Positions 1 through 55,649 of a stretch of 55,649 bases of DNA are shown here, one piece after another; the first letter of the stretch is position 1; each line of letters opens with the position of its first letter. This stretch comes from Bacteroidaceae bacterium (GTDB taxonomy: Bacteria; Bacteroidota; Bacteroidia; Bacteroidales; Bacteroidaceae), in assembly GCA_017645655.1 (NCBI GenBank), contig JAGCNZ010000042.1, positions 1-55,649 of the forward strand. Direction: 5' to 3'. The notes under the pieces are model-generated. The model had not been told where the DNA came from, searched no databases, and worked only from the letters and a program-made list of their open reading frames with translations. A program made the translations under genes and the position numbers.

Positions 1-40
1 CGACTGTCACCGCCTCGGGCTTGATATATGTCTTTTTCAT
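1..40 (-). CDS. N-terminus of a small protein, partial at window edge
   Basis: An ATG at position 40 on the minus strand opens a frame reading MKKTYIKPEAVTV up to the edge, with no stop. Short Bacteroidales proteins beginning MKKxYIKP are common and uncharacterised. It starts 34 bases past the stop of the large secreted protein and could be co-transcribed with it. Only 13 residues are visible, so no function can be given. Confidence 0.5.
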   Translation of the reverse strand, partial: MKKTYIKPEAVTV

Positions 41-74
41 ATTACTTTACTTGAGTTCCGCCTGCACCTAAGCG

Positions 75-3000
75 TTAGCGAAGAATCTTTTTGCCGTTAA
101 TAATGTTAATGCCCTTCTGCTTCTTGCTCATGCGCTGACCGATGATGTTGTAGATGCTTTCGTTAAGGTTAACGTTAGCGTCAAGGTCAGTAATCGCAGT
201 TGCATCATCTTCGTCGAAGCCATAGAAGCTCTTGACGCCAGCATCGCCGATAACGAGGTAGCCCTTGCCGGCTGGAACAGTAACGCTACTACCTACAGGA
301 TAGAAACCTACACCATTGGTCTTGCTTGCAAGAGCATAGATGTTTCCTGCAGCACCTGTAACAGTACCATCAGAAGGCAGGAGGTCATTCGTTGTGCCAA
401 GTTCAACAGCACTTGTAGCAGGACTGAACTTATAGCTACCAGTGTTCTTCAGCACGACAGCCTCGCCAGCAGGAATTGCTGTAACAGGTTCAAGATGAAC
501 AGCACTTGCATTAACCTGGCAAGCATAAGCCTCAACACCTTCAGGCATTGTGTCAATGTCGTAAGGAGCAACGAAGGTAGTGTAGTTAGCATCGCCAATG
601 GTGACATACTCTGTAACGCCAAGGCATGTCAGACGGAAGTTTCCTACAACAACCCATGTACCATCTTTTTCGCCTCCATAATTCATCTCCACGCCAATCG
701 TGAGATTGCCATCCTCGCCCACCTCAATGGCAGGCGTTGTTGCCTTGTAAAGACCTGTCTGGAAGTACTCGTTAGCCTGCCAAGGCCAGTTTGCGAATGC
801 ACCTTCTACACCATCGCGTGTATCGCCAATGCCGGGCAAATTGCCTGCCTCACTGGTCACGTTAGGAAGAAGAGCCTCTTTTCTCTCGTCATCGCCGTTA
901 ATTGCCACAACTTTTGCAAGCTGACGAAGCATCTCACCACGTCCAACCTTCGCAGCCTCATTGTCACTGCTTCCATCACGGAAGAAGCCATAGCAACTTA
1001 CCTTATACTTGCCGGGAGTAAGACCTGTGATAGTCTGCTTCATGTCTGCATTAGCCTCGAACCATTCGATGACCATCCAAGGCTCACGTTCTGAACCTCT
1101 CATTTGACCACCGACACCAGTCCAGCCACGAGTCCAGTTACCACCACTGACCTTAGAGAAGTTGGGGTTCTCAATGAGGAAGGTCACGTCAAGAGGATTG
1201 GCTTCTGTAGCCTTGTACATAGCAGCCTTGTATGCTTCGGGAGAAACAAGCATCCACTGCGCATAAGGATTGTTTACATAGTCATTGCGATTCCATTCAC
1301 GCTTCTGAACAGAGTTCCAGTAATGTGTGTTGCCATCGCATACGTCATCGGCGGGGTCATATACGAAGTGCCAGTTGTAGTTGTCCCATTCGCACATGCT
1401 GTAAACCTTGTCCTTGCCTTCAACGGGGACAAAGGCAAGCTTGTTCTCACCATTCTTGTCCCAGTATTCTTCCTGCCAGTTCATACCGTCCCAGCCATTG
1501 CCGCTGAGGTGGAAGACGGGGCGACCTGTTGCACCACTCCATTCGCCGTCGGGACGGAAGTGGATGAGCATACCGGGATTATCAATAGCAATATGTGTGC
1601 CCCAGTCTGCTGTCGTGCTGAAGAAGATGCCAGCACCAACATTATATAAATAGTAGTCTGCTTCTTCGTTTGCAGGCTCGGAGCATTCGATTCTTGTGAT
1701 GTCCACCTTTTCGATGGCATTGAGCTTGCGCAGGTTGCGGACAAGACGCAGGTGGGTTTCAACTTCATTAACCGTGCCGTTTACGAGGAAGTCTGTTACA
1801 GATGTTGGGACACTGATACCGTCTGCCTGAGCCTTTTCGATGGTGGCTCTCAGAACAGTTACATCAACAGTCTGAGCCAACTGCAATGCTTCCTCAAGAG
1901 CATTAGTTACAGTTGTCATTGCATTAGCATCTGTGCGGCTGACGCTTTGTGCATTTGCAAGAGCCGTTGCCAGTGCAGTTGCCAGTGCATCTGTTGTATT
2001 GCTAGAGTCGAAGTTTCCTGCATTTGCAATAGCTTGGTCGAGAGCCTCAATGTAAGGTGTAAGATCTTCGATGACAACCTCACCATCGTATGTCAGTGTG
2101 AAGTTATCAAGGAGCATCCATGCGCTAGTGGCACCTTCCACTTTGGCACCTACACGAAGTTTACCGTCTTTCACTTCTACTTCTACCTCATCCGTCCAGC
2201 CTTTACCTTCAAATATGTTTGTGGAGAATTCGTTGGTGCCGTTATATGCCCAAACGCCAGACGCTATTTCCTTTGTATTCTTATTGTCGACTTTCTCATT
2301 TGTAACAAGGGAATAGACATTAACCATTGGAGAGGTGGCTGCATTGGCATATACCACGCCCTTGGTGTTACCCGTCGGGTCAGCAAGATACTCGTTATAG
2401 CGATCCTCGTTCATATCGCCACCGCCTGTAGAAACATAGATGGCCTGAGCCTTGAACTTGTACTTACCATTGGGAACAATAATGTCCTGATAAACGTCAC
2501 GGCTGCTGATACCCCAAAGCTCCCAAACGCGGTTACAGTGATAATGACCATCACCGCCAATAGCATTGTCTCCGTAAGAACCTTGCCATACTCTATATGC
2601 TTCTTCTCCCTTGTGACTGTCATCTACTGGAAATGTTCCGCCAAGCACAAGCCAAGAGCAGTCATCGCCAACTTGCATGGCAGCAAGGCGCTGCTCACGG
2701 CTTACAAGTTGCCATACATTACCATTTTCTGCAATGTCATCAGGATTGCTGGTTGACCAACCGGCAGAAGTTGCACCCATTGCCTTACCACCAGGGGTAG
2801 TGAGTTTATAGCAGTTGGTAACACCTTCCACAGCAACTGGAGTGAATATCCAGTTTGTCACACCATCACCAGTATCCATATAGAGATTGCTGCCATTGAT
2901 ACTGTAGTTGTGGCCAAGTTTGGGATTGAGCTGGAAACGCCCATCTGCATTGCCGGCCTTCAATTCGATGTCGCGACCGCGAGGACCTAGCTCGCCATGA

Positions 3001-3629
3001 GATGTCCAGGAGCCGTCTGTGTTTACATGATTGTCGCCCAACCATTTGCCTGTCTTGAGGTTATATAGATAGTACTCAGTACCAACGGCAGGCTCAACGC
3101 CCTCATATGGAGAAGTTAGGCCAGTAAGTTGGGGCATTACGCCCTCCACTACCTTCCAAAAAGATTTGTGGTTAGTGCCTGCAACAGCTGCATAACCTTG
3201 CACTCGGGCATTGTCTCTGTTAGCACCTATGGTTCCGCTTGTAAAGTCATAAGTGGTCTGGTCAGTAGAGGCAAAGCCATAAATGGCATCACCATTTTGG
3301 TCTTCTGCCGAACAGTGCTTGACACAAATCTCAAAAGGTGTAGTGCCAGTGGCTACTGCTTGTTCCGAAGTTTTTGTGCTCTGCATGTATTTACCTGTCA
3401 AAGCATTCTTCACATAGTAACAGTCCGTATTGCCTGTAGCTTCAAACTTCCAATACGAATTGTCATTAAGAGCGCCTATGGCAACAATGCCTGTGCCGTT
3501 GTCCTGCATATAGGCATTAGCATCTTGGCGGTTGCTGATGACATAGGTCTTTGTCGCATCAAATTGTGCATATAGGTTTCCGCCTACTGCACTGGCGATG
3601 AGTAACAAAACTAAAAATAGTCTTTTCAT
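75..3629 (-). CDS. Large secreted protein with a T9SS-like C-terminal tail
   Basis: The product is 1184 residues. A signal peptide (residues 1-21, ending near LYAQ) predicts export. I do not recognise a catalytic domain. Visible parts are Trp/Tyr/Gly-rich stretches around residues 25-170, 185-270 and 650-760 that look like repeated beta-trefoil or carbohydrate-binding folds. Two beta-sandwich-like modules end in similar strands (WMLLDNFTLTYDG near 505 and VVVGNFRLTCLG near 996). A helical Ala/Asn-rich segment at about 520-595 resembles FIVAR-type modules. The last 40 residues (IYNIIGQRMSKKQKGINIINGKK) resemble the C-terminal sorting tails of Prevotella T9SS cargo, which is inference supported by porX and porW in this window. 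The call is a surface or secreted carbohydrate-interacting protein of unknown role. Confidence 0.85.
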   Translation of the reverse strand: MKRLFLVLLLIASAVGGNLYAQFDATKTYVISNRQDANAYMQDNGTGIVAIGALNDNSYWKFEATGNTDCYYVKNALTGKYMQSTKTSEQAVATGTTPFEICVKHCSAEDQNGDAIYGFASTDQTTYDFTSGTIGANRDNARVQGYAAVAGTNHKSFWKVVEGVMPQLTGLTSPYEGVEPAVGTEYYLYNLKTGKWLGDNHVNTDGSWTSHGELGPRGRDIELKAGNADGRFQLNPKLGHNYSINGSNLYMDTGDGVTNWIFTPVAVEGVTNCYKLTTPGGKAMGATSAGWSTSNPDDIAENGNVWQLVSREQRLAAMQVGDDCSWLVLGGTFPVDDSHKGEEAYRVWQGSYGDNAIGGDGHYHCNRVWELWGISSRDVYQDIIVPNGKYKFKAQAIYVSTGGGDMNEDRYNEYLADPTGNTKGVVYANAATSPMVNVYSLVTNEKVDNKNTKEIASGVWAYNGTNEFSTNIFEGKGWTDEVEVEVKDGKLRVGAKVEGATSAWMLLDNFTLTYDGEVVIEDLTPYIEALDQAIANAGNFDSSNTTDALATALATALANAQSVSRTDANAMTTVTNALEEALQLAQTVDVTVLRATIEKAQADGISVPTSVTDFLVNGTVNEVETHLRLVRNLRKLNAIEKVDITRIECSEPANEEADYYLYNVGAGIFFSTTADWGTHIAIDNPGMLIHFRPDGEWSGATGRPVFHLSGNGWDGMNWQEEYWDKNGENKLAFVPVEGKDKVYSMCEWDNYNWHFVYDPADDVCDGNTHYWNSVQKREWNRNDYVNNPYAQWMLVSPEAYKAAMYKATEANPLDVTFLIENPNFSKVSGGNWTRGWTGVGGQMRGSEREPWMVIEWFEANADMKQTITGLTPGKYKVSCYGFFRDGSSDNEAAKVGRGEMLRQLAKVVAINGDDERKEALLPNVTSEAGNLPGIGDTRDGVEGAFANWPWQANEYFQTGLYKATTPAIEVGEDGNLTIGVEMNYGGEKDGTWVVVGNFRLTCLGVTEYVTIGDANYTTFVAPYDIDTMPEGVEAYACQVNASAVHLEPVTAIPAGEAVVLKNTGSYKFSPATSAVELGTTNDLLPSDGTVTGAAGNIYALASKTNGVGFYPVGSSVTVPAGKGYLVIGDAGVKSFYGFDEDDATAITDLDANVNLNESIYNIIGQRMSKKQKGINIINGKKILR

Positions 3630-3686
3630 AATATAAAGTTTAGGTTAATATTTCTCTAATCGTGTGCGCGGGCGCGCAATCGGCAG

Positions 3687-3694
3687 CAAAGGTA
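3687..3694 (-). promoter_or_regulatory. -7 box TACCTTTG for the large secreted protein
   Basis: Read on the minus strand this is TACCTTTG, matching the Bacteroidota sigma -7 element TAnnTTTG, and it predicts a leader of about 50 bases before the ATG at 3629. The -33 region is only A/T-rich. Confidence 0.6.
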
Positions 3695-3878
3695 TATACT
3701 TTTATTTCATTTTTTTCCACTTTTTATTGATTATTTTGTCTTTTGTTGAGAAAACGGACGGAATGTGGGCAAATTAGTAGAAGGTTTCGTTGGTTTCTGC
3801 TCTTTTTTTGTAGTTTTTTTGCTGTTTTTGCCTCAATAAGTGTCATGCCGTTGTGCTTGCTGCACTATTCCGGCAGGG
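3695..3878. other. A/T-rich intergenic stretch, nothing recognised
   Basis: This T-rich sequence lies between the leftward promoter at 3687 and the CACGTG array at 3896. I see no gene, RNA or strong hairpin in it. Confidence 0.5.
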
Positions 3879-3988
3879 GATGTTTGAAATCATCACACGT
3901 GATAAATTGATTTTACCCACGTGATATTTGAAATATTACACGTAATAATTTCATTTTACCCACGTGACAATTTCAAACTACCCACGTG
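3871..3988 (-). repeat. CACGTG phased array 1
   Basis: Five units start at 3896, 3918, 3939 (CACGTA), 3961 and 3983, with spacings 22, 21, 22, 22. Read on the minus strand the 16-nt linkers begin GGTA (for example GGTAAAATGAAATTAT), and the single 15-nt linker is TAATATTTCAAATAT. The outer end carries GGCAGGGGATGTTTGAAATC (3871-3890), which recurs inverted beside array 4. It lies between divergent genes. Confidence 0.85.
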
Positions 3989-4042
3989 ACGTTTGGCATT
4001 CAGGCATGTCGATGTCTTTCCTGGTACATTTTGCCCTTATCG

Positions 4043-4074
4043 TTTGGACGCTATCCGACAATTCACTATCTTTG
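4043..4074 (+). promoter_or_regulatory. Promoter (TTTG ... TATCTTTG) for the 4096 gene
   Basis: TTTG at 4043-4046 and TATCTTTG at 4067-4074 are 20 bases apart, as expected for Bacteroidota -33/-7 elements. The position supports translation from the ATG at 4096 rather than from the in-frame ATG at 3964 inside the repeat array. Confidence 0.65.
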
Positions 4075-4095
4075 CGACAGAAATCCTCACGACTC

Positions 4096-5235
4096 ATGCA
4101 AAAAGCTTGGTTCATTCTTCTGGTTTGGCTGTTTTGCGTTTCAGCCTGGGCGCAGGAACTCACCCTGCAGGGTCGCGTCGTTGATGTCGAGACGGGCGAG
4201 CCGCTGCCGTTTGCCTCCATTCATGTGGGCGAGGGCGGGGGAACGCTGACCAACAGCGAGGGTGACTTCCGCCTGACTGCTTCTCCGCAGGATGTCCTGA
4301 CCTTCAGTTTCGTGGGCTTCGAGAGGCTGAGTCTGCAGGCTTGCGAAGTGCCCTCGCGCATCATGCTGAAGCCCTTCGAACGGACTCTGCAGGAACTCGT
4401 CGTGGTGCCTCAGGACGCGCTGGGCACCGTGGCACGAGTCATCAAGAACCTGAGGCGCGACTTCTCCGGGCATAAAAAGGACAGGCAGGGCTATTTCATG
4501 CGAACCTTGCTGAGCGACAGGAAGGACAGCTACCTGATAGAAAGCCTCATGGGATGGGGCGCGGCCGTGAATCTCCGCGAGGGCGAGACCTTCAGCGGCA
4601 TTTTTGGAATGAACGCGGAGGGAGAAAAGAGCAGCATCATGCTGAGGCTGACCAACATACATCACATGGCAGAGATAGGTCCGAGCGCTTTCATGAGCAG
4701 TTACTGGGAGCAGGCCGTCAAGCCCCTCTACAGCCCGTCGATGGCGAGGAAGTACTACGATGTCGGACTCGAAACGCGCTCCGGCGAAATGGGAGAAAAG
4801 CTTTACCGCATCACATTCCAATTGAAAAACAAAGTCGCAAAGAAGCTGGGAAACAGGCGCTGCCTGACGGGAACGGCCTTTGTGGATGCCGAAACGCTCC
4901 GTCTGCTTCGCTTTGAAGGCGAAGTAGGGAATGCGTATCAGTCGGTAAACCTCAATCGGTTGCCAACCGCCATCAGGTTCCATGTCAACTACGACTATTC
5001 TCGCGGCTTCGCGTCGGTAGGCAACATCGCAGTTCAGGGCGGCAACGAAGAGATGAGCTACAAGTCGCTTCTGTTCGGCATCCAGGCCGACAGCCTCGTC
5101 GCAGCAGGCGGCGGCTTCCTGGGAGACAACCTCATCGACGCCCTGAATAATGCCGGTCGCAACTCCACACTGTGGGAGAAATATAATATCGTCGCGCGTA
5201 CAAAAGAGGAAGAGCGCATCGCCTTCGGAGAATAA
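4096..5235 (+). CDS. Exported protein with carboxypeptidase-regulatory-like domain
   Basis: The product is 379 residues from the ATG at 4096. That start gives a clean signal peptide (MQKAWFILLVWLFCVSAWAQ) and lies just after the promoter; the upstream in-frame ATG falls inside the CACGTG array and precedes the promoter. Residues 22-100 form a carboxypeptidase regulatory-like beta-sandwich (LQGRVVDVETGEPLPFASIHV, then TLTNSEGDFRL and FSFVGFE), the module seen at the N-terminus of Bacteroidota outer-membrane proteins. The remaining 280 residues are a conserved-looking domain without motifs I can name, probably periplasmic or outer-membrane associated. It stands alone and reads toward the two leftward tRNA genes. 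Confidence 0.8.
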   Translation: MQKAWFILLVWLFCVSAWAQELTLQGRVVDVETGEPLPFASIHVGEGGGTLTNSEGDFRLTASPQDVLTFSFVGFERLSLQACEVPSRIMLKPFERTLQELVVVPQDALGTVARVIKNLRRDFSGHKKDRQGYFMRTLLSDRKDSYLIESLMGWGAAVNLREGETFSGIFGMNAEGEKSSIMLRLTNIHHMAEIGPSAFMSSYWEQAVKPLYSPSMARKYYDVGLETRSGEMGEKLYRITFQLKNKVAKKLGNRRCLTGTAFVDAETLRLLRFEGEVGNAYQSVNLNRLPTAIRFHVNYDYSRGFASVGNIAVQGGNEEMSYKSLLFGIQADSLVAAGGGFLGDNLIDALNNAGRNSTLWEKYNIVARTKEEERIAFGE

Positions 5236-5245
5236 AAGCAGTAAG

Positions 5246-5279
5246 CCCCCAAAAAGAAAAGCCCAGCGTCTGCTGGGCT
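5246..5279 (-). terminator. Rho-independent terminator of the tRNA-Asn pair
   Basis: AGCCCAGC (5260-5267) pairs perfectly with GCTGGGCT (5272-5279) around a 4-nt loop. On the minus strand the hairpin is followed by TTTTCTTTTT. It lies just beyond the 3' end of the second tRNA-Asn gene. Confidence 0.8.
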
Positions 5280-5282
5280 CTG

Positions 5283-5356
5283 CGCTTCAGGATGGGCTTG
5301 AACCAACGACCCCATGATTAACAGTCATGTGCTCTAACCAACTGAGCTACTGAAGC
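5283..5356 (-). tRNA. tRNA-Asn (GTT), downstream copy
   Basis: The minus strand gives a 74-nt cloverleaf with acceptor GCTTCAG/CTGAAGC, D arm AGCTCAGTTGGTTAGAGC, anticodon loop CTGTTAA (anticodon GTT) and T arm with GGTTCAAGC. The discriminator is G and CCA is not encoded. It is identical to the copy at 5383-5456 and lies exactly 100 bp from it. Confidence 0.95.
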
Positions 5357-5382
5357 AATTTGCAACTGCTCGGAAAAACTTG

Positions 5383-5456
5383 CGCTTCAGGATGGGCTTG
5401 AACCAACGACCCCATGATTAACAGTCATGTGCTCTAACCAACTGAGCTACTGAAGC
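5383..5456 (-). tRNA. tRNA-Asn (GTT), promoter-proximal copy
   Basis: The sequence is identical to the copy at 5283-5356 and is transcribed first from the promoter at 5489-5496. The two genes and the single terminator at 5246-5279 form one short transcription unit. Confidence 0.95.
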
Positions 5457-5488
5457 AGTTTTTTTCGCTTTTTCTTGCAATTGCGGGG

Positions 5489-5496
5489 CAAAGGTA
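5489..5496 (-). promoter_or_regulatory. -7 box TACCTTTG for the tRNA-Asn pair
   Basis: On the minus strand this is TACCTTTG, with transcription predicted to start about 25 bases upstream of the mature tRNA 5' end at 5456. It is arranged back-to-back with the rightward -7 box at 5520. Confidence 0.65.
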
Positions 5497-5519
5497 TAGG
5501 TTTTTTCGGAAATATGCAA

Positions 5520-5527
5520 TATCTTTG
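5520..5527 (+). promoter_or_regulatory. -7 box TATCTTTG for the PfkB kinase operon
   Basis: TATCTTTG lies 18 bases before the ATG at 5546. An alternative TTG start at 5525 falls inside this box, so the ATG is preferred. Confidence 0.65.
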
Positions 5528-5545
5528 CAGAAAATTTTGCACAAT

Positions 5546-6520
5546 ATGGAAAAAATAATCGGAATAGGCAATGCTCTTGTCGATATCCTTGTGCGTCTTG
5601 AAGATGACACGCTGCTTGAACGGGCAGGACTGCCTAAAGGCGGAATGACTCTGATTGATGAAGCCCGACAACACGAACTGCGGGCATGCATGGAAGGGCT
5701 CCCCGTGGAACAGGCGACAGGCGGCAGCGCTGGCAACTCGATGCTGGCTCTGGCTCGGCTTGGCGGCAATGCGGGCTTCGTAGGCAAAGTCGGCAGAGAT
5801 GCCCTCGGCAAGTTCTATGCTGACAACTGCAAGGCTGTGGGCATCGAGGCAAGACTGCTCGAATGCAATCTGCCCACAGGTGTCGCCAACACATTCATCT
5901 CTCCGGACGGCGAACGCACCTTCGGCACTTGTCTCGGCGCAGCAGCAACCTTGCAGGCAAGCGACATCACGCCGCAGCTCTTTGAGGGGGTCTCGATGGC
6001 TCACATCGAAGGTTACCTCGTGCAGAACCACGACTTGATGGAGGCCATCTGTCAGACTGCAATGGAACAAAGCGTGCAGCTCAGCCTCGACCTTGCCAGC
6101 TACAATGTCGTCGCAGCAGACCTGCCTTTCTTCCAGCACCTGGTGCAAGACTACATCGACATCGTCTTTGCAAACGAAGAGGAAGCCGCCGCCTTCACAG
6201 GCAAGACTAATCCTCTGGAGGCTCTGCGCGAAATAGCAGCCCTGAAGTGCTTGGCCGTCGTGAAGCTCGGCAGCAAGGGCGCAAGTGCAAGGCTCGGCAG
6301 GGAAGAAGTCGTGGTGCCCGCCAAGAAGGTTCCAGTAGTGGACACCACGGCAGCGGGCGACTTCTTTGCAGGCGGCTTCCTCTATGCCCTGAACCGAGGC
6401 GCCTCGCTGAAGGACTGCCTCAGTTGTGGTGCGTTACTTAGCGAGCACATCATCGGCGTGGTTGGCACAAGGTTGCCCGACGAAGAGTGGAAAGCAATAA
6501 GAAAAGAAACGAAGAACTGA
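5546..6520 (+). CDS. PfkB-family sugar/nucleoside kinase (adenosine kinase-like)
   Basis: The product is 324 residues, normal for the ribokinase/PfkB family of cytoplasmic ATP-dependent kinases. The N-terminal substrate segment GIGNALVDILV, the GGSAGN motif (GGSAGNSMLALARLGG, about residues 60-75) and the C-terminal signature DTTAAGDFFAGGFL (about 266-279) are present. The Asp of the AGD motif is the family's catalytic base. Overall shape resembles the adenosine kinase branch in Bacteroidota, but the substrate cannot be fixed by reading. It is followed after 1 base by the S41 protease gene, so the two are probably co-transcribed. Confidence 0.88.
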   Translation: MEKIIGIGNALVDILVRLEDDTLLERAGLPKGGMTLIDEARQHELRACMEGLPVEQATGGSAGNSMLALARLGGNAGFVGKVGRDALGKFYADNCKAVGIEARLLECNLPTGVANTFISPDGERTFGTCLGAAATLQASDITPQLFEGVSMAHIEGYLVQNHDLMEAICQTAMEQSVQLSLDLASYNVVAADLPFFQHLVQDYIDIVFANEEEAAAFTGKTNPLEALREIAALKCLAVVKLGSKGASARLGREEVVVPAKKVPVVDTTAAGDFFAGGFLYALNRGASLKDCLSCGALLSEHIIGVVGTRLPDEEWKAIRKETKN

Positions 6521-6521
6521 T

Positions 6522-8159
6522 ATGAAACGCGCGTATATATATATAATAATGTGTATGCTGCCACTCGCCATGGCAGCACAGAAGAAGGAGAACGCCAACT
6601 CGGCCATCAGCCGCAACCTCGAGCTCTTCAATGATATCTACAAGCAACTCGACCTCTTCTACGTCGATTCGCTCAACGCTGACACCGTCATAGGCTGGGG
6701 CATCCGCTCCATGCTGCAACAAGTCGACCCGTTTACCGACTACTTTCCCGACGACGATGAAGACCTCAGGCAGATGGCTACAGGCAAGTATGCCGGCATT
6801 GGCAGCGTGATTCGTTATCACAAGAAGGAGCAAAGAACAGTAATCAGCGAGCCTTACGAAGGCACGCCAAGTCAGTTGGCGGGCGTTCAGGCAGGCGACG
6901 TCATCCTTTCTGTCGACGGGAAAGACGTGAAGGGAATGCTCACGCCCAAGGTGAGCAGCATGCTCAGAGGCGAAGCCGGCACAACTTTCGAGCTGAAGGT
7001 GCGGCGAGGCGAAGAGGAGAAGTCATTCCTCATCACACGACAAACAATACAGCTTCCGCAGGTGCCTTATGCCGGCATACTTGATGATGGAAAGACCGGC
7101 TACATATATCTGACAGGTTTCACCGAGGGAGCTTGCCGAGAAGTTCGAGAGGCATTGGACGACGTGCGCCGTCAAGGAGCCAAGCGACTCGTGTTTGACC
7201 TCCGCGGCAATCCCGGCGGAGCTGTCAACGAAGCAGTAGACATTGCCAACCTCTTCCTGCCGAAAGGCAAAAAGGTGGTCTACACGAGAGGCAAGATGAC
7301 GCGTACCAATCGTGAGTACTACACGGCGACAGAGCCGGTGGACAGTGTGATGCCAGTCATTGTGTTAGTGGATGGAGGCTCGGCATCTGCTTCCGAGATT
7401 GTGGCAGGCTCACTTCAGGACTTCGACCGAGCCGTCATCATGGGCACGAGAACCTACGGCAAGGGCTTGGTTCAGATGATGCGAGAGGTGCCTTATCACG
7501 GGACGCTCAAACTCACGACCAGTCGTTACTACATCCCGAGCGGGCGTTGCATCCAGGCTTACGACTACCGTCATCTCAATGCAGACGGTTCGGCGGGAAC
7601 AGTTCCCGACAGTCTGACGAAGGTCTTCCACACGGCGGGAGGCCGCGAAGTGCGCGACGGAGGTGGTATCAAACCTGATATCGAGGTGAAGCCCGACAGC
7701 CTTCCTACGATGATTTCTGAGCTGATAAACAGCGACGAGTTCTTTGATTACGCAACACACTTCTGCCGTAATCATCCATCGATTGCGCCGGCAGGCAAGT
7801 TCAAGCTGAGCGACGAGGACTATGCCGCCTTTGCCGACAGCATCAGCAGCAGCGGGTTCGAGGCAGGAAAGCCTGCCAAGGAGTTGCTCAAAGTGCTTCG
7901 CGACGTCATCAAGCGCGAGGGGTACCAGGAGGCGACGAAGGATGAACTGGATGCCCTCGAAGCCAAGCTGACCTATGACGTCAAGGCAGACCTGTTGCGC
8001 TTCCGCAAGGAAGTGGAGCCCTACCTGTGCGACGAAATCGTGCATCGCTACTATTTCCAGAAAGGCGGGGCGCAGCAGCAACTCGTCGGCGACCCCTGCA
8101 TCGAGCGTGCATTGCAGGTGCTTGACAGTGAGGAATACAATAAGACACTGGGCAAATGA
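6522..8159 (+). CDS. S41 family C-terminal processing protease (CtpA-like)
   Basis: The product is 545 residues with a signal peptide (MKRAYIYIIMCMLPLAMAAQ), so it is periplasmic or envelope-bound. A PDZ domain spans about residues 90-165 (GTPSQLAGVQAGDVILSVDG). The peptidase core carries the Ser motif GGSASASEIVAGSLQD near residue 288 and the Lys motif GTRTYGKGLVQ about 25 residues later, the Ser/Lys dyad of tail-specific proteases. The family cleaves substrates near their C-termini. The first codons sit in an unusual GCGC/TATA-rich run. The stop overlaps the next start by 4 bases (ATGA), indicating translational coupling with the DUF4886 gene. Confidence 0.93.
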   Translation: MKRAYIYIIMCMLPLAMAAQKKENANSAISRNLELFNDIYKQLDLFYVDSLNADTVIGWGIRSMLQQVDPFTDYFPDDDEDLRQMATGKYAGIGSVIRYHKKEQRTVISEPYEGTPSQLAGVQAGDVILSVDGKDVKGMLTPKVSSMLRGEAGTTFELKVRRGEEEKSFLITRQTIQLPQVPYAGILDDGKTGYIYLTGFTEGACREVREALDDVRRQGAKRLVFDLRGNPGGAVNEAVDIANLFLPKGKKVVYTRGKMTRTNREYYTATEPVDSVMPVIVLVDGGSASASEIVAGSLQDFDRAVIMGTRTYGKGLVQMMREVPYHGTLKLTTSRYYIPSGRCIQAYDYRHLNADGSAGTVPDSLTKVFHTAGGREVRDGGGIKPDIEVKPDSLPTMISELINSDEFFDYATHFCRNHPSIAPAGKFKLSDEDYAAFADSISSSGFEAGKPAKELLKVLRDVIKREGYQEATKDELDALEAKLTYDVKADLLRFRKEVEPYLCDEIVHRYYFQKGGAQQQLVGDPCIERALQVLDSEEYNKTLGK

Positions 8160-9610
8160 GGACGCGCTACATCATTACTTTGCTGACGTTTGCCTTATGC
8201 TTGAGCATAAAGGCACAAGTCGACTCGCTGGTGCAGGACAGCATCGTGCGTGTGCTTGCCATCGGCAACAGTTTCTCGCAGGATGCCGTCGAGCAGTATC
8301 TGTGGGAACTGGCAAACGAGGCAGGCGTGAAGATGATTGTCGGCAACGCTTACCGCGGGGGACAGGGCTTCCAGTCGCATTGGATTGATGTAACCGAGGC
8401 GAACAACACGTTCGAGTATCGCAAGGTTGTGAATGGGCGACGCAGTAACAAACCACGTACCGCCCTCAGCGACATCATCACCGACGAGCCGTGGCAGTTC
8501 ATCACGTTCCAGCAAGTGAGTCAGGAGTCGGGCCTCACCGTCACCTTTGAACCTTACCTGACGAACCTCATACAATACGCCCAAAGCCTTCAGACCAATC
8601 CCAATGTCGCGTATGGCTACCACCAGACTTGGGCTTATTCTCACGACAGCACGCACGGTGGCTTTGCCAATTACGGCAATCGTCAGGAGGTGATGTACGA
8701 CAGCATCTGTGCTGCGGTGCAATATGCGCTGCAGATGCATCCCGAGTTCAGCTTTGTTGTTCCGAGCGGCACGGCTATTCAGAATGCCCGCACCACATAT
8801 CTGGGGGACAATATGAACCGCGATGGTTACCACTTGGACCTCAAGATGGGACGCTACACGGCAGCCTGCGCTTGGTTCGAGACCATTACAGGCATCTCGC
8901 CGGTGGGTCTCAGTTTTCATCCCGACGGCATGGATTATGTGTCGGCACGCACTTGCCAGGTGGCGGCTCACGAGGCTGTGGCCCGACCTTTCGAGCGTAG
9001 CGACCTCAAGGACGAAGGCCTTCCAGCCATCAACCACATCGTGCCGACGGGCTTGGTGAAACTCAATTTCGGGGCCGACCGCACGACAGATCCTGCCTGG
9101 AACGACATCACGCCAAGCCTGAGGACGCACCTCAGCATCGTGGACAGCAATATGAATCCGACGGGCATCCTCGTCACCTTTACAGGCGATTTCGGTGGCA
9201 CGAACCGGAACGGCGCGTCCTATACGACGACCAAGATGCTGATGCCGGCCGACGTCTCGCAGTCCGCCCTCTGGGGCTATGCGGCAGGCAAGTTCGGCAG
9301 CAGTGGTCCTCGGCAGAGTGCGACTCTTCGCCTGAGCCACCTCAACCCGGAGCTCGAGTACGAATTCACTATCTTCTCATCTCGCGTCGGGTGTCAGGAC
9401 TTCCGGCAAACCAGCTTCATCGTGCAGGGTGCCGACACCTGGGCAGATGCTTTGCAGTCCGCCAACAACTCGCGCGACACGGCTGTCATCAAGCACATCC
9501 GTCCCACAGCAGACGGGCAACTGACCCTCACCGTCATGCCCGGCTCGAACAATAACAGCCCGAACCTCTTCTACTACCTCAACGCAATAACAATCAAAGC
9601 AAAGAAATAA
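8156..9610 (+). CDS. Secreted DUF4886 (SGNH-hydrolase-like) protein
   Basis: The product is 484 residues. A signal peptide ends near SIKAQ. The stretch VRVLAIGNSFSQDAVEQY (about residues 32-50) is the opening of DUF4886 and mirrors block I of SGNH esterases, with the Ser of GNSFS as likely nucleophile. DGYHLD near residue 222 would supply the Asp/His block V. A C-terminal region of roughly 180 residues looks like a separate beta domain. Members of this family are often found among carbohydrate-degradation genes of Bacteroidota and may be esterases, which is inference. Confidence 0.82.
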   Translation: MRTRYIITLLTFALCLSIKAQVDSLVQDSIVRVLAIGNSFSQDAVEQYLWELANEAGVKMIVGNAYRGGQGFQSHWIDVTEANNTFEYRKVVNGRRSNKPRTALSDIITDEPWQFITFQQVSQESGLTVTFEPYLTNLIQYAQSLQTNPNVAYGYHQTWAYSHDSTHGGFANYGNRQEVMYDSICAAVQYALQMHPEFSFVVPSGTAIQNARTTYLGDNMNRDGYHLDLKMGRYTAACAWFETITGISPVGLSFHPDGMDYVSARTCQVAAHEAVARPFERSDLKDEGLPAINHIVPTGLVKLNFGADRTTDPAWNDITPSLRTHLSIVDSNMNPTGILVTFTGDFGGTNRNGASYTTTKMLMPADVSQSALWGYAAGKFGSSGPRQSATLRLSHLNPELEYEFTIFSSRVGCQDFRQTSFIVQGADTWADALQSANNSRDTAVIKHIRPTADGQLTLTVMPGSNNNSPNLFYYLNAITIKAKK

Positions 9611-9613
9611 ATA

Positions 9614-9700
9614 AGTAGTTAGCGGTTAGAGGCTATAAGTTAGAGAATACCTTTGGCCCTGAAATACGCTTTCAAAACATTCCTCTAACCGCTAACCACT
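9614..9700. repeat. Inverted repeat with 19-bp arms ahead of the SecB-like gene
   Basis: AGTAGTTAGCGGTTAGAGG (9614-9632) is the reverse complement of 9682-9700 with one mismatch, giving a hairpin with a 49-nt loop. The loop contains a TACCTTTG box (9648-9655). The words GTTAGCGGTTAG look like a dispersed low-complexity repeat. Confidence 0.7.
9648..9655 (+). promoter_or_regulatory. Possible -7 box TACCTTTG
   Basis: It matches TAnnTTTG and would give a leader of about 70 bases before 9734 that includes one arm of the inverted repeat. Confidence 0.4.
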
Positions 9701-9733
9701 AATCGCTAACCTCAAAAACAAATAAAATACATC

Positions 9734-10243
9734 ATGGCACAACAACAGAAACAGATTCAGATTCAGTTCCGCTTGATGGATGTCAAGCAACTTCAGTTCG
9801 TCAACCTTGCCAACGAGTGGCCGGAGGGCGAGATGCAAATCAACAACCAGCTGCAGTTCAACTGCGATACGGACAAGCGTATCGTGCGCTGCAACGCAAA
9901 TTTCGAGTACAAGAAGAACGACATCACGCAACTCATCCTTGGCGTGCAGACCGTTTTCGAGTTCACACGCGAGAGTTGGAGCTCGCTCTACCAGCTCAAC
10001 GAGGACCAGTGGGTGTTGCCTGCAGGCTTGGTGCAGCACATGGCGGACATCACCATAGGCTGCGCCCGAGGCATCATGGCAATCCGAAGCGAAGAGTCGG
10101 GAATACCGAAGCAAATCTTGCCGCTTGTCAATCCGGGACAGATGCTTCGCAACAACGTCGCTTTCAAGCGCGTCCCGCAGCAGCAGAACAATCCTTCTGG
10201 AGGCAGCCCCATCCCCTTGGACGGCACCCTCGGCAACGCGTAA
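9734..10243 (+). CDS. SecB-like conserved protein
   Basis: The product is 169 residues, without signal peptide or membrane segment, so cytoplasmic. It starts with a Gln-rich segment (MAQQQKQIQIQ). Alternating hydrophobic strands, then HMADITIGCARGIMAIRSEE followed by PKQILPLVNPGQML, resemble the C-terminal part of the SecB chaperone (ARE...SRG...P.NL.PVNF). I infer a SecB-like fold; binding of unfolded or export-bound proteins would follow from that but is not shown. The last 25 residues are Gln/Asn/Gly/Pro-rich and probably disordered. It is followed by a 780-bp gene-free region. Confidence 0.6.
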   Translation: MAQQQKQIQIQFRLMDVKQLQFVNLANEWPEGEMQINNQLQFNCDTDKRIVRCNANFEYKKNDITQLILGVQTVFEFTRESWSSLYQLNEDQWVLPAGLVQHMADITIGCARGIMAIRSEESGIPKQILPLVNPGQMLRNNVAFKRVPQQQNNPSGGSPIPLDGTLGNA

Positions 10244-10281
10244 AGCCCTTTTTCGACAGCGGACTGAGCTTTATAAAAGCG

Positions 10282-10378
10282 CGAATTACACGAATTACAC
10301 GAATTGTCTCCCTTGCGAACAGGCGGAAGCATTGCCTGCAACAGGGATATTTACAACTCGTGCAATTCGTGTAATTTG
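10282..10378. repeat. CGAATTACACGAATT inverted repeat (long hairpin)
   Basis: The left arm 10282-10307 and right arm 10353-10378 are 26 nt each and complementary at 23 positions, with a 45-nt loop. Each arm is built of repeated words CGAATTACA. The same family occurs at 10873-10899 (one arm) and 35399-35477. Confidence 0.8.
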
Positions 10379-10705
10379 TGTTTGGGAATAGCGTCCTGCC
10401 GTTTGACATTTTGTCACAAAATAGGCCATAATGCTTACTTCCTGATTTTTGCCTACCTCGCGAGAATCGCTTAAAATCTTCTCGGTGGCAGTTTTGTACC
10501 CTGAGACGATTTTCGTCGCTTAAATCGAAAGCGTTTTGGAACCCCTTCTTTCTCAGGTTGTTACAAAAGCCTTTTAGTGCTCAGTCTTCACTTTTCAATG
10601 GTCAAATTGCCATCTGCAGGTTGCAAAATCGCCCATTTCATCGTAAAATTTCGGTTTTTGGAGCGTAAAGTTTCACCCTACGCAACGCAGTTAAATTTCA
10701 AATAT
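10379..10705. other. Gene-free region, nothing recognised
   Basis: I find no convincing gene between the hairpin and array 2. A 68-residue frame at 10577-10783 runs through array 2, has no recognisable motif and is not accepted. A degenerate CACGTG-type position may exist near 10684. Confidence 0.5.
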
Positions 10706-10757
10706 CACGTGTTATGTTTTCAATCATCACGTGTTAAGTCGAAAAACTTCCCACGTC
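10706..10757. repeat. CACGTG phased array 2 (short, decayed)
   Basis: Units lie at 10706 and 10728 (spacing 22), with CACGTC at 10752 (spacing 24). Linkers are partly conserved (TTATGTTTTCAATCAT). It lies between the SecB-like gene and der. Confidence 0.7.
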
Positions 10758-10872
10758 GCATCGCCAAATTTGGCGTGTTTTGACGCTTTTTCAGGCACTT
10801 TGAAAAGTGACATATAGAAAGCGATTTTGTGCATTTGCTTACATTTTGTCTGCAGCCATACGATTGTCCTTC

Positions 10873-10899
10873 AATTCGTGCAAATCGTGTAATTCATGG
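10873..10899. repeat. Single arm of the CGAATTACACGAATT repeat family
   Basis: The reverse complement reads CCATGAATTACACGATTTG and continues GCACGAATT, a diverged copy of the arms seen at 10282 and 35399. No partner arm lies next to it. Confidence 0.6.
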
Positions 10900-10995
10900 T
10901 ATCGAAGTGTCCCGTCGGTTGTTTAATAATGTTTAATTCAAGGTCAAAATACAAAGTATTTGCCGTCGCATGACGTTATTCTCATATTTTTTTTG

Positions 10996-11003
10996 TACCT
11001 TTG
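10996..11003 (+). promoter_or_regulatory. -7 box TACCTTTG for der
   Basis: TACCTTTG lies 19 bases before the ATG at 11023 and favours that start over an in-frame ATG at 10960, which lies upstream of the box. Confidence 0.65.
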
Positions 11004-11022
11004 CCGCGCAATTTATGTAGTT

Positions 11023-12333
11023 ATGTCGAATATTGTAGCAATTGTGGGGCGCCCGAACGTGGGCAAGAGCACCCTTTTCAACCGCTTGACACAGACTCGC
11101 CACGCCATCGTGAGCGAGGAGGCAGGCACGACGCGCGACCGCCAGTACGGCAAGTGCGAGTGGGGCAACCGTGAGTTCTCCGTCATCGACACAGGCGGCT
11201 GGGTCGTGGGCAGCGACGATATCTTCGAAGAGGAAATCCGTAAGCAGGTCACCCTCGCTACCGACGAGGCCGACGTCATCCTGTTCCTCGTGGACATCCA
11301 GAACGGCATCACCGACCTCGACGAGGCTGTGGCCGGCATCCTGCGCCGCTCGAAGAAGCCCATCCTGCTCGTCTGCAACAAGATGGACAACAACGAGACT
11401 TACCTCGCTGCCGAGTTCTATGCCCTCGGCCTGGGCGAGCCGCAATGCATCTCCGCAGCCACCGGCAGCGGCACAGGCGACCTGCTCGACCTCGTCATCA
11501 GCAAGTTCCCGAAGGAAGGCGACGCCCTGCCCGACGAAGACATCCCGAGGTTTGCCGTCGTGGGACGTCCCAATGCTGGCAAGTCGAGCCTCATCAACGC
11601 CTTCATCGGCGAGGAAAGGAACATCGTGACCGACATCGCGGGCACCACTCGCGACAGCATCTACACACGCTACGACAAGTTCGGCTTCGACTTCTATCTG
11701 GTCGATACAGCCGGCATTCGCCGCAAGAGCAAGGTGAGCGAAGACCTGGAGTTCTACAGCGTAATGCGGTCGATTCGCAGCATCGAGAACAGCGACGTCT
11801 GCATCCTCATGATAGATGCGACAAGAGGCATCGAGGCGCAAGACCTCAACATCTTCCAAATCATACAGAAGAACCAGAAAAGTATCGTCGTGGTGGTCAA
11901 CAAGTGGGACCTCGTGCCCGACAAGGACAACAAAGTAATCAAGACGATGGAGGACGCGATTCGCACCAGGATGGCTCCCTTCACCGACTTTCCCATCATC
12001 TTCGGCTCGGCCCTCACGAAGCAGCGTATCTTCAAAGTGCTCGAGACGGCAAAGGACGTCTTCCTCAATCGCCGCCGAAAAGTAACGACGCACAAGCTCA
12101 ACGAAGAGATGCTCCCACTCATCGAGGCCTACCCTCCCCCATCGATGAAGGGCAAATACATCAAGATAAAGTACTGCATGCAGATTCCCGACACACGAGT
12201 ACCCTCGTTTGTCTTCTATGCCAACCTGCCTCAGTACGTCAAGGAACCCTATAAGCGCTTCCTCGAGAACAAGATTCGCGAGCGCTGGGACTTCAGCGGA
12301 TGCCCCATCAACATATTCGTAAGGCAGAAATAG
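11023..12333 (+). CDS. der: Ribosome assembly GTPase Der (EngA)
   Basis: The product is 436 residues, normal for Der, a cytoplasmic GTPase needed for maturation of the 50S subunit. Two GTPase domains stand in tandem. Domain 1 has [11 protein letters not shown] (about residues 8-18), DTGGW and NKMD. Domain 2 has [11 protein letters not shown] (about 180-190), DTAG and NKWD. A C-terminal KH-like domain follows ([21 protein letters not shown]). The start at 11023 removes 21 unlikely residues. The gene is followed by a C-rich hairpin element and a lipoprotein gene. Confidence 0.97.
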
Positions 12334-12334
12334 A

Positions 12335-12356
12335 CCCCCTAACCCCCTTTAGGGGG
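12335..12356. repeat. C-rich/G-rich hairpin element, copy a
   Basis: CCCCCTTTAGGGGG (12343-12356) is a hairpin preceded by CCCCCTAA. It lies directly after der. Copy b at 12417-12443 is its inverted counterpart, so the pair brackets the start of the lipoprotein gene. Confidence 0.75.
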
Positions 12357-12360
12357 AACT

Positions 12361-12798
12361 ATGAGATTCAAAATGATTAAACTCAAAATACAAAATAGTA
12401 AAGTGCTTCGCTTTCTCCCCCTAAAGGGGGCTTGGGGGGTCTTTCTGTTGCTTTTGTTCTTTGCTTGCTCCCGCGGACACTACACGCACAAGGCTGCCAG
12501 GAAAGCCGCCGAGAAGTACTACACAATGCTCATCAAGGGCAACTACAAGGGCTTCGTCAATGGCTATGCCAGCGCAGAAGACTTGCCCGACGACTTCCGC
12601 AGCCAACTCATCGACGCCACGGCACAGTTCATGGCAAAGGACGATATGCGACGCCTCAAGTCTGTCCAGGCCATCAGCGACAGCCTGCTGGAAGACAGCA
12701 CTGCCTACGTCATGCTCCAACTCAACTTCTCCGACAGCACAAGCGAGCAGATAGAACTCGCCCTCGTGCTGCTGAAAGAGGGATGGAGGATGAGATAA
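12361..12798 (+). CDS. Small lipoprotein, function unknown
   Basis: The product is 145 residues (141 if started at the in-frame ATG 12373). The N-terminus has basic residues, a hydrophobic run and the lipobox LFFAC (Cys36, or Cys32 from the second start), predicting a lipid-anchored envelope protein. The mature part (AEKYYTMLIKGNYKGFVNGY ... SDSLLEDSTAYVMLQLNFSD) looks like a small NTF2/cystatin-like domain of the DUF4878 type, at low certainty. The signal-peptide segment LPLKGAWG is encoded by hairpin copy b, so the element forms part of the signal sequence. It sits between der and the M16 protease gene. Confidence 0.7.
   Translation: MRFKMIKLKIQNSKVLRFLPLKGAWGVFLLLLFFACSRGHYTHKAARKAAEKYYTMLIKGNYKGFVNGYASAEDLPDDFRSQLIDATAQFMAKDDMRRLKSVQAISDSLLEDSTAYVMLQLNFSDSTSEQIELALVLLKEGWRMR
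12417..12443. repeat. C-rich/G-rich hairpin element, copy b, inside a gene
   Basis: CCCCCTAAAGGGGG (12417-12430) followed by CTTGGGGGGTC is inverted relative to copy a. It is translated in frame as LPLKGAWGV in the lipoprotein signal peptide. Confidence 0.75.
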
Positions 12799-12843
12799 GA
12801 CACGAAAAGCAACTCGAAAAGTATAAACTTAAAATCCAAAATA

Positions 12844-15660
12844 ATGAAGAAACTAATTTGTTTATTGCTGCTTAGCCTTTCCATGATTAACGGCCAATCG
12901 TCGTTGGCTTTGGCTCAGCAAATGCCACCTGTGCCTCTCGACCCTGCTGTCAAGACAGGCAAACTGGAGAACGGACTCACTTACTACATTCGTCACAACG
13001 AATGGCCCGAGAAACGTTGCGACTTCTACATCGCTCAGCGCGTCGGCTCGATGCAGGAAGAAGACAACCAGCGCGGCTTGGCTCACTTCCTCGAACACAT
13101 GTGCTTCAATGGCACGACACATTTCCCAGGCGACGCTCTGAAGCAATACTTGGAGCGCATCGGTGTGAAGTTCGGCGAGAACCTCAACGCTTACACCTCT
13201 TTCGACGAAACTGTCTATAACATCAACAACGTCAATGTTGAGATAGCAGGCGCCATCGACTCCTGTCTCCTCATCCTGCACGACTGGAGTCACGACCTTT
13301 TGCTCGAGGACAAGGAGATAGACAAAGAGCGCGGCGTCATCGAAGAAGAGTGGCGTGCGCGCCGTAGTGCACAACTGCGACTCATCGAAGCAGCCCTGCC
13401 CACCATATGCAAAGACAGTAAGTACGCTAACCGCATGCCTATCGGCACAATGGAAATAGTGAAGAACTTTCCCTACGAAACCCTTCGCAGCTACTATCGC
13501 CGCTGGTATCGTCCTGACCTGCAGGCGCTCGTCATCGTGGGCGACGTTGACCCAGATGCTGTAGAGAAGAAGTTGCAAACGATGTTCGCTGACATCGCTC
13601 CCGCACCAGCCGATGCTGCTGTTCGCGAAGACTATCCTGTGCCCGACAACAAGGAGCCGCTCGTCTTCGTAGGCACAGACAAGGAGTACACGGGCATGGT
13701 GGCGTCCGTTATGTTCAAGACTGATCCGCTGCCTCGCGAACTGAGAGGTACGATGGCTTATATCGCTCAAGATTACGTCGAGGACGCAATTTCGGGCATG
13801 CTTAACGAGCGTCTCAGCGAACTTACACGAAAGGCGGATGCTCCTTTCTCTGGTGCTGCCGTCGGTTTTGGTGACTTCCTTGTTGCCAAGACGAAGGAAG
13901 CTTTGAGTCTCGACGTTATGATGAAGGAGAACCGTTATGCAGAGGGTATCAAGGCTGCCTATCGTGAATTGCTCCGTGCTTCTCGTGGCGGCTTTACGGA
14001 AAGCGAGTACCAACGCTTCAAGGACGAATATCTTTCGCAAATCGACGCTGCATACGAGGCTCGCGACAAGCGCACTAATACGTCCTTCGTTAATGCTTAT
14101 GTCCGCCACTTTATTGACAACGTTCCTGCCGCAGGCATTGAATGGGAGCATCAAATGATGAACCAGATTGTGCCGAACATACCGTTGCAGATGATAAACC
14201 AAGCCATCTCTCAACTCTCCGAAGACAATCGCGCCATTCTCGTCTTCATGCCAGAGAAGGAAGGACTCACTTGCCCGACTGAGCAGGAAGTGCTGGCAGC
14301 CCTGACGGAGGTGGATGCGGAAGACATCACGGCCTTTACTGAAGAAGTCAGCACAGAGCCGCTCGTGCCTGAACTAAAGAGCAAGGTCAAGGTCAAGAAG
14401 ATAACCGACGACATCTACGGCGCCAAGCTCATCAAGCTCTCCAACGGCATGAAGATTCACGTGAAGCAGACCGATTACAGTCCCAACAGGATTATCTTCC
14501 GTGCAACATCATGGGGCGGCAACAGCCTCTACAGCAACGACGAGTATGTCAACTCCAGCAACATCGGCCTCGTACGCCAGGGCGGGCTTGGCAACTTCTC
14601 GGCTGTCGACCTCAATAAGAAGCTTGCGGGCAAACAGGCAGGTGCTTCGGCCAGCGTCGGTGTCCGCACAGAAAGCATCGAGGGCAACTGCGTGAAGAAG
14701 GACATCGAGACGATGCTCCAGCTTGTTTACCTTAATTTCACCTCTCCGCGACGTGATGACGATGCCTTTACTTCGCAGATAGAGCGCAGCCGCAACGCTT
14801 TGAAGAACCAGGATCTCAATCCTCAAACGGCTCTGCAGGACAGCGTCGTCAGCGTCGTATATAATAATAATGTGCGAGCGAAGCGCTTCAAGGAGGAAGA
14901 CCTTGACCGCGTCGACTACGACCGCTTGCTGGAGATGTACCGCGAGCGCTTTGCCAACGCAGGCGACTTCGAGTTCTATCTCGTGGGCGATGTCAGTGCA
15001 GACTCAGTTGCTCCCTTGCTCGCCAAGTATCTTGGAGCGCTGCCAACTAAGGGCAAGAAGGAAGAGTACAAGGTCATCGACCAGCGTATGACGAAGGGCG
15101 AACGCGAGTGCTACTTCACGAAGGAGCAGGACACGCCGAACTCTTTGAACGTCTTCATGTATCATGCTCCCATGAAGGAGACGCTCAGGAGCGACATCCT
15201 TGTCGATATGCTCCAGCAGGCCATGCAGATGCTCTACACGGAGACCGTTCGCGAAGACAACGGCGGAGCATATGGCGTGCCTGTAAGTGCCAACCTCACC
15301 GACTATCCTGAAGAGCTTGCGTTGGTGCAGATAGTCCTGCCCACGGCTCCCGAGAAGCGTGTAGCCATGACGTCTGTCGTGGACGCGGGCATCAAGGAGA
15401 TGATGGAGAAGGGACCTTCTGAGGAGAACCTCGGCAAGATAAAGGAGTATATGCTCCGCTCGCATCAAGAAGACTTGAAGAATAACAGCTACTGGATGGA
15501 AAGCCTTGTGTCGAAGACACGCTACGACCAAGAGTTCGTCGAAGGCTATGAGGAGTGTGTTCAGGGCGTGACAGTCGAGGACATCAAGCAGGTGGCAAGG
15601 CAAATCTTCGGCAGCGGCAATCGTCTTGTTGTCGGCATGGAAACGCCGAAGAAGGATTAG
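12844..15660 (+). CDS. M16 family zinc metalloprotease (pitrilysin/insulinase type)
   Basis: The product is 938 residues with a signal peptide ending near LALAQQ, so periplasmic. The inverted zinc motif HxxEH is H81-F-L-E84-H85 in GLAHFLEHMCFNG, and the distal glutamate region is ERGVIEEEW near 160-168. The protein has the usual two-halved layout: an N-terminal active half to about residue 480 and a C-terminal half starting at YGAKLIKLSNGMKIHVK that lacks a zinc motif. The family degrades peptides inside a closed chamber. It follows the lipoprotein gene by 45 bases and precedes mlaE by 30. Confidence 0.95.
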   Translation: MKKLICLLLLSLSMINGQSSLALAQQMPPVPLDPAVKTGKLENGLTYYIRHNEWPEKRCDFYIAQRVGSMQEEDNQRGLAHFLEHMCFNGTTHFPGDALKQYLERIGVKFGENLNAYTSFDETVYNINNVNVEIAGAIDSCLLILHDWSHDLLLEDKEIDKERGVIEEEWRARRSAQLRLIEAALPTICKDSKYANRMPIGTMEIVKNFPYETLRSYYRRWYRPDLQALVIVGDVDPDAVEKKLQTMFADIAPAPADAAVREDYPVPDNKEPLVFVGTDKEYTGMVASVMFKTDPLPRELRGTMAYIAQDYVEDAISGMLNERLSELTRKADAPFSGAAVGFGDFLVAKTKEALSLDVMMKENRYAEGIKAAYRELLRASRGGFTESEYQRFKDEYLSQIDAAYEARDKRTNTSFVNAYVRHFIDNVPAAGIEWEHQMMNQIVPNIPLQMINQAISQLSEDNRAILVFMPEKEGLTCPTEQEVLAALTEVDAEDITAFTEEVSTEPLVPELKSKVKVKKITDDIYGAKLIKLSNGMKIHVKQTDYSPNRIIFRATSWGGNSLYSNDEYVNSSNIGLVRQGGLGNFSAVDLNKKLAGKQAGASASVGVRTESIEGNCVKKDIETMLQLVYLNFTSPRRDDDAFTSQIERSRNALKNQDLNPQTALQDSVVSVVYNNNVRAKRFKEEDLDRVDYDRLLEMYRERFANAGDFEFYLVGDVSADSVAPLLAKYLGALPTKGKKEEYKVIDQRMTKGERECYFTKEQDTPNSLNVFMYHAPMKETLRSDILVDMLQQAMQMLYTETVREDNGGAYGVPVSANLTDYPEELALVQIVLPTAPEKRVAMTSVVDAGIKEMMEKGPSEENLGKIKEYMLRSHQEDLKNNSYWMESLVSKTRYDQEFVEGYEECVQGVTVEDIKQVARQIFGSGNRLVVGMETPKKD

Positions 15661-15685
15661 GGATTAGAGATTAAGGAATAGAGAG
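15655..15685. repeat. GATTAG-rich low-complexity repeat
   Basis: Tandem words GATTAGG/GATTAGA span the stop codon of the M16 gene and the spacer to mlaE. The same words recur at 29881-29910 and 36956-36984. Confidence 0.6.
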
Positions 15686-15690
15686 AAGCT

Positions 15691-16434
15691 ATGTTTATCA
15701 CGAAGTGGCTGGCTGCTTTTGGCAGGTATTTGCAACTGATGGGCAGGGTGCTGAGCATTCCCGAAAGGTGGCGAATGTTCTTCCGGCAGTATATCCGTGA
15801 GATGGGTTCGCTTGGTGTCGATTCCATCGGCATTGTTCTGCTCATTAGTTTCTTCATCGGAGCGGTCATCTGCATACAGATAAAGCTCAACATCCAAAGC
15901 CCGTGGATGCCGACATTCACTACCGGATACACCACCAGAGAGATTATGCTCTTGGAGTTCTCCTCGAGTATCATGTGTCTCATCCTTGCCGGCAAGGTTG
16001 GCTCGAACATTGCCTCCGAGATTGGCACGATGCGTGTGACGCAACAGATCGACGCCTTGGAGATAATGGGCGTGAACTCCGCTTCCTTCCTTATCCTGCC
16101 GAAAGTGATTGGCATGATGACGATGATACCATTCCTGGTAGTCTTCAGCATCGTGGCAGGCTTTGTGGGTGCGTACGCCACGGCCATCGCGGGCATCATC
16201 ACACCTGACGACCTGACCATCGGCTTGCTGCATAGTTTCAACCAGTGGTACGTCTGGACGAGCATCATCAAGAGCATCTTCTTCGCCTTCATCATTAGCA
16301 GTGTGGCGTCCTACCACGGTTACTTCGTGGAGGGCGGCAGCTTCGACGTGGGCAAGGCCAGCACGAATGCCGTCGTGTCGAGCAGCATGCTGATTCTCTT
16401 CTCTGACATCTTCCTAACGCATCTATTGGCATAA
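15691..16434 (+). CDS. MlaE-family ABC transporter permease (lipid trafficking)
   Basis: The product is 247 residues with five or six membrane segments. The MlaE/YrbE pattern is seen in MLLEFSSSIMCLILAGKVGSNIASEIGTMRVTQQIDALEIMGVN (residues about 88-130), the stretch containing the conserved GSxIAxELGTM-like motif. Such permeases move phospholipids between inner and outer membranes. The cognate ATPase gene follows by 45 bases. No MlaD-type substrate-binding gene is visible nearby, so the third component must be encoded elsewhere. Confidence 0.92.
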   Translation: MFITKWLAAFGRYLQLMGRVLSIPERWRMFFRQYIREMGSLGVDSIGIVLLISFFIGAVICIQIKLNIQSPWMPTFTTGYTTREIMLLEFSSSIMCLILAGKVGSNIASEIGTMRVTQQIDALEIMGVNSASFLILPKVIGMMTMIPFLVVFSIVAGFVGAYATAIAGIITPDDLTIGLLHSFNQWYVWTSIIKSIFFAFIISSVASYHGYFVEGGSFDVGKASTNAVVSSSMLILFSDIFLTHLLA

Positions 16435-16437
16435 CGA

Positions 16438-16468
16438 CCTTCCCTAACTCCCTCGCAAGGGGGGAGAA
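16438..16468. repeat. C-rich/G-rich hairpin element, copy c
   Basis: CCCTAACTCCCTCGCAAGG followed by GGGGAGAAC occupies the whole mlaE-mlaF spacer. It matches copies a and d in outline (CCCTAAC, then a hairpin, then GAGAAC). Confidence 0.65.
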
Positions 16469-16479
16469 CATAAAGACAA

Positions 16480-17265
16480 ATGATAGAAGTTCAGCACTTA
16501 TACAAGAGATTCGACGATAGGGACATCTTGATGGACATCAACATGACCTTTCGCGACGGGCAGACGAACCTCATCATCGGTCAGTCGGGCTCCGGCAAGA
16601 CTGTGCTGATGAAGAACATCGTCGGGCTCTTCACGCCGACGAAGGGCAAGATACTCTACGACGGACGCGACTTCGTGAAGATGGACAAGCGGGAGCGCGT
16701 GATGATGCGTCGCGAGATGGGCATGATCTTCCAGAGTGCCGCTCTCTTCGACAGCATGACTGTCCTGGAGAATGTCATGTTCCCGCTCGACATGTTCTCT
16801 GACATGAACCAGGCGGACAGGGTGAAGCGCGCCCGGTTCTGCCTGGAGAGGGTGAACCTGAAGGGAGCGGAGGACAAGATGCCAGGCGAGATAAGTGGCG
16901 GCATGCAGAAGCGTGTGGCGATTGCCAGGGCGATTGCCTTGAACCCGAAGTACCTGTTCTGCGACGAGCCGAACTCAGGCCTCGACCCAAAGACGAGCCT
17001 CGTCATCGACGACCTCATCAGCAGTATCACACACGAATACGGCATGACGACCATCATCAATACACACGATATGAACTCCGTTCTCGGCATTGGAGAGAGC
17101 ATTCTCTTCATCTGCGACGGCCACAAGGAGTGGGAAGGCTCGAAGGATCAGATAATGGCTTCGACCAATGAAAAGCTCAACTCGTTCATCTTCGCCAGCG
17201 ACCTGCTGAGGAAGGTCAAGGAGGAACAGACCCTCTCTAACTCTCCCTTAAAGGGCGAGAACTAA
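16480..17265 (+). CDS. MlaF-type ABC transporter ATPase
   Basis: The product is 261 residues, cytoplasmic. Walker A is GQSGSGKT (about residues 34-41), the signature motif is ISGGMQKR, and Walker B is YLFCDEPNSGLDP followed by a switch His in INTHDM. 'SGGMQKR' and 'EPNSGLDP' are typical of the Mla/Ttg2A branch, and the partner permease lies directly upstream. The last residues, LSNSPLKGEN, are encoded by a C-rich hairpin element (copy d), so the original C-terminus may have been replaced or extended by it. Confidence 0.92.
   Translation: MIEVQHLYKRFDDRDILMDINMTFRDGQTNLIIGQSGSGKTVLMKNIVGLFTPTKGKILYDGRDFVKMDKRERVMMRREMGMIFQSAALFDSMTVLENVMFPLDMFSDMNQADRVKRARFCLERVNLKGAEDKMPGEISGGMQKRVAIARAIALNPKYLFCDEPNSGLDPKTSLVIDDLISSITHEYGMTTIINTHDMNSVLGIGESILFICDGHKEWEGSKDQIMASTNEKLNSFIFASDLLRKVKEEQTLSNSPLKGEN
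17228..17263. repeat. C-rich/G-rich hairpin element, copy d, at a gene end
   Basis: CCCTCTCTAACTCTCCCTTA followed by AAGGGCGAGAAC supplies the final codons of mlaF (NSPLKGEN). The outline matches copy c. Confidence 0.65.
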
Positions 17266-17308
17266 TGTCAGGCCAAGGAGAGCAATTATGAATTAAGAAT
17301 TATGAATT

Positions 17309-18097
17309 ATGAATTCTGAAAACTTGCAGCTCAGGAGCGAAGGCTTGGTCAAGATTTACGGCAAGCGGACCGTGGTGAACAACGTTACGTTCGACGTTCG
17401 TCAGGGTGAAATCGTAGGTCTCCTCGGGCCGAACGGCGCGGGCAAGACCACCTCGTTCTATATGACGACGGGCCTCGTGCTGCCCAACGACGGACATATC
17501 TTCTTGGGTGACGAGGAGATTACCGACCTGCCTGTCTACAAGCGGGCCCGTCTGGGCATCGGCTACCTCGCGCAGGAAGCCAGCGTCTTCCGCAAGATGA
17601 GCGTCGAGGACAACATCAGCAGCGTGCTCGAGATGACGAAGAAACCCCGTGAGGAGCAGCGCGAGAAGCTCGAGAGCCTGATTCAGGAGTTCCATCTCGA
17701 AAAGGTACGCAAGAATCTGGGCGACCAGTTGAGTGGCGGCGAACGACGCCGAACCGAGATTGCTCGCTGCCTGGCCATCGACCCGAAGTTCATCATGCTC
17801 GACGAGCCCTTTGCCGGTGTCGACCCGATAGCCGTGGAGGACATACAGTACATCGTGTGGAAACTGAAGCAGAGGAACATCGGTGTCCTCATCACGGACC
17901 ACAATGTGGAGGAGACCCTCTGCATTACCGACCGCGCCTACCTCCTGTTCGAGGGACAGATTCTCTTCCACGGAACGCCTCAGGAACTGAGCGTCAACCC
18001 CGTCGTACTCGATAAATACCTGACGAGAAACTTCGTCCTCCGCTTCAAAGACTTCCAGCAAATGGAGGAGCAACGCGCCGAGGCGGGGAAGGCCTGA
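17309..18097 (+). CDS. lptB: LPS export ABC transporter ATPase LptB
   Basis: The product is 262 residues. Walker A is GPNGAGKTT (about residues 41-49), the signature motif LSGGERRR, Walker [14 protein letters not shown], and the switch His lies in ITDHNV. '[14 protein letters not shown]' and '[11 protein letters not shown]' are characteristic of LptB, which powers lipopolysaccharide extraction from the inner membrane. The gene follows mlaF after 43 bases of repeated ATGAATT/AAGAATT words. The C-terminal 20 residues ([13 protein letters not shown]) extend slightly past the usual end. Confidence 0.93.
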
Positions 18098-18139
18098 CAG
18101 GGTGCGACGGATTTCGCAGCACGCGACGACGGAAAACAT

Positions 18140-18273
18140 CACGTGGAGACCACCTCCCCTTTGGGGGGAATTAAAATTATCACGTGGGTAAAATGAAATT
18201 ATCACGTGTAATATTTCAAATATTACGTGGGTAAAATGAATTTATCACGTGGGTGAATTTCAATCATCACGTG
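18140..18273 (+). repeat. CACGTG phased array 3 with a nested C-rich element
   Basis: Units start at 18140, 18181, 18203, 18224 (TACGTG), 18246 and 18268. The last five are spaced 22, 21, 22, 22. The first linker is 35 nt instead of 16 because a C-rich/G-rich element (CACCTCCCCTTTGGGGGG, 18151-18168) sits in it. The 15-nt linker is TAATATTTCAAATAT. It lies between lptB and the phosphatase-like gene. Confidence 0.85.
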
Positions 18274-18336
18274 CGACGGTTCGAAACCAACCAAGGAGTA
18301 ATAACAAAAACAACGTAAAGAAATAGCAATTCAGTC

Positions 18337-19404
18337 ATGAAACGACTCTTTTTCATCTTTTTAATGTTTCCCCTGATGCTGTCCTCGAAAGTCGTCGGCG
18401 ACACGCGTCTGGTCATCATCACCATCGACGGGCTGCGCTGGCAGGAAGTGTTCATGGGCATAGACGAAAGCCTGATGGCGAACACCAAGGAAGTGCGCGA
18501 CGTCGACCAACTGCGCCGCATGTACTGGCGCCACACGCCTGTAGACCGCCGCAAGTCGCTCATGCCGTTCGTCTGGAACACCATCGCCACCCAAGGCACC
18601 CTCATTGGCAACCGCACCTTGGGCAGCGTGATGCAGGTCGCCAACAAGACAAACATCTCTTTCCCCGGCTATAGCGAGATGATGACGGGCTTCGTGGACG
18701 ATGCCATCACCAGCAACGACCCCGTCGCCAACCCGCATCGCAACGTCCTGGAGGCTGCCAACGAAGACCTCCGCTACAAGGGCAACGTCGTGATGTACGG
18801 CTCCTGGAAATCCACACGCTATGCCATCCACAACGAGGAGGCACACATCCCAGCCAGCGTCTCCTACGAGAAAAACATCGCCAAGTCGCAGACGTCGGTC
18901 CTCGAGATGGTGGACAAGATGCTGGCCGGCATGCCACGCTACTGGCGCAGTGAGCACTTCGATGCCTTCACCTATGCCTATGCCCTCGAAACCATCAAGG
19001 CTGACCACCCCAAGGTGATATGGATCTCCTTCGGCGATTGCGACGAGTGGGCACACGCACGCAAGTACGACTTGTACCTCGACGCTGCCAACGCCACCGA
19101 CACCTTCATCCAAGACATCTACGAGACCTGCGAAGCCGACAAGTTCTACAAAGGCAAGACCACCTACCTCATCACCTGCGACCACGGCCGCGGCGACGGT
19201 GCCGAGTGGGGCAGCCACGGCAGTTCCATCAAGGGCTCCGAGGCTACTTGGCTCATGCTCCTCGGCAAAGGCATCGAGCCCAAAGGCGAAACGCTCAACA
19301 ACGGGCCGTTCCTCACCAAGCAAGTCGCAGCCACCATCGCACACATCCTCGACATCGAATTCACCCCAGACGATGGTGCTCCACTGCAGCCCATCGGCAT
19401 GTAA
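18337..19404 (+). CDS. Exported alkaline-phosphatase-superfamily protein (phosphodiesterase-like)
   Basis: The product is 355 residues with a signal peptide (MKRLFFIFLMFPLMLSS). The start VIITIDGLRWQEVF supplies a metal-binding Asp, SFPGYSEMMTGFVDD a candidate Ser nucleophile, ISFGDCDEWAHA a second Asp/His pair, and ITCDHGRGDG a third Asp/His. This order is that of type I phosphodiesterases and nucleotide pyrophosphatases in the alkaline phosphatase superfamily. The substrate is unknown. It stands alone between array 3 and the tig promoter. Confidence 0.82.
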   Translation: MKRLFFIFLMFPLMLSSKVVGDTRLVIITIDGLRWQEVFMGIDESLMANTKEVRDVDQLRRMYWRHTPVDRRKSLMPFVWNTIATQGTLIGNRTLGSVMQVANKTNISFPGYSEMMTGFVDDAITSNDPVANPHRNVLEAANEDLRYKGNVVMYGSWKSTRYAIHNEEAHIPASVSYEKNIAKSQTSVLEMVDKMLAGMPRYWRSEHFDAFTYAYALETIKADHPKVIWISFGDCDEWAHARKYDLYLDAANATDTFIQDIYETCEADKFYKGKTTYLITCDHGRGDGAEWGSHGSSIKGSEATWLMLLGKGIEPKGETLNNGPFLTKQVAATIAHILDIEFTPDDGAPLQPIGM

Positions 19405-19523
19405 GTCGTCGGAACAGCCGGGAGTCAGGAACGAAGCGTCGGGAAAGAGCCCTCGGAAAGTCAATCTTTAGCCATAGCCGCATTTTTCTTAACCCTGAGC
19501 CCCCAACTCTTAGTTTTTTTTCG

Positions 19524-19531
19524 TACCTTTG
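19524..19531 (+). promoter_or_regulatory. -7 box TACCTTTG for tig-clpP-clpX
   Basis: TACCTTTG preceded by a T-run lies 48 bases before the tig ATG. Confidence 0.65.
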
Positions 19532-19578
19532 CACCCGCTTTAGAAAAATAGGACAATAACTAATCACAAACATAGACA

Positions 19579-20940
19579 ATGAAGATATCATTTGAGAACG
19601 TCGATAAGGTGAGCGCCCTGCTTACCCTGAACATCGAGAAGACAGACTACGAAGAGAAGGTAAAGACCGCCCTGAAGGACTTTAGCAAAAAGGCAAGCCT
19701 GCCAGGCTTCCGCCCCGGCAAAGTGCCCGCATCACTCATACAAAAACGCTTCGGCACAGAAGTCAAGGCAGAGGAAATCAACAAAATCCTCGGCGAAGAA
19801 ATCAACAAATACATTCGCGAGAACAAAATAAACATGCTCGCCGAGCCCCTTCCAAACGAAGAGAAGACTCCCAAAATGGACTTCGAGACGCAGGACGACT
19901 TCACATTCGCCTTCGACATCGCACTCGCTCCAGACTTCGACGCCAAACTCTCGAAGAAGGACAAACTGACATACTACGACATCAAGGTGGACGACGCACT
20001 CGTCGACCAACAGGTGCAGAGCTACTGCCAGCGCGGCGGACAGCACGTCAAGGCCGACAGCTACGAGGCTCGCGACATGGTGAAAGGCACACTCACACAG
20101 CTCAACACAAAGAACAATACACTCAAGGACGGCATTACCGTCGAGGATGCAGTGATGCTTCCCGAGTACATGAAGGACAACAAAGAGAAGGCAAAGTTCG
20201 AAGGAGCCAAGCTGGGTGACGTCATCACATTCAATCCGGCAAAGGCCTACGACGGCAGCGCAACCGAACTCGCCAGCCTGCTCCACATCACAAAGGAAGA
20301 GGCAGAAGGCATGAAGTCGAACTTCAACTTCCAAATCAGCGAGATAATGCGCTTCGAGCCCGCAAAGGTGAGCCAGGAACTCTTTGACCAAGTGCTCGGC
20401 AAGGACGTGGTAAAGAGCGAAGAGGAATTCCGTAAGTTCATCGCCGACGACATCAAGAAGAACTTCCAGAGCGAGTCTGAATATCAGTTCACACAAGACC
20501 TGCGCGACTACATCCTGGGCCGCGTCGGCAAAGTAGAGTTCCCCGAAGCACTCCTGAAGCGCTTCATGAAGCTCCGCAACGCAGACAAAGGCGAGGAGTA
20601 CGTCGACGACAACTTCGAAAAGAGCCTGCCCGAATTGCTCTGGCACCTTGCCAAGGAACAGATTTGCGACCAGCTCGAAGTGAAAGTGCAACACGAAGAT
20701 GTCCTCGAGACAGCCAAGACCTACACCCGCATTCAGTTCGCACAGTACGGCATGATGAACCTTCCGGAGGAAACCGTCACGAACTACGCCGCCGAAATGC
20801 TCAAGAACGAACAGCAGGCACAGGGTCTCGTGGAACGCACCGTCGAGAACCTCATGGCAGCAAAAGCCAAGGAAGCAGTAACGCTGAAGACTAAGGAAGT
20901 CACAATCGAAGAGTTCCGCAAACTCACAGAGAAAAAGTAA
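19579..20940 (+). CDS. tig: Trigger factor
   Basis: The product is 453 residues, cytoplasmic. The N-terminal ribosome-docking motif LPGFRPGKVPASLIQKRFG (about residues 41-59) matches the GFRxGxxP signature. A middle PPIase-like region (MVKGTLTQLNTKNNTL) and a helical C-terminal chaperone domain follow. The central domain is divergent, as in other Bacteroidota. The protein folds nascent chains at the ribosome exit. Its place directly before clpP and clpX is the widely conserved tig-clpP-clpX order. Confidence 0.95.
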   Translation: MKISFENVDKVSALLTLNIEKTDYEEKVKTALKDFSKKASLPGFRPGKVPASLIQKRFGTEVKAEEINKILGEEINKYIRENKINMLAEPLPNEEKTPKMDFETQDDFTFAFDIALAPDFDAKLSKKDKLTYYDIKVDDALVDQQVQSYCQRGGQHVKADSYEARDMVKGTLTQLNTKNNTLKDGITVEDAVMLPEYMKDNKEKAKFEGAKLGDVITFNPAKAYDGSATELASLLHITKEEAEGMKSNFNFQISEIMRFEPAKVSQELFDQVLGKDVVKSEEEFRKFIADDIKKNFQSESEYQFTQDLRDYILGRVGKVEFPEALLKRFMKLRNADKGEEYVDDNFEKSLPELLWHLAKEQICDQLEVKVQHEDVLETAKTYTRIQFAQYGMMNLPEETVTNYAAEMLKNEQQAQGLVERTVENLMAAKAKEAVTLKTKEVTIEEFRKLTEKK

Positions 20941-20975
20941 CGTCGCGCGCGTACGCGTGTATTTATAAATAAGGT

Positions 20976-21653
20976 ATGACTATGGACAACGAATTTCGCA
21001 AGTTCGCAACACGTCACATGGGCATCAACAGCATGGTGCTCGACGATGTGGTCAGCATGCAGAATCAGTACCTCAATCCCTACATCCTTGAGGAGCGTCA
21101 GTTAAATGTCACGCAGATGGACGTCTTCAGCCGTTTGATGATGGACCGCATCATCTTCCTCGGCACAGAAATCGACGACTATACTGCCAACACGCTTCAA
21201 GCGCAGTTGCTCTTCCTCGACAGTGCCGACCCAGGTAAGGACATCAGTATCTACATCAACAGCCCTGGCGGAAGCGTGCATGCCGGACTGGGCATCTACG
21301 ACACCATGCAGTTCGTTGCCAGCGATGTAGCAACCATCTGCACAGGCATGGCGGCAAGCATGGCAGCAGTCCTGCTGGTAGCCGGCAAGGAAGGCAAGCG
21401 CAGTGCTCTGAAGCACAGTCGTGTCATGATACATCAGCCGATGGGCGGCGCTCAGGGACAAGCCAGCGACATCGAGATAACGGCCCGCGAGATTCAGAAG
21501 CTCAAGAAGGAGCTCTACAGCATCATCGCCGAACATTCTCACACCGACTTCGACAAAGTGTGGGCCGACAGCGACCGCGACTACTGGATGACAGCCGAGG
21601 AGGCAAAGGAATACGGAATGATTGACCGCGTGATGATACGCAAAGAGGAATAA
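20976..21653 (+). CDS. clpP: ATP-dependent Clp protease proteolytic subunit
   Basis: The product is 225 residues, slightly longer than typical ClpP owing to an N-terminal extension that may be processed. Catalytic Ser128 lies in TGMAASMAAV and His153 in MIHQPMGG; the Asp is in the WADSDRD segment. The oxyanion strand INSPGGSV is present. The subunit forms the serine protease barrel that works with ClpX. The 35-bp spacer to tig contains an alternating CGCGCGCGTACGCG run. Confidence 0.97.
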   Translation: MTMDNEFRKFATRHMGINSMVLDDVVSMQNQYLNPYILEERQLNVTQMDVFSRLMMDRIIFLGTEIDDYTANTLQAQLLFLDSADPGKDISIYINSPGGSVHAGLGIYDTMQFVASDVATICTGMAASMAAVLLVAGKEGKRSALKHSRVMIHQPMGGAQGQASDIEITAREIQKLKKELYSIIAEHSHTDFDKVWADSDRDYWMTAEEAKEYGMIDRVMIRKEE

Positions 21654-21674
21654 GGATTAGACAAGGAACCGGGG

Positions 21675-22913
21675 ATGACAGGAAAGAAAAAGAACCGTTG
21701 CTCTTTCTGCGGACGCAACGAGGACGAAGTGGCAATGCTGCTGACGGGCCTGAACGCGTTCATCTGCGACGAGTGTGCCCGTCAGGCAGAACGGATTGTC
21801 CGTGAGAGCATGGGCAGTAAGGCGAATCCCAAGAAAACTGATTTCGCCAGCCTCGACATGACCGACATTCCTAAGCCGCACGACATCAAGGCTTTCCTCG
21901 ACCAGTACGTCATTGGGCAGGACAGCGCCAAGCGCTACCTGTCGGTGGCTGTCTACAATCACTACAAACGCATCGCTCAAAAAGCAGACAATGATGGTGT
22001 CGAGATAGAAAAGAGCAACATCATCATGGTCGGCGCTACCGGTACGGGCAAGACTTTGCTGGCGCGCTCCATTGCCAAGCTGCTCAAGGTGCCTTTCACC
22101 ATTGTCGATGCTACCGTCTTCACCGAGGCCGGATACGTGGGCGAGGACGTCGAGAGCATTCTCTCGAGGTTGCTCCAAGTGGCGGACTTCGATGTGGAAG
22201 CAGCCGAGCGAGGCATCGTCTTCATCGACGAGATAGATAAGATTGCCCGTAAGCAAGACAATCCCAGCATCACCAGAGACGTGAGCGGCGAAGGTGTCCA
22301 GCAGGGCTTGCTCAAACTGCTCGAGGGTTCGATTGTCAACGTGCCGCCCAAGGGAGGACGCAAGCACCCAGACCAAGACTATATTCACGTCGATACACGC
22401 AACATCCTCTTCATCTGTGGCGGTGCGTTCGACGGCATAGAGCGAAAGATTGCGCAGCGCTTGAACACACACGTCGTGGGTTACGATAGCGTGCAGAACC
22501 AGCAGAAGATTGACACGAAGGACTTGATGAAGTACATCGTGCCGCAAGACCTGAAGAGCTTCGGTCTCATTCCCGAAATCATCGGACGCTTGCCTGTGCT
22601 GACTTACCTCACCCCCCTCGACCGCGATGCCTTGCGCAAGATACTGACCGAGCCAAAGAATTCCCTCGTGCGTCAGCAGATAAAGCTGTTTGCGATGGAC
22701 GGCATAACACTTTCCTTCGACGACGAGGCGCTCGACTTCATCGTGGATAAGGCCGTCGAGTACAAGCTCGGGGCACGTGGTTTGCGCAGCATCATGGAGA
22801 CAATCATGATAGAAGCACAGTTCAGCGCGCCTTCCAGAGATGACAAGACGCTCACCATCACTCGTTCGTATGCCGAGCAGCAGATAGCAAAGAGCGAAAG
22901 AATGAATAAATGA
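21675..22913 (+). CDS. clpX: ATP-dependent Clp protease ATPase ClpX
   Basis: The product is 412 residues. An N-terminal C4 zinc finger (CSFC ... CDEC) is followed by Walker A GATGTGKT, Walker [10 protein letters not shown], sensor regions and the RKIAQR-type pore loop. ClpX unfolds substrates and feeds them to ClpP. It lies 21 bases behind clpP and ends the operon ahead of the hairpin at 22931. Confidence 0.97.
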
Positions 22914-22930
22914 TAGAATGAAAAAAATGA

Positions 22931-22975
22931 TGGAATGAAAAATACCTTCTTTTGCTTTCATTCCAGTTGTTTTTC
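22931..22975 (+). terminator. Likely terminator after clpX
   Basis: TGGAATGAAA (22931-22940) pairs with TTTCATTCCA (22956-22965), then GTTGTTTTTC. The stem is A/T-rich, so termination may be weak. The neighbouring words (GAATGAAA, CATTCTTT) are simple repeats. Confidence 0.5.
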
Positions 22976-23040
22976 ATTCTTTCATTCTTTTATTCTTTCA
23001 TTTTTACCTGAAAACATTTGGTGGTTTGCGCAAAAAGGCG

Positions 23041-23048
23041 TATCTTTG
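23041..23048 (+). promoter_or_regulatory. -7 box TATCTTTG for recQ
   Basis: TATCTTTG lies 30 bases ahead of the recQ ATG at 23078. Confidence 0.65.
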
Positions 23049-23077
23049 TCTTTAGCTTTATTTCAAATACCACCTGA

Positions 23078-25255
23078 ATGCACGAAATAAACCTGACAGA
23101 ACATCTTAAGCATTTCTTCGGATTTGACTCCTTCAAGGGAGACCAGGAAGCGATTATCCGTAACCTTTTGGACGGTAAGGACACCTTTGTGCTGATGCCT
23201 ACCGGTGGAGGCAAATCCCTGTGCTATCAATTGCCTGCACTCATCAGTGAAGGCACCGCAATCGTCGTCTCGCCACTCATCGCACTGATGAAGAATCAGG
23301 TGGATGCCATACGTCAGTTGACCGACGACGACGGCATTGCCCACTACCTCAACTCTTCGCTCACCCGAGCGCAAATCGATGCTGCGAAAGAAGACGTCAG
23401 TGCCGGCAGGACGAAGTTGCTGTATGTGGCGCCCGAGTCGCTAACCAAGGAGGAGAACATACGCTTCCTGCGTGGCACGAAGATTTCGTTCTATGCAGTC
23501 GACGAGGCGCATTGCATATCAGAGTGGGGACATGACTTCCGCCCGGAGTACCGCAACATACGTCCGTTGGTGGACCAGATAGGCAAGGCTCCGATAATAG
23601 CCTTGACCGCTACCGCCACGGACAAGGTACGCACTGACATCAAGAAGAACCTGGGCATACCAGATGCCACCGAGTTCAAGAGCTCGTTCAACCGACCGAA
23701 CCTCTACTACGAGATTCGTCCCAAGACGAAGGACGTGGACAAGGACATCACGCGCTTTGTGCTCCAGAACAAGGGCAAGAGCGGCATCATCTACTGCCTG
23801 AGCCGTCGCCGCGTCGAGGAACTTGCCGAGATGCTCCGCACCAACAACATCCCAGCCCGCGCTTATCATGCCGGCATGGAGTCGGCAGAGAGAGCCGAGA
23901 CGCAGGACGACTTCCTCATGGAGCGCATCGACGTCATCGTGGCCACCATTGCATTCGGCATGGGCATCGACAAACCCGACGTGCGCTACGTCATCCATTA
24001 CGACATACCTAAGAGCCTGGAGGGCTATTATCAGGAGACAGGACGTGCCGGCCGTGACGGCGGCGAAGGCATCTGCCTTACATTCTTCTCGCCACACGAC
24101 CTGCGCAAGCTCGAGAAGTTCATGCAAGGCAAGCCCGTGGCCGAGCAGGACATCGGCCGCCAGCTTCTGCAAGAGACCGCAGCCTATGCCGAGACATCCA
24201 TTTGCCGCCGAAAGTTCCTCCTCCATTACTTTGGAGAAGAATACGAGCCCGAGAACTGCGGCAAGTGCGACAACTGTCTGCATCCCAGGGAAAGAGTCAG
24301 GGCAGTCAGCGAACTCCTGCAAGCGCTCAAGGTCATCAGCGCTGTCAAAGAAGGCTTCAAGACACAGCACATCATCGACATACTCGTGGGCAACGAGACC
24401 GACGACGTCATCGCACACCGCCACGAACAGCTCAGTTGCTTCGGCTGCGGCGACGACCACGAAGCCTCCTTCTGGAACGCTGTCATACGGCAGGCCATGA
24501 TATCGGGATACATCGAGAAAGGTATCGAGAACTACGGACTCCTCAGTATTACAGAGGAAGGGCGCGCATACATGAAAGACCCCGAAGAGTTCTACGTCAT
24601 GGAAGATCGCGAGTTCGACGACTTCAACGACGTGGCCGGAGAAGGCACATCGGTGCTCGACGAGACACTCTTCGCCATGCTCAAAGACCTGCGTCGCGAC
24701 GTGGCACGCCGCAAGAACCTTCCACCCTACGTCATATTCCAAGACCCATCGCTCGAGGATATGGCTACGTCCTATCCCACCACAGTCGAAGAACTCAAGA
24801 ACATCAAGGGTGTGGGCGAAGGCAAGGCTAACCGCTACGGAGCCGAATTTGTCCAACTCATCGCACGCTACTGCGAAGAAAACGAAATAGACCGCTTCGA
24901 GGACTTCCGCATTCGCACCGTCCCCAACAAGAGCGCCGATAAGATCAGCATCATCACCTCCATCGACCGCCAAGTCGACCTCGAGGAAATAGCCAAGACC
25001 AAAGGGCTTACACTCTCCGAACTGCTCGACGAAATCTACTCCATGGTCGACAGCGGAACAAAGCTCAACCTTGATTACTACATCCGCGAAGTCATGGACG
25101 ACGACCACATGCAGGACATCTACGACTACTTCCGCGAGGCTGAGGACAACAACATCGACGATGCGCTCGATGAATTCGCCGACGACGAAGACGAGTACAC
25201 CGAAGAGGAAATCAAACTCGTCCGCATCAAATTCCTCGCCGAAAACGGCAACTGA
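23078..25255 (+). CDS. recQ: ATP-dependent DNA helicase RecQ
   Basis: The product is 725 residues. Motif I MPTGGGKSLCYQLP, the DEAH box VDEAHCISEWGHDFRPEY, motif VI QETGRAGRDG, the zinc-binding Cys cluster (CRRKFLLHYFG ... NCGKCDNC) and a winged-helix/RQC region are all in order. An HRDC domain lies near residues 545-615 (ARRKNLPPYVIFQDPSLEDMA). An acidic tail of about 100 residues (DDALDEFADDEDEYTEEE) extends past the HRDC domain. The enzyme unwinds DNA 3'-5' in recombination and repair. It stands as its own transcription unit. Confidence 0.96.
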   Translation: MHEINLTEHLKHFFGFDSFKGDQEAIIRNLLDGKDTFVLMPTGGGKSLCYQLPALISEGTAIVVSPLIALMKNQVDAIRQLTDDDGIAHYLNSSLTRAQIDAAKEDVSAGRTKLLYVAPESLTKEENIRFLRGTKISFYAVDEAHCISEWGHDFRPEYRNIRPLVDQIGKAPIIALTATATDKVRTDIKKNLGIPDATEFKSSFNRPNLYYEIRPKTKDVDKDITRFVLQNKGKSGIIYCLSRRRVEELAEMLRTNNIPARAYHAGMESAERAETQDDFLMERIDVIVATIAFGMGIDKPDVRYVIHYDIPKSLEGYYQETGRAGRDGGEGICLTFFSPHDLRKLEKFMQGKPVAEQDIGRQLLQETAAYAETSICRRKFLLHYFGEEYEPENCGKCDNCLHPRERVRAVSELLQALKVISAVKEGFKTQHIIDILVGNETDDVIAHRHEQLSCFGCGDDHEASFWNAVIRQAMISGYIEKGIENYGLLSITEEGRAYMKDPEEFYVMEDREFDDFNDVAGEGTSVLDETLFAMLKDLRRDVARRKNLPPYVIFQDPSLEDMATSYPTTVEELKNIKGVGEGKANRYGAEFVQLIARYCEENEIDRFEDFRIRTVPNKSADKISIITSIDRQVDLEEIAKTKGLTLSELLDEIYSMVDSGTKLNLDYYIREVMDDDHMQDIYDYFREAEDNNIDDALDEFADDEDEYTEEEIKLVRIKFLAENGN

Positions 25256-25280
25256 CGCCGCGCCAGGACAAAAGCACACT

Positions 25281-25331
25281 AACGCTGCACGCCAAGTCGA
25301 ACGACCCCGCGCGCAGCGTTTCCTTTTTTTC
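25281..25331 (+). terminator. Rho-independent terminator of recQ
   Basis: AACGCTGC (25281-25288) pairs with GCAGCGTT (25313-25320), followed by TCCTTTTTTTT. Confidence 0.7.
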
Positions 25332-25373
25332 CAGCCAACACACCAAGGCGCTACGTGAGATGTCGGCAAGCAT

Positions 25374-25534
25374 CACACGAGTCATTTCCAAACGTCACGT
25401 GGGTAGTTTGAAATTGTCACGTGGGTAAAATTAAAATATCACGTGTTAAAATTAAAATATCACGTGGGTAAAATCAATTTATCACGTGGGTAAATTGAAT
25501 TTATCACGTGTGATGATTGCAGACATCCCCTGCC
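25374..25534 (+). repeat. CACGTG phased array 4
   Basis: Perfect units start at 25396, 25418, 25440, 25461, 25483 and 25505 (spacings 22, 22, 21, 22, 22). A decayed unit, CACACG, sits in register at 25374. The right end continues TGATGATTGCAGACATCCCC then TGCCG, matching the outer end of array 1. It lies between the convergent recQ and GH43 genes and is the most intact copy. Confidence 0.9.
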
Positions 25535-25545
25535 GCGTTTGCAAA

Positions 25546-27609
25546 CTAATTGATGAGGAACACCTTTTCCTTCCCTTCGAAAGTGGCCCTGACGGTGGCG
25601 CGACCACCTGCGACGGGACTAATCTGAAACTTCACCAACGGGTTGGGAGAGGTGGCTTTCAGTGTCGAATTATCCTTCAAAGGAGCATAGACCTGGTAGT
25701 GAGTCAGGTCGGTGTAGCCGTTGGCGTTGCTGGTGAAGATGGGTTTCGCTGGCACCGCAAGTTGTTTCCCGTCGGCAGTGATGACGACGTCGGTCATACC
25801 TTTCTGATGGATGAGCGGCACCTCGAGCGAGCCTCCCTTGCTGAAACCGAGTCCGTGGAGGTCGAAGAGGCCCTGCGGACGCTGCGGCTGCTGACGGCGA
25901 CCCATCTGTCCACGCTGCTGCTCCTCAACCTCAGGTCCCTCCACCACAAGATAGATGGCATGCTTGCCCGTGAGTCCATCGACATCCTCGACGGGGACGC
26001 TATAGACGCGAGGCTCGCGCGGAGCATCGGCTGGCACGGAGACGACGGCAATCTCGCGTCCCCTCCAAGTCGGGTTGGCGTATGGGCCGTCCAGCATCAC
26101 ATGCACACGGAAGGCGCCGCGACCGCTCGGAGTGAGGTGCAGACCGAGTTGCGTATGGTTGCCAGGCTTGGTGCCCTCGAAGGCGGGAAGTCCCTTGTCA
26201 GGCAGAGCCAAACCTCCGAATCCAAAGTATTTGAAGCCAATGATGGTGCCGTTCCTGAGGCCGGCCAGATCCATCGCGTTGCGCCACACGTCGTGATTGT
26301 CTTGCATACACTCGTTGCTGCCCGGCCCAGTCACATAGCAAGCGAGGCCTGCCGAGTAGTATGCATAGGGAGGAAGACCGAAGATGTGAAAGCCTTCGCT
26401 CGTCACCTCTGCCCCCGTATACTCGTCACCATTGCCTGCCTTAGCCTTCCAGACGTGCTTCGGAGCAAAGGAATCGTAGCCTGTGATGCGCACCTGACCG
26501 CCTTTGCTGACAGGTTTCCTGTCCCATTCAATCTTCACTGGCGCTACCATTTCCTGACGGGCATTGCCGAAGCCGCGAGGCGGACGATGGTAGAAGACAT
26601 ACCACTGGCCATTTATCTCCTGAAGCGAGCCGTGCGTGTTGTGTCCGAAGTTACTGGTCGTCAGGCGAGAACCGTCTTCGTTCGGCACCACGCCACGGCT
26701 GTCGACAAGCACTCCGCCTGAGCGCCAAGGCCCGAGAGGCGAGTCGCCATAGGCGTAGCGAAGAGCGCTGTTGGTATTTCCAAGACCATATTCCTTGCCA
26801 CTATACCCGGAGAAAACCATCACGTACTTGTTTCCGACTTGACGGATGCTACTTGCCTCGAAGAAGTTGAAGTCGAGAGGATTCTGTCCTTCGCACAGCG
26901 CCTTGTACTCCCTGCCGTTCTCCTTGTCCAGGAGACGGCCGTCGTGACTGCTGGCGGGAATGAAGGGGTCTATCAACTCGGTGCCCGGGCGCTTGCTGAA
27001 CATCGTGCTCTGGTCGAGCTCGCAAGCAGTGGAATGCTGGAATCCGTAGAAGACATACGCCCGGAAGCCCCTGTCGTAGTCGGGATCTTTCCTGTCCGTG
27101 ATGTTCTCAATGAAGACGGAAGGGTCGAAATCTATCAGGGAACCATCCACACAACGTCTGCCGTCGGGAGTGAGGTTGACTGGCGTGAAAGGACCATTCG
27201 GGCGGTCGCCCTTGCAAACCATCGCTATGCGTCCCCATCCCCGAGAGTGCGGATAGAGCCAATACGTCTTCTTGCCCGTCGCCTTGTCCCACACCTCGAC
27301 AAGGTCCGGAGCGTACATCGTGTCCCAACGTCCATCAACAAACCACGAGAAGATGGGGCCTTCGTCGCGCCACTGGGTGAGGTCTTCCACTGGAGCCGAC
27401 CACATGCGGATGTCGTTGCCGCAGTACTCGGAGTAGTGCGTGTCGTGCGAACCGATGATGTATGCCCGGAGTTTCCCAGGATTGTCGGGGTCTTCGAAGA
27501 CTCGGGGCTCACCGTCGGGCAGGTGCTCCCACAGGGGAAGATAGGGATTCTGGGATTGCCCTGCCAACGCACCAAGCAGGAAAAGCGGCAAAAGGAACAG
27601 CCTCTTCAT
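25546..27609 (-). CDS. Secreted glycoside hydrolase family 43-like protein
   Basis: The product is 687 residues from the ATG at 27609, which gives a good signal peptide (MKRLFLLPLFLLGALAGQSQ); an upstream ATG adds only 8 residues. The N-terminal half is a five-blade propeller typical of GH43: PRVFEDPDNP, the modulating Asp in MYAPDLVEV, the general acid Glu in NFFEASSIRQV, and the His in NTHGSLQEINGQWYVFYHR. The C-terminal half looks like a CBM6-type beta-sandwich interrupted by a Gln/Arg-rich insert (EEQQRGQMGRRQQPQRPQ). GH43 enzymes cleave arabinose- or xylose-containing side chains; the exact substrate is not readable. It follows the GH36 gene by 44 bases in the same operon. Confidence 0.85.
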   Translation of the reverse strand: MKRLFLLPLFLLGALAGQSQNPYLPLWEHLPDGEPRVFEDPDNPGKLRAYIIGSHDTHYSEYCGNDIRMWSAPVEDLTQWRDEGPIFSWFVDGRWDTMYAPDLVEVWDKATGKKTYWLYPHSRGWGRIAMVCKGDRPNGPFTPVNLTPDGRRCVDGSLIDFDPSVFIENITDRKDPDYDRGFRAYVFYGFQHSTACELDQSTMFSKRPGTELIDPFIPASSHDGRLLDKENGREYKALCEGQNPLDFNFFEASSIRQVGNKYVMVFSGYSGKEYGLGNTNSALRYAYGDSPLGPWRSGGVLVDSRGVVPNEDGSRLTTSNFGHNTHGSLQEINGQWYVFYHRPPRGFGNARQEMVAPVKIEWDRKPVSKGGQVRITGYDSFAPKHVWKAKAGNGDEYTGAEVTSEGFHIFGLPPYAYYSAGLACYVTGPGSNECMQDNHDVWRNAMDLAGLRNGTIIGFKYFGFGGLALPDKGLPAFEGTKPGNHTQLGLHLTPSGRGAFRVHVMLDGPYANPTWRGREIAVVSVPADAPREPRVYSVPVEDVDGLTGKHAIYLVVEGPEVEEQQRGQMGRRQQPQRPQGLFDLHGLGFSKGGSLEVPLIHQKGMTDVVITADGKQLAVPAKPIFTSNANGYTDLTHYQVYAPLKDNSTLKATSPNPLVKFQISPVAGGRATVRATFEGKEKVFLIN

Positions 27610-27653
27610 TCTCTCGATACTCAAGATTCTCATTGCTTCATTACTTCATTCTT

Positions 27654-29837
27654 TCATTCTTGACTGACCTCGATGATGTGGCTCACCAGGTCGTTTGTCG
27701 AAGTCACCTTGATGCCGACCTTCATCAGGTAGTCGCCGGTATAGACCTTATCGTTGCAGGGCAGCCAACTTTGCCTGCCGGGCATCAGACATATCTCTTT
27801 CACGCGATACCTCGCGGCTGGGTTGAGCCCCCTCAGACGCGTGTTCAGGAGGCTCTCTCCATAGCGCGGATGGATGTCGTAGGCAAAGACAAGACTGCGA
27901 GTTTGGCTGTCGTCGACACGTTGCACGACACAGTGCTGACCCTCGTATGGCGAGACGAGACGGTAAAGATTGGGCGACCAGATGACATCCTTCAAACGCT
28001 TGTACTCTTTGATTGCCTCGCGACAATACTGCCTGTCGTCATTCGAGAGACCTTTCAAGCCGATGTCGAAGCCCAGTTTTCCCTGGAAAGCGACATCGAC
28101 GCGGAACTTGATGCTGGCCCTTCTGTTCCATTCCGTGACGTGGGCACACATGGCTTTGGCTGGCATGAAGTGCGAGTAGCCCCACTGGATGAAGAGCCGC
28201 TCGATGGGATCAGTATTGTCGCTGCACCAGAACTCGGTGAAGTAACGCAGTCCCGTGACGTCCGACCTTCCGCCACCTCCCGAGCACATCATCATGTAGA
28301 GGTCGGGGTACTTTGCCTGAACTCTGTCGAGCACTCGGTAGAGACCGCGCACATAGTCGACATACAGGTTGCCCTGATTGACTTCCGTCGAGCTTTGTTT
28401 CTCCCCTAAGTACGGGGAATAAATGTTAGTGATGGGTGAGTTGCAGTCCCACTTCATGAAGCGTATCTCAGGATTCTCCTGCATTAGGTCATCCACGACA
28501 CCAAACACGAAGTCCTGCACTTTAGGGTTGCAAAGGTCGAGAACCTGTTGGTTGCGGAAGTAGTAGGTGTCCCGCGATGGCAACTGTATCAGCCAGTCGG
28601 GATGCTTCTCGGCAAGTTCGCTCTTCGGATTCACCATCTCGGGTTCTATCCAAATGCCGAAGGCAACGCCGTTTTCCTTAGCCTTCTTGACGAGGTAAGG
28701 GATGCCCTGCGGCAACTTATCCTGCGTCACTTGCCAGTCGCCTAAGCCTGCGTGGTCGTCTTTGCGCGGGTATTTGTTGCCAAACCAGCCGTCGTCGAGC
28801 AGGAAGAGGTCAACGCCGAGGTCTTTTGCCTCACCGAAGAGTGCCACGAGCTTCTCTTCGTTGAAGTCAAAGTAAGTGTTCTCCCAGTTGTTGAGGAGCG
28901 TCATGCGGTCGTCCTTAGCCTTGTGCAGCTGATGGTTCATCATCCATCGCTGGAAGCGTCGGCTGCCCTCGCCTGTTCCTTTCGCAAGCGTGAAGAAGAA
29001 ATCTGCCGTGCGGAAGGTCTCTCCCTTCTTGAGAAGATAGGTGGAGGCGTCGTGATTGATGCCGCTCACGACACGCAGGACGTGCTGATTGTCCACCTCG
29101 AACGTGAAGCGGAAGTTGCCCATCCAGCCCAACGTACCCATCAGCACAGTGCCTTCCTCCTCGCGAACAGGACCGCCCAGACCTACCTCGAAGAACGGCT
29201 GAGCCATGAGATTCGCCCTGGTTCCCAAGCGACTGTCGACAACTTTCTTGCCGAACATCAGTTCCTGCGACTGCATCTGCATCTCCTTCGCCCAATCGCT
29301 CGCGAACTCGGTCAAGTAGTAGTTGGGCGCTTCGAAGTAGAGCATCGACGAAGCATACCTGCCAAGATAGACTTTTCCCTTCTCCTCGTGACGTATCTCA
29401 GCCCATTGCTGAATCACATCCTCCTGCGGAAAAGCCTTATAATATAGCGTCACCTCGACCGGATAGACCTCGTCGCGGAGGCTGATGGAGGTGAGGTCGC
29501 CTTGCTGAGAATGCTGCTGATACTTCAGGACAGACGTGGGATTGCCGTCGGCGTGGCGTATCTCGAAGGTCGGCTCGTAGTAGTCCTCGGTGCCCATCAC
29601 CGGGTAAACTTCGAGGCCGCGAATGCAGGAACTGCTCAAGCCAGCTTGCGGCATGCTTAACTGCGAGAGGTCGGTCTGGCTCGAAAGACGTTCTCCGAGA
29701 TACGTCTGGCAAAGTCGCTTCTGCGAATTTACCTGCAAGACCAGCTGCACGTGGTCAGTCGTGATGCTAATTGTCTGCGCCGAAAGAGAGAATAAGATAA
29801 TAAGAAAATAAGAAAATAAGAAGGTTCGCCTGGTCAT
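27654..29837 (-). CDS. Alpha-galactosidase, GH36
   Basis: The product is 727 residues from the ATG at 29837, giving the signal peptide MTRRTFLFSYFLIILFSLSAQ. An upstream in-frame ATG at 29870 lies inside the promoter -7 box and is rejected. GH36 hallmarks are LLNNWENTYFDFNEEKL, LFLLDDGWFGNKYPR, FGIWIEPEMVNPKSEL, the nucleophile Asp in FMKWDCNSPI, and the acid/base Asp in WCSDNTDPIERL. The enzyme releases terminal alpha-galactose from oligosaccharides. It is promoter-proximal in a GH36-GH43 pair and divergent from the GH16 operon. Confidence 0.94.
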   Translation of the reverse strand: MTRRTFLFSYFLIILFSLSAQTISITTDHVQLVLQVNSQKRLCQTYLGERLSSQTDLSQLSMPQAGLSSSCIRGLEVYPVMGTEDYYEPTFEIRHADGNPTSVLKYQQHSQQGDLTSISLRDEVYPVEVTLYYKAFPQEDVIQQWAEIRHEEKGKVYLGRYASSMLYFEAPNYYLTEFASDWAKEMQMQSQELMFGKKVVDSRLGTRANLMAQPFFEVGLGGPVREEEGTVLMGTLGWMGNFRFTFEVDNQHVLRVVSGINHDASTYLLKKGETFRTADFFFTLAKGTGEGSRRFQRWMMNHQLHKAKDDRMTLLNNWENTYFDFNEEKLVALFGEAKDLGVDLFLLDDGWFGNKYPRKDDHAGLGDWQVTQDKLPQGIPYLVKKAKENGVAFGIWIEPEMVNPKSELAEKHPDWLIQLPSRDTYYFRNQQVLDLCNPKVQDFVFGVVDDLMQENPEIRFMKWDCNSPITNIYSPYLGEKQSSTEVNQGNLYVDYVRGLYRVLDRVQAKYPDLYMMMCSGGGGRSDVTGLRYFTEFWCSDNTDPIERLFIQWGYSHFMPAKAMCAHVTEWNRRASIKFRVDVAFQGKLGFDIGLKGLSNDDRQYCREAIKEYKRLKDVIWSPNLYRLVSPYEGQHCVVQRVDDSQTRSLVFAYDIHPRYGESLLNTRLRGLNPAARYRVKEICLMPGRQSWLPCNDKVYTGDYLMKVGIKVTSTNDLVSHIIEVSQE

Positions 29838-29867
29838 GATTTGCTTATTTATTTGTTGTTTCTCCTG

Positions 29868-29875
29868 CAAAGATA
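29868..29875 (-). promoter_or_regulatory. -7 box TATCTTTG for the GH36-GH43 operon
   Basis: On the minus strand this is TATCTTTG, predicting a leader of about 25 bases before 29837. Confidence 0.65.
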
Positions 29876-29880
29876 ATAAA

Positions 29881-29910
29881 AGATTAGGGATTATAGATTA
29901 GAGATTAGAG
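29881..29910. repeat. GATTAG-rich low-complexity repeat between divergent promoters
   Basis: Tandem AGATTAGGGATTATAGATTA and GAGATTAGAG words lie between the two oppositely facing -7 boxes at 29868 and 29920. Confidence 0.6.
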
Positions 29911-29919
29911 TTTTTTTCG

Positions 29920-29927
29920 TATCTTTG
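29920..29927 (+). promoter_or_regulatory. -7 box TATCTTTG for the GH16 operon
   Basis: TATCTTTG preceded by a T-run lies 25 bases before the GH16 ATG at 29952. Confidence 0.65.
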
Positions 29928-29951
29928 CGCCTGTTAGTATAATCAAAAAGA

Positions 29952-31445
29952 ATGAACCAATTCTTACGAAAACATATTTGTTCTCTGCTCGTTTGCCTGC
30001 TCCTGCCTCTTTTGGCGTTTGCTCAAGAGAACTACCCTATCGCTTTTGATCGGGATGCAGACCGCACCAGGATGGACCGCATACTGAATGGTATTGTGCT
30101 GAACGGCAATGTCTTTCAGGTCGCATCGCCTATGAAGATGTATCACGACCTCAGCAATCATACCTTCCGCGCCCATGCTGGCGACCTCATTTCGCCTTCG
30201 TTGGCCTTCACTGGAAAGTGGATGGACAGCTACATATACATCGATAAGGACAGGAACGGAGCGTTCGACGTCGTGACTCCAGGAACGGCTGGTGCTCTGA
30301 CGGAGGACAACGAGCTGGTCAGCTTCTCTGGCCTGTCGTTGCCAGATGGCGCGTTCAACAGCTACGGCGAGCCAACCGATCTCTCTCAGGTGCAACCCCC
30401 TTCCTTCGTTCTTCCCGAGGACATGGAGCCCGGCATCTACATGATGCGAGTGAAGATAGACTGGGACGATGCCAATCCTGCCGGCAGGATGGACGAAGCG
30501 AACGGCATCATCAGGAACGGCGGCGCTGTGCTCGACATCCATCTCGAAATCCTTCCCGACGGGGAATACCCTGAGGGATGCTATGCGATGACGTTCAACG
30601 ACGAGTTCGACGGCACGGATGGTTCGCAGCCGGACAATGCCAAATGGCGGCGCTCGAATCGTTACGGCAGCACTTGGAACAGGTTTATCAGCAACTCGGA
30701 GGACGTCGTGTTTCTCCGCGAGGGACACCTCGTTTGCCGTGCCATCCCGAATCCCGACCCATCGTCCGACCCCGTGCCGATGCTGACGGGCTCCGTGGAG
30801 ACCCGAGACAACTTTTCCTTCACCTACGGATGGGTTGAGGCGCGGCTGAAGACGACCCCCCACGTCGGCAACTTCCCCGCTTTCTGGATGATGCCTCAAC
30901 CGCCTACGGACACTTGGCCGAAAGGCGGAGAGATTGACATCTTCGAGGCCATCGACGCGCAGAACACAGCCTTCCATACCCTTCACTCGCATTGGACATC
31001 TACTTTAGGCAACAAGAACAACCCGAAGAGCAGCTTCAGCGAGTCGGTGACGCAGGGCGAGTGGCACGTTTTCGCAGCAAATTGGACTGAAGATGCCATT
31101 GCGTTCTATGTCGATGGCAACCCCGTGGGCACTTACGCGAAGTCGCAAAACGCCTCAGACATCGAGCAGGGGCAATGGCCGTTCCAGCACGACTTCTACC
31201 TCATCCTGAACCAAAGCGTAGGCGACGGCTCGTGGGCTAAGGCTCCGGACACTGCCTTCACCTACGAGACGCTGTTCGACTGGGTTCGTGTCTTCCAGAA
31301 AGATGCGGTCCCGACGAGCATCAAGTCACTTCCCGACACACGCCTGACGAACGATTGGTACACCCTCGACGGGCGCAAGCTGCAGGCCGAACCGACCTCT
31401 CCAGGCATCTATATCCACGCACAGAGAAAGGTTGCTATCAAATGA
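29952..31445 (+). CDS. Secreted GH16 endo-beta-glucanase/laminarinase-like
   Basis: The product is 497 residues with a signal peptide ending in LLAFAQ. Residues 25-195 form an N-terminal beta-rich region. The GH16 domain starts at FNDEFDGTDGSQPDNAKW (about 215) and carries the catalytic ExDxxE motif in GGEIDIFEAID (about 325-335), followed by HSHW. The tail (WYTLDGRKLQAEPTSPGIYI) resembles the C-terminal tails of T9SS cargo or Prevotella secreted proteins. GH16 enzymes cut beta-1,3/1,4-glucans or galactans; the substrate is not fixed here. It heads a run of three rightward genes. Confidence 0.92.
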   Translation: MNQFLRKHICSLLVCLLLPLLAFAQENYPIAFDRDADRTRMDRILNGIVLNGNVFQVASPMKMYHDLSNHTFRAHAGDLISPSLAFTGKWMDSYIYIDKDRNGAFDVVTPGTAGALTEDNELVSFSGLSLPDGAFNSYGEPTDLSQVQPPSFVLPEDMEPGIYMMRVKIDWDDANPAGRMDEANGIIRNGGAVLDIHLEILPDGEYPEGCYAMTFNDEFDGTDGSQPDNAKWRRSNRYGSTWNRFISNSEDVVFLREGHLVCRAIPNPDPSSDPVPMLTGSVETRDNFSFTYGWVEARLKTTPHVGNFPAFWMMPQPPTDTWPKGGEIDIFEAIDAQNTAFHTLHSHWTSTLGNKNNPKSSFSESVTQGEWHVFAANWTEDAIAFYVDGNPVGTYAKSQNASDIEQGQWPFQHDFYLILNQSVGDGSWAKAPDTAFTYETLFDWVRVFQKDAVPTSIKSLPDTRLTNDWYTLDGRKLQAEPTSPGIYIHAQRKVAIK

Positions 31446-31469
31446 TAACATATATAATAAGGTAAAGAG

Positions 31470-32543
31470 ATGAAGAAGATTCTGTTTCTTGCAACAATCC
31501 TTTTGGTTGCCATAAACGCGAAGGCACAGAAGATAACAGTCGTCGATAGCGATGGCAACGGCATCCATCTGGTAACTGTCCTCGGCGAGGACGGCAACAT
31601 GATAGGCGTAACAGACCTGAGTGGCACGATTGCCGACGTAAAAGGGGCAAAGAAAGTTGTCCTCACGCACGTCGCCTTCAAGCCTCAGCTCGTGGATGTA
31701 CAGTCATTACCGAGTGGCACAGTCACGATGGAGGACTTGGACTACAGCCTGGCCGAGGTAGTCGTGAAGCCCAAGCCCTACGCCTACGTCGAGACGTTCT
31801 ACAGGGTCTATGCCTTCATCGGCGACTCGCTCCGCTACTTCAAGGCAGGCATCATGCCCAATGCCTACGACGTGGAGAAGAAGAAAGTCAGGGCGGGAAG
31901 CTACTCCAACAGCAAGGGAGAGTTCTATCTCACCGAAGGCATCTCCATCACCTGGGCGGCTCGGGCGGAGGAACTCAATGCCGGGTTGATACACACGGAC
32001 GCTGCCGAGAGCCTGAAGCCCGGCGGAAAAGCTGCCGCCAAATACTTCACGACACTCACCGACGAAGGCGGCGGGAAGCTGCGCATCAGCAATGCCGAGG
32101 GAACGGTGGGTTATATCTACGAGGACAAGGAACAGACGCGCCTGACGCTCGACGGGGCAAAGGCGCAGATATACCGCAACAAAGTGCTCGGGCAGGAACG
32201 CGTGATGAAGCTTCGCGAAAAGAAGGACTATGAATATCAGTTCGTCGAAGTGTTCAACCGCAATGCCGACGGCACCTCAGACATCACGGACTTCGTGATG
32301 TACTCGAACCATTGGGAGTGGAACGGGGGCAACGGAAGGCGCAAACTCATCATCGAGACTTACGCCACAGAGCGAGGCTACATGGACAAGAAGCAGTTCA
32401 AGGAGAAGAAGGACGAGCTGAAGAAGAAGTACAAGACGCCCATGTCGCTCGACCAGTTGGATGCCTACGCCACCTCCCACGGCATTCCGGCCCTTGTGCC
32501 GTCGCTCAGGAAAGCTGCGGAGAGAATGCCACGAAAGATGTAA
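31470..32543 (+). CDS. Exported protein with carboxypeptidase-regulatory-like N-terminus
   Basis: The product is 357 residues. A signal peptide (MKKILFLATILLVAINAKAQ) is followed at residues 21-100 by a beta-sandwich like those on TonB-dependent proteins (ITVVDSDGNGIHLVTVLGED ... IGVTDLSGTI ... VVLTHVAFKPQLV ... LAEVVVKP). The remaining 250 residues have no motif I can name. It resembles the 4096-5235 protein in layout. The gene lies 24 bases after GH16 and 6 bases before the acyltransferase gene, so these three are probably one operon. Confidence 0.75.
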   Translation: MKKILFLATILLVAINAKAQKITVVDSDGNGIHLVTVLGEDGNMIGVTDLSGTIADVKGAKKVVLTHVAFKPQLVDVQSLPSGTVTMEDLDYSLAEVVVKPKPYAYVETFYRVYAFIGDSLRYFKAGIMPNAYDVEKKKVRAGSYSNSKGEFYLTEGISITWAARAEELNAGLIHTDAAESLKPGGKAAAKYFTTLTDEGGGKLRISNAEGTVGYIYEDKEQTRLTLDGAKAQIYRNKVLGQERVMKLREKKDYEYQFVEVFNRNADGTSDITDFVMYSNHWEWNGGNGRRKLIIETYATERGYMDKKQFKEKKDELKKKYKTPMSLDQLDAYATSHGIPALVPSLRKAAERMPRKM

Positions 32544-32549
32544 GACAAC

Positions 32550-33476
32550 ATGCAACGAATCAAGGAACTCGACTTTCTGAAGGGCGTGCTCATACTGCTC
32601 GTCATCGCTTTCCACCTGGTGTGGTTCGAGCAGCTGCACCCCGACATCAAGCAGGTGGTGTATTCCTTCCACATGCCCGGCTTCCTCTTCATATCGGGCT
32701 ACCTCATGAACATCAGTAAGGAGCCGAGGGATTTCCTGCGAACCATCTTGTGGCTGGCGGTGCCGTACGTCGTCATGGAGAGCGGTTACATATATATGGC
32801 TTCCATTCTTCCCATAAATGAGCACATCCCTCTCCTCACGCCTTGGGTCTATCTCAAACATCTTTTCCTGCATCCTCTTGGGCCGTATTGGTACTTGCAC
32901 GCAATAATCTTGTGCGGCGCTCTGTACTATTATATATATAATAATGTGGAGCGAGGGATGACGACACGTTTCCTGCTGACAGGCATTACCTATTATGTCC
33001 TGGCTCGCGGCTTTGGCATCCTGTCGTTTTCCTCTGCTCTTTACTTCCTTGCAGGAGCAATGCTTCGGCAGAGCGGCACGAACTTCGTGACATTTTTCCT
33101 GCCCTCGAGACTCAGCGTCATAGCATTCGCCTTGCTTGCCTGCTTCTCGGACAAGCCGAATCAGGCAAGCCTGAACGGCGTCTTGATTGCCTATTTTGCC
33201 ATTTCCTCCCTGTTGTCTCTCTACACTATTACTCCCCCTAAAGGAGACAGGGTGCTTCGTTTCCTGGGTCGCAACAGCCTGATGCTATATGTTTTTTCGC
33301 CCATCTTTACTGTCCTCTGCAAGCAACTCGTCCCCTATCTGCAGTTTGACAGGACAGGACTGCTCTTCCTGGTGGTTTCCCTGACGTTTTGTGTGGCAGG
33401 AAGCCTGCTGATAGCCTGGCTGATGGACCTCGTCGGCATCTCCCGTTTCTTCTTTGGCAGGAAGGCGCTCAACTGA
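32550..33476 (+). CDS. Membrane acyltransferase, family 3 type
   Basis: The product is 308 residues with about nine or ten hydrophobic segments, so an inner-membrane protein. The opening RIKELDFLKGVLILLVIAFH holds the His that family 3 (OafA/NodX-like) acyltransferases use, and HMPGFLFISGYL follows as in that family. These enzymes put acyl groups on surface sugars. A loop segment TPPKGDRV is encoded by a C-rich element (copy f at 33231-33252). Confidence 0.85.
   Translation: MQRIKELDFLKGVLILLVIAFHLVWFEQLHPDIKQVVYSFHMPGFLFISGYLMNISKEPRDFLRTILWLAVPYVVMESGYIYMASILPINEHIPLLTPWVYLKHLFLHPLGPYWYLHAIILCGALYYYIYNNVERGMTTRFLLTGITYYVLARGFGILSFSSALYFLAGAMLRQSGTNFVTFFLPSRLSVIAFALLACFSDKPNQASLNGVLIAYFAISSLLSLYTITPPKGDRVLRFLGRNSLMLYVFSPIFTVLCKQLVPYLQFDRTGLLFLVVSLTFCVAGSLLIAWLMDLVGISRFFFGRKALN
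33231..33252. repeat. C-rich hairpin element, copy f, inside the acyltransferase gene
   Basis: ACTCCCCCTAAAGGAGACAG translates in frame as TPPKGD in a predicted loop between membrane segments. It is a diverged copy of the CCCCCTAAAGGGGG family. Confidence 0.5.
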
Positions 33477-33504
33477 CAATCTGTCCCACTTTGTCCTCCT
33501 TTGT

Positions 33505-33543
33505 CCACAAAGTTGCCACTTTTGTGGTTGGCACGCATATTGT
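33505..33543 (+). promoter_or_regulatory. Possible sigma-54 promoter and inverted repeat upstream of hsp20
   Basis: TTGGCACG (33528-33535), 4 bases, then TTGT (33540-33543) match the sigma-54 -24/-12 pattern TGGCACG-N4-TTGC except for the final C. Directly upstream, CCACAAA (33505-33511) and TTTGTGG (33521-33527) form an inverted repeat, preceded by repeated TTTGTCC words. No TAnnTTTG box is seen near the gene. Confidence 0.5.
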
Positions 33544-33635
33544 TTCTCTTGTTGGTGAAAGCTGAAGCGAAAGCAGAGGCAACAAGAAAGAAAACAAATT
33601 TATTAACCAATAAACTAAAATAGGAGGACACAATT

Positions 33636-34061
33636 ATGTTACCAGTAATGTTTAGAAACAATTGGATGCCTACGTTGTTTGAAGATTTCCTTAACACCGA
33701 TCTTATGCCCAGAACAGGCAGCACTGCTCCGGCAGTCAACGTAAAAGAGAGTGAAACGGCTTACACGATGGAACTTGCAGCACCTGGTATCAAGAAGGAA
33801 TACTGCCGAGTTAACATCAACGAGGACGGTAACCTGGCCATCGCCATTGAAAACAAATGCGAACACAAGCACGAGGACAAGAAGCATCACTACCTCAGAC
33901 GCGAGTTCTCGTACAGCAACTACGAACAAAACTACACGCTTCCCGACGATGTAGAGCGCGACAAGATCTCCGCTAAGGTTGAGGACGGCATCCTGACCGT
34001 CACGATGCCTAAGATGGCAGTGGAGCAGAAGAAACTCAGCAAGACCATTGAAGTTTCATAA
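33636..34061 (+). CDS. Small heat-shock protein, Hsp20/alpha-crystallin family
   Basis: The product is 141 residues, cytoplasmic. The alpha-crystallin domain runs from about residue 30 to 130 (VNVKESETAYTMELAAPGIKK ... YTLPDDVERDKISAKVEDGILTVTMPK), ending in the family's GxLxV-type strand GILTVTMP. It holds unfolding proteins during stress. An unusually strong Shine-Dalgarno AGGAGGA (33622-33628) lies 7 bases before the ATG, noteworthy because Bacteroidota genes seldom use one. The gene is monocistronic, with a possible sigma-54 promoter upstream and a strong terminator. Confidence 0.95.
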   Translation: MLPVMFRNNWMPTLFEDFLNTDLMPRTGSTAPAVNVKESETAYTMELAAPGIKKEYCRVNINEDGNLAIAIENKCEHKHEDKKHHYLRREFSYSNYEQNYTLPDDVERDKISAKVEDGILTVTMPKMAVEQKKLSKTIEVS

Positions 34062-34084
34062 CGCGGCATAGCATCCAAGACAAC

Positions 34085-34118
34085 GGAGCAGCACCTTTCG
34101 GGGTGCTGCTCCTTTTTT
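34085..34118 (+). terminator. Rho-independent terminator of hsp20
   Basis: GGAGCAGCACC (34085-34095) pairs with GGTGCTGCTCC (34102-34112) around a 6-nt loop, followed by TTTTTT. Confidence 0.92.
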
Positions 34119-34132
34119 GTTGCCCAACTTGA

Positions 34133-34160
34133 CACGTTAAGAAGTTTGAATCATCATGAT
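34133..34160. repeat. Decayed CACGTG array remnant
   Basis: CACGTT (34133) and CATGAT (34155) are 22 bases apart with linker AAGAAGTTTGAATCAT, resembling the last linker of array 3 (GGTGAATTTCAATCAT). It appears to be a worn-down copy of the array family. Confidence 0.4.
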
Positions 34161-34266
34161 AGTTCAACGAATCAGGCACGATATCTTGAGCAAGCAAACT
34201 TGTTAAGTAATGCTAAGAGACACAAAAAAATTCTTCATTCTTCACTCTTCGTTCTTCATTTTTTCA

Positions 34267-34274
34267 TATCTTTG
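34267..34274 (+). promoter_or_regulatory. -7 box TATCTTTG very close to the radical SAM start
   Basis: TATCTTTG ends only 4 bases before the ATG at 34279, so transcription would begin at or next to the start codon. Confidence 0.6.
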
Positions 34275-34278
34275 CGAC

Positions 34279-35364
34279 ATGAAAGGCGAGAAGTTAGGCA
34301 TAAGACGAACCATCGCGCTCGAGGCAGCCAGGTTGCTGAACAAGAGTCTTCGCAAGGAGCATCCGCTCAGGCAGGTGTTCTGGGAGAGCACTGCGCGCTG
34401 CAACATCCACTGCCGCCACTGCGGAAGCGACTGCCGGCAGGCTGCCACGGTGCCCGACATGCCGCGCGAGGACTTCTTCCGCGTGCTGGACAACATTGCC
34501 GCCAAACGCAATCCGAGCGAGGTCTTCATCATTCTCGGAGGCGGAGAACCGCTGGTGAGAGAGGACGTGGTGGAGTGTGCCCAAGGTATCTCGACGCGCG
34601 GTTTCCCCTGGGGAATGGTGACGAACGGACTCCTGCTCACGCCCGAACTCTTCCACAAGCTGAAGGATGCCGGACTTTGCTCCGTGACTGTCAGCCTCGA
34701 CGGGCTCGAGGAACAGCACACCTGGCTGCGTCGAAACCCCGACTGCTTCCGCATGGCAAGCCAGGCAATCGACATGATAGTGCGCGACAGAACTGTGGTC
34801 TACGACGTGATGACCGTGGTGCATCAACACAATTATAACACGCTGAAGGAGCTCAAGGAGTTTCTCATCGGCAAAGGCGTCACGGATTGGCGGCTCGCAA
34901 CCATCTTTCCGGTCGGCAGAGGAGCGCAGGATAAGGACTTGCAACTCTCGGGAGAACAACTGCGAGGGCTGCTCGAGTTCATCCGCGAGACTCGCAAAGA
35001 GGGCAGGATTCGCGCGTCGTATGGGTGCGAAGGCTTCTTAGGAAAGTACGAAGGCGACGTTCGCGACTGGATGTTTCACTGCTCTGCAGGAGTCACGGTG
35101 GCTTCCGTGCTCGTCGACGGAGGCATTAGCGCTTGCACGAGCATCAGGCATAATTACAAACAGGGAAACATCTACGAGGACGACTTCATGCAGGTCTGGG
35201 AGCAACGCTTCCAGCCGCATCGCAATCACAAATGGATGAAAACAGGCGACTGCAAAGGCTGCAAGTACTGGCGCTACTGCGAAGGAAACGGCCTCCATCT
35301 CTGGGATGACGACGGCAAGCTGTTGCTCTGCCACATGAAAAGAATGGAAGAAGCCCCCTTATAA
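34279..35364 (+). CDS. Radical SAM/SPASM enzyme paired with a small lipoprotein
   Basis: The product is 361 residues. The radical SAM iron-sulfur motif CX3CX2C is Cys41-Cys45-Cys48 (ARCNIHCRHC), followed by the SAM-binding GGGEP. A C-terminal SPASM-like Cys set (CTSIRHN, CKGCKYWRYCEG, LLCHMKR) would hold extra clusters, as in enzymes that modify peptides. The ATG at 34279 is chosen because the -7 box is directly upstream and the longer frame begins in a simple TTCTTCATT repeat. From memory this matches the Bacteroidota rSAM_w_lipo family (TIGR04133), found next to a putative lipoprotein (TIGR04134); such a protein is encoded 150 bases downstream. Confidence 0.88.
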   Translation: MKGEKLGIRRTIALEAARLLNKSLRKEHPLRQVFWESTARCNIHCRHCGSDCRQAATVPDMPREDFFRVLDNIAAKRNPSEVFIILGGGEPLVREDVVECAQGISTRGFPWGMVTNGLLLTPELFHKLKDAGLCSVTVSLDGLEEQHTWLRRNPDCFRMASQAIDMIVRDRTVVYDVMTVVHQHNYNTLKELKEFLIGKGVTDWRLATIFPVGRGAQDKDLQLSGEQLRGLLEFIRETRKEGRIRASYGCEGFLGKYEGDVRDWMFHCSAGVTVASVLVDGGISACTSIRHNYKQGNIYEDDFMQVWEQRFQPHRNHKWMKTGDCKGCKYWRYCEGNGLHLWDDDGKLLLCHMKRMEEAPL

Positions 35365-35398
35365 CACAAAAAAGACATAATAATGAGATAATAAAAAA

Positions 35399-35477
35399 CC
35401 ACGAATTACACGAATTACACGAATTTATCGTTGCTGTCAAGGGCGAAGCCAATTCGTGAAATTCGAGAAATTCGTGG
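35399..35477. repeat. CGAATTACACGAATT inverted repeat between enzyme and lipoprotein
   Basis: The 27-nt arms 35399-35425 and 35451-35477 are complementary at 24 positions with a 25-nt loop. It belongs to the same family as 10282-10378. In the transcript it would form a long hairpin in the spacer between the radical SAM gene and its putative substrate gene. Confidence 0.8.
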
Positions 35478-35513
35478 TAGGAAATAAAGACGAACAACAA
35501 GAGTAAAGATACC

Positions 35514-35735
35514 ATGTCAAAGAAAATTCGTTCATTCTGGCGGTTGATGCTGGGTTCGCTCATCACGTTGTTGGGCTTCGCAGCATGCAAGACGGCCAAG
35601 AAAGTGCAGAAGGGAGACGACACAATCGAGCTCTACGGACCTCCTCCAGGCGTCGTCGACAAGCAGACTCCCGTTGACCGCATGAAACTCCTCTACGGCG
35701 TGCCGCCCATCAGGGTTGAGAAAGTTCCCGAATAA
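35514..35735 (+). CDS. Small lipoprotein, putative radical SAM partner
   Basis: The product is 73 residues. A signal peptide with lipobox GFAAC (Cys25) predicts membrane anchoring. The mature 49 residues contain two copies of an LYGxPP motif exactly 20 residues apart (LYGPPPG at 40-46 and LYGVPPI at 60-66). I recall members of the rSAM-associated lipoprotein family carrying a YGxPP motif near the lipidation site. It follows the radical SAM gene after a 150-base spacer with a long hairpin. A modified-peptide role is inference; the residue changed, if any, is unknown. Confidence 0.75.
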   Translation: MSKKIRSFWRLMLGSLITLLGFAACKTAKKVQKGDDTIELYGPPPGVVDKQTPVDRMKLLYGVPPIRVEKVPE

Positions 35736-35807
35736 AGGCTTTCGGAAAGAACGTCATCGCGTTATTCCTTCATAATGCGATAACGAAAAGTCTTTCTTCC
35801 AACCAGT

Positions 35808-36473
35808 CTATTTCTTCCTGATGATGCTGAGTCCGTCGCGAAGAGGCAGTATGACCTTCTCGACGCGACTGTCTTGTGCGACCATTTCATTGAAGGCCTG
35901 AACGCCTTTTGTCTGCAGGTCGCTGTCCTTGGCATGCTCCAAGACGTGTCCGTACCACAGGGTGTTGTCGGCCACGATAAAGCCTCCTGGATTCATCAGG
36001 GGCAGCAGCATCTCGTAGTATGCCACGTATTCGCGCTTGTCGGCATCAACATAAGCGAAGTCCCAATGCTGCTGCATCTGCGGAACAAGCTGCAGAGCGT
36101 CGCCGATGTGAAGGTGTATCTTGTCCCGGTAGGCACTTCCCTCGAACCATTTTCGCAGGAAGTCCTCGTTCTCGTCGAACACCTCGAAGGTATGTATCTC
36201 TGCCCCTTCCTGCAGTCCTTCCGCCATACATAAAGTAGCATAGCCGCTGAAAGTGCCCAACTCGAGCACCTTCAGCGGCTTTGCCATCTGGATGAGCATC
36301 TTCAGCACACGGCCCTGAAGATGTCCGCTCGCCATTTGTCCGTAGGAGAGGCGCAGTTGTGTGTTGCGCCAGAGGGCATGGAGATAATCTCCCTCAGCGT
36401 CGATGTGCTGAAGGATATACGCGTCGAGCGACCCCTCGTCTCCTTTCGGGGAAGGTTTATTCGGCTTTTGCAT
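35808..36473 (-). CDS. SAM-dependent O-methyltransferase
   Basis: The product is 221 residues from the ATG at 36473; a TTG 15 bases upstream is less likely. The class I methyltransferase motif VLELGTFSGYATLCMAEGL (about residues 63-82) is followed by an acidic motif (IHTFEVFDENEDF), then FAYVDADKREYVAYYEMLLPLMNPGGFIVADN, which is characteristic of cation-dependent catechol-type O-methyltransferases (the DxD and DN metal ligands). The substrate is unknown. The start overlaps the end of aroQ by 17 bases, so the two are coupled. Early residues SPKGDEGS come from a C-rich element (copy g). Confidence 0.9.
   Translation of the reverse strand: MQKPNKPSPKGDEGSLDAYILQHIDAEGDYLHALWRNTQLRLSYGQMASGHLQGRVLKMLIQMAKPLKVLELGTFSGYATLCMAEGLQEGAEIHTFEVFDENEDFLRKWFEGSAYRDKIHLHIGDALQLVPQMQQHWDFAYVDADKREYVAYYEMLLPLMNPGGFIVADNTLWYGHVLEHAKDSDLQTKGVQAFNEMVAQDSRVEKVILPLRDGLSIIRKK
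36431..36457. repeat. C-rich hairpin element, copy g, at the methyltransferase N-terminus
   Basis: On the minus strand, CCTTCCCCGAAAGGAGACGA followed by GGGG is translated as SPKGDEG just after the start codon, and ends at the aroQ stop codon. Confidence 0.55.
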
Positions 36474-36897
36474 TAGCCGCGTTGTCAATCAGTGCTTCGA
36501 TGGCAAGGCGGTAGCTGTCGAGGCCGAAACCGCCTACGAAGCCTACGCAGCCTGGGCTGATGATGCTGCGACGGCGGAAGTCTTCGCGCTGATAGACGTT
36601 GCTGATGTGCACCTCGACTGTGGGTGTGCTCACGCTCTTCAGGGCGTCGAGGATGGCGATGCTGGTGTGGGTGTATGCTCCAGCGTTGAGTACGATGCCA
36701 TCACGGTCGAAGCCAACCTCGTGTATCTTGTTGATGAGTTCACCCTCAAGGTTGCTCTGGAAGTAGTCGATGCGTACTTTGGGGAAGCGCGCACGCAGTT
36801 CCTTCAGGTAGTCTTCCCAGGCGCGTTTGCCGTAAATCTCAGGTTCGCGAATGCCCAAAAGGTTAAGATTTGGGCCGTTAATAATTTGAATTCTCAT
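36457..36897 (-). CDS. aroQ: 3-dehydroquinate dehydratase, type II
   Basis: The product is 146 residues, the usual size of the dodecameric type II enzyme in the shikimate pathway. The active-site opening IINGPNLNLLGIREPEIYG contains the catalytic Arg and Tyr; NAGAYTHTSIAI and VEVHISNVYQREDFRRRS supply Asn, His and Arg residues. It acts in the cytoplasm. The other shikimate enzyme in the window, AroA, is encoded 16 kb away. Confidence 0.96.
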   Translation of the reverse strand: MRIQIINGPNLNLLGIREPEIYGKRAWEDYLKELRARFPKVRIDYFQSNLEGELINKIHEVGFDRDGIVLNAGAYTHTSIAILDALKSVSTPTVEVHISNVYQREDFRRRSIISPGCVGFVGGFGLDSYRLAIEALIDNAANAKAE

Positions 36898-36907
36898 AAT
36901 AAAACTG

Positions 36908-36915
36908 TATCTTTG
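36908..36915 (+). promoter_or_regulatory. -7 box TATCTTTG facing xerD
   Basis: TATCTTTG on the plus strand would give a leader of about 85 bases before xerD. It crosses the leftward aroQ promoter, so the two transcripts overlap at their starts. Confidence 0.5.
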
Positions 36916-36941
36916 TGGTCGAAAAGCGTTAGTTTCTGCTA

Positions 36942-36949
36942 CAAAGATA
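36942..36949 (-). promoter_or_regulatory. -7 box TATCTTTG for aroQ and the methyltransferase
   Basis: CAAAGATA on the plus strand is TATCTTTG on the minus strand, about 45 bases ahead of the aroQ ATG. Confidence 0.6.
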
Positions 36950-36955
36950 GAAAAA

Positions 36956-36984
36956 AGATTAGAGATTAGGGATTAGAGATTAGG
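36956..36984. repeat. GATTAG-rich low-complexity repeat
   Basis: Tandem GATTAGA/GATTAGG words lie between the aroQ promoter and the xerD start, as at 15655 and 29881. Confidence 0.6.
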
Positions 36985-37008
36985 TTTTTTTTCCTTAAAT
37001 GACGAAAA

Positions 37009-37959
37009 ATGCACTACGAACTGACCAATACCAACGTTGTGGGCAACGCCATCCTTCGCCGCTACTTTCAGTACTTGCGGCTGGAGAGGTCGTACACCGC
37101 GAACACCCTCGACGCCTACCTTAAAGACTTGCAGAAGCTCTTGAACTACTTTGCGGACGAGGGCATCGACTTCCGCAAGGTGACGCTCGAGCAGTTGGAC
37201 CACTTTGCGAAGGCTTTGCAGGAGCTCGGTGTAGGCCCCCGCTCGGTGGCGCGCATCCTGAGTGGCGTGCGCTCGTTCTACCGTTTCCTGACCATCGAGA
37301 AAGAGGTGGAGACCGACCCTACCGAGTTGCTGGAGAGCCCGAAAATCGGCAAGCATCTGCCCGAGGTGTTGAGTCTGCCCGAAATCGACGCGATAGAGGC
37401 GGCCATCGACCTGAGCAAACCGGAAGGCATACGCGACCTCGCCATCATCGAAGTGCTGTTCAGTTGCGGACTGCGCATCAGCGAACTCATCAACCTGAAG
37501 TTGAGCGAGCTCTATCTCGAAGAGGGATACATCCGCGTACACGGCAAGGGAAGGAAGGAAAGGCTGGTTCCCATCGGCGAGAACGCCATAAAGAAGTTGC
37601 GCGACTGGTTCGTCGTGCGGCAAGACATCGCTGTGAAGCCGGGCGAAGAAGACTACGTCTTCATCTCGCTGCGGCGCGGCAAGCACCTCAGCCGCATATC
37701 CCTCTTCGTCTATATCAAAGCGTATGCCGAGCAGGCAGGCATCAGGAAAAGCATCAGCCCCCACACCTTCCGCCACAGCTTTGCCACGCAGCTCCTGGAG
37801 GGAGGGGCAAACCTGCGAGCCATCCAGGCGATGCTCGGACACGAGGACATCGGGACAACCGAGATCTACATGCACATCGACAAGAGTCACCTCCGACAGG
37901 AAATCCTCGAGCATCACCCGCGAAACATCAAGAGCCAGCCCGACGAGTTTGCCGACTGA
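37009..37959 (+). CDS. xerD: Tyrosine recombinase XerD-like
   Basis: The product is 316 residues. An N-terminal SAM-like DNA-binding domain (YFQYLRLERSYTANTLDAY) is followed by the catalytic domain. The first Arg lies in CGLRISELINLKL (about residue 155), HTFRHSFATQLLEGGA gives His/Arg near 252, MLGHEDIGTTEIYMHID gives the second His and the nucleophile Tyr near 286. The enzyme resolves chromosome dimers at dif with XerC; no mobile-element context is seen, so the housekeeping XerD role is favoured. It stands alone between the divergent aroQ promoter and array 5. Confidence 0.9.
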   Translation: MHYELTNTNVVGNAILRRYFQYLRLERSYTANTLDAYLKDLQKLLNYFADEGIDFRKVTLEQLDHFAKALQELGVGPRSVARILSGVRSFYRFLTIEKEVETDPTELLESPKIGKHLPEVLSLPEIDAIEAAIDLSKPEGIRDLAIIEVLFSCGLRISELINLKLSELYLEEGYIRVHGKGRKERLVPIGENAIKKLRDWFVVRQDIAVKPGEEDYVFISLRRGKHLSRISLFVYIKAYAEQAGIRKSISPHTFRHSFATQLLEGGANLRAIQAMLGHEDIGTTEIYMHIDKSHLRQEILEHHPRNIKSQPDEFAD

Positions 37960-37985
37960 AAACGCTGCCTCTGCAAGCGTCGCAG

Positions 37986-38117
37986 GGGATGACGGAAAAC
38001 TACCCACGTGATAAATTCATTTTACCCACGTGATATTTGAAATATTACACGTGATAATTCGATTTTACCCACGTGACAAATTATTTTTACCCACGTGACG
38101 TCTGTCGTCGTCACGTG
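37986..38117 (-). repeat. CACGTG phased array 5
   Basis: Units start at 38005, 38027, 38048, 38070, 38092 and 38112 (spacings 22, 21, 22, 22, 20). Read on the minus strand the linkers begin GGTAAAA and the 15-nt linker is TAATATTTCAAATAT. The left end carries GCAGGGGATGACGG, the same terminal motif as arrays 1 and 4. It lies between xerD and the Lrp-type regulator. Confidence 0.88.
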
Positions 38118-38244
38118 CCTCGTTATTTCCCCCGGCACGGCAATTCTCTCACTCAGAAACGCTGTTTTTCCTGCTTAAATATGCGTCGGGATTGCAAAAT
38201 GCAAGAAAAGAAACCCGTTTTCTGCAATTTTTCACACTATTTCA

Positions 38245-38274
38245 TTGCACTTTGAAAATAATTCACTACTTTTG
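38245..38274 (+). promoter_or_regulatory. Promoter (TTG ... TACTTTTG) for the Lrp-type regulator
   Basis: TTG (38245-38247) and TACTTTTG (38267-38274) are 19 bases apart. The leader to the ATG at 38330 is about 50 bases of ACTAAAC/ATAAACA words. Confidence 0.6.
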
Positions 38275-38329
38275 CTATCAAAATAACAAAATAACTAAAC
38301 TTATAAACACCTAAACTTACAAACTCACT

Positions 38330-38827
38330 ATGCTTAAAGTAGATGAATTAGACAAAAAGATTCTCGAGATGATTTCCTGCAACGCACGCATCCCTTTCAA
38401 GGAGGTGGCAGAAGTATGTGGCGTAAGCCGTGCAGCCGTACACCAGCGCGTGCAGCACCTCGTCGATGCCGGCGTCATCATTGGCAGCGGCTTCCATGTG
38501 GACCCGACATGCCTCGGATACAACACCTGCACGTACGTCGGCATCACACTCGAAAGAGGCTCCTTGTATAAAAAGGTCGTCGAAGAGTTCGAGAAGATAC
38601 CCGAAATCGTGGAATGTCACTTTACGACAGGCCCGTACACTATGCTCATCAAACTCTACGCGAAAGACAACGCGCACCTGATGACCCTGTTGAACGACCG
38701 CCTGCAGGAAATCGACGGAGTGGTTTCCACTGAGACTCTCATCTCACTCAAGCAGAGTATCAAGAAGGAAGTGCCTATCGGAGCGCAACACGCAGAGACC
38801 AAACCCACCGCTCTCGAAGAAGCATGA
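38330..38827 (+). CDS. Lrp/AsnC-family transcriptional regulator
   Basis: The product is 165 residues. The N-terminal winged helix-turn-helix (ELDKKILEMI ... ARIPFKEVAEVCGVSRAAVHQRVQHL, residues 5-50) and the C-terminal ligand-binding RAM domain (YVGITLERGSLYKKVVEEF ... VVSTETLISLKQ) give the standard layout. A tail of about 20 residues follows. The family senses amino acids. The stop overlaps the start of the downstream amidotransferase/dipeptidase by 4 bases, so it may control that gene in response to a peptide- or amino-acid-derived signal (inference). Confidence 0.93.
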   Translation: MLKVDELDKKILEMISCNARIPFKEVAEVCGVSRAAVHQRVQHLVDAGVIIGSGFHVDPTCLGYNTCTYVGITLERGSLYKKVVEEFEKIPEIVECHFTTGPYTMLIKLYAKDNAHLMTLLNDRLQEIDGVVSTETLISLKQSIKKEVPIGAQHAETKPTALEEA

Positions 38828-40539
38828 AACTGGAACACCCACTCATCGGCATCACTGGCAACTTCGGAGACAAGGGCTGCGAACTGGCGCAGGGATACTA
38901 CCTCTCCATAGTCAAAGCCGGAGGAACCCCGGTCGTCATACCCCCACACAAGGACAAAGAAGCCATCCTGACACTGCTCAACACCCTGGACGGCATCGTC
39001 CTCTCGGGAGGAGGAGACATCAACCCGCTCCTCCTGGGCGAGGAACCCTTGCCACAACTCCACAGTGTTTGCCCCGAACGCGACGAGACAGAACTCTTCC
39101 TCGCTCTCGAAGCATTCCATCGACAAATACCCACACTGGGCATCTGCCGCGGCATACAAGTGATGGCGGCTGCTCTCGACGGCAAAGTCTGGCAGGACAT
39201 CTATGCCCAAGACACCGGCGCACGGCTCAAGCACTCGCAGGACATGCCCCGATACACCGCATCGCACACAGTCAACATCAAGGAGGGAAGCACCCTGCAA
39301 AGCATCTTCGGAGGCAAACAAAGCCTGCGCGTCAACTCGTTCCACCATCAGGCAGTAAGCGACCCGGGACCCCACCTCACCGTCTCTGCCATGAGCCCCG
39401 ACGGCATCATCGAAGCCGTGGAGTCATGCGAGCACAAGGCCATCATCGGACTTCAATGGCATCCCGAATGCTTCATCCTCAACAACGACGAAAGCATGAT
39501 GGCCGTCTTCCGCTGGCTCATCAGCGAAGCACGCACCTTCTCGCAAGCCAAACACATCCACGACACATCTATTATATTAGACAGCCACTGCGATACACCT
39601 ATGTTCTTCTCTGCCAATAGCAAGGAAAACATCACAATGTTCGGCACGAGATCGGACAAGGTGCTCGTCAACTTGCCCAAGATGGCAGAGGGACGACTCG
39701 ATGCATCTATCATGGTGGCATACATTCCGCAAGGCGAAAGGACTGAGGAAGCCTACAAAGACGTCACGGCAAAAACAGACCTGCTGCTCACCCAAATCGA
39801 AGAGATGGTGCGGGCAAATGGCGACCGCGTCGGCCTGGCAGAGACGTCGGAAGACATCATGCTGCTCAAGGCGCAAGGCAAGAAAGCCATCCTTCGCGGC
39901 ATAGAAAACGGATATGCTATCGGCAAGAACATCGGTTTGCTTGAGTATTTCAGGAAGCGCGGCATTGTCTACATGACGCTTTGCCACAACGGAGACAACG
40001 ACATCTGCGACTCCGCCCGCGGCAACAACGAGCATGGAGGGCTGAGTACCTTCGGCAGAGAAGTCGTCGAGCAAATGAACAGACTCGGTATACTCGTGGA
40101 CCTCAGCCACGCATCGGAGAAGAGCTTCTACGACGCACTGGAGGTCAGCAAAGTCCCCATCGTGTGCAGTCACAGCTCGGCACGTGCCCTGTGCGACCAC
40201 CCACGCAACCTCACCGACGACCAGATGCGGGCACTCGCCCAAGCAGGCGGTGTCGCGCAGACCACCGTCTACAGCGGCTTCCTCCGCTCAGACGGGCAGG
40301 CAACGGTCATCGACGCAGTAGAGCACCTCTGCCACGCTGCCAAAATCATGGGAATAGAGCACGTAGGTCTGGGCACGGACTTCGATGGAGACGGTGGCGT
40401 GCCAGGTCTCGCCGATGCCTCCGAAGTGATAAACTTCACGCGGCACCTGCTCAGGCGACAGTTCTCAGAACAGGACATCCGCCTCATCATGGGGGGAAAC
40501 TTCCTGCGTGCAATGGCGTCGGCAAAGTTTTGCGATTGA
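38824..40539 (+). CDS. Fusion: peptidase C26 amidotransferase + M19 membrane dipeptidase
   Basis: The product is 571 residues in two domains. Residues 1-235 are a class I glutamine-amidotransferase fold like gamma-glutamyl-GABA hydrolase (PuuD), with Cys108 in GICRGIQVMA and His213/Glu215 in LQWHPECF. Residues 250-571 are a renal-dipeptidase-type M19 metallohydrolase, starting ILDSHCDTPMFF with the HxD zinc motif, then LSHASEKSFYDAL, VCSHSSARAL and GTDFDGDGG. No signal peptide is seen, so it is cytoplasmic. The joint presence suggests stepwise cleavage of gamma-glutamyl or small peptide substrates. It is translationally coupled to the Lrp-type regulator. Confidence 0.9.
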   Translation: MKLEHPLIGITGNFGDKGCELAQGYYLSIVKAGGTPVVIPPHKDKEAILTLLNTLDGIVLSGGGDINPLLLGEEPLPQLHSVCPERDETELFLALEAFHRQIPTLGICRGIQVMAAALDGKVWQDIYAQDTGARLKHSQDMPRYTASHTVNIKEGSTLQSIFGGKQSLRVNSFHHQAVSDPGPHLTVSAMSPDGIIEAVESCEHKAIIGLQWHPECFILNNDESMMAVFRWLISEARTFSQAKHIHDTSIILDSHCDTPMFFSANSKENITMFGTRSDKVLVNLPKMAEGRLDASIMVAYIPQGERTEEAYKDVTAKTDLLLTQIEEMVRANGDRVGLAETSEDIMLLKAQGKKAILRGIENGYAIGKNIGLLEYFRKRGIVYMTLCHNGDNDICDSARGNNEHGGLSTFGREVVEQMNRLGILVDLSHASEKSFYDALEVSKVPIVCSHSSARALCDHPRNLTDDQMRALAQAGGVAQTTVYSGFLRSDGQATVIDAVEHLCHAAKIMGIEHVGLGTDFDGDGGVPGLADASEVINFTRHLLRRQFSEQDIRLIMGGNFLRAMASAKFCD

Positions 40540-40578
40540 CTTCGCAATCACTTTATAACGTCATAACGAAATAACGAA

Positions 40579-41571
40579 ATGAAAAGAATCATCTTCTGGC
40601 TTTCTGCAATAACACTCCTACTGCTCGCATCGTGCGACGGACAAAGCAAAGGCAGACGCCCCATCGCGGATACCATCACTCTGGAACCTTGTCCGCGATT
40701 CAACGCAGGCAATGCCATCAGCTTCATCAACGAGCAATGCCAGTTCGGACCACGTGTCACGGGCAGCGAGGCATCACGGCTGTGCGGCGACTACATCGTG
40801 GAGCGCTTCCGCTCGTTTGGTGCCGAAGTCGAGGAGCAGACAGCAGACGTCACCATCTGGGACGGCTCGAAACTGCCGGCACGCAACATCATCGCACACG
40901 TCAACCCCAGCAACCCCGACCGCATCCTGCTGTGTGCACATTGGGACTCGCGTCCCTGGGCAGACAACGACCCTGACGAAGCGAACCATCACACCCCGAT
41001 CCTCGCGGCCAACGACGGTGCCAGCGGAGTTGCCGTCATGCTCGAAATCTGCCGTCTCATGCAGGAGAAACCAGTCAAGGTGGGCGTTGACCTAATCTGC
41101 TTCGACGCGGAAGACTTGGGCACACCGCTGTTCGAGGAAGACCGCATGGGCTCCTCCGACACCTGGTGTCTCGGGTCAAAATTCTGGGCGGAACGTGCCA
41201 GGATGGATAACTATAAAGCCCGCTTCGGCATTCTTCTCGACATGGTGGGAGGCTTCGGGGCAACCTTCTCACGCGAAGGCATCAGCCGACAATTGGCTCA
41301 ACCCATCGTCAACCGAGTCTGGCAACTGGCCGGGCAGCTCGGTTACAGGCAGTTCTTCCCGCTCACGGACAGTGGTTTTGTGACCGACGACCACGTCAAC
41401 GTCAACGATGCTGGCGTGCCGTGCATCGACATCATCCCTTATTACAACGACGGCCCGAGCAGTTTCGGTCCCACTTGGCACACGCTGAAAGACACGCCGG
41501 ACAACATCGACCCGAACGTCCTCGAAGCCGTCGGCCAAACACTTACACAGTTGATATACAATGAGCATTAA
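40579..41571 (+). CDS. M28 lipoprotein, glutaminyl cyclase-like
   Basis: The product is 330 residues. Lipobox LLASC (Cys19) predicts a lipoprotein. The M28 zinc site is seen in CAHWDSRPWAD, AANDGASGVAVMLEICRLM, CFDAEDLG and the final His in FGPTWHTLKDTPDNID. The pattern HWDSR ... DGA ... DAEDLG ... DHVNVNDAGVPCIDII is that of glutaminyl-peptide cyclotransferases of Bacteroidota, which turn N-terminal Gln into pyroglutamate on exported proteins. An aminopeptidase role is the alternative. Its 3' end overlaps sufE by 11 bases. Confidence 0.88.
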   Translation: MKRIIFWLSAITLLLLASCDGQSKGRRPIADTITLEPCPRFNAGNAISFINEQCQFGPRVTGSEASRLCGDYIVERFRSFGAEVEEQTADVTIWDGSKLPARNIIAHVNPSNPDRILLCAHWDSRPWADNDPDEANHHTPILAANDGASGVAVMLEICRLMQEKPVKVGVDLICFDAEDLGTPLFEEDRMGSSDTWCLGSKFWAERARMDNYKARFGILLDMVGGFGATFSREGISRQLAQPIVNRVWQLAGQLGYRQFFPLTDSGFVTDDHVNVNDAGVPCIDIIPYYNDGPSSFGPTWHTLKDTPDNIDPNVLEAVGQTLTQLIYNEH

Positions 41572-41989
41572 CCAGATACAGGACGAAATCATCGCCGAGT
41601 TCAGCGACTTCGAAGATTGGATGGACCGATACCAGCTACTTATCGACATGGGCAGCGAGCAGCCGCCACTCGACGAGCAATATAAAACGGAGCAAAACCT
41701 CATAGATGGTTGCCAAAGCCGGGTGTGGTTGCAAGCCGATTTGACCGATGGAATGGTGCATTTTCGCGCTGAAAGCGATGCGCTGATCGTCAAGGGAATC
41801 GTCGCTTTGCTTGTTCGTGTGCTCTCCGGACACACGCCGCAGGAGATTCTCGACGCAGACTTGTACTTCATCGACCGCATTGGACTTCGCGAACATCTCT
41901 CGCCTACTCGGAGCAACGGACTGGGCGCGATGCTCAAGCAGATGAAGATGTATGCTTTGGCCTACAAGGTAAAAGGACAAAACTCCTGA
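41561..41989 (+). CDS. sufE: SufE-family sulfur acceptor
   Basis: The product is 142 residues. The acceptor Cys51 lies in NLIDGCQSRVW, and FRAESDALIVKGIVALLVRVLSG is typical of SufE. The protein takes persulfide from a cysteine desulfurase and boosts iron-sulfur cluster assembly. No other suf gene is present nearby; the gene overlaps the M28 gene and precedes dus by 9 bases. Confidence 0.93.
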   Translation: MSINQIQDEIIAEFSDFEDWMDRYQLLIDMGSEQPPLDEQYKTEQNLIDGCQSRVWLQADLTDGMVHFRAESDALIVKGIVALLVRVLSGHTPQEILDADLYFIDRIGLREHLSPTRSNGLGAMLKQMKMYALAYKVKGQNS

Positions 41990-41998
41990 AACAAACCT

Positions 41999-43048
41999 AT
42001 GAAGATAGGCAACATCGACCTTGGCAACCGCCCTGTTTTGTTGGCGCCGATGGAGGACGTGACCGACATCGGCTTTCGTTTGCTTTGCCGACAATTAGGG
42101 GCAGCGATGGTCTATTCGGAGTTTGTGTCGAGCGACGCACTGATTCGTCTTGTCAACAAGAGCCTGCTGAAACTGCAGATTTGCCCAGAGGAGCGACCTG
42201 TCGCCATACAGATCTACGGCAAAGACGTCGAGGCAATGCGCGAGGCGGCACGTATCGTGGTGGACCAGGCTCATCCCGACGTGCTCGACATCAACTTCGG
42301 TTGTCCGGTCAAGAAGGTCGCCGGGAAAGGTGCTGGAGCTGGCATGCTGCAGAATGTTCGCGGCATTTTGGACATCACGAGGGCTGTCGTAGAGGCTGTT
42401 CCGGGCACCCCCGTCACCGTCAAGACGCGCCTTGCTTGGGACGAGAAGCACCTCCTTCTGCCCGACGGAACGCCCTTCATCGTCGATCTTGCCGAGCGAC
42501 TTCAGGATTGCGGAATTGCCGCGTTGACCATTCACGGCAGAACAAGAGCCCAGATGTACACGGGAGAAGCGGACTGGACGAACATCGGCCTGGTCAAAGC
42601 CAATCCCCGCATGAGCATTCCCATCATTGGAAATGGCGACATCACCTCAGCCGAAGAGGCTCAGCAGGCGTTCGAGCGTTATGGAGTCGACGCGGTAATG
42701 ATAGGCAGGGCTACTTTCGGAAGACCTTGGATATTCCATGAGATTGCCCATCCTGACCAGCCGCTCTCGCTCGATGAAAAGGTCGATATTCTCAAGCAGC
42801 AGGTCCTCATCAGCATAGAGCGCGCCTCGCAAGACCCCATCAAGGCCAAGTTCGGCAAAGACCCAGAGCTTTGCGGCATCCGCCACGTCCGCCGCCATCT
42901 GGCCGCGACACCCCTCTTCAAGGGCATCCCCAACTATCGCGACACCCGCATCGCCATGCTCCGCGCCGAAAAGAAAGAGGAAGTCTTTGCCCTCATCGAA
43001 CGAACAAGAGAGATGCTGAAAGCGTCGCTGAAGGTCACGGAACTGTGA
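41999..43048 (+). CDS. dus: tRNA-dihydrouridine synthase (DusB-like)
   Basis: The product is 349 residues. An FMN-binding TIM barrel is seen in VLLAPMEDVTDIGFR, the catalytic Cys102 in INFGCPVKKVAGKGAGAGML, and ALTIHGRTRAQMYTGEADW, with the NGDITSAEEAQQ motif near the C-terminus. The enzyme reduces specific uridines in the tRNA D-loop with NADPH. The KKVAGKGAG segment fits DusB. It ends the M28-sufE-dus cluster. Confidence 0.94.
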   Translation: MKIGNIDLGNRPVLLAPMEDVTDIGFRLLCRQLGAAMVYSEFVSSDALIRLVNKSLLKLQICPEERPVAIQIYGKDVEAMREAARIVVDQAHPDVLDINFGCPVKKVAGKGAGAGMLQNVRGILDITRAVVEAVPGTPVTVKTRLAWDEKHLLLPDGTPFIVDLAERLQDCGIAALTIHGRTRAQMYTGEADWTNIGLVKANPRMSIPIIGNGDITSAEEAQQAFERYGVDAVMIGRATFGRPWIFHEIAHPDQPLSLDEKVDILKQQVLISIERASQDPIKAKFGKDPELCGIRHVRRHLAATPLFKGIPNYRDTRIAMLRAEKKEEVFALIERTREMLKASLKVTEL

Positions 43049-43085
43049 TTTTTTCTGATTAGGTTAGCCTCGTTGGAAAACACGA

Positions 43086-43178
43086 CACGTTAACTTTGAA
43101 AACGACCCACGTGACAATTGCAATTATTACACGTTATATTTTAAATATTACACGTTATAATTCGAATTTACCCACGTT
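43086..43178 (-). repeat. CACGTG phased array 6
   Basis: Units start at 43086 (CACGTT), 43108 (CACGTG), 43130, 43151 and 43173 (all CACGTT), spacings 22, 22, 21, 22. Four of five units carry the same G-to-T change, unlike the other arrays. It lies between the convergent dus and symporter genes. Confidence 0.8.
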
Positions 43179-43191
43179 AGGTTTTTTTTCA

Positions 43192-44631
43192 TCACTTGCG
43201 GCGACTGGTGACGAGCAAGCCGAGGAAGGTCAGAGCGGCGTTGAGCAGCAGGAGTTCATAGCTGAAACAGTAGTTCCACAGAAGTGGGGCGAGGTAGTCC
43301 AACGCTGCGCAGGCGATTGGAGATACGATGGCGACGAAGGGCACGGCGCTGTCGCAGGCCCTCCTGCCGGTGAGGAGTCCGAAGCAGAAGAGCCCTAAAA
43401 GCGGGCCGTAGGTATAGCCTGCCAGGCGGTAGATGGTGTCGATGATGGTGCCGCTGCCTGCGATGTGGAAGACGGCGATGCAGAGGGCGAAGGCCAGTGC
43501 GACTGCCACGTGGACGCGATGCCGGGTGCGAAGGGCTCTCTCCTGCCCCACTCCATCTTGCTCTATCCTGAGGATATCCACGCAAATACTTGTGGTAAGA
43601 GACGTCATGGCGCTGTCGGCACTGGAGAGCGCGGCTGCCGTGATGCCGATGGTAAACGGGAAGACGACGAAGGTGCCCAACGCTCCGCTGCCTACAAGCA
43701 TGGGCAGCAAGCGGTCGCCTGCCTCGGGAAGAGCCATTCCTTGCTGAGCTGCAAAGGTGTAGAGAAGCACGCCAAGCGCGAGGAAGAGCAGGTTGACGGG
43801 CAGGATGCAGAGGCCGTAGAGGCACATGTTCTTCTGTGCTGCTCGCAGAGAAACGCAGGTCAGGTTCTTCTGCATCATGTCCTGGTCGAGGCCGTTCATA
43901 ACGATGGTAATGAACATACCGTTGATGAACTGCCGCAGGAAGAACTGTGTACTCGAGGCATCCCAGCAGAACATCTTTCCCATCGGACTTTGTGAAATCG
44001 TCTCCACTATGCCGGCAGGAGAATCCAACCGTGTCGAGACAGCCCACACGATGCAGCCCGTGGCCAGAAGCAGGCAGAAGGTTTGCAAGGCATCGGTGCG
44101 GACAATGTTCTCTATGCCTCCCCGTCGGGTATAGAGGTAAATGGCGAGCAGGACGACGCCAACCGTGAAAGCAAACGGAAGACCCAGCGGACGAACGGCC
44201 ATCTCATGCAGTACGGTACACGTCAGGAACAGCCTCGCAGCCGCTCCTGTCAGCTTGCTCAGCAAGAAGAAGCACGCGCCGGTAAGGTGGCTCCTACGTC
44301 CGAATCGCTCGGCAAGGTAGCCGTAGATGCTGGTGAGCCTCAGCCTGTAGTACAACGGAAGCAGGAGAAAGGCGATGACAACATAGCCCGCGAAGAAGCC
44401 CAGGCACATCTGGATGTACGTCATGCCGTTCTGATGCACCCAGCCAGGCACGCTGACAAGGCTCACGCCGCTGATGCTGGCACCTATCATTCCGAAGGCA
44501 ACGAGCAGCCACGGCGACCGTCTGCCGGCACGGAAGAACGCGTTGTTATCGCCATTCGACCTCGTACGGGCAAAGATGACAAGCAGCATTATGTATAGCC
44601 CCAAAGCAGAAAAGACGAGATAATTGGCCAT
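43192..44631 (-). CDS. Sodium:solute symporter (SSS family)
   Basis: The product is 479 residues from the ATG at 44631; a GTG 12 bases upstream is possible. About 13 membrane segments are visible. SSS-family features include GMIGASISGVSLVSVPGW, YGYLAERFGRRS and LSSADSAMTSLTTSICVDIL (the last containing the SSxDSxxT sodium-site signature). It imports an unknown solute with sodium. It is divergent from the GH78 rhamnosidase gene, sharing the 80-base promoter region, so uptake of a sugar released by that enzyme is a reasonable but unproven idea. Confidence 0.92.
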   Translation of the reverse strand: MANYLVFSALGLYIMLLVIFARTRSNGDNNAFFRAGRRSPWLLVAFGMIGASISGVSLVSVPGWVHQNGMTYIQMCLGFFAGYVVIAFLLLPLYYRLRLTSIYGYLAERFGRRSHLTGACFFLLSKLTGAAARLFLTCTVLHEMAVRPLGLPFAFTVGVVLLAIYLYTRRGGIENIVRTDALQTFCLLLATGCIVWAVSTRLDSPAGIVETISQSPMGKMFCWDASSTQFFLRQFINGMFITIVMNGLDQDMMQKNLTCVSLRAAQKNMCLYGLCILPVNLLFLALGVLLYTFAAQQGMALPEAGDRLLPMLVGSGALGTFVVFPFTIGITAAALSSADSAMTSLTTSICVDILRIEQDGVGQERALRTRHRVHVAVALAFALCIAVFHIAGSGTIIDTIYRLAGYTYGPLLGLFCFGLLTGRRACDSAVPFVAIVSPIACAALDYLAPLLWNYCFSYELLLLNAALTFLGLLVTSRRK

Positions 44632-44662
44632 GCTGACTTTCACTTTATTTCAAATTCGTGTG

Positions 44663-44670
44663 TAAAGGTA
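44663..44670 (-). promoter_or_regulatory. -7 box TACCTTTA for the symporter
   Basis: On the minus strand this is TACCTTTA, one base off TAnnTTTG, with a leader of about 25 bases to 44631. Confidence 0.45.
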
Positions 44671-44682
44671 CGAAAAAAATCT

Positions 44683-44690
44683 TATCTTTG
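44683..44690 (+). promoter_or_regulatory. -7 box TATCTTTG for the GH78 gene
   Basis: TATCTTTG lies 22 bases before the ATG at 44713. The short leader contains a four-codon frame (ATG GCA AAA AGA TAA) whose stop overlaps the sequence TAATG just before the start. Confidence 0.65.
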
Positions 44691-44712
44691 CAGCAGAAAT
44701 GGCAAAAAGATA

Positions 44713-47451
44713 ATGATGAGAAGAAGAAACATCCTGGCTGCAACGCTCCTGCTGGCAGCCTCTTATGTCCAAGCAGCACTGTCAGCATACGACCTTCGCT
44801 GCGAACTGCTCCACCAGCCTTGGGGCATCAACACGACCGCCCCCGCCCTGAGCTGGAAACTGAGGCAGGACCACAATGGAGTACGGCAATCGGCCTATCA
44901 GATACTTGCTGCCTCGCGTCCCGATTTGCTTACAGAAGACAAGGCAGACCTCTGGAACAGCGGCCGCACAAAGAGTGAGCAGTCGGTCTGGGTAACGTAT
45001 GCCGGCAAGCCGCTCGAGAGCCGCAGCGTGGTCTATTGGCAAGTGAAGGTTTGGGACGAGAACGGCAAGAGCGGCGACTGGGCACGAGGCGCGAAGTTCT
45101 CTGTCGGCATCCTCGACAAGACGCTGTGGCGAGGCAAATACATCGGCATGGCACGAAGTGACCGCAAAGTGCAGCCGCTCCTGTACAAATCGTTCGACGT
45201 CACGGACACCAAGGCACCCGCCTTCCTGCACATCAGCACGCTGGGCTACCACGAGATATACCTCAACGGCGAACGCGTGGGCGACGACGTGCTGACACCC
45301 TCCGTCGTGGAGTTCAGCAAACGGCATCAAGCCATGACCTACTGCCTGGACGGGAAACTTCGACAGGGACGCAACGACCTCGTCATCTGGCTGGGCGGCG
45401 GCTTCTACGACAACCCTGATGTCGTAGGTGTTGCCAAAGGCGGGCCATACGTATTGGCACAGATAGACCAACGGCAGGAGAAAGGCGACTGGCAAACACT
45501 CGCCCAGACCGACGACACATGGCAGGCAAGGGGTAGCGGCTACTACGACGACGGCATCGCAGGAGCGTGGACGTTCGGCGGCGAAGTCATTAAGGCGGCA
45601 GAACTCTTGCCCGACTTCACCTCATCAACACTCGACGCTGTCTCCTGGCAAGGCGTCACCGCGATGGACCTTCCTGCCCAAGAAATCACTCCAATGATGT
45701 GCGAGCCAAACAAAATCATGATGGAGGTGCAGGCGCAGAAGGTGAGCCGCTTCGACGGGAACAAATGGATGGTGGACATGGGCCGCAGCATCGTGGGCTG
45801 GACGCGCATCCGCCTCGGCAAGCTTCGCAAGGGACAGCGTATCACCATCAGCTACTGCGATTGGCTGGCACTCAGCGGCGACTTCGACGAAGGCGTCTTC
45901 ACGGACCACTACATTGCGAGCGGCGAGGGCGAGGAAACCTTCCAGAACAAGTTTAACTACCATGCCTACCGCTACATCAAGATAGAGGGGCTCGAGCGGC
46001 AACCGACGCTCTCGGACATTGCAGGCATGCTCATCCATACGGGCTACGAGAAGGGCGCGTCGTTCGTCTGCAGCGACAAGGACCTCTGCGCCATCCACGA
46101 CATGGTGCACTACACCTTCCGCTGCCTGACGCTCGGCGGCTACATGGTGGACTGTCCGCACATCGAGCGGCAAGGTTACGGCGGCGACGGCAATGCCTCC
46201 ATCTTGGCGGCGCAGCTGCAATACGACATGTATCCGCTCTATCGCAACTGGCTGCAGGGCTATACGGATGCACAAGGAGATGACGGCGAGGTGCCGCACG
46301 TGGGGCCTGCCTTCTGGCAATGCGGCGGCGGACCATTCTGGTGTGCCTTCATCGCCAATGCGCCCTGGCAGACCTACCAGCAGTACGGCGACCTCAGGCT
46401 GCTCGAGTGGTACTACCCCAACATGCAGCGCTACCTGGCTTACGCCGAGCAGTACATGCCCGACGGACTGCTCACTGTAGAACATCGCTGGCCAAGCACG
46501 CGACGCAAGGACTGGTTCCTCGGCGACTGGGCATTGCCCAACGAGGAGCACCAGACGCACACCGAGAGCATCGACCTCGTGAACTCGTGTTCGATGAGTT
46601 GGGTCTATGGCATCATGGCAAACGCAGCCGAACTGCTTGGCAAGGCCGACGACGCACAGCTCTACAGGCAGAAGCAGGCGGACATCAATCGACGCATCCA
46701 CGCTACATATTATAATAAGAAGAATGCCACGTATGCCCACGGCCTGCAGCTCGACCAAAGTTTCCCGCTCTTCGTCGGTGCCGTGCCCGATGACTTGCGG
46801 CAGAAGGTGAACAATGCTTTGAAACGTGAGACGTACGAACGCTTCGACGGACATCTCTTCACGGGGCTGGTGGGCATTCCCATCGTGACGCAGTGGTGCA
46901 CGCGCGCCGGAAACGTCCAGCTCATGGCCGACATGCTGCGGCAGCACAGCTTCCCCGGCTATCTCTACATGATAGACAATGGCGCGACAACGACTTGGGA
47001 GCACTGGAACGCGCGCAGGAGCCGCATCCACAACTGCTACAACGGCATCGGCTCGTGGTTCTATCAGGCACTCGCCGGCATACAGGGCGACCCGTCCCGT
47101 CCTGCATATCGCCATTTCACCATACAGCCGCAGCTGCCCGACAGCCTGACGTTCGTGCGCGCTCTTAAGCCGACGCCCTACGGCGACATCAGTGTCGATT
47201 GGAAACGCTCGGCCAGCACCTTCGACCTGCGACTGAGCATCCCCGTCGGCACCACAGCCACCGTGCTTTGCCCCGAGGCATTGAAGGCTGTGTCAGTCGA
47301 GATGGCAGCCGACAGGCTCAACCGTACCGGCCCTGTCTTCAACGAGAAAGAGCATAACCGCAAGCCCGACCCAAAGCCCGAGCGCTACAAACCAACGGAG
47401 CCCATCGAATTGGGAAGCGGCACATACCGCCTCATCTACAGCCTGAAATAG
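44713..47451 (+). CDS. Secreted alpha-L-rhamnosidase, GH78
   Basis: The product is 912 residues. A short signal peptide (ATLLLAASYVQA) is followed by the GH78 N-terminal fibronectin-like domain (YDLRCELLHQPWGI), a carbohydrate-binding beta domain (YHEIYLNGERVGDDVLTP, FTSSTLDAVSW), and the (alpha/alpha)6 catalytic barrel. The general acid is probably the Glu in VDCPHIERQGYGGDGN (about residues 479-495); the other catalytic Glu lies in TTWEHWNA (about 760). The family removes terminal rhamnose from plant pectins and glycosides. It stands alone opposite a symporter gene. Confidence 0.95.
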   Translation: MMRRRNILAATLLLAASYVQAALSAYDLRCELLHQPWGINTTAPALSWKLRQDHNGVRQSAYQILAASRPDLLTEDKADLWNSGRTKSEQSVWVTYAGKPLESRSVVYWQVKVWDENGKSGDWARGAKFSVGILDKTLWRGKYIGMARSDRKVQPLLYKSFDVTDTKAPAFLHISTLGYHEIYLNGERVGDDVLTPSVVEFSKRHQAMTYCLDGKLRQGRNDLVIWLGGGFYDNPDVVGVAKGGPYVLAQIDQRQEKGDWQTLAQTDDTWQARGSGYYDDGIAGAWTFGGEVIKAAELLPDFTSSTLDAVSWQGVTAMDLPAQEITPMMCEPNKIMMEVQAQKVSRFDGNKWMVDMGRSIVGWTRIRLGKLRKGQRITISYCDWLALSGDFDEGVFTDHYIASGEGEETFQNKFNYHAYRYIKIEGLERQPTLSDIAGMLIHTGYEKGASFVCSDKDLCAIHDMVHYTFRCLTLGGYMVDCPHIERQGYGGDGNASILAAQLQYDMYPLYRNWLQGYTDAQGDDGEVPHVGPAFWQCGGGPFWCAFIANAPWQTYQQYGDLRLLEWYYPNMQRYLAYAEQYMPDGLLTVEHRWPSTRRKDWFLGDWALPNEEHQTHTESIDLVNSCSMSWVYGIMANAAELLGKADDAQLYRQKQADINRRIHATYYNKKNATYAHGLQLDQSFPLFVGAVPDDLRQKVNNALKRETYERFDGHLFTGLVGIPIVTQWCTRAGNVQLMADMLRQHSFPGYLYMIDNGATTTWEHWNARRSRIHNCYNGIGSWFYQALAGIQGDPSRPAYRHFTIQPQLPDSLTFVRALKPTPYGDISVDWKRSASTFDLRLSIPVGTTATVLCPEALKAVSVEMAADRLNRTGPVFNEKEHNRKPDPKPERYKPTEPIELGSGTYRLIYSLK

Positions 47452-47503
47452 CAGCGAAACACACCGGGTTGGGAAACATCCCCAGCGATGATTTCAAACA
47501 CGG

Positions 47504-47594
47504 CACGCTTAGTTGACAAATATCACGTGGAATATTTCAAATATTACGTGTTAAGTTTACGATTTAGGCACGTTAAGTTGAGGGACTAAGCGTG
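47504..47594 (+). repeat. CACGTG phased array 7 (decayed)
   Basis: Units are CACGCT (47504), CACGTG (47524), TACGTG (47545), CACGTT (47569) and AGCGTG (47589), spacings 20, 21, 24, 20. The diagnostic linker GAATATTTCAAATAT is intact. The flank AACATCCCC (47475-47483) matches the terminal motif of arrays 1, 4 and 5. It lies between convergent genes. Confidence 0.75.
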
Positions 47595-47608
47595 CCGCGT
47601 TTTATGAC

Positions 47609-48052
47609 TTAACCTATGGTGACGGTACGCGTCTCATCCTCAAGGACTTGGATGTCCACCCTGACTGTATCCTCGGGAAGCAGTTCCTCCACCAGTTCGG
47701 GCCATTCGATGAAGCAGGGACGACCACTGTAGAAATAGTCCTCGCAGCCGATGTCGTAGGCTTCCTTGAGGTTCTTGATGCGATAGAAGTCGAAGTGATA
47801 GACGGGCTGCCCCTGAGCATCGGCATATTCGTTGACGATGGCGAACGTAGGCGAAGCGACAGTGTCCTTCACGCCCAGTGCCTCGCAGATAGCTTTGATG
47901 AACGTCGTCTTGCCTGCCCCCATCTTGCCATAGAAGGCGAAAACGCAATTTTCGCCCATTTCATCGACAAATTTCTGTGCCGCCTCGGCAAGAGTGATGC
48001 CCTCCAAACCTCCCTGAGGGGCTTCTATGCTTTGAATTTTGAATTTATACAT
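47609..48052 (-). CDS. tsaE: tRNA t6A modification ATPase TsaE
   Basis: The product is 147 residues. Walker A is GKMGAGKT (residues 42-49), followed by ASPTFAIVNEYADAQGQPVYHFDFYR and FIEWPELVEELLPEDTV, all characteristic of TsaE, the ATPase of the t6A37 complex. The N-terminal residues MYKFKIQSIEAPQGGLEG are unusual: they are encoded by a simple AAATTCAAAATTCAAA run plus a C-rich element (copy h). It is the last gene of the leftward aroA-porW-porX-tsaE cluster. Confidence 0.93.
   Translation of the reverse strand: MYKFKIQSIEAPQGGLEGITLAEAAQKFVDEMGENCVFAFYGKMGAGKTTFIKAICEALGVKDTVASPTFAIVNEYADAQGQPVYHFDFYRIKNLKEAYDIGCEDYFYSGRPCFIEWPELVEELLPEDTVRVDIQVLEDETRTVTIG
48001..48027. repeat. C-rich element, copy h, at the tsaE N-terminus
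   Basis: On the minus strand, AAGCCCCTCAGGGAGGTTTG followed by GAGGG is translated as EAPQGGLEG. Confidence 0.45.
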
Positions 48053-48066
48053 TTTGAATTTTATTA

Positions 48067-48086
48067 TCCCCGTAAGGGGGTAAGGC
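48067..48086. repeat. C-rich/G-rich hairpin, copy i, between porX and tsaE
   Basis: TCCCCGTAAGGGGGTAAGGC lies in the 37-base spacer between porX and tsaE and could form a short hairpin. Confidence 0.5.
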
Positions 48087-48089
48087 CTT

Positions 48090-49640
48090 TCATCGCTTCT
48101 TCCCCCTCAAGGTAACAAGCGGAATGAGCATCTCCTCCATGCTGATGCCGCCGTGCTGGAACGTGTCCTTGTAGTACTGGACGTAGTAGTTGTAGTTGTT
48201 CGGGTAGGCGAAGAAATCGTCCTGCATGGCGAAGATGTACGTCGTGCTGATGTTGGGACTTGGCAAGCCAGCACGCATCGGCTCCTTTATCTCGAATACT
48301 TCCTTTTGATTGTAGGAGAGATGCTTTCCGAGCTTGTATCTGAGGTTTGTATTCGTATTGCGGTCGCCGATTACCTTAATGGGGTTATAGCATCGTATGC
48401 TGCCATGATCGGTCGTAAGCACTACGGTACAATCCTGCGAGGCGAGGCTGCGAAAGAGGTCGCTCACGGCAGAATGGCGCAGCCAGCTCTGGGTGATGCT
48501 GCGGTAGGCTGCCTCGTTGCTCGCCAACTCCCTGACCATCATGCTCTCGGTACGAGCGTGGCTGAGCATGTCGATGAAGTTAATGACCACGACATTCAGG
48601 TCGTTCTTCTTGAGCTGACCTATCTGGGAAACGAACTTCTCTGCGGCCCCCGAATGGTTTATCTTGTGGTAGGAGAACGTGTTTTTGCGTCTGTAACGTT
48701 CAAACTGCGTCCTGACGAGCGGTTCCTCATTGAGGTTCTTACCCTCCTCGCTGTCCTCGTCGACCCACAAGTCTGGGAACATCTTGGCGATATTGTTGGG
48801 CATGAGGCCGCTGAAGATGGCGTTGCGGGCATACTGCGTTGCGGTCGGCAGGATGCTCAGGTAGAGGTTCTCGTCGACCGTAAAGGCGTCGCCAATCTCG
48901 TTGAGCAGGACGCGCCACTGATCGTAACGGAAGTTGTCAATGACGACGAGGAAGACCTTCTCGCCCTTATCCAGCAATGGGAAGACGGCATGCTTGAAGA
49001 TGTCGGGGCTCATCACTGGGCGCTCCTCTGGTTTTTCCATCCATCGCATGTAGTTCTTACGAATGAACTTAGCGAACTCAGCATTCGCCTCGCGCCGCTG
49101 CATCGAGAGCATTTCCTGCATGCCACTCTCTGCCTCGCTCAACTGAAGCTCCCAATACGTCAGTTTCTTATAGACTTCCTTCCATTCGTCGATGCTCGCA
49201 GCATCGTTTATCTGCATGCCCAGTCGCGCGAAGTCCTGCTGATAGTTGCTCTGTGCATGCTCCGTGACGATTTCCTTCTGCTGAATGTTCTTCTTGAGCG
49301 TCAGCAGGATTTGGGTTGGATTGACAGGTTTGATGAGGTAGTCGGCAATCTTCGCACCGATTGCTTGCTCCATGATGTGCTCCTCCTCGCTCTTCGTGAC
49401 CATCACCACAGGCGTAGCTGGCAGCAGTTCCTTCACGCGAGTCAATGTCTCGAGACCGCTTAGGCCAGGCATGTTCTCGTCGAGCAGGATGAGGTCGAAC
49501 GCCTCTACGGCACAGCGGTCGAGGGCGTCGTAGCCGTTCGTCACGGTCTCCACCTCATAACCTTTCTTTTCGAGAAAGAGGATGTGAGCCTTCAGGAGTT
49601 CAATCTCATCGTCCACCCAAAGCAGTTTATATGTCGTCAT
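48090..49640 (-). CDS. porX: PorX: response regulator with PglZ domain (T9SS control)
   Basis: The product is 516 residues. An N-terminal CheY-like receiver (residues 1-120) has acidic Asp10/Asp11, phospho-acceptor Asp54 in LILLDENMPG, Thr82 and a Lys in YLIKPVNP. No HTH output domain follows; instead a helical linker leads to a PglZ (alkaline-phosphatase-like) domain from about residue 210 (VFLVVIDNFRYDQWRVL, VVINFIDMLSHARTE, VVLTTDHGSIRC). This architecture is PorX, which with PorY regulates the type IX secretion system. It is encoded immediately after porW. Confidence 0.93.
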   Translation of the reverse strand: MTTYKLLWVDDEIELLKAHILFLEKKGYEVETVTNGYDALDRCAVEAFDLILLDENMPGLSGLETLTRVKELLPATPVVMVTKSEEEHIMEQAIGAKIADYLIKPVNPTQILLTLKKNIQQKEIVTEHAQSNYQQDFARLGMQINDAASIDEWKEVYKKLTYWELQLSEAESGMQEMLSMQRREANAEFAKFIRKNYMRWMEKPEERPVMSPDIFKHAVFPLLDKGEKVFLVVIDNFRYDQWRVLLNEIGDAFTVDENLYLSILPTATQYARNAIFSGLMPNNIAKMFPDLWVDEDSEEGKNLNEEPLVRTQFERYRRKNTFSYHKINHSGAAEKFVSQIGQLKKNDLNVVVINFIDMLSHARTESMMVRELASNEAAYRSITQSWLRHSAVSDLFRSLASQDCTVVLTTDHGSIRCYNPIKVIGDRNTNTNLRYKLGKHLSYNQKEVFEIKEPMRAGLPSPNISTTYIFAMQDDFFAYPNNYNYYVQYYKDTFQHGGISMEEMLIPLVTLRGKKR

Positions 49641-49690
49641 AGGTCAGTTATTAGTCAGCGTAATGGGAATCGTCGGGCAAATCAGGAGGC

Positions 49691-52663
49691 TTACCAGCCG
49701 AAGGGGAAATCGTCGTCCTCAGCCTCTACTTCCTGCTCCTTCTCTTCCTGTTCGCGCTTGTCCAACTCGTCGGGATCCAGTATCTCGAGGTCTGCGGGCG
49801 TGTCTATCTTGAGGTCCTCGGGCACTTCGAGCGGTGCGAAGTGCTCGTCGTAGAATGCCTTGTAGTCATCAAAGCTGAACTCCTTGCCAATCATCTTGAG
49901 GTTGTCGTCAGAGATAAGCAACGTGCGGATGCCTTCGAGGCGGGTTCGCATGCGCTCGTCGGAGTAGAGCCTTTGTGCATAGGCGTGTACCTCGTCGTAG
50001 GCAAGGAAGCCTTTTATTATCATCATGGTCAGTCCGGCATCTGCTTGAATCTCGATGTCGAAGTTACGCGCCATGAAGTTCGTGAAGTTGTAGTGTGCCA
50101 TCTCGAAGACCAGCATGTTCTCGTCGAGGCTGCCCGTCGGGTATGCCAGGACGAAATTGAAGTTCGTGTAGCGGTCCTCCTTGAGAGTCGGCACCGCCTC
50201 TGTGCTGTCGCCCGATTCGACACGGGTGCGTCTGCTCCATATGCTGCTGGCGTCGTAGCGGTCGTCCATCAGCAAGCGTCCTTCGTCGAGACCTTTCACG
50301 ATGGCCTGTGCTATTTCTGTCACTTCTTCTCTCGGGAATTTCTGCACCACGTCACGCAGCGTCACCATAAACGTGTCACGTTGTCCGTCGTAGAGTGAGC
50401 TCATGGCACGTATGAACATCATGCGCGCCCTGTGTCTTCCTTCGGGGAAGTTGTCGGTGCTGAACTGATAGTTCTCCTCTACTTTCTTATAATCCTCCGT
50501 CTGATAAGCCCCGTAAGCCTCAGCATAGATGCTGTCCTCGACGTGTTTGCCCTCGCGAGCAATCATCTCGTAGTTCGGGTTGCCAAGCAAGAAGGCAAGC
50601 TTGGCATCAGGATAGTCCTCAAGCAGGTAGCCCTTGTATTCTTCTGCACCTTCCATGTCTTCAAGTCGCCCGTAGAGAAGGAAGAGGTGATAGAAGACGT
50701 TGTCCGTGCCCTCATGTTCAGGAAAGTCATTCAGGAAGCGTATCATCGTTTTCTCAGCGAGGGGGAAGTTCTCGAGCTGTTCCTGCTCTTGAATACCTGC
50801 GTTGTACAGGGCTTCTCCAAGCAAACGATTGGATTCTTCCATCTGTTCCTCCGTGAAAGGAATCTGCTTGAGATAGTACTCGCGCTCATGCGGGTCGTTG
50901 CCCAGCGAGTCCTTGCGCGCCTTTTCTGCTGCAGCGATACTGTCAGCCTCGGCTGCACTTGTTGCGGCGCCAAAGAGGCTGTCGGCTGTGGCTTCATCAA
51001 TCCCATCGTATTTCTTGGCATCTTCCGCACTCATGCTTGCCAGCAAAGATCTCTTATTGCTAATGCGCCAGAAGTTCTCGTTGGGACGTGAACCCCATCG
51101 TCTTTGGAACTCCTGTATGCCGTTGCGAACGGTCATGGGATTGTAGAAGTACCAATCTCCCTGCTGTTGTCCGCCCATCATACCCATCTGATTCATCTGG
51201 CCAGCACCAGCGTCTTTGCCTGCCATGCCCATATTCATGCCGTTGTTCATGGCATTGGGATTCAGGGTGCCATTCGCCGCGGCCTTTTTCGCTTCCTCTT
51301 TTTCCTTCTTACGAAGCTCGGCAATAACGCGGTCGATTGCTGCGAGATAAACTTCCTCGGGACTTTGCGCGAGCACCTGCAAGCTGTCCTGAAGCTTTAT
51401 GGTACTCAAGTGAGGCTCCAGGTCGCTAAGTATTTTGCTGCGACGCTCGCTCTCCTTATATTCCTGATGTTCCTTGTCGAGGGCACCAACGCAGAGTTTG
51501 TATGTGCGAGCTGCCTCGATGTAATCCTCTTGTTCCCAATATAGTTGACTTAGATGCAGCAGTAGCGTCGCCTTGTCGGGGCCATTCTTAGTGCTTTCCT
51601 TAAGTCCCTTCTCCCAGGCATAGATGCAATGCGTCGTGTCCTCGTTAGCGAGGTAGATATTGCCCATTGCATAATAGACCTTGTCGAGGTAGTCTTTGTT
51701 CTTGTCGCTCTTTGCCATGCGTTTGAGTCGTGCAATCATTTGTCGGAACTTGCCCTTGTGCATGACTTCGGTCTGCATAATGCGTGCGTTGAATGCTATC
51801 TCGTAAGGCGGATTGGCGCGTATCACTTTGGAGAGCGTCTTGTAGGCCATCGTGTCGCGTCCCGTCTCGTGATAAAGCTGCGCCAGCAGGAAGTTGAGAC
51901 GTGCTTTTGGAAGTTTGCCTTTGGTCGTCTTGATGGCATTCTTCAGGTGAGGGATAGCCTCTTTATACTGGCGAGTGAGCACGTAATAGCCTGCCTTGGT
52001 GTTCTCCACTTCCTGCTGCCCTTTGCGAGTGATGCTGTCGCGCTTCATCTTGTTGAGCAGGTCTTCGGCATCATACGGCCAATTGAGTGCCACGTAGCAA
52101 CGCGCCAGTTTTGCTTTGGCTACGGAGGTGATGTCTGGCTGCGTGCTGTAAAGTCGGAGGATATAGTTGTAGGTAGAGGCTGCTTCAAAGAACTCGCCCT
52201 TTTGGAACTGCGCATCAGCCATCATGAACCATGCGTGGTACATGTAGGGATTGAACTCTTTGCGAGCCAGAAACGCCTTTTCCTTTTCCGTTCGCTTGCT
52301 GTTACCCTTGACGATGGGACGCTTCTTGATGCTGTGCACCTTGATAGCCTTTTCGCTTTTGGTAATGGCTGTTTCGTAGTTGCTCTTGCCCAATCCTGCT
52401 GTGGCCTTATTGGTGCAGATGTACATGGGCAGTATCTCGTTGAAGTTGTCCTTGTGCCCTTTGCTCTGTGCTTCAAAGCCTTCTTGGTAGGCAACTTGTC
52501 CGTTGTAGAGCGTGTTGTAGTGTGCCGTCAGGGCGTGGTAAGCGCGTGTGGAGGGTGTGTTCTTCTTCGTAGAACATGACACGACAAGGGTGAGCAGCAC
52601 GATAAACACCGTGCAGCAACACTTGCTCCTCAGCCTTCCGATTCTCGCCACGCTCTTTTCCAT
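49691..52663 (-). CDS. porW: PorW/SprE-like TPR lipoprotein of the T9SS
   Basis: The product is 990 residues. The lipobox VVSC (Cys30) is followed by STKKNT and the opening RAYHALTAHYNTLYNGQVAYQ, typical of SprE/PorW. Tetratricopeptide helices fill residues 130-450 (HAWFMMADAQFQKGEFFEAASTYNYILRLY and similar). A Met/Gly/Gln-rich spacer near 470-500 and further TPR-like segments at 600-800 follow. The tail is Glu-rich (DPDELDKREQEEKEQEVEAEDDD). PorW is reported to link the PorX/PorY regulators to the T9SS machine; having porX next to it supports the assignment. Confidence 0.88.
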   Translation of the reverse strand: MEKSVARIGRLRSKCCCTVFIVLLTLVVSCSTKKNTPSTRAYHALTAHYNTLYNGQVAYQEGFEAQSKGHKDNFNEILPMYICTNKATAGLGKSNYETAITKSEKAIKVHSIKKRPIVKGNSKRTEKEKAFLARKEFNPYMYHAWFMMADAQFQKGEFFEAASTYNYILRLYSTQPDITSVAKAKLARCYVALNWPYDAEDLLNKMKRDSITRKGQQEVENTKAGYYVLTRQYKEAIPHLKNAIKTTKGKLPKARLNFLLAQLYHETGRDTMAYKTLSKVIRANPPYEIAFNARIMQTEVMHKGKFRQMIARLKRMAKSDKNKDYLDKVYYAMGNIYLANEDTTHCIYAWEKGLKESTKNGPDKATLLLHLSQLYWEQEDYIEAARTYKLCVGALDKEHQEYKESERRSKILSDLEPHLSTIKLQDSLQVLAQSPEEVYLAAIDRVIAELRKKEKEEAKKAAANGTLNPNAMNNGMNMGMAGKDAGAGQMNQMGMMGGQQQGDWYFYNPMTVRNGIQEFQRRWGSRPNENFWRISNKRSLLASMSAEDAKKYDGIDEATADSLFGAATSAAEADSIAAAEKARKDSLGNDPHEREYYLKQIPFTEEQMEESNRLLGEALYNAGIQEQEQLENFPLAEKTMIRFLNDFPEHEGTDNVFYHLFLLYGRLEDMEGAEEYKGYLLEDYPDAKLAFLLGNPNYEMIAREGKHVEDSIYAEAYGAYQTEDYKKVEENYQFSTDNFPEGRHRARMMFIRAMSSLYDGQRDTFMVTLRDVVQKFPREEVTEIAQAIVKGLDEGRLLMDDRYDASSIWSRRTRVESGDSTEAVPTLKEDRYTNFNFVLAYPTGSLDENMLVFEMAHYNFTNFMARNFDIEIQADAGLTMMIIKGFLAYDEVHAYAQRLYSDERMRTRLEGIRTLLISDDNLKMIGKEFSFDDYKAFYDEHFAPLEVPEDLKIDTPADLEILDPDELDKREQEEKEQEVEAEDDDFPFGW

Positions 52664-52693
52664 AACATATAATTAACGTACGCGCGTAGCGTT

Positions 52694-52981
52694 TTATTGT
52701 GTTTGGTCCCCAACAATGAGTAAAACTTCGTCTTTCAGTTCGTCGGGAAGGGGAACTCTGCGCAGTTCGAGACTACGCACCCAGCCTGCCACTTCGTCGG
52801 TTCGCATGGTATAGAGCACCTCACGGAACTGCTCGACCTCTTCGTCGGTGAAGGACGTTCTGCCACGGAAGCGGTCGAGTTCCTCGTCTTCATAGTAGTC
52901 GATATCCTGAGGGGCAAACCGCAGGCTCTCTTTCTCGCAGACCTCATGCTGTCCGCAACACTCAAAATCTATCTGCTGCAT
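52694..52981 (-). CDS. Small conserved Bacteroidota protein of unknown function
   Basis: The product is 95 residues, acidic and without signal peptide. A Cys/His cluster near the start (FECCGQHEVCEKESL) suggests metal binding. The core YYEDEELDRFRGRTSFTDEEVEQFREVLYTM and WVRSLELRRVPLPDELKDEVLLIVGD looks like a known but uncharacterised Bacteroidota family. The start overlaps the aroA stop by 13 bases, and porW begins 31 bases downstream, so it belongs to the cluster. Confidence 0.75.
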   Translation of the reverse strand: MQQIDFECCGQHEVCEKESLRFAPQDIDYYEDEELDRFRGRTSFTDEEVEQFREVLYTMRTDEVAGWVRSLELRRVPLPDELKDEVLLIVGDQTQ

Positions 52982-54231
52982 ACACTAAAACCTACTTTTT
53001 CGAGGTCGTCCCAGAAGTTCGGATACGACTTGGTTACCACTTGCGGGTTGTTTATTTGTATCTCGCCGCCTGTCCGAAGGCATACCGGTGCAAGCGACAT
53101 GGCCATGCGATGGTCGTCATATGTATCGAAGACGAACGTTTCGTAGGGCAACATATCGAGGTCTTCTATCTCATAGAAGCCTTCCCAAAGCAATTCGTTG
53201 TCCTGCTCTTCCAGACGCACAATCTTGCCGAGTTCGTTCATCAGGGCAGCGATGCGGTCGGTCTCCTTGATGCGCAGGCTCTGCAGGCCGTAGAGGTGGA
53301 AGGGCACGTCGAGCATCGCGCAAGTCACTGCAAAGGTCTGTGCCAAGTCGGGCTGGTGGGTGAAGTCGCAGGTGAAGTGGCAGGTGATGCCTCCTCCCTT
53401 GCGGAGTCGGATGACTTCCGTCCCGTCGGGCTCTACGTAATATTGTGTCACGACGCCCAGTTCGCTGAAGAGTTGCCAGACGCGACTGTCGCCTTGGATG
53501 CTGTCGTGATGCAGCCCGACGAGTTCCACTTCAGCATTCGCATCGGGAGTCAGCGCGACCATCTCGTACCAATAACTCGCCGCGCTCCAGTCGCTCTCGA
53601 TGTGATAGGGTCGCTGGAGGTAGGTGCCCGGCCTGACGTCGATGACGTTGTCGCCTTGCCACTCTGCCTGCGCTCCAAAATCACGCATCATGCTGAGGGT
53701 CATGTCGAGGTAAGGACGGCTTGCTATCGCGCCCGTCAAGGTGAGACGCAGGCCGTTTCGGAGCGTGGGGGCAATCATCAGGAGGGCAGATATGTACTGC
53801 GAACTGACATCGCCCGGGACGGTCAGAGCGCCGCCTTCGAGGTTCTCGTGTCCCGTGATGCGCAGCGGCGGGAAGCCCTCCTCGCCTTCGTAGGAGACGG
53901 TGGCGCCCAGCTGACGAAGTGCATCGACGAGGATGCCGATGGGACGGTGCTTCATGCGCTCGGTGCCGGTAATGGTGTGCTCGCCAGGTGTGACACTCAG
54001 GTAGGCCGTAAGGAACCGCATAGCTGTGCCCGCGGCGCCGATGTCGATAGTTTCCGGCATAGCCTTTAGGGCCCGGAGCATCACTCTGGTGTCGTCGGAA
54101 TCCGACAGATTATCGGGCAGCAACGTGTTCCCGCTCAGCGCATTTATCACTAATGCACGGCCCGAAATGCTCTTACTGGCAGGCAGCACGACACGCCCCC
54201 GGAGCTGGCTTCCTGAACTGATTTTTATCAT
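52969..54231 (-). CDS. aroA: 3-phosphoshikimate 1-carboxyvinyltransferase (EPSP synthase)
   Basis: The product is 420 residues from the ATG at 54231. A TTG 24 bases upstream lies almost at the predicted transcription start and is rejected. Substrate-binding motifs are LPASKSISGRALVINAL, GAAGTAMRFLTAYLS (the LGNAGTAMR-like loop), DVSSQYISALLM, RIKETDRIAALMNELGK and DDHRMAMSLAP. The enzyme joins phosphoenolpyruvate to shikimate-3-phosphate. It leads the leftward cluster that continues into porW and porX. Confidence 0.95.
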   Translation of the reverse strand: MIKISSGSQLRGRVVLPASKSISGRALVINALSGNTLLPDNLSDSDDTRVMLRALKAMPETIDIGAAGTAMRFLTAYLSVTPGEHTITGTERMKHRPIGILVDALRQLGATVSYEGEEGFPPLRITGHENLEGGALTVPGDVSSQYISALLMIAPTLRNGLRLTLTGAIASRPYLDMTLSMMRDFGAQAEWQGDNVIDVRPGTYLQRPYHIESDWSAASYWYEMVALTPDANAEVELVGLHHDSIQGDSRVWQLFSELGVVTQYYVEPDGTEVIRLRKGGGITCHFTCDFTHQPDLAQTFAVTCAMLDVPFHLYGLQSLRIKETDRIAALMNELGKIVRLEEQDNELLWEGFYEIEDLDMLPYETFVFDTYDDHRMAMSLAPVCLRTGGEIQINNPQVVTKSYPNFWDDLEKVGFSVCSR

Positions 54232-54263
54232 TAAGCTTGTATTATTTTTCGACAATTACGGCA

Positions 54264-54271
54264 CAAAGTTA
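54264..54271 (-). promoter_or_regulatory. -7 box TAACTTTG for the aroA-porW-porX-tsaE cluster
   Basis: On the minus strand this is TAACTTTG with a leader of about 26 bases to the aroA ATG. No further clear -7 box was seen between here and tsaE, so one transcript of about 6.6 kb is possible. Confidence 0.6.
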
Positions 54272-54303
54272 CGAAAAAGTTTGGAAGGAACAAAAAAAAG
54301 TCA

Positions 54304-54311
54304 TACCTTTG
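54304..54311 (+). promoter_or_regulatory. -7 box TACCTTTG for tRNA-Pro
   Basis: TACCTTTG lies 19 bases before the mature tRNA at 54331, back-to-back with the aroA promoter. Confidence 0.65.
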
Positions 54312-54330
54312 CAGCGCGAAATGCAAGGAA

Positions 54331-54403
54331 CGGGATGTAGCGCAGTTGGTAGCGCACACGTCTGGGGGGCGCGAGGTCGCAAGTTCGAGTCTTGTCATCC
54401 CGA
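54331..54403 (+). tRNA. tRNA-Pro (GGG)
   Basis: A 73-nt cloverleaf has acceptor CGGGATG/CATCCCG, D arm GCGCAGTTGGTAGCGC, anticodon loop CTGGGGG (anticodon GGG) and T arm GCAAGTTCGAGTCTTGT. C1-G72 with A73 are tRNA-Pro identity features. The anticodon stem has an A28-C42 mismatch. CCA is not encoded (ACCT follows). Confidence 0.93.
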
Positions 54404-54408
54404 CCTTA

Positions 54409-54455
54409 GAAAGAGCCGAAAGCTTGGTCACAAGCAGTCGGCTCTTTCGTTTTTC
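54409..54455 (+). terminator. Rho-independent terminator of tRNA-Pro
   Basis: GAAAGAGCCGA (54409-54419) pairs with TCGGCTCTTTC (54438-54448), with an inner GCTTG/CAAGC stem, followed by GTTTTTC. Confidence 0.85.
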
Positions 54456-54497
54456 TGTGGTGCGTATGATGGCACTCCACGTTGAGGCAAAAAACAT

Positions 54498-54590
54498 CAC
54501 GTGGGTAAAATGAATTTATCACGTGGAATATTTCAAATATCACGTGGGTAAAATTGATTTATCACGTGGGTAAATTGAAAACGACACGTG
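54498..54590 (+). repeat. CACGTG phased array 8
   Basis: Five perfect units start at 54498, 54520, 54541, 54563 and 54585 (spacings 22, 21, 22, 22). The linkers are GGTAAAATGAATTTAT, GAATATTTCAAATAT, GGTAAAATTGATTTAT and GGTAAATTGAAAACGA. It lies between tRNA-Pro and the convergent TlpA-like gene. Confidence 0.9.
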
Positions 54591-54628
54591 CGACGTTTTC
54601 AAATTAGGTGTGCCGCGTTACCGAAGCA

Positions 54629-55649
54629 CTACAGTTCGCTTGCCTTTGGCTGAATGTCCCGCATCCAGTCCGTGCCTGTTGCGGCGATACGGCCATCGGG
54701 TGTGACAAGGATGAAGAACGGCAGTTCGCGGATGCCCCACTGCTGTACGAGCGGACTCGCGAGGGTGCGGAAATCGCAGTAACTCGCGTAGTCCACGGTG
54801 TCGCGCTCTTCCGTTCGGGCCAGTTGCCTTGCGTCTCCATCGAGAGAGTACGCGATGAGTTCTATGTCCTTACCTTTTGCCTTCATTTCCCTGCGCAGCC
54901 GTCGGGCACGATAGAGCGCGCTCCGGCTGCCGCCTTTCCAGCTTGCCCAGAACGCGATGAGCAGCGGCTTCCCCTTGTAATCCGCTTTCTTGATGGTTCT
55001 CTCCACAGCGCCGTTGCCTCCATGACCAGGCTTCAGCGTGAGTGAGAAGTCGGGAAGAGGATTGCCCACGCGCAGCTTGCCGAGCGAGCGGATATGAGTG
55101 GAGAGCTTCGAGAGCGCAAGGTCGTCGGGACAGGCACGGCTCAGGCTGTCGTAGAGTTCCGTGACTTCCGGCACGGACGCCTCGGCATCGCACAAAAAGT
55201 AGGTGGTGAAAAGATAACGGCTCATAGCGAGCGTAGGGTTCTCCAGGATGTAGTCGCGGGCTATCGACTTGGTCTCCTCGTCCGACTTGCCGATGGTCTC
55301 AAGCCTGAACTGCGTATATGTCTCGTTGTCTTCGTCGCCCGTGACTTCCACCTCGCTGAGGTTCTGCGCATCGCCCGAAATGACAAGATCGGAACCGGGA
55401 TTGCCGAAGACGACAAGTTCCGACTGGTTGGGATAGAGGATGTGCAGGGTAGCCGTCTGGACGGTGGGCAGCGTGTAGGCAAAGCGACCGTCCTGAAGGC
55501 GCAAAGTGTCCAGCCGGTCGAGCCCCTCGTCGGTGCTGTAGATTAGGAACTCGCCCTGCTCCAGGTGCTCGAACTCCCCTTCGATTCTGACCTCTTTGGG
55601 GTGTCCGGTACAGGAGAGGAAAAGGAGCAATGAAGAATGAAGAATGAAG
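54629..55649 (-). CDS. DUF4369/TlpA-like thioredoxin-fold lipoprotein, 5' end beyond window
   Basis: At least 333 residues are visible and the frame stays open to the window edge, so the start is probably outside. The N-terminal part (FILHSSLLLFLSC) is a lipoprotein signal encoded by a TTCATTCTTCATTCTTCA repeat. A DUF4369-like beta domain (VRIEGEFEHLEQGEFLIYST ... GDLV-type strands) precedes a thioredoxin-like domain (LPDFSLTL ... GKPLLIAFWASWKGGSRSAL ... ELPFFILVTPDG). The redox motif WCxxC is replaced by WKGGS, so it should not act as a thiol oxidoreductase. It is likely periplasmic. Confidence 0.8.
   Translation of the reverse strand, partial: FILHSSLLLFLSCTGHPKEVRIEGEFEHLEQGEFLIYSTDEGLDRLDTLRLQDGRFAYTLPTVQTATLHILYPNQSELVVFGNPGSDLVISGDAQNLSEVEVTGDEDNETYTQFRLETIGKSDEETKSIARDYILENPTLAMSRYLFTTYFLCDAEASVPEVTELYDSLSRACPDDLALSKLSTHIRSLGKLRVGNPLPDFSLTLKPGHGGNGAVERTIKKADYKGKPLLIAFWASWKGGSRSALYRARRLRREMKAKGKDIELIAYSLDGDARQLARTEERDTVDYASYCDFRTLASPLVQQWGIRELPFFILVTPDGRIAATGTDWMRDIQPKASEL

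Follow-up and report, generated by a model that had tools for sequence, protein, structure and literature searches.

The window analysed here, a stretch of 55,649 nucleotides from a Bacteroidaceae bacterium, contains eight arrays of the palindrome CACGTG. These arrays are genuine, and CACGTG is one member of a wider class of tandem repeats that share a period of 21-22 bp. All eight sites listed in an earlier note on this DNA are present (Table 1), and the window has 37 copies of CACGTG compared to 16.6 ± 3.6 in shuffles, with seven of them lying outside the sites. Three to seven copies had been claimed for each site. The exact counts in Table 1 therefore agree with this figure at five sites only, and the sites at 10.7, 43.1 and 47.5 kb qualify as arrays only when cores with one mismatch are counted. 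The last degenerate core of the 43.1-kb array overlaps the end of the symporter gene.

Table 1. The eight arrays of the window, with exact CACGTG counts per site and neighbouring genes.
Array	Strand	Exact CACGTG	Cores	Centre	Flanking genes
3896..3988	-	4	4 exact, 1 degenerate	3918-3943	divergent
10706..10757	+	2	short; 2 exact, 1 degenerate; different linkers		upstream of Der GTPase gene
18181..18273	+	5	CACGTG; one of the 5 copies, at 18140, is additional and off-phase	18204-18229	co-directional
25396..25510	+	6	6 CACGTG; steps 22,22,21,22,22		convergent recQ and gene 25546-27633
38005..38117	-	6	6 CACGTG; one step of 20 bp	38027-38052	phage-integrase-family (XerD-like) gene and Lrp/AsnC gene
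43086..43198	-	1	degenerate; CACGTT/CACGTG	43130-43155	convergent dus and symporter genes
47524..47574	+	1	short; centre within old-type units (GGCACGC / TTAAGTTT)	47525-47550	convergent rhamnosidase and tsaE genes
54498..54590	+	5	5 CACGTG	54521-54546	downstream of tRNA-Pro and of gene 54629-55630

The array architecture described for the window extends to the rest of the genome (G000). A genome-wide search, which the earlier note had proposed, gave 515 CACGTG pairs 20-23 bp apart, and the control pattern gave 2. Within 345 kb of the genome the pair distances were 22 bp (59 pairs, the most common, as claimed), 21 (14), 43 (29), 44 (18), 65 (32) and 87 (19), with few others. The single 21-bp step per array was also borne out, since exactly one was found in 29 of 36 arrays, and it lies close to the middle of the array (mean relative position 0.53, sd 0.16, 28 arrays). 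The short 15-nt linker is the near-palindrome that had been described; allowing up to 2 mismatches, 185 copies of this centre occur in the genome, 93 on one strand and 92 on the other, and the control gave 0. Arrays have 2-8 cores and span about 30-160 bp, typically 94-116 bp with 5-6 cores. Two turns of relaxed B-DNA correspond to 21 bp at 10.5 bp per turn. A spacing of 22 bp slightly exceeds this, therefore the cores drift by about 34 degrees at each step unless the DNA is underwound, and the suggested placement of all sites on one helix face holds only approximately. A density of one array per 7 kb is right for the window, and over 683 kb of the genome it is one per 9 kb. The arrays were said to lie always outside genes; according to our own hexamer-scored open reading frames, which served for the gene calls throughout in place of a published gene finder, 72 of 76 lie in gaps, but three fall in predicted ORFs and one at an edge.

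CACGTG proved too narrow as the defining motif of these real arrays. Units with GCATGC, GTATAC, ACTAGT, AAGTACnnGGACTT and other sequences have the same period and are found partly at identical orthologous sites. A 345-kb part of the source genome has 66 tandem arrays that do not overlap, and 51 of them have a period of 21, 22, 43 or 44 bp. At 140 loci of relatives, 55 of 78 tandem arrays with periods of 17-32 have a period of 21 or 22, some of the 21-bp arrays being coding repeats. No array at period 22 and one at 21 were found in 200 kb of E. coli. A panel of 21 genomes included 12 with at least one 22-bp array, 2 with 21-bp arrays only and 7 with none; four of these seven had less than 22 kb seen, and some rows of the panel resemble coding repeats. 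Some of the relatives (G053, G057, G093, G181, G255 and G218) were selected for high CACGTG or GTGCAC counts, ten for having zero CACGTG pairs and the remaining ones for spread. Similar arrays are also present in phage contigs. The symmetry of the units varies. Perfect palindromes of at least 10 bp occur in 10 of 72 units compared to 1.6 expected, a count in which the units are not independent because families recur, while whole-unit circular symmetry was significant in just 13 of 55. Several units have inverted arms around unpaired centres, and when RNA and DNA dyads were compared, both centre pairs were complementary in 6 of 28 axes vs 7% in shuffles. A literature search, which covered little of the subscription journals, found no account in which such arrays were recognized.

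Comparison of orthologous gaps shows that some sites are kept when sequences change. In three relatives, arrays recurred at orthologous gaps in 7 of 11 vs 4 of 38 comparisons (p=9e-4), and the control periods gave 0 of 49. At the gap of the 38.0-kb array, three relatives (G504, G505 and G506) have 22-bp arrays of unrelated sequence, and the same is true of two relatives (G504 and G505) at the 54.5-kb gap. The G506 units at 18.1 and 47.5 kb, on the other hand, are related to those of the source genome. At both sites that were inspected for nesting (47.5 and 43.1 kb), new-type units lie within old-type arrays, and the outer units of the 43.1-kb array can be aligned to a two-unit array in G506.

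The arrays are also spaced more evenly than expected. In the source genome the coefficient of variation (CV) of the distances is 0.51 vs 0.80 ± 0.09 expected, with none of 5000 permutations as low, and only 1 of 56 distances is below 2.5 kb vs 18.6% expected. Stricter nulls gave P values of 0.0002-0.0022. The sample consisted of fetched parts of contigs C1-C16, the window (C32), C17, C37, C68 and C70, of which C17, C37, C68 and C70 were selected once centre coordinates were visible. The idea of even spacing arose from C11, C17, C27 and C32, and C11, C17 and C32 are included in the main test. With these three left out, 26 distances remained, and P was 0.0042 in the CV test and 0.016 in the exclusion-zone test. 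When C37, C68 and C70 were left out as well, the values were 0.078 and 0.60, neither of them significant with 7 contigs and 13 distances. In G504-506 the CV is 0.42 vs 0.81, with none of 4000 permutations as low, and the exclusion test by itself is borderline (P 0.055 and 0.028). In G093, studied with a gap-limited detector, the CV is not significant (P 0.08-0.11) and the exclusion zone is (P 0.01). Exclusion also holds between families, as 2 of 16 distances were within 2.5 kb vs 44% (p=0.008). With regard to the neighbouring genes, convergent gaps are favoured and divergent ones avoided.

It is possible, with the chances somewhat short of even, that these arrays are an intergenic class set by geometry and not by sequence, in which arrays of 21-22 bp tandem units, the units often with a palindromic core and the arrays about 7 kb apart, serve as DNA-level boundary platforms that work like BIME-2/gyrase sites. 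The protein and the function are both putative. Each array would be a platform on which a protein docks that requires dyads or deformability in phase and little base sequence; it might be DNA gyrase, for which BIME-2 in E. coli is a precedent, or a nucleoid protein. The platform would buffer supercoils or bar their passage, and the chromosome would be split into ~7-kb segments where arrays occur. New unit families would expand within old arrays and displace them, so that older units persist at the margins; on this proposal such replacement is possible because geometry alone matters. Satellite DNA at eukaryotic centromeres behaves in a similar way, with families replacing one another at retained sites. 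The earlier idea of a gene-boundary or nucleoid-organising element gains support from the regular spacing, the avoidance of divergent gaps and the strand neutrality, but not in its restriction to CACGTG.

The gyrase version of the platform can be compared with published sites. The motif of strong E. coli gyrase sites is described as a centre with periodic flanks, about 130 bp long, with phased G/C variation, and such sites are reported to be frequent downstream of transcribed units (PMC6379681). The arrays typically span 94-116 bp with 5-6 cores. They have a 21-bp step mid-array (29/36) and a period of 22 instead of 11, and gyrase binding is only predicted. No 11-bp harmonic matching the phased G/C variation was found in them. 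In 57 consensus units of relatives the 11-bp A/T harmonic is absent (z 0.3 for W, -0.7 for WW), and intrinsic curvature, calculated with a wedge table, was not found in 66 arrays of the source genome (z -1.0) or in 69 others (z 0.4). The lack of both speaks against simple models in which gyrase binds or the DNA is wrapped. A 5.5-bp A/T harmonic was seen (z 3.6) that was neither predicted nor explained.

Selfish dispersed repeats are a rather doubtful alternative. Array fragments would be spread by a mobilising enzyme into tolerated gaps, and interference, either as target immunity or because older arrays are preferred in homing, would account for both the regular distances and the retention of sites. 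Having 185 near-identical centres in a single genome implies that some copying process must have acted, and the range of CACGTG pairs among congeners (0 to 515), the nesting of new units in old arrays at both inspected sites and the phage contigs fit such spread. However, exclusion holds between sequence-unrelated families, which sequence-specific immunity would not predict. The earlier suggestion of a non-autonomous mobile repeat was not supported as far as REP/RAYT and MITE types are concerned. A search for RAYT (PF01797, Y1_Tnp) in 139 genomes of the genus matched 62, including some that bear arrays (e.g. G016 and G102), but G000, G053, G057 and G093 were unmatched; G000 is only 84% complete, so the miss there is no proof of absence. 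Alignments anchored at the centre or at the ends showed no shared terminus of the MITE type and no terminal inverted repeats, and across 29 aligned centres conservation declines gradually over about 100 bp without a sharp edge. At 72 array ends, CCCTGC occurs at one fixed offset in 5, GTGCC-like motifs gave 18 matches at offsets 14-19, and a GTTT-n-AAAC dyad (regular expression) was found at 9 vs 18 in 20322 other intergenic positions. The 25.4-kb array was also sought as a plasmid copy and had no match in the plasmid collection.

Known repeat families share some of these features. REP/BIME-2 elements of Enterobacteria, Pseudomonas and Stenotrophomonas are described as clustered extragenic palindromic repeats with more than 100 copies per genome, and BIME-2 elements as gyrase sites (PMC6379681, PMC2817692); a GTAG or CGTC tag at one palindrome end is given as a REP feature (PMC3733652). 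The arrays are likewise extragenic, palindromic and high-copy, but differ from REP/BIME-2 in their 21-22 bp unit period, unrelated units at an orthologous site and even spacing, and in the lack of a RAYT match in G000. Porphyromonas gingivalis belongs to the same order as the source genome. Its BrickBuilt MITE minisatellite, of which one strain has 19 copies, is described as intergenic, with internal 23-nt tandem repeats and with terminal inverted repeats in its leader and tail, and the same paper mentions 41-, 23- and 22-nt tandem repeats described earlier in strain W83 (PMC4596501). The arrays have similar internal repeats of about 22-23 nt and are intergenic, but unlike BrickBuilt they lack sharp ends, count 185 centres, fall into several unrelated families and are evenly spaced. 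The TAACTGA repeats of Beggiatoaceae, Cyanobacteria and some Bacteroidetes are reported as tandem heptamers mostly adjoining start codons (PMC4679880). Both are short intergenic repeats in sets with a sporadic distribution, but the TAACTGA repeats, as far as that account describes them, are a single sequence without a 22-bp period.

It is unlikely that the arrays act at the RNA level, as terminators working in both directions or as hairpins in 3' UTRs, and so end or protect transcripts. Such a role would fit their preference for convergent gaps (18 of 33 occupied, compared to 45 of 132 tandem and 9 of 53 divergent gaps), folding on both strands that exceeds the strength seen in shuffled sequences (z ~ -3.9, 29 arrays) and the inverted arms with unpaired centres. 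However, the nine arrays in divergent gaps argue against it, as does the lack of polarity in tandem gaps, where 17 arrays have the same orientation as transcription and 23 the opposite; the occurrence in both orientations noted earlier is thus without strand preference. By eye, recQ and tRNA-Pro have separate terminator-like sequences ahead of their arrays. Terminators would not predict a fixed period or even spacing. In the window, Rfam yielded three tRNAs above the gathering threshold and nothing else.

Purging, in which close direct repeats delete the intervening DNA and so leave an exclusion zone around functionless arrays, is very unlikely. A short-range zone is expected for identical arrays, but the minimum distance of neighbours in opposite orientation is not below that of neighbours in the same orientation (2.9 vs 2.6 kb; 20 and 21 pairs), unrelated families likewise exclude one another, and the sequence-changed arrays at orthologous gaps are left unexplained. 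Operators for a CACGTG-specific transcription factor would suit a conserved 6-bp palindrome with several sites per array, but can be almost dismissed, as promoters of divergent genes are avoided (0 of 32 divergent gaps below 350 bp hold arrays), no common function is evident among 20 window proteins searched and the cores are unrelated at orthologous sites.

It is an open question by what means supercoil domains of about 10 kb are set up in bacterial chromosomes, and whether fixed DNA sites are responsible. The 10-kb figure is given in PMC3420936. The variation of the repeat sequence by site and species, together with the persistence of period and spacing, suggests a chromosome-punctuating element. 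With more reserve, it is possible that a boundary element identified by its geometry (22-bp phased, often palindromic units) and not by its sequence marks Bacteroidaceae chromosomes at intervals of ~7 kb, and that in this element unit families are replaced within retained sites under selection for a regularly spaced function. If this is true, the arrays would provide a directly testable set of candidate boundaries, regular at about 7 kb, in a major gut lineage. Elements with a fixed geometry and an exchangeable sequence would be hard to detect by sequence similarity, and they would be a bacterial parallel of satellite turnover at conserved sites.

An earlier note on this DNA had proposed a dispersed family of CACGTG arrays, and the genome-wide count bears this out. 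The window contains 37 copies of CACGTG (16.6 ± 3.6 expected), and across the whole source genome (G000; 130 contigs totalling 2.74 Mb, 84% complete) there are 515 pairs of CACGTG 20-23 bp apart, versus 2 for a control pattern. The eight array sites are present in the window as described, except that those at 10.7, 43.1 and 47.5 kb hold 2, 1 and 1 exact copies, respectively, and are arrays only through degenerate cores. In a 345-kb sample of the genome, consisting of 20 stretches and the window, distances between CACGTG copies up to 140 bp apart are mostly 21, 22, 43, 44, 65, 87 and 109 bp. Among all 6-bp palindromes compared in this sample, CACGTG forms 73 pairs at 21/22 bp and the runner-up, TCATGA, forms 5. 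Core-to-core steps in chained arrays are 22 bp (92), 21 bp (31), 20 bp (7) and 24 bp (7). A single 21-bp step per array had also been noticed, and exactly one such step, close to the array middle, was found in 29 of 36 arrays. The centre containing this step, ACGTGNAATATTTNAAATATNACGTG, is found 93 times on one strand of G000 and 92 times on the opposite strand when up to 2 mismatches are allowed, and the control 0 times.

An alignment of 29 centre hits, two of them from one array, shows that the inner four units are almost the same across arrays and have polar linkers of the type GGTAAAATnAAwTTAT. Conservation fades gradually over about 100 bp on each side of the centre, and outward the arrays grade into degenerate core-GTTTnnnAAAC units like those of congeners (compare G053 and G093). 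Since the centres are near-identical, some copying process must have spread them. The sole mobilising enzyme family searched for, RAYT (PF01797), gave no match in G000. No terminal repeat common to the arrays was found among 72 array ends; CCCTGC lies at a single fixed offset in five of these ends, and GTGCC-like motifs gave 18 matches at offsets of 14-19.

The class is marked by its 22-bp period, and CACGTG is not its defining sequence. A self-similarity scan of our own sample over lags of 12-60 gave lags of 22 (34), 43 (23), 44 (7) and 21 (5), with every other lag at 3 or fewer. Lowering the threshold gave 66 non-overlapping arrays, of which 51 have a period of 21, 22, 43 or 44. CACGTG is present in 33 of the 51 and absent from 18, which include some CACGTT variants and two arrays within ORFs. 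In 140 loci from other genomes, scanned for periods of 17-32, 41 of 78 arrays had a period of 22 and 14 had a period of 21, the latter being partly coding repeats. When 5-40 kb was scanned from each of ten congeners picked for having zero CACGTG pairs, seven had at least one 22-bp array, one had one 21-bp array, and G012 and G054 had neither. E. coli K-12 had zero arrays at 22 and one at 21 in 200 kb. At least one CACGTG pair occurs in 75 of 139 genomes of the genus, many having just one or two, which is the control level, and a pair occurs in 104 of 399 genomes of a family sample; where pairs are many, the linkers vary by species. The control pattern GTGCAC-N15/16-GTGCAC is abundant in G181, G218, G255 and G273 (34, 40, 49 and 12), perhaps as another family with the same geometry. 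Palindromic units exceed the chance expectation: perfect palindromes of at least 8 bp occur in 19 of 72 units (6.3 expected) and of at least 10 bp in 10 (1.6 expected), although families recur and the units are not independent. Symmetry across the entire unit reaches significance in just 13 of 55 units. The A/T content of 57 consensus units from relatives has a 5.5-bp harmonic (z 3.6) and a 22-bp deficit (z -3.2).

Arrays recur in the same gaps with altered unit sequence. In a RecQ search, the named relatives that come closest are the MAGs RGIG6885 (sheep rumen), RGIG4467 (roe deer omasum) and RUG11599 (G504, G505 and G506, respectively), whose RecQ is 93-94% identical to that of the window. 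In the gap at 38.0 kb, between XerD-like and Lrp genes, the units are of CACGTG type in the window, GCATGC-centred in G505 and G506 and of AAGTACACGGACTTATGGCAAT type in G504, all at 22 bp. The 54.5-kb gap holds further different unit families in G505 and G504, and the detector found no array there in G506. Units of an old type, related to those of the window, occur in G506 at 47.5 and 18.1 kb. At the two sites examined closely, 43.1 and 47.5 kb, the old-type units of G506 align with the flanks of the window arrays, which carry extra new-type units inside these flanks. In 49 possible orthologous gap comparisons, which overlap in their sites and are not independent, the relative has an array in 7 of 11 gaps where the window has one versus 4 of 38 where it has none (p = 0.0009; larger gaps only, p = 0.004). 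Control periods gave 0 of 49, and the detector missed the window's own 47.5-kb array as well as the array of two units that G506 has at 43.1 kb. Behind recQ, the loci L044 and L045 carry 22-bp arrays of AACGTG and GTATAC type, and the downstream gene order differs. Similarity of the window to both loci stops just behind recQ (25256), where the arrays sit, and arrays may be markers of rearrangement points.

The arrays had been described as always outside genes, and this stands for 72 of the 76 CACGTG arrays in 683 kb of G000; three lie inside predicted ORFs and one at an edge. Of the 72, 45 separate co-directional genes, 18 convergent and 9 divergent ones. Occupied gaps are 18 of 33 convergent, 45 of 132 tandem and 9 of 53 divergent (convergent versus divergent, p = 0.0006), and the 32 divergent gaps shorter than 350 bp all lack an array. 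For 22-bp arrays of any family in G093, the figures are 11 of 20, 33 of 83 and 3 of 33. Both orientations occur, as had been claimed (33 plus, 31 minus, 12 unclear), and polarity is independent of transcription (17 same, 23 opposite).

Occupied gaps in G000 lie on average 7.4 kb apart with a CV of 0.51, versus 0.80 ± 0.09 under random gap choice weighted by gap type and length (0 of 5000 draws as low). Nulls confined to likely transcription-unit boundaries gave P of 0.0002 to 0.0022 for the CV. The idea of even spacing was prompted by the coordinates of some tested contigs; without contigs C11, C17 and C32 (the window) the CV is 0.52 versus 0.79 (P 0.0042, 26 distances), and with seven contigs only P = 0.078 (13 distances). 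Only 1 of 56 gap distances is below 2.5 kb, versus 18.6% expected, and 2 of 60 array-to-array distances are (1339 and 2200 bp). The exclusion is not sequence-dependent. Sixteen arrays of other families in this sample, a few of them low-scoring or A/T-rich and possibly false, have a median distance of 5.4 kb to the closest CACGTG array, whereas gaps left unoccupied have one of 2.8 kb (p = 0.005); just 2 of the 16 lie within 2.5 kb versus 44% (p = 0.008). Loss of close direct repeats could produce exclusion, but same-oriented neighbours (median 6.2 kb, 21 pairs) and opposite ones (6.9 kb, 20 pairs) are similarly distant, which speaks against it. Across 250 kb from G504, G505 and G506, where adjacent arrays are, by eye, from different families, 16 distances average 7.1 kb with a CV of 0.42 versus 0.81 ± 0.15 (0 of 4000 draws as low); exclusion is borderline (1 of 16 below 2.5 kb, P 0.055). 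G093 shows exclusion (1 of 45 versus 12%, P 0.01) and a CV that is not significant (0.71 versus 0.85, P 0.11; an earlier detector, which was less clean, gave 0.048). Contig C6 of G000 lacks CACGTG arrays beyond roughly 45 kb (joined stretches L029, L030 and L284-L286, up to the contig end), and two arrays there, at 73.3 and 83.0 kb, have a 21-bp period and belong to another family; this stretch is possibly acquired DNA.

Three CACGTG cores spaced 21-22 bp were found in 42 IMG/VR stretches. Nine of these have, by eye, array-type linkers, and three of the nine carry one identical array. In the nine and one further contig (L260), 21 and 22 are the commonest short periods, other cores included. 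A search with ten proteins from three contigs identified a portal protein and a prohead protease on L275, a prohead protease on L264, and a sliding clamp and an RNA ligase on L274. Arrays can thus enter phage genomes.

Arrays in three phage contigs, and further features of the window
Sequence	Positions	Feature	Remark
L264	10-58	CACGTG array, 21-22 bp steps	
L274	10202-10250	CACGTG array, 21-22 bp steps	22-bp arrays of other cores also on L274
L275	3384-3433	CACGTG array, 21-22 bp steps	between portal and prohead protease genes
Window	5281-5461	two tRNA-Asn genes	tandemly duplicated 100-bp segment, copies 98% alike
Window	34062-34278	orthologous gap without array	strong TTGCAnnTACATGT-type 22-bp array in G505 and G506
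Window	36942-36991	short low-complexity piece, GATTAGAGATTAGG	many near copies in relatives
Window	48031-48060	short low-complexity piece, TTTGAATTTTGAATTT-like	many near copies in relatives

A match to an already named repeat family, which the earlier note had set against its reading, was found neither in Rfam nor in the open-access literature, where no description of such an array class was found. Of the published elements compared, REP/BIME and BrickBuilt, a minisatellite MITE, come nearest; as far as their descriptions show, neither has the interchangeable sequence at retained sites or the even spacing of the arrays. The BrickBuilt paper (PMC4596501) also notes that tandem repeats of 22 nt had been described before in P. 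gingivalis. With caution, the array class can be called new as a category, on a partial sample, by comparison with the descriptions of known elements, and with a function that we infer.

The agent would have to require a fixed geometry, tolerate many sequences and act on DNA regardless of strand, at intergenic sites away from divergent promoters, one per ~7 kb. A role at the RNA level would agree with the arrays folding better than shuffles on both strands, but neither their polarity nor their even spacing supports it. The closest working parallel is BIME-2 of E. coli, clusters of palindromes between genes in which gyrase cleaves at many sites (PMC6379681, PMC2817692); the gyrase motif has a centre and periodic arms over 130 bp (PMC6379681). 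A simple gyrase model is disfavoured, as the 57 consensus units of relatives have no 11-bp A/T harmonic and no curvature of the arrays was found. The reading that fits best is that the array would be a platform on which a protein docks to constrain or relieve supercoils.
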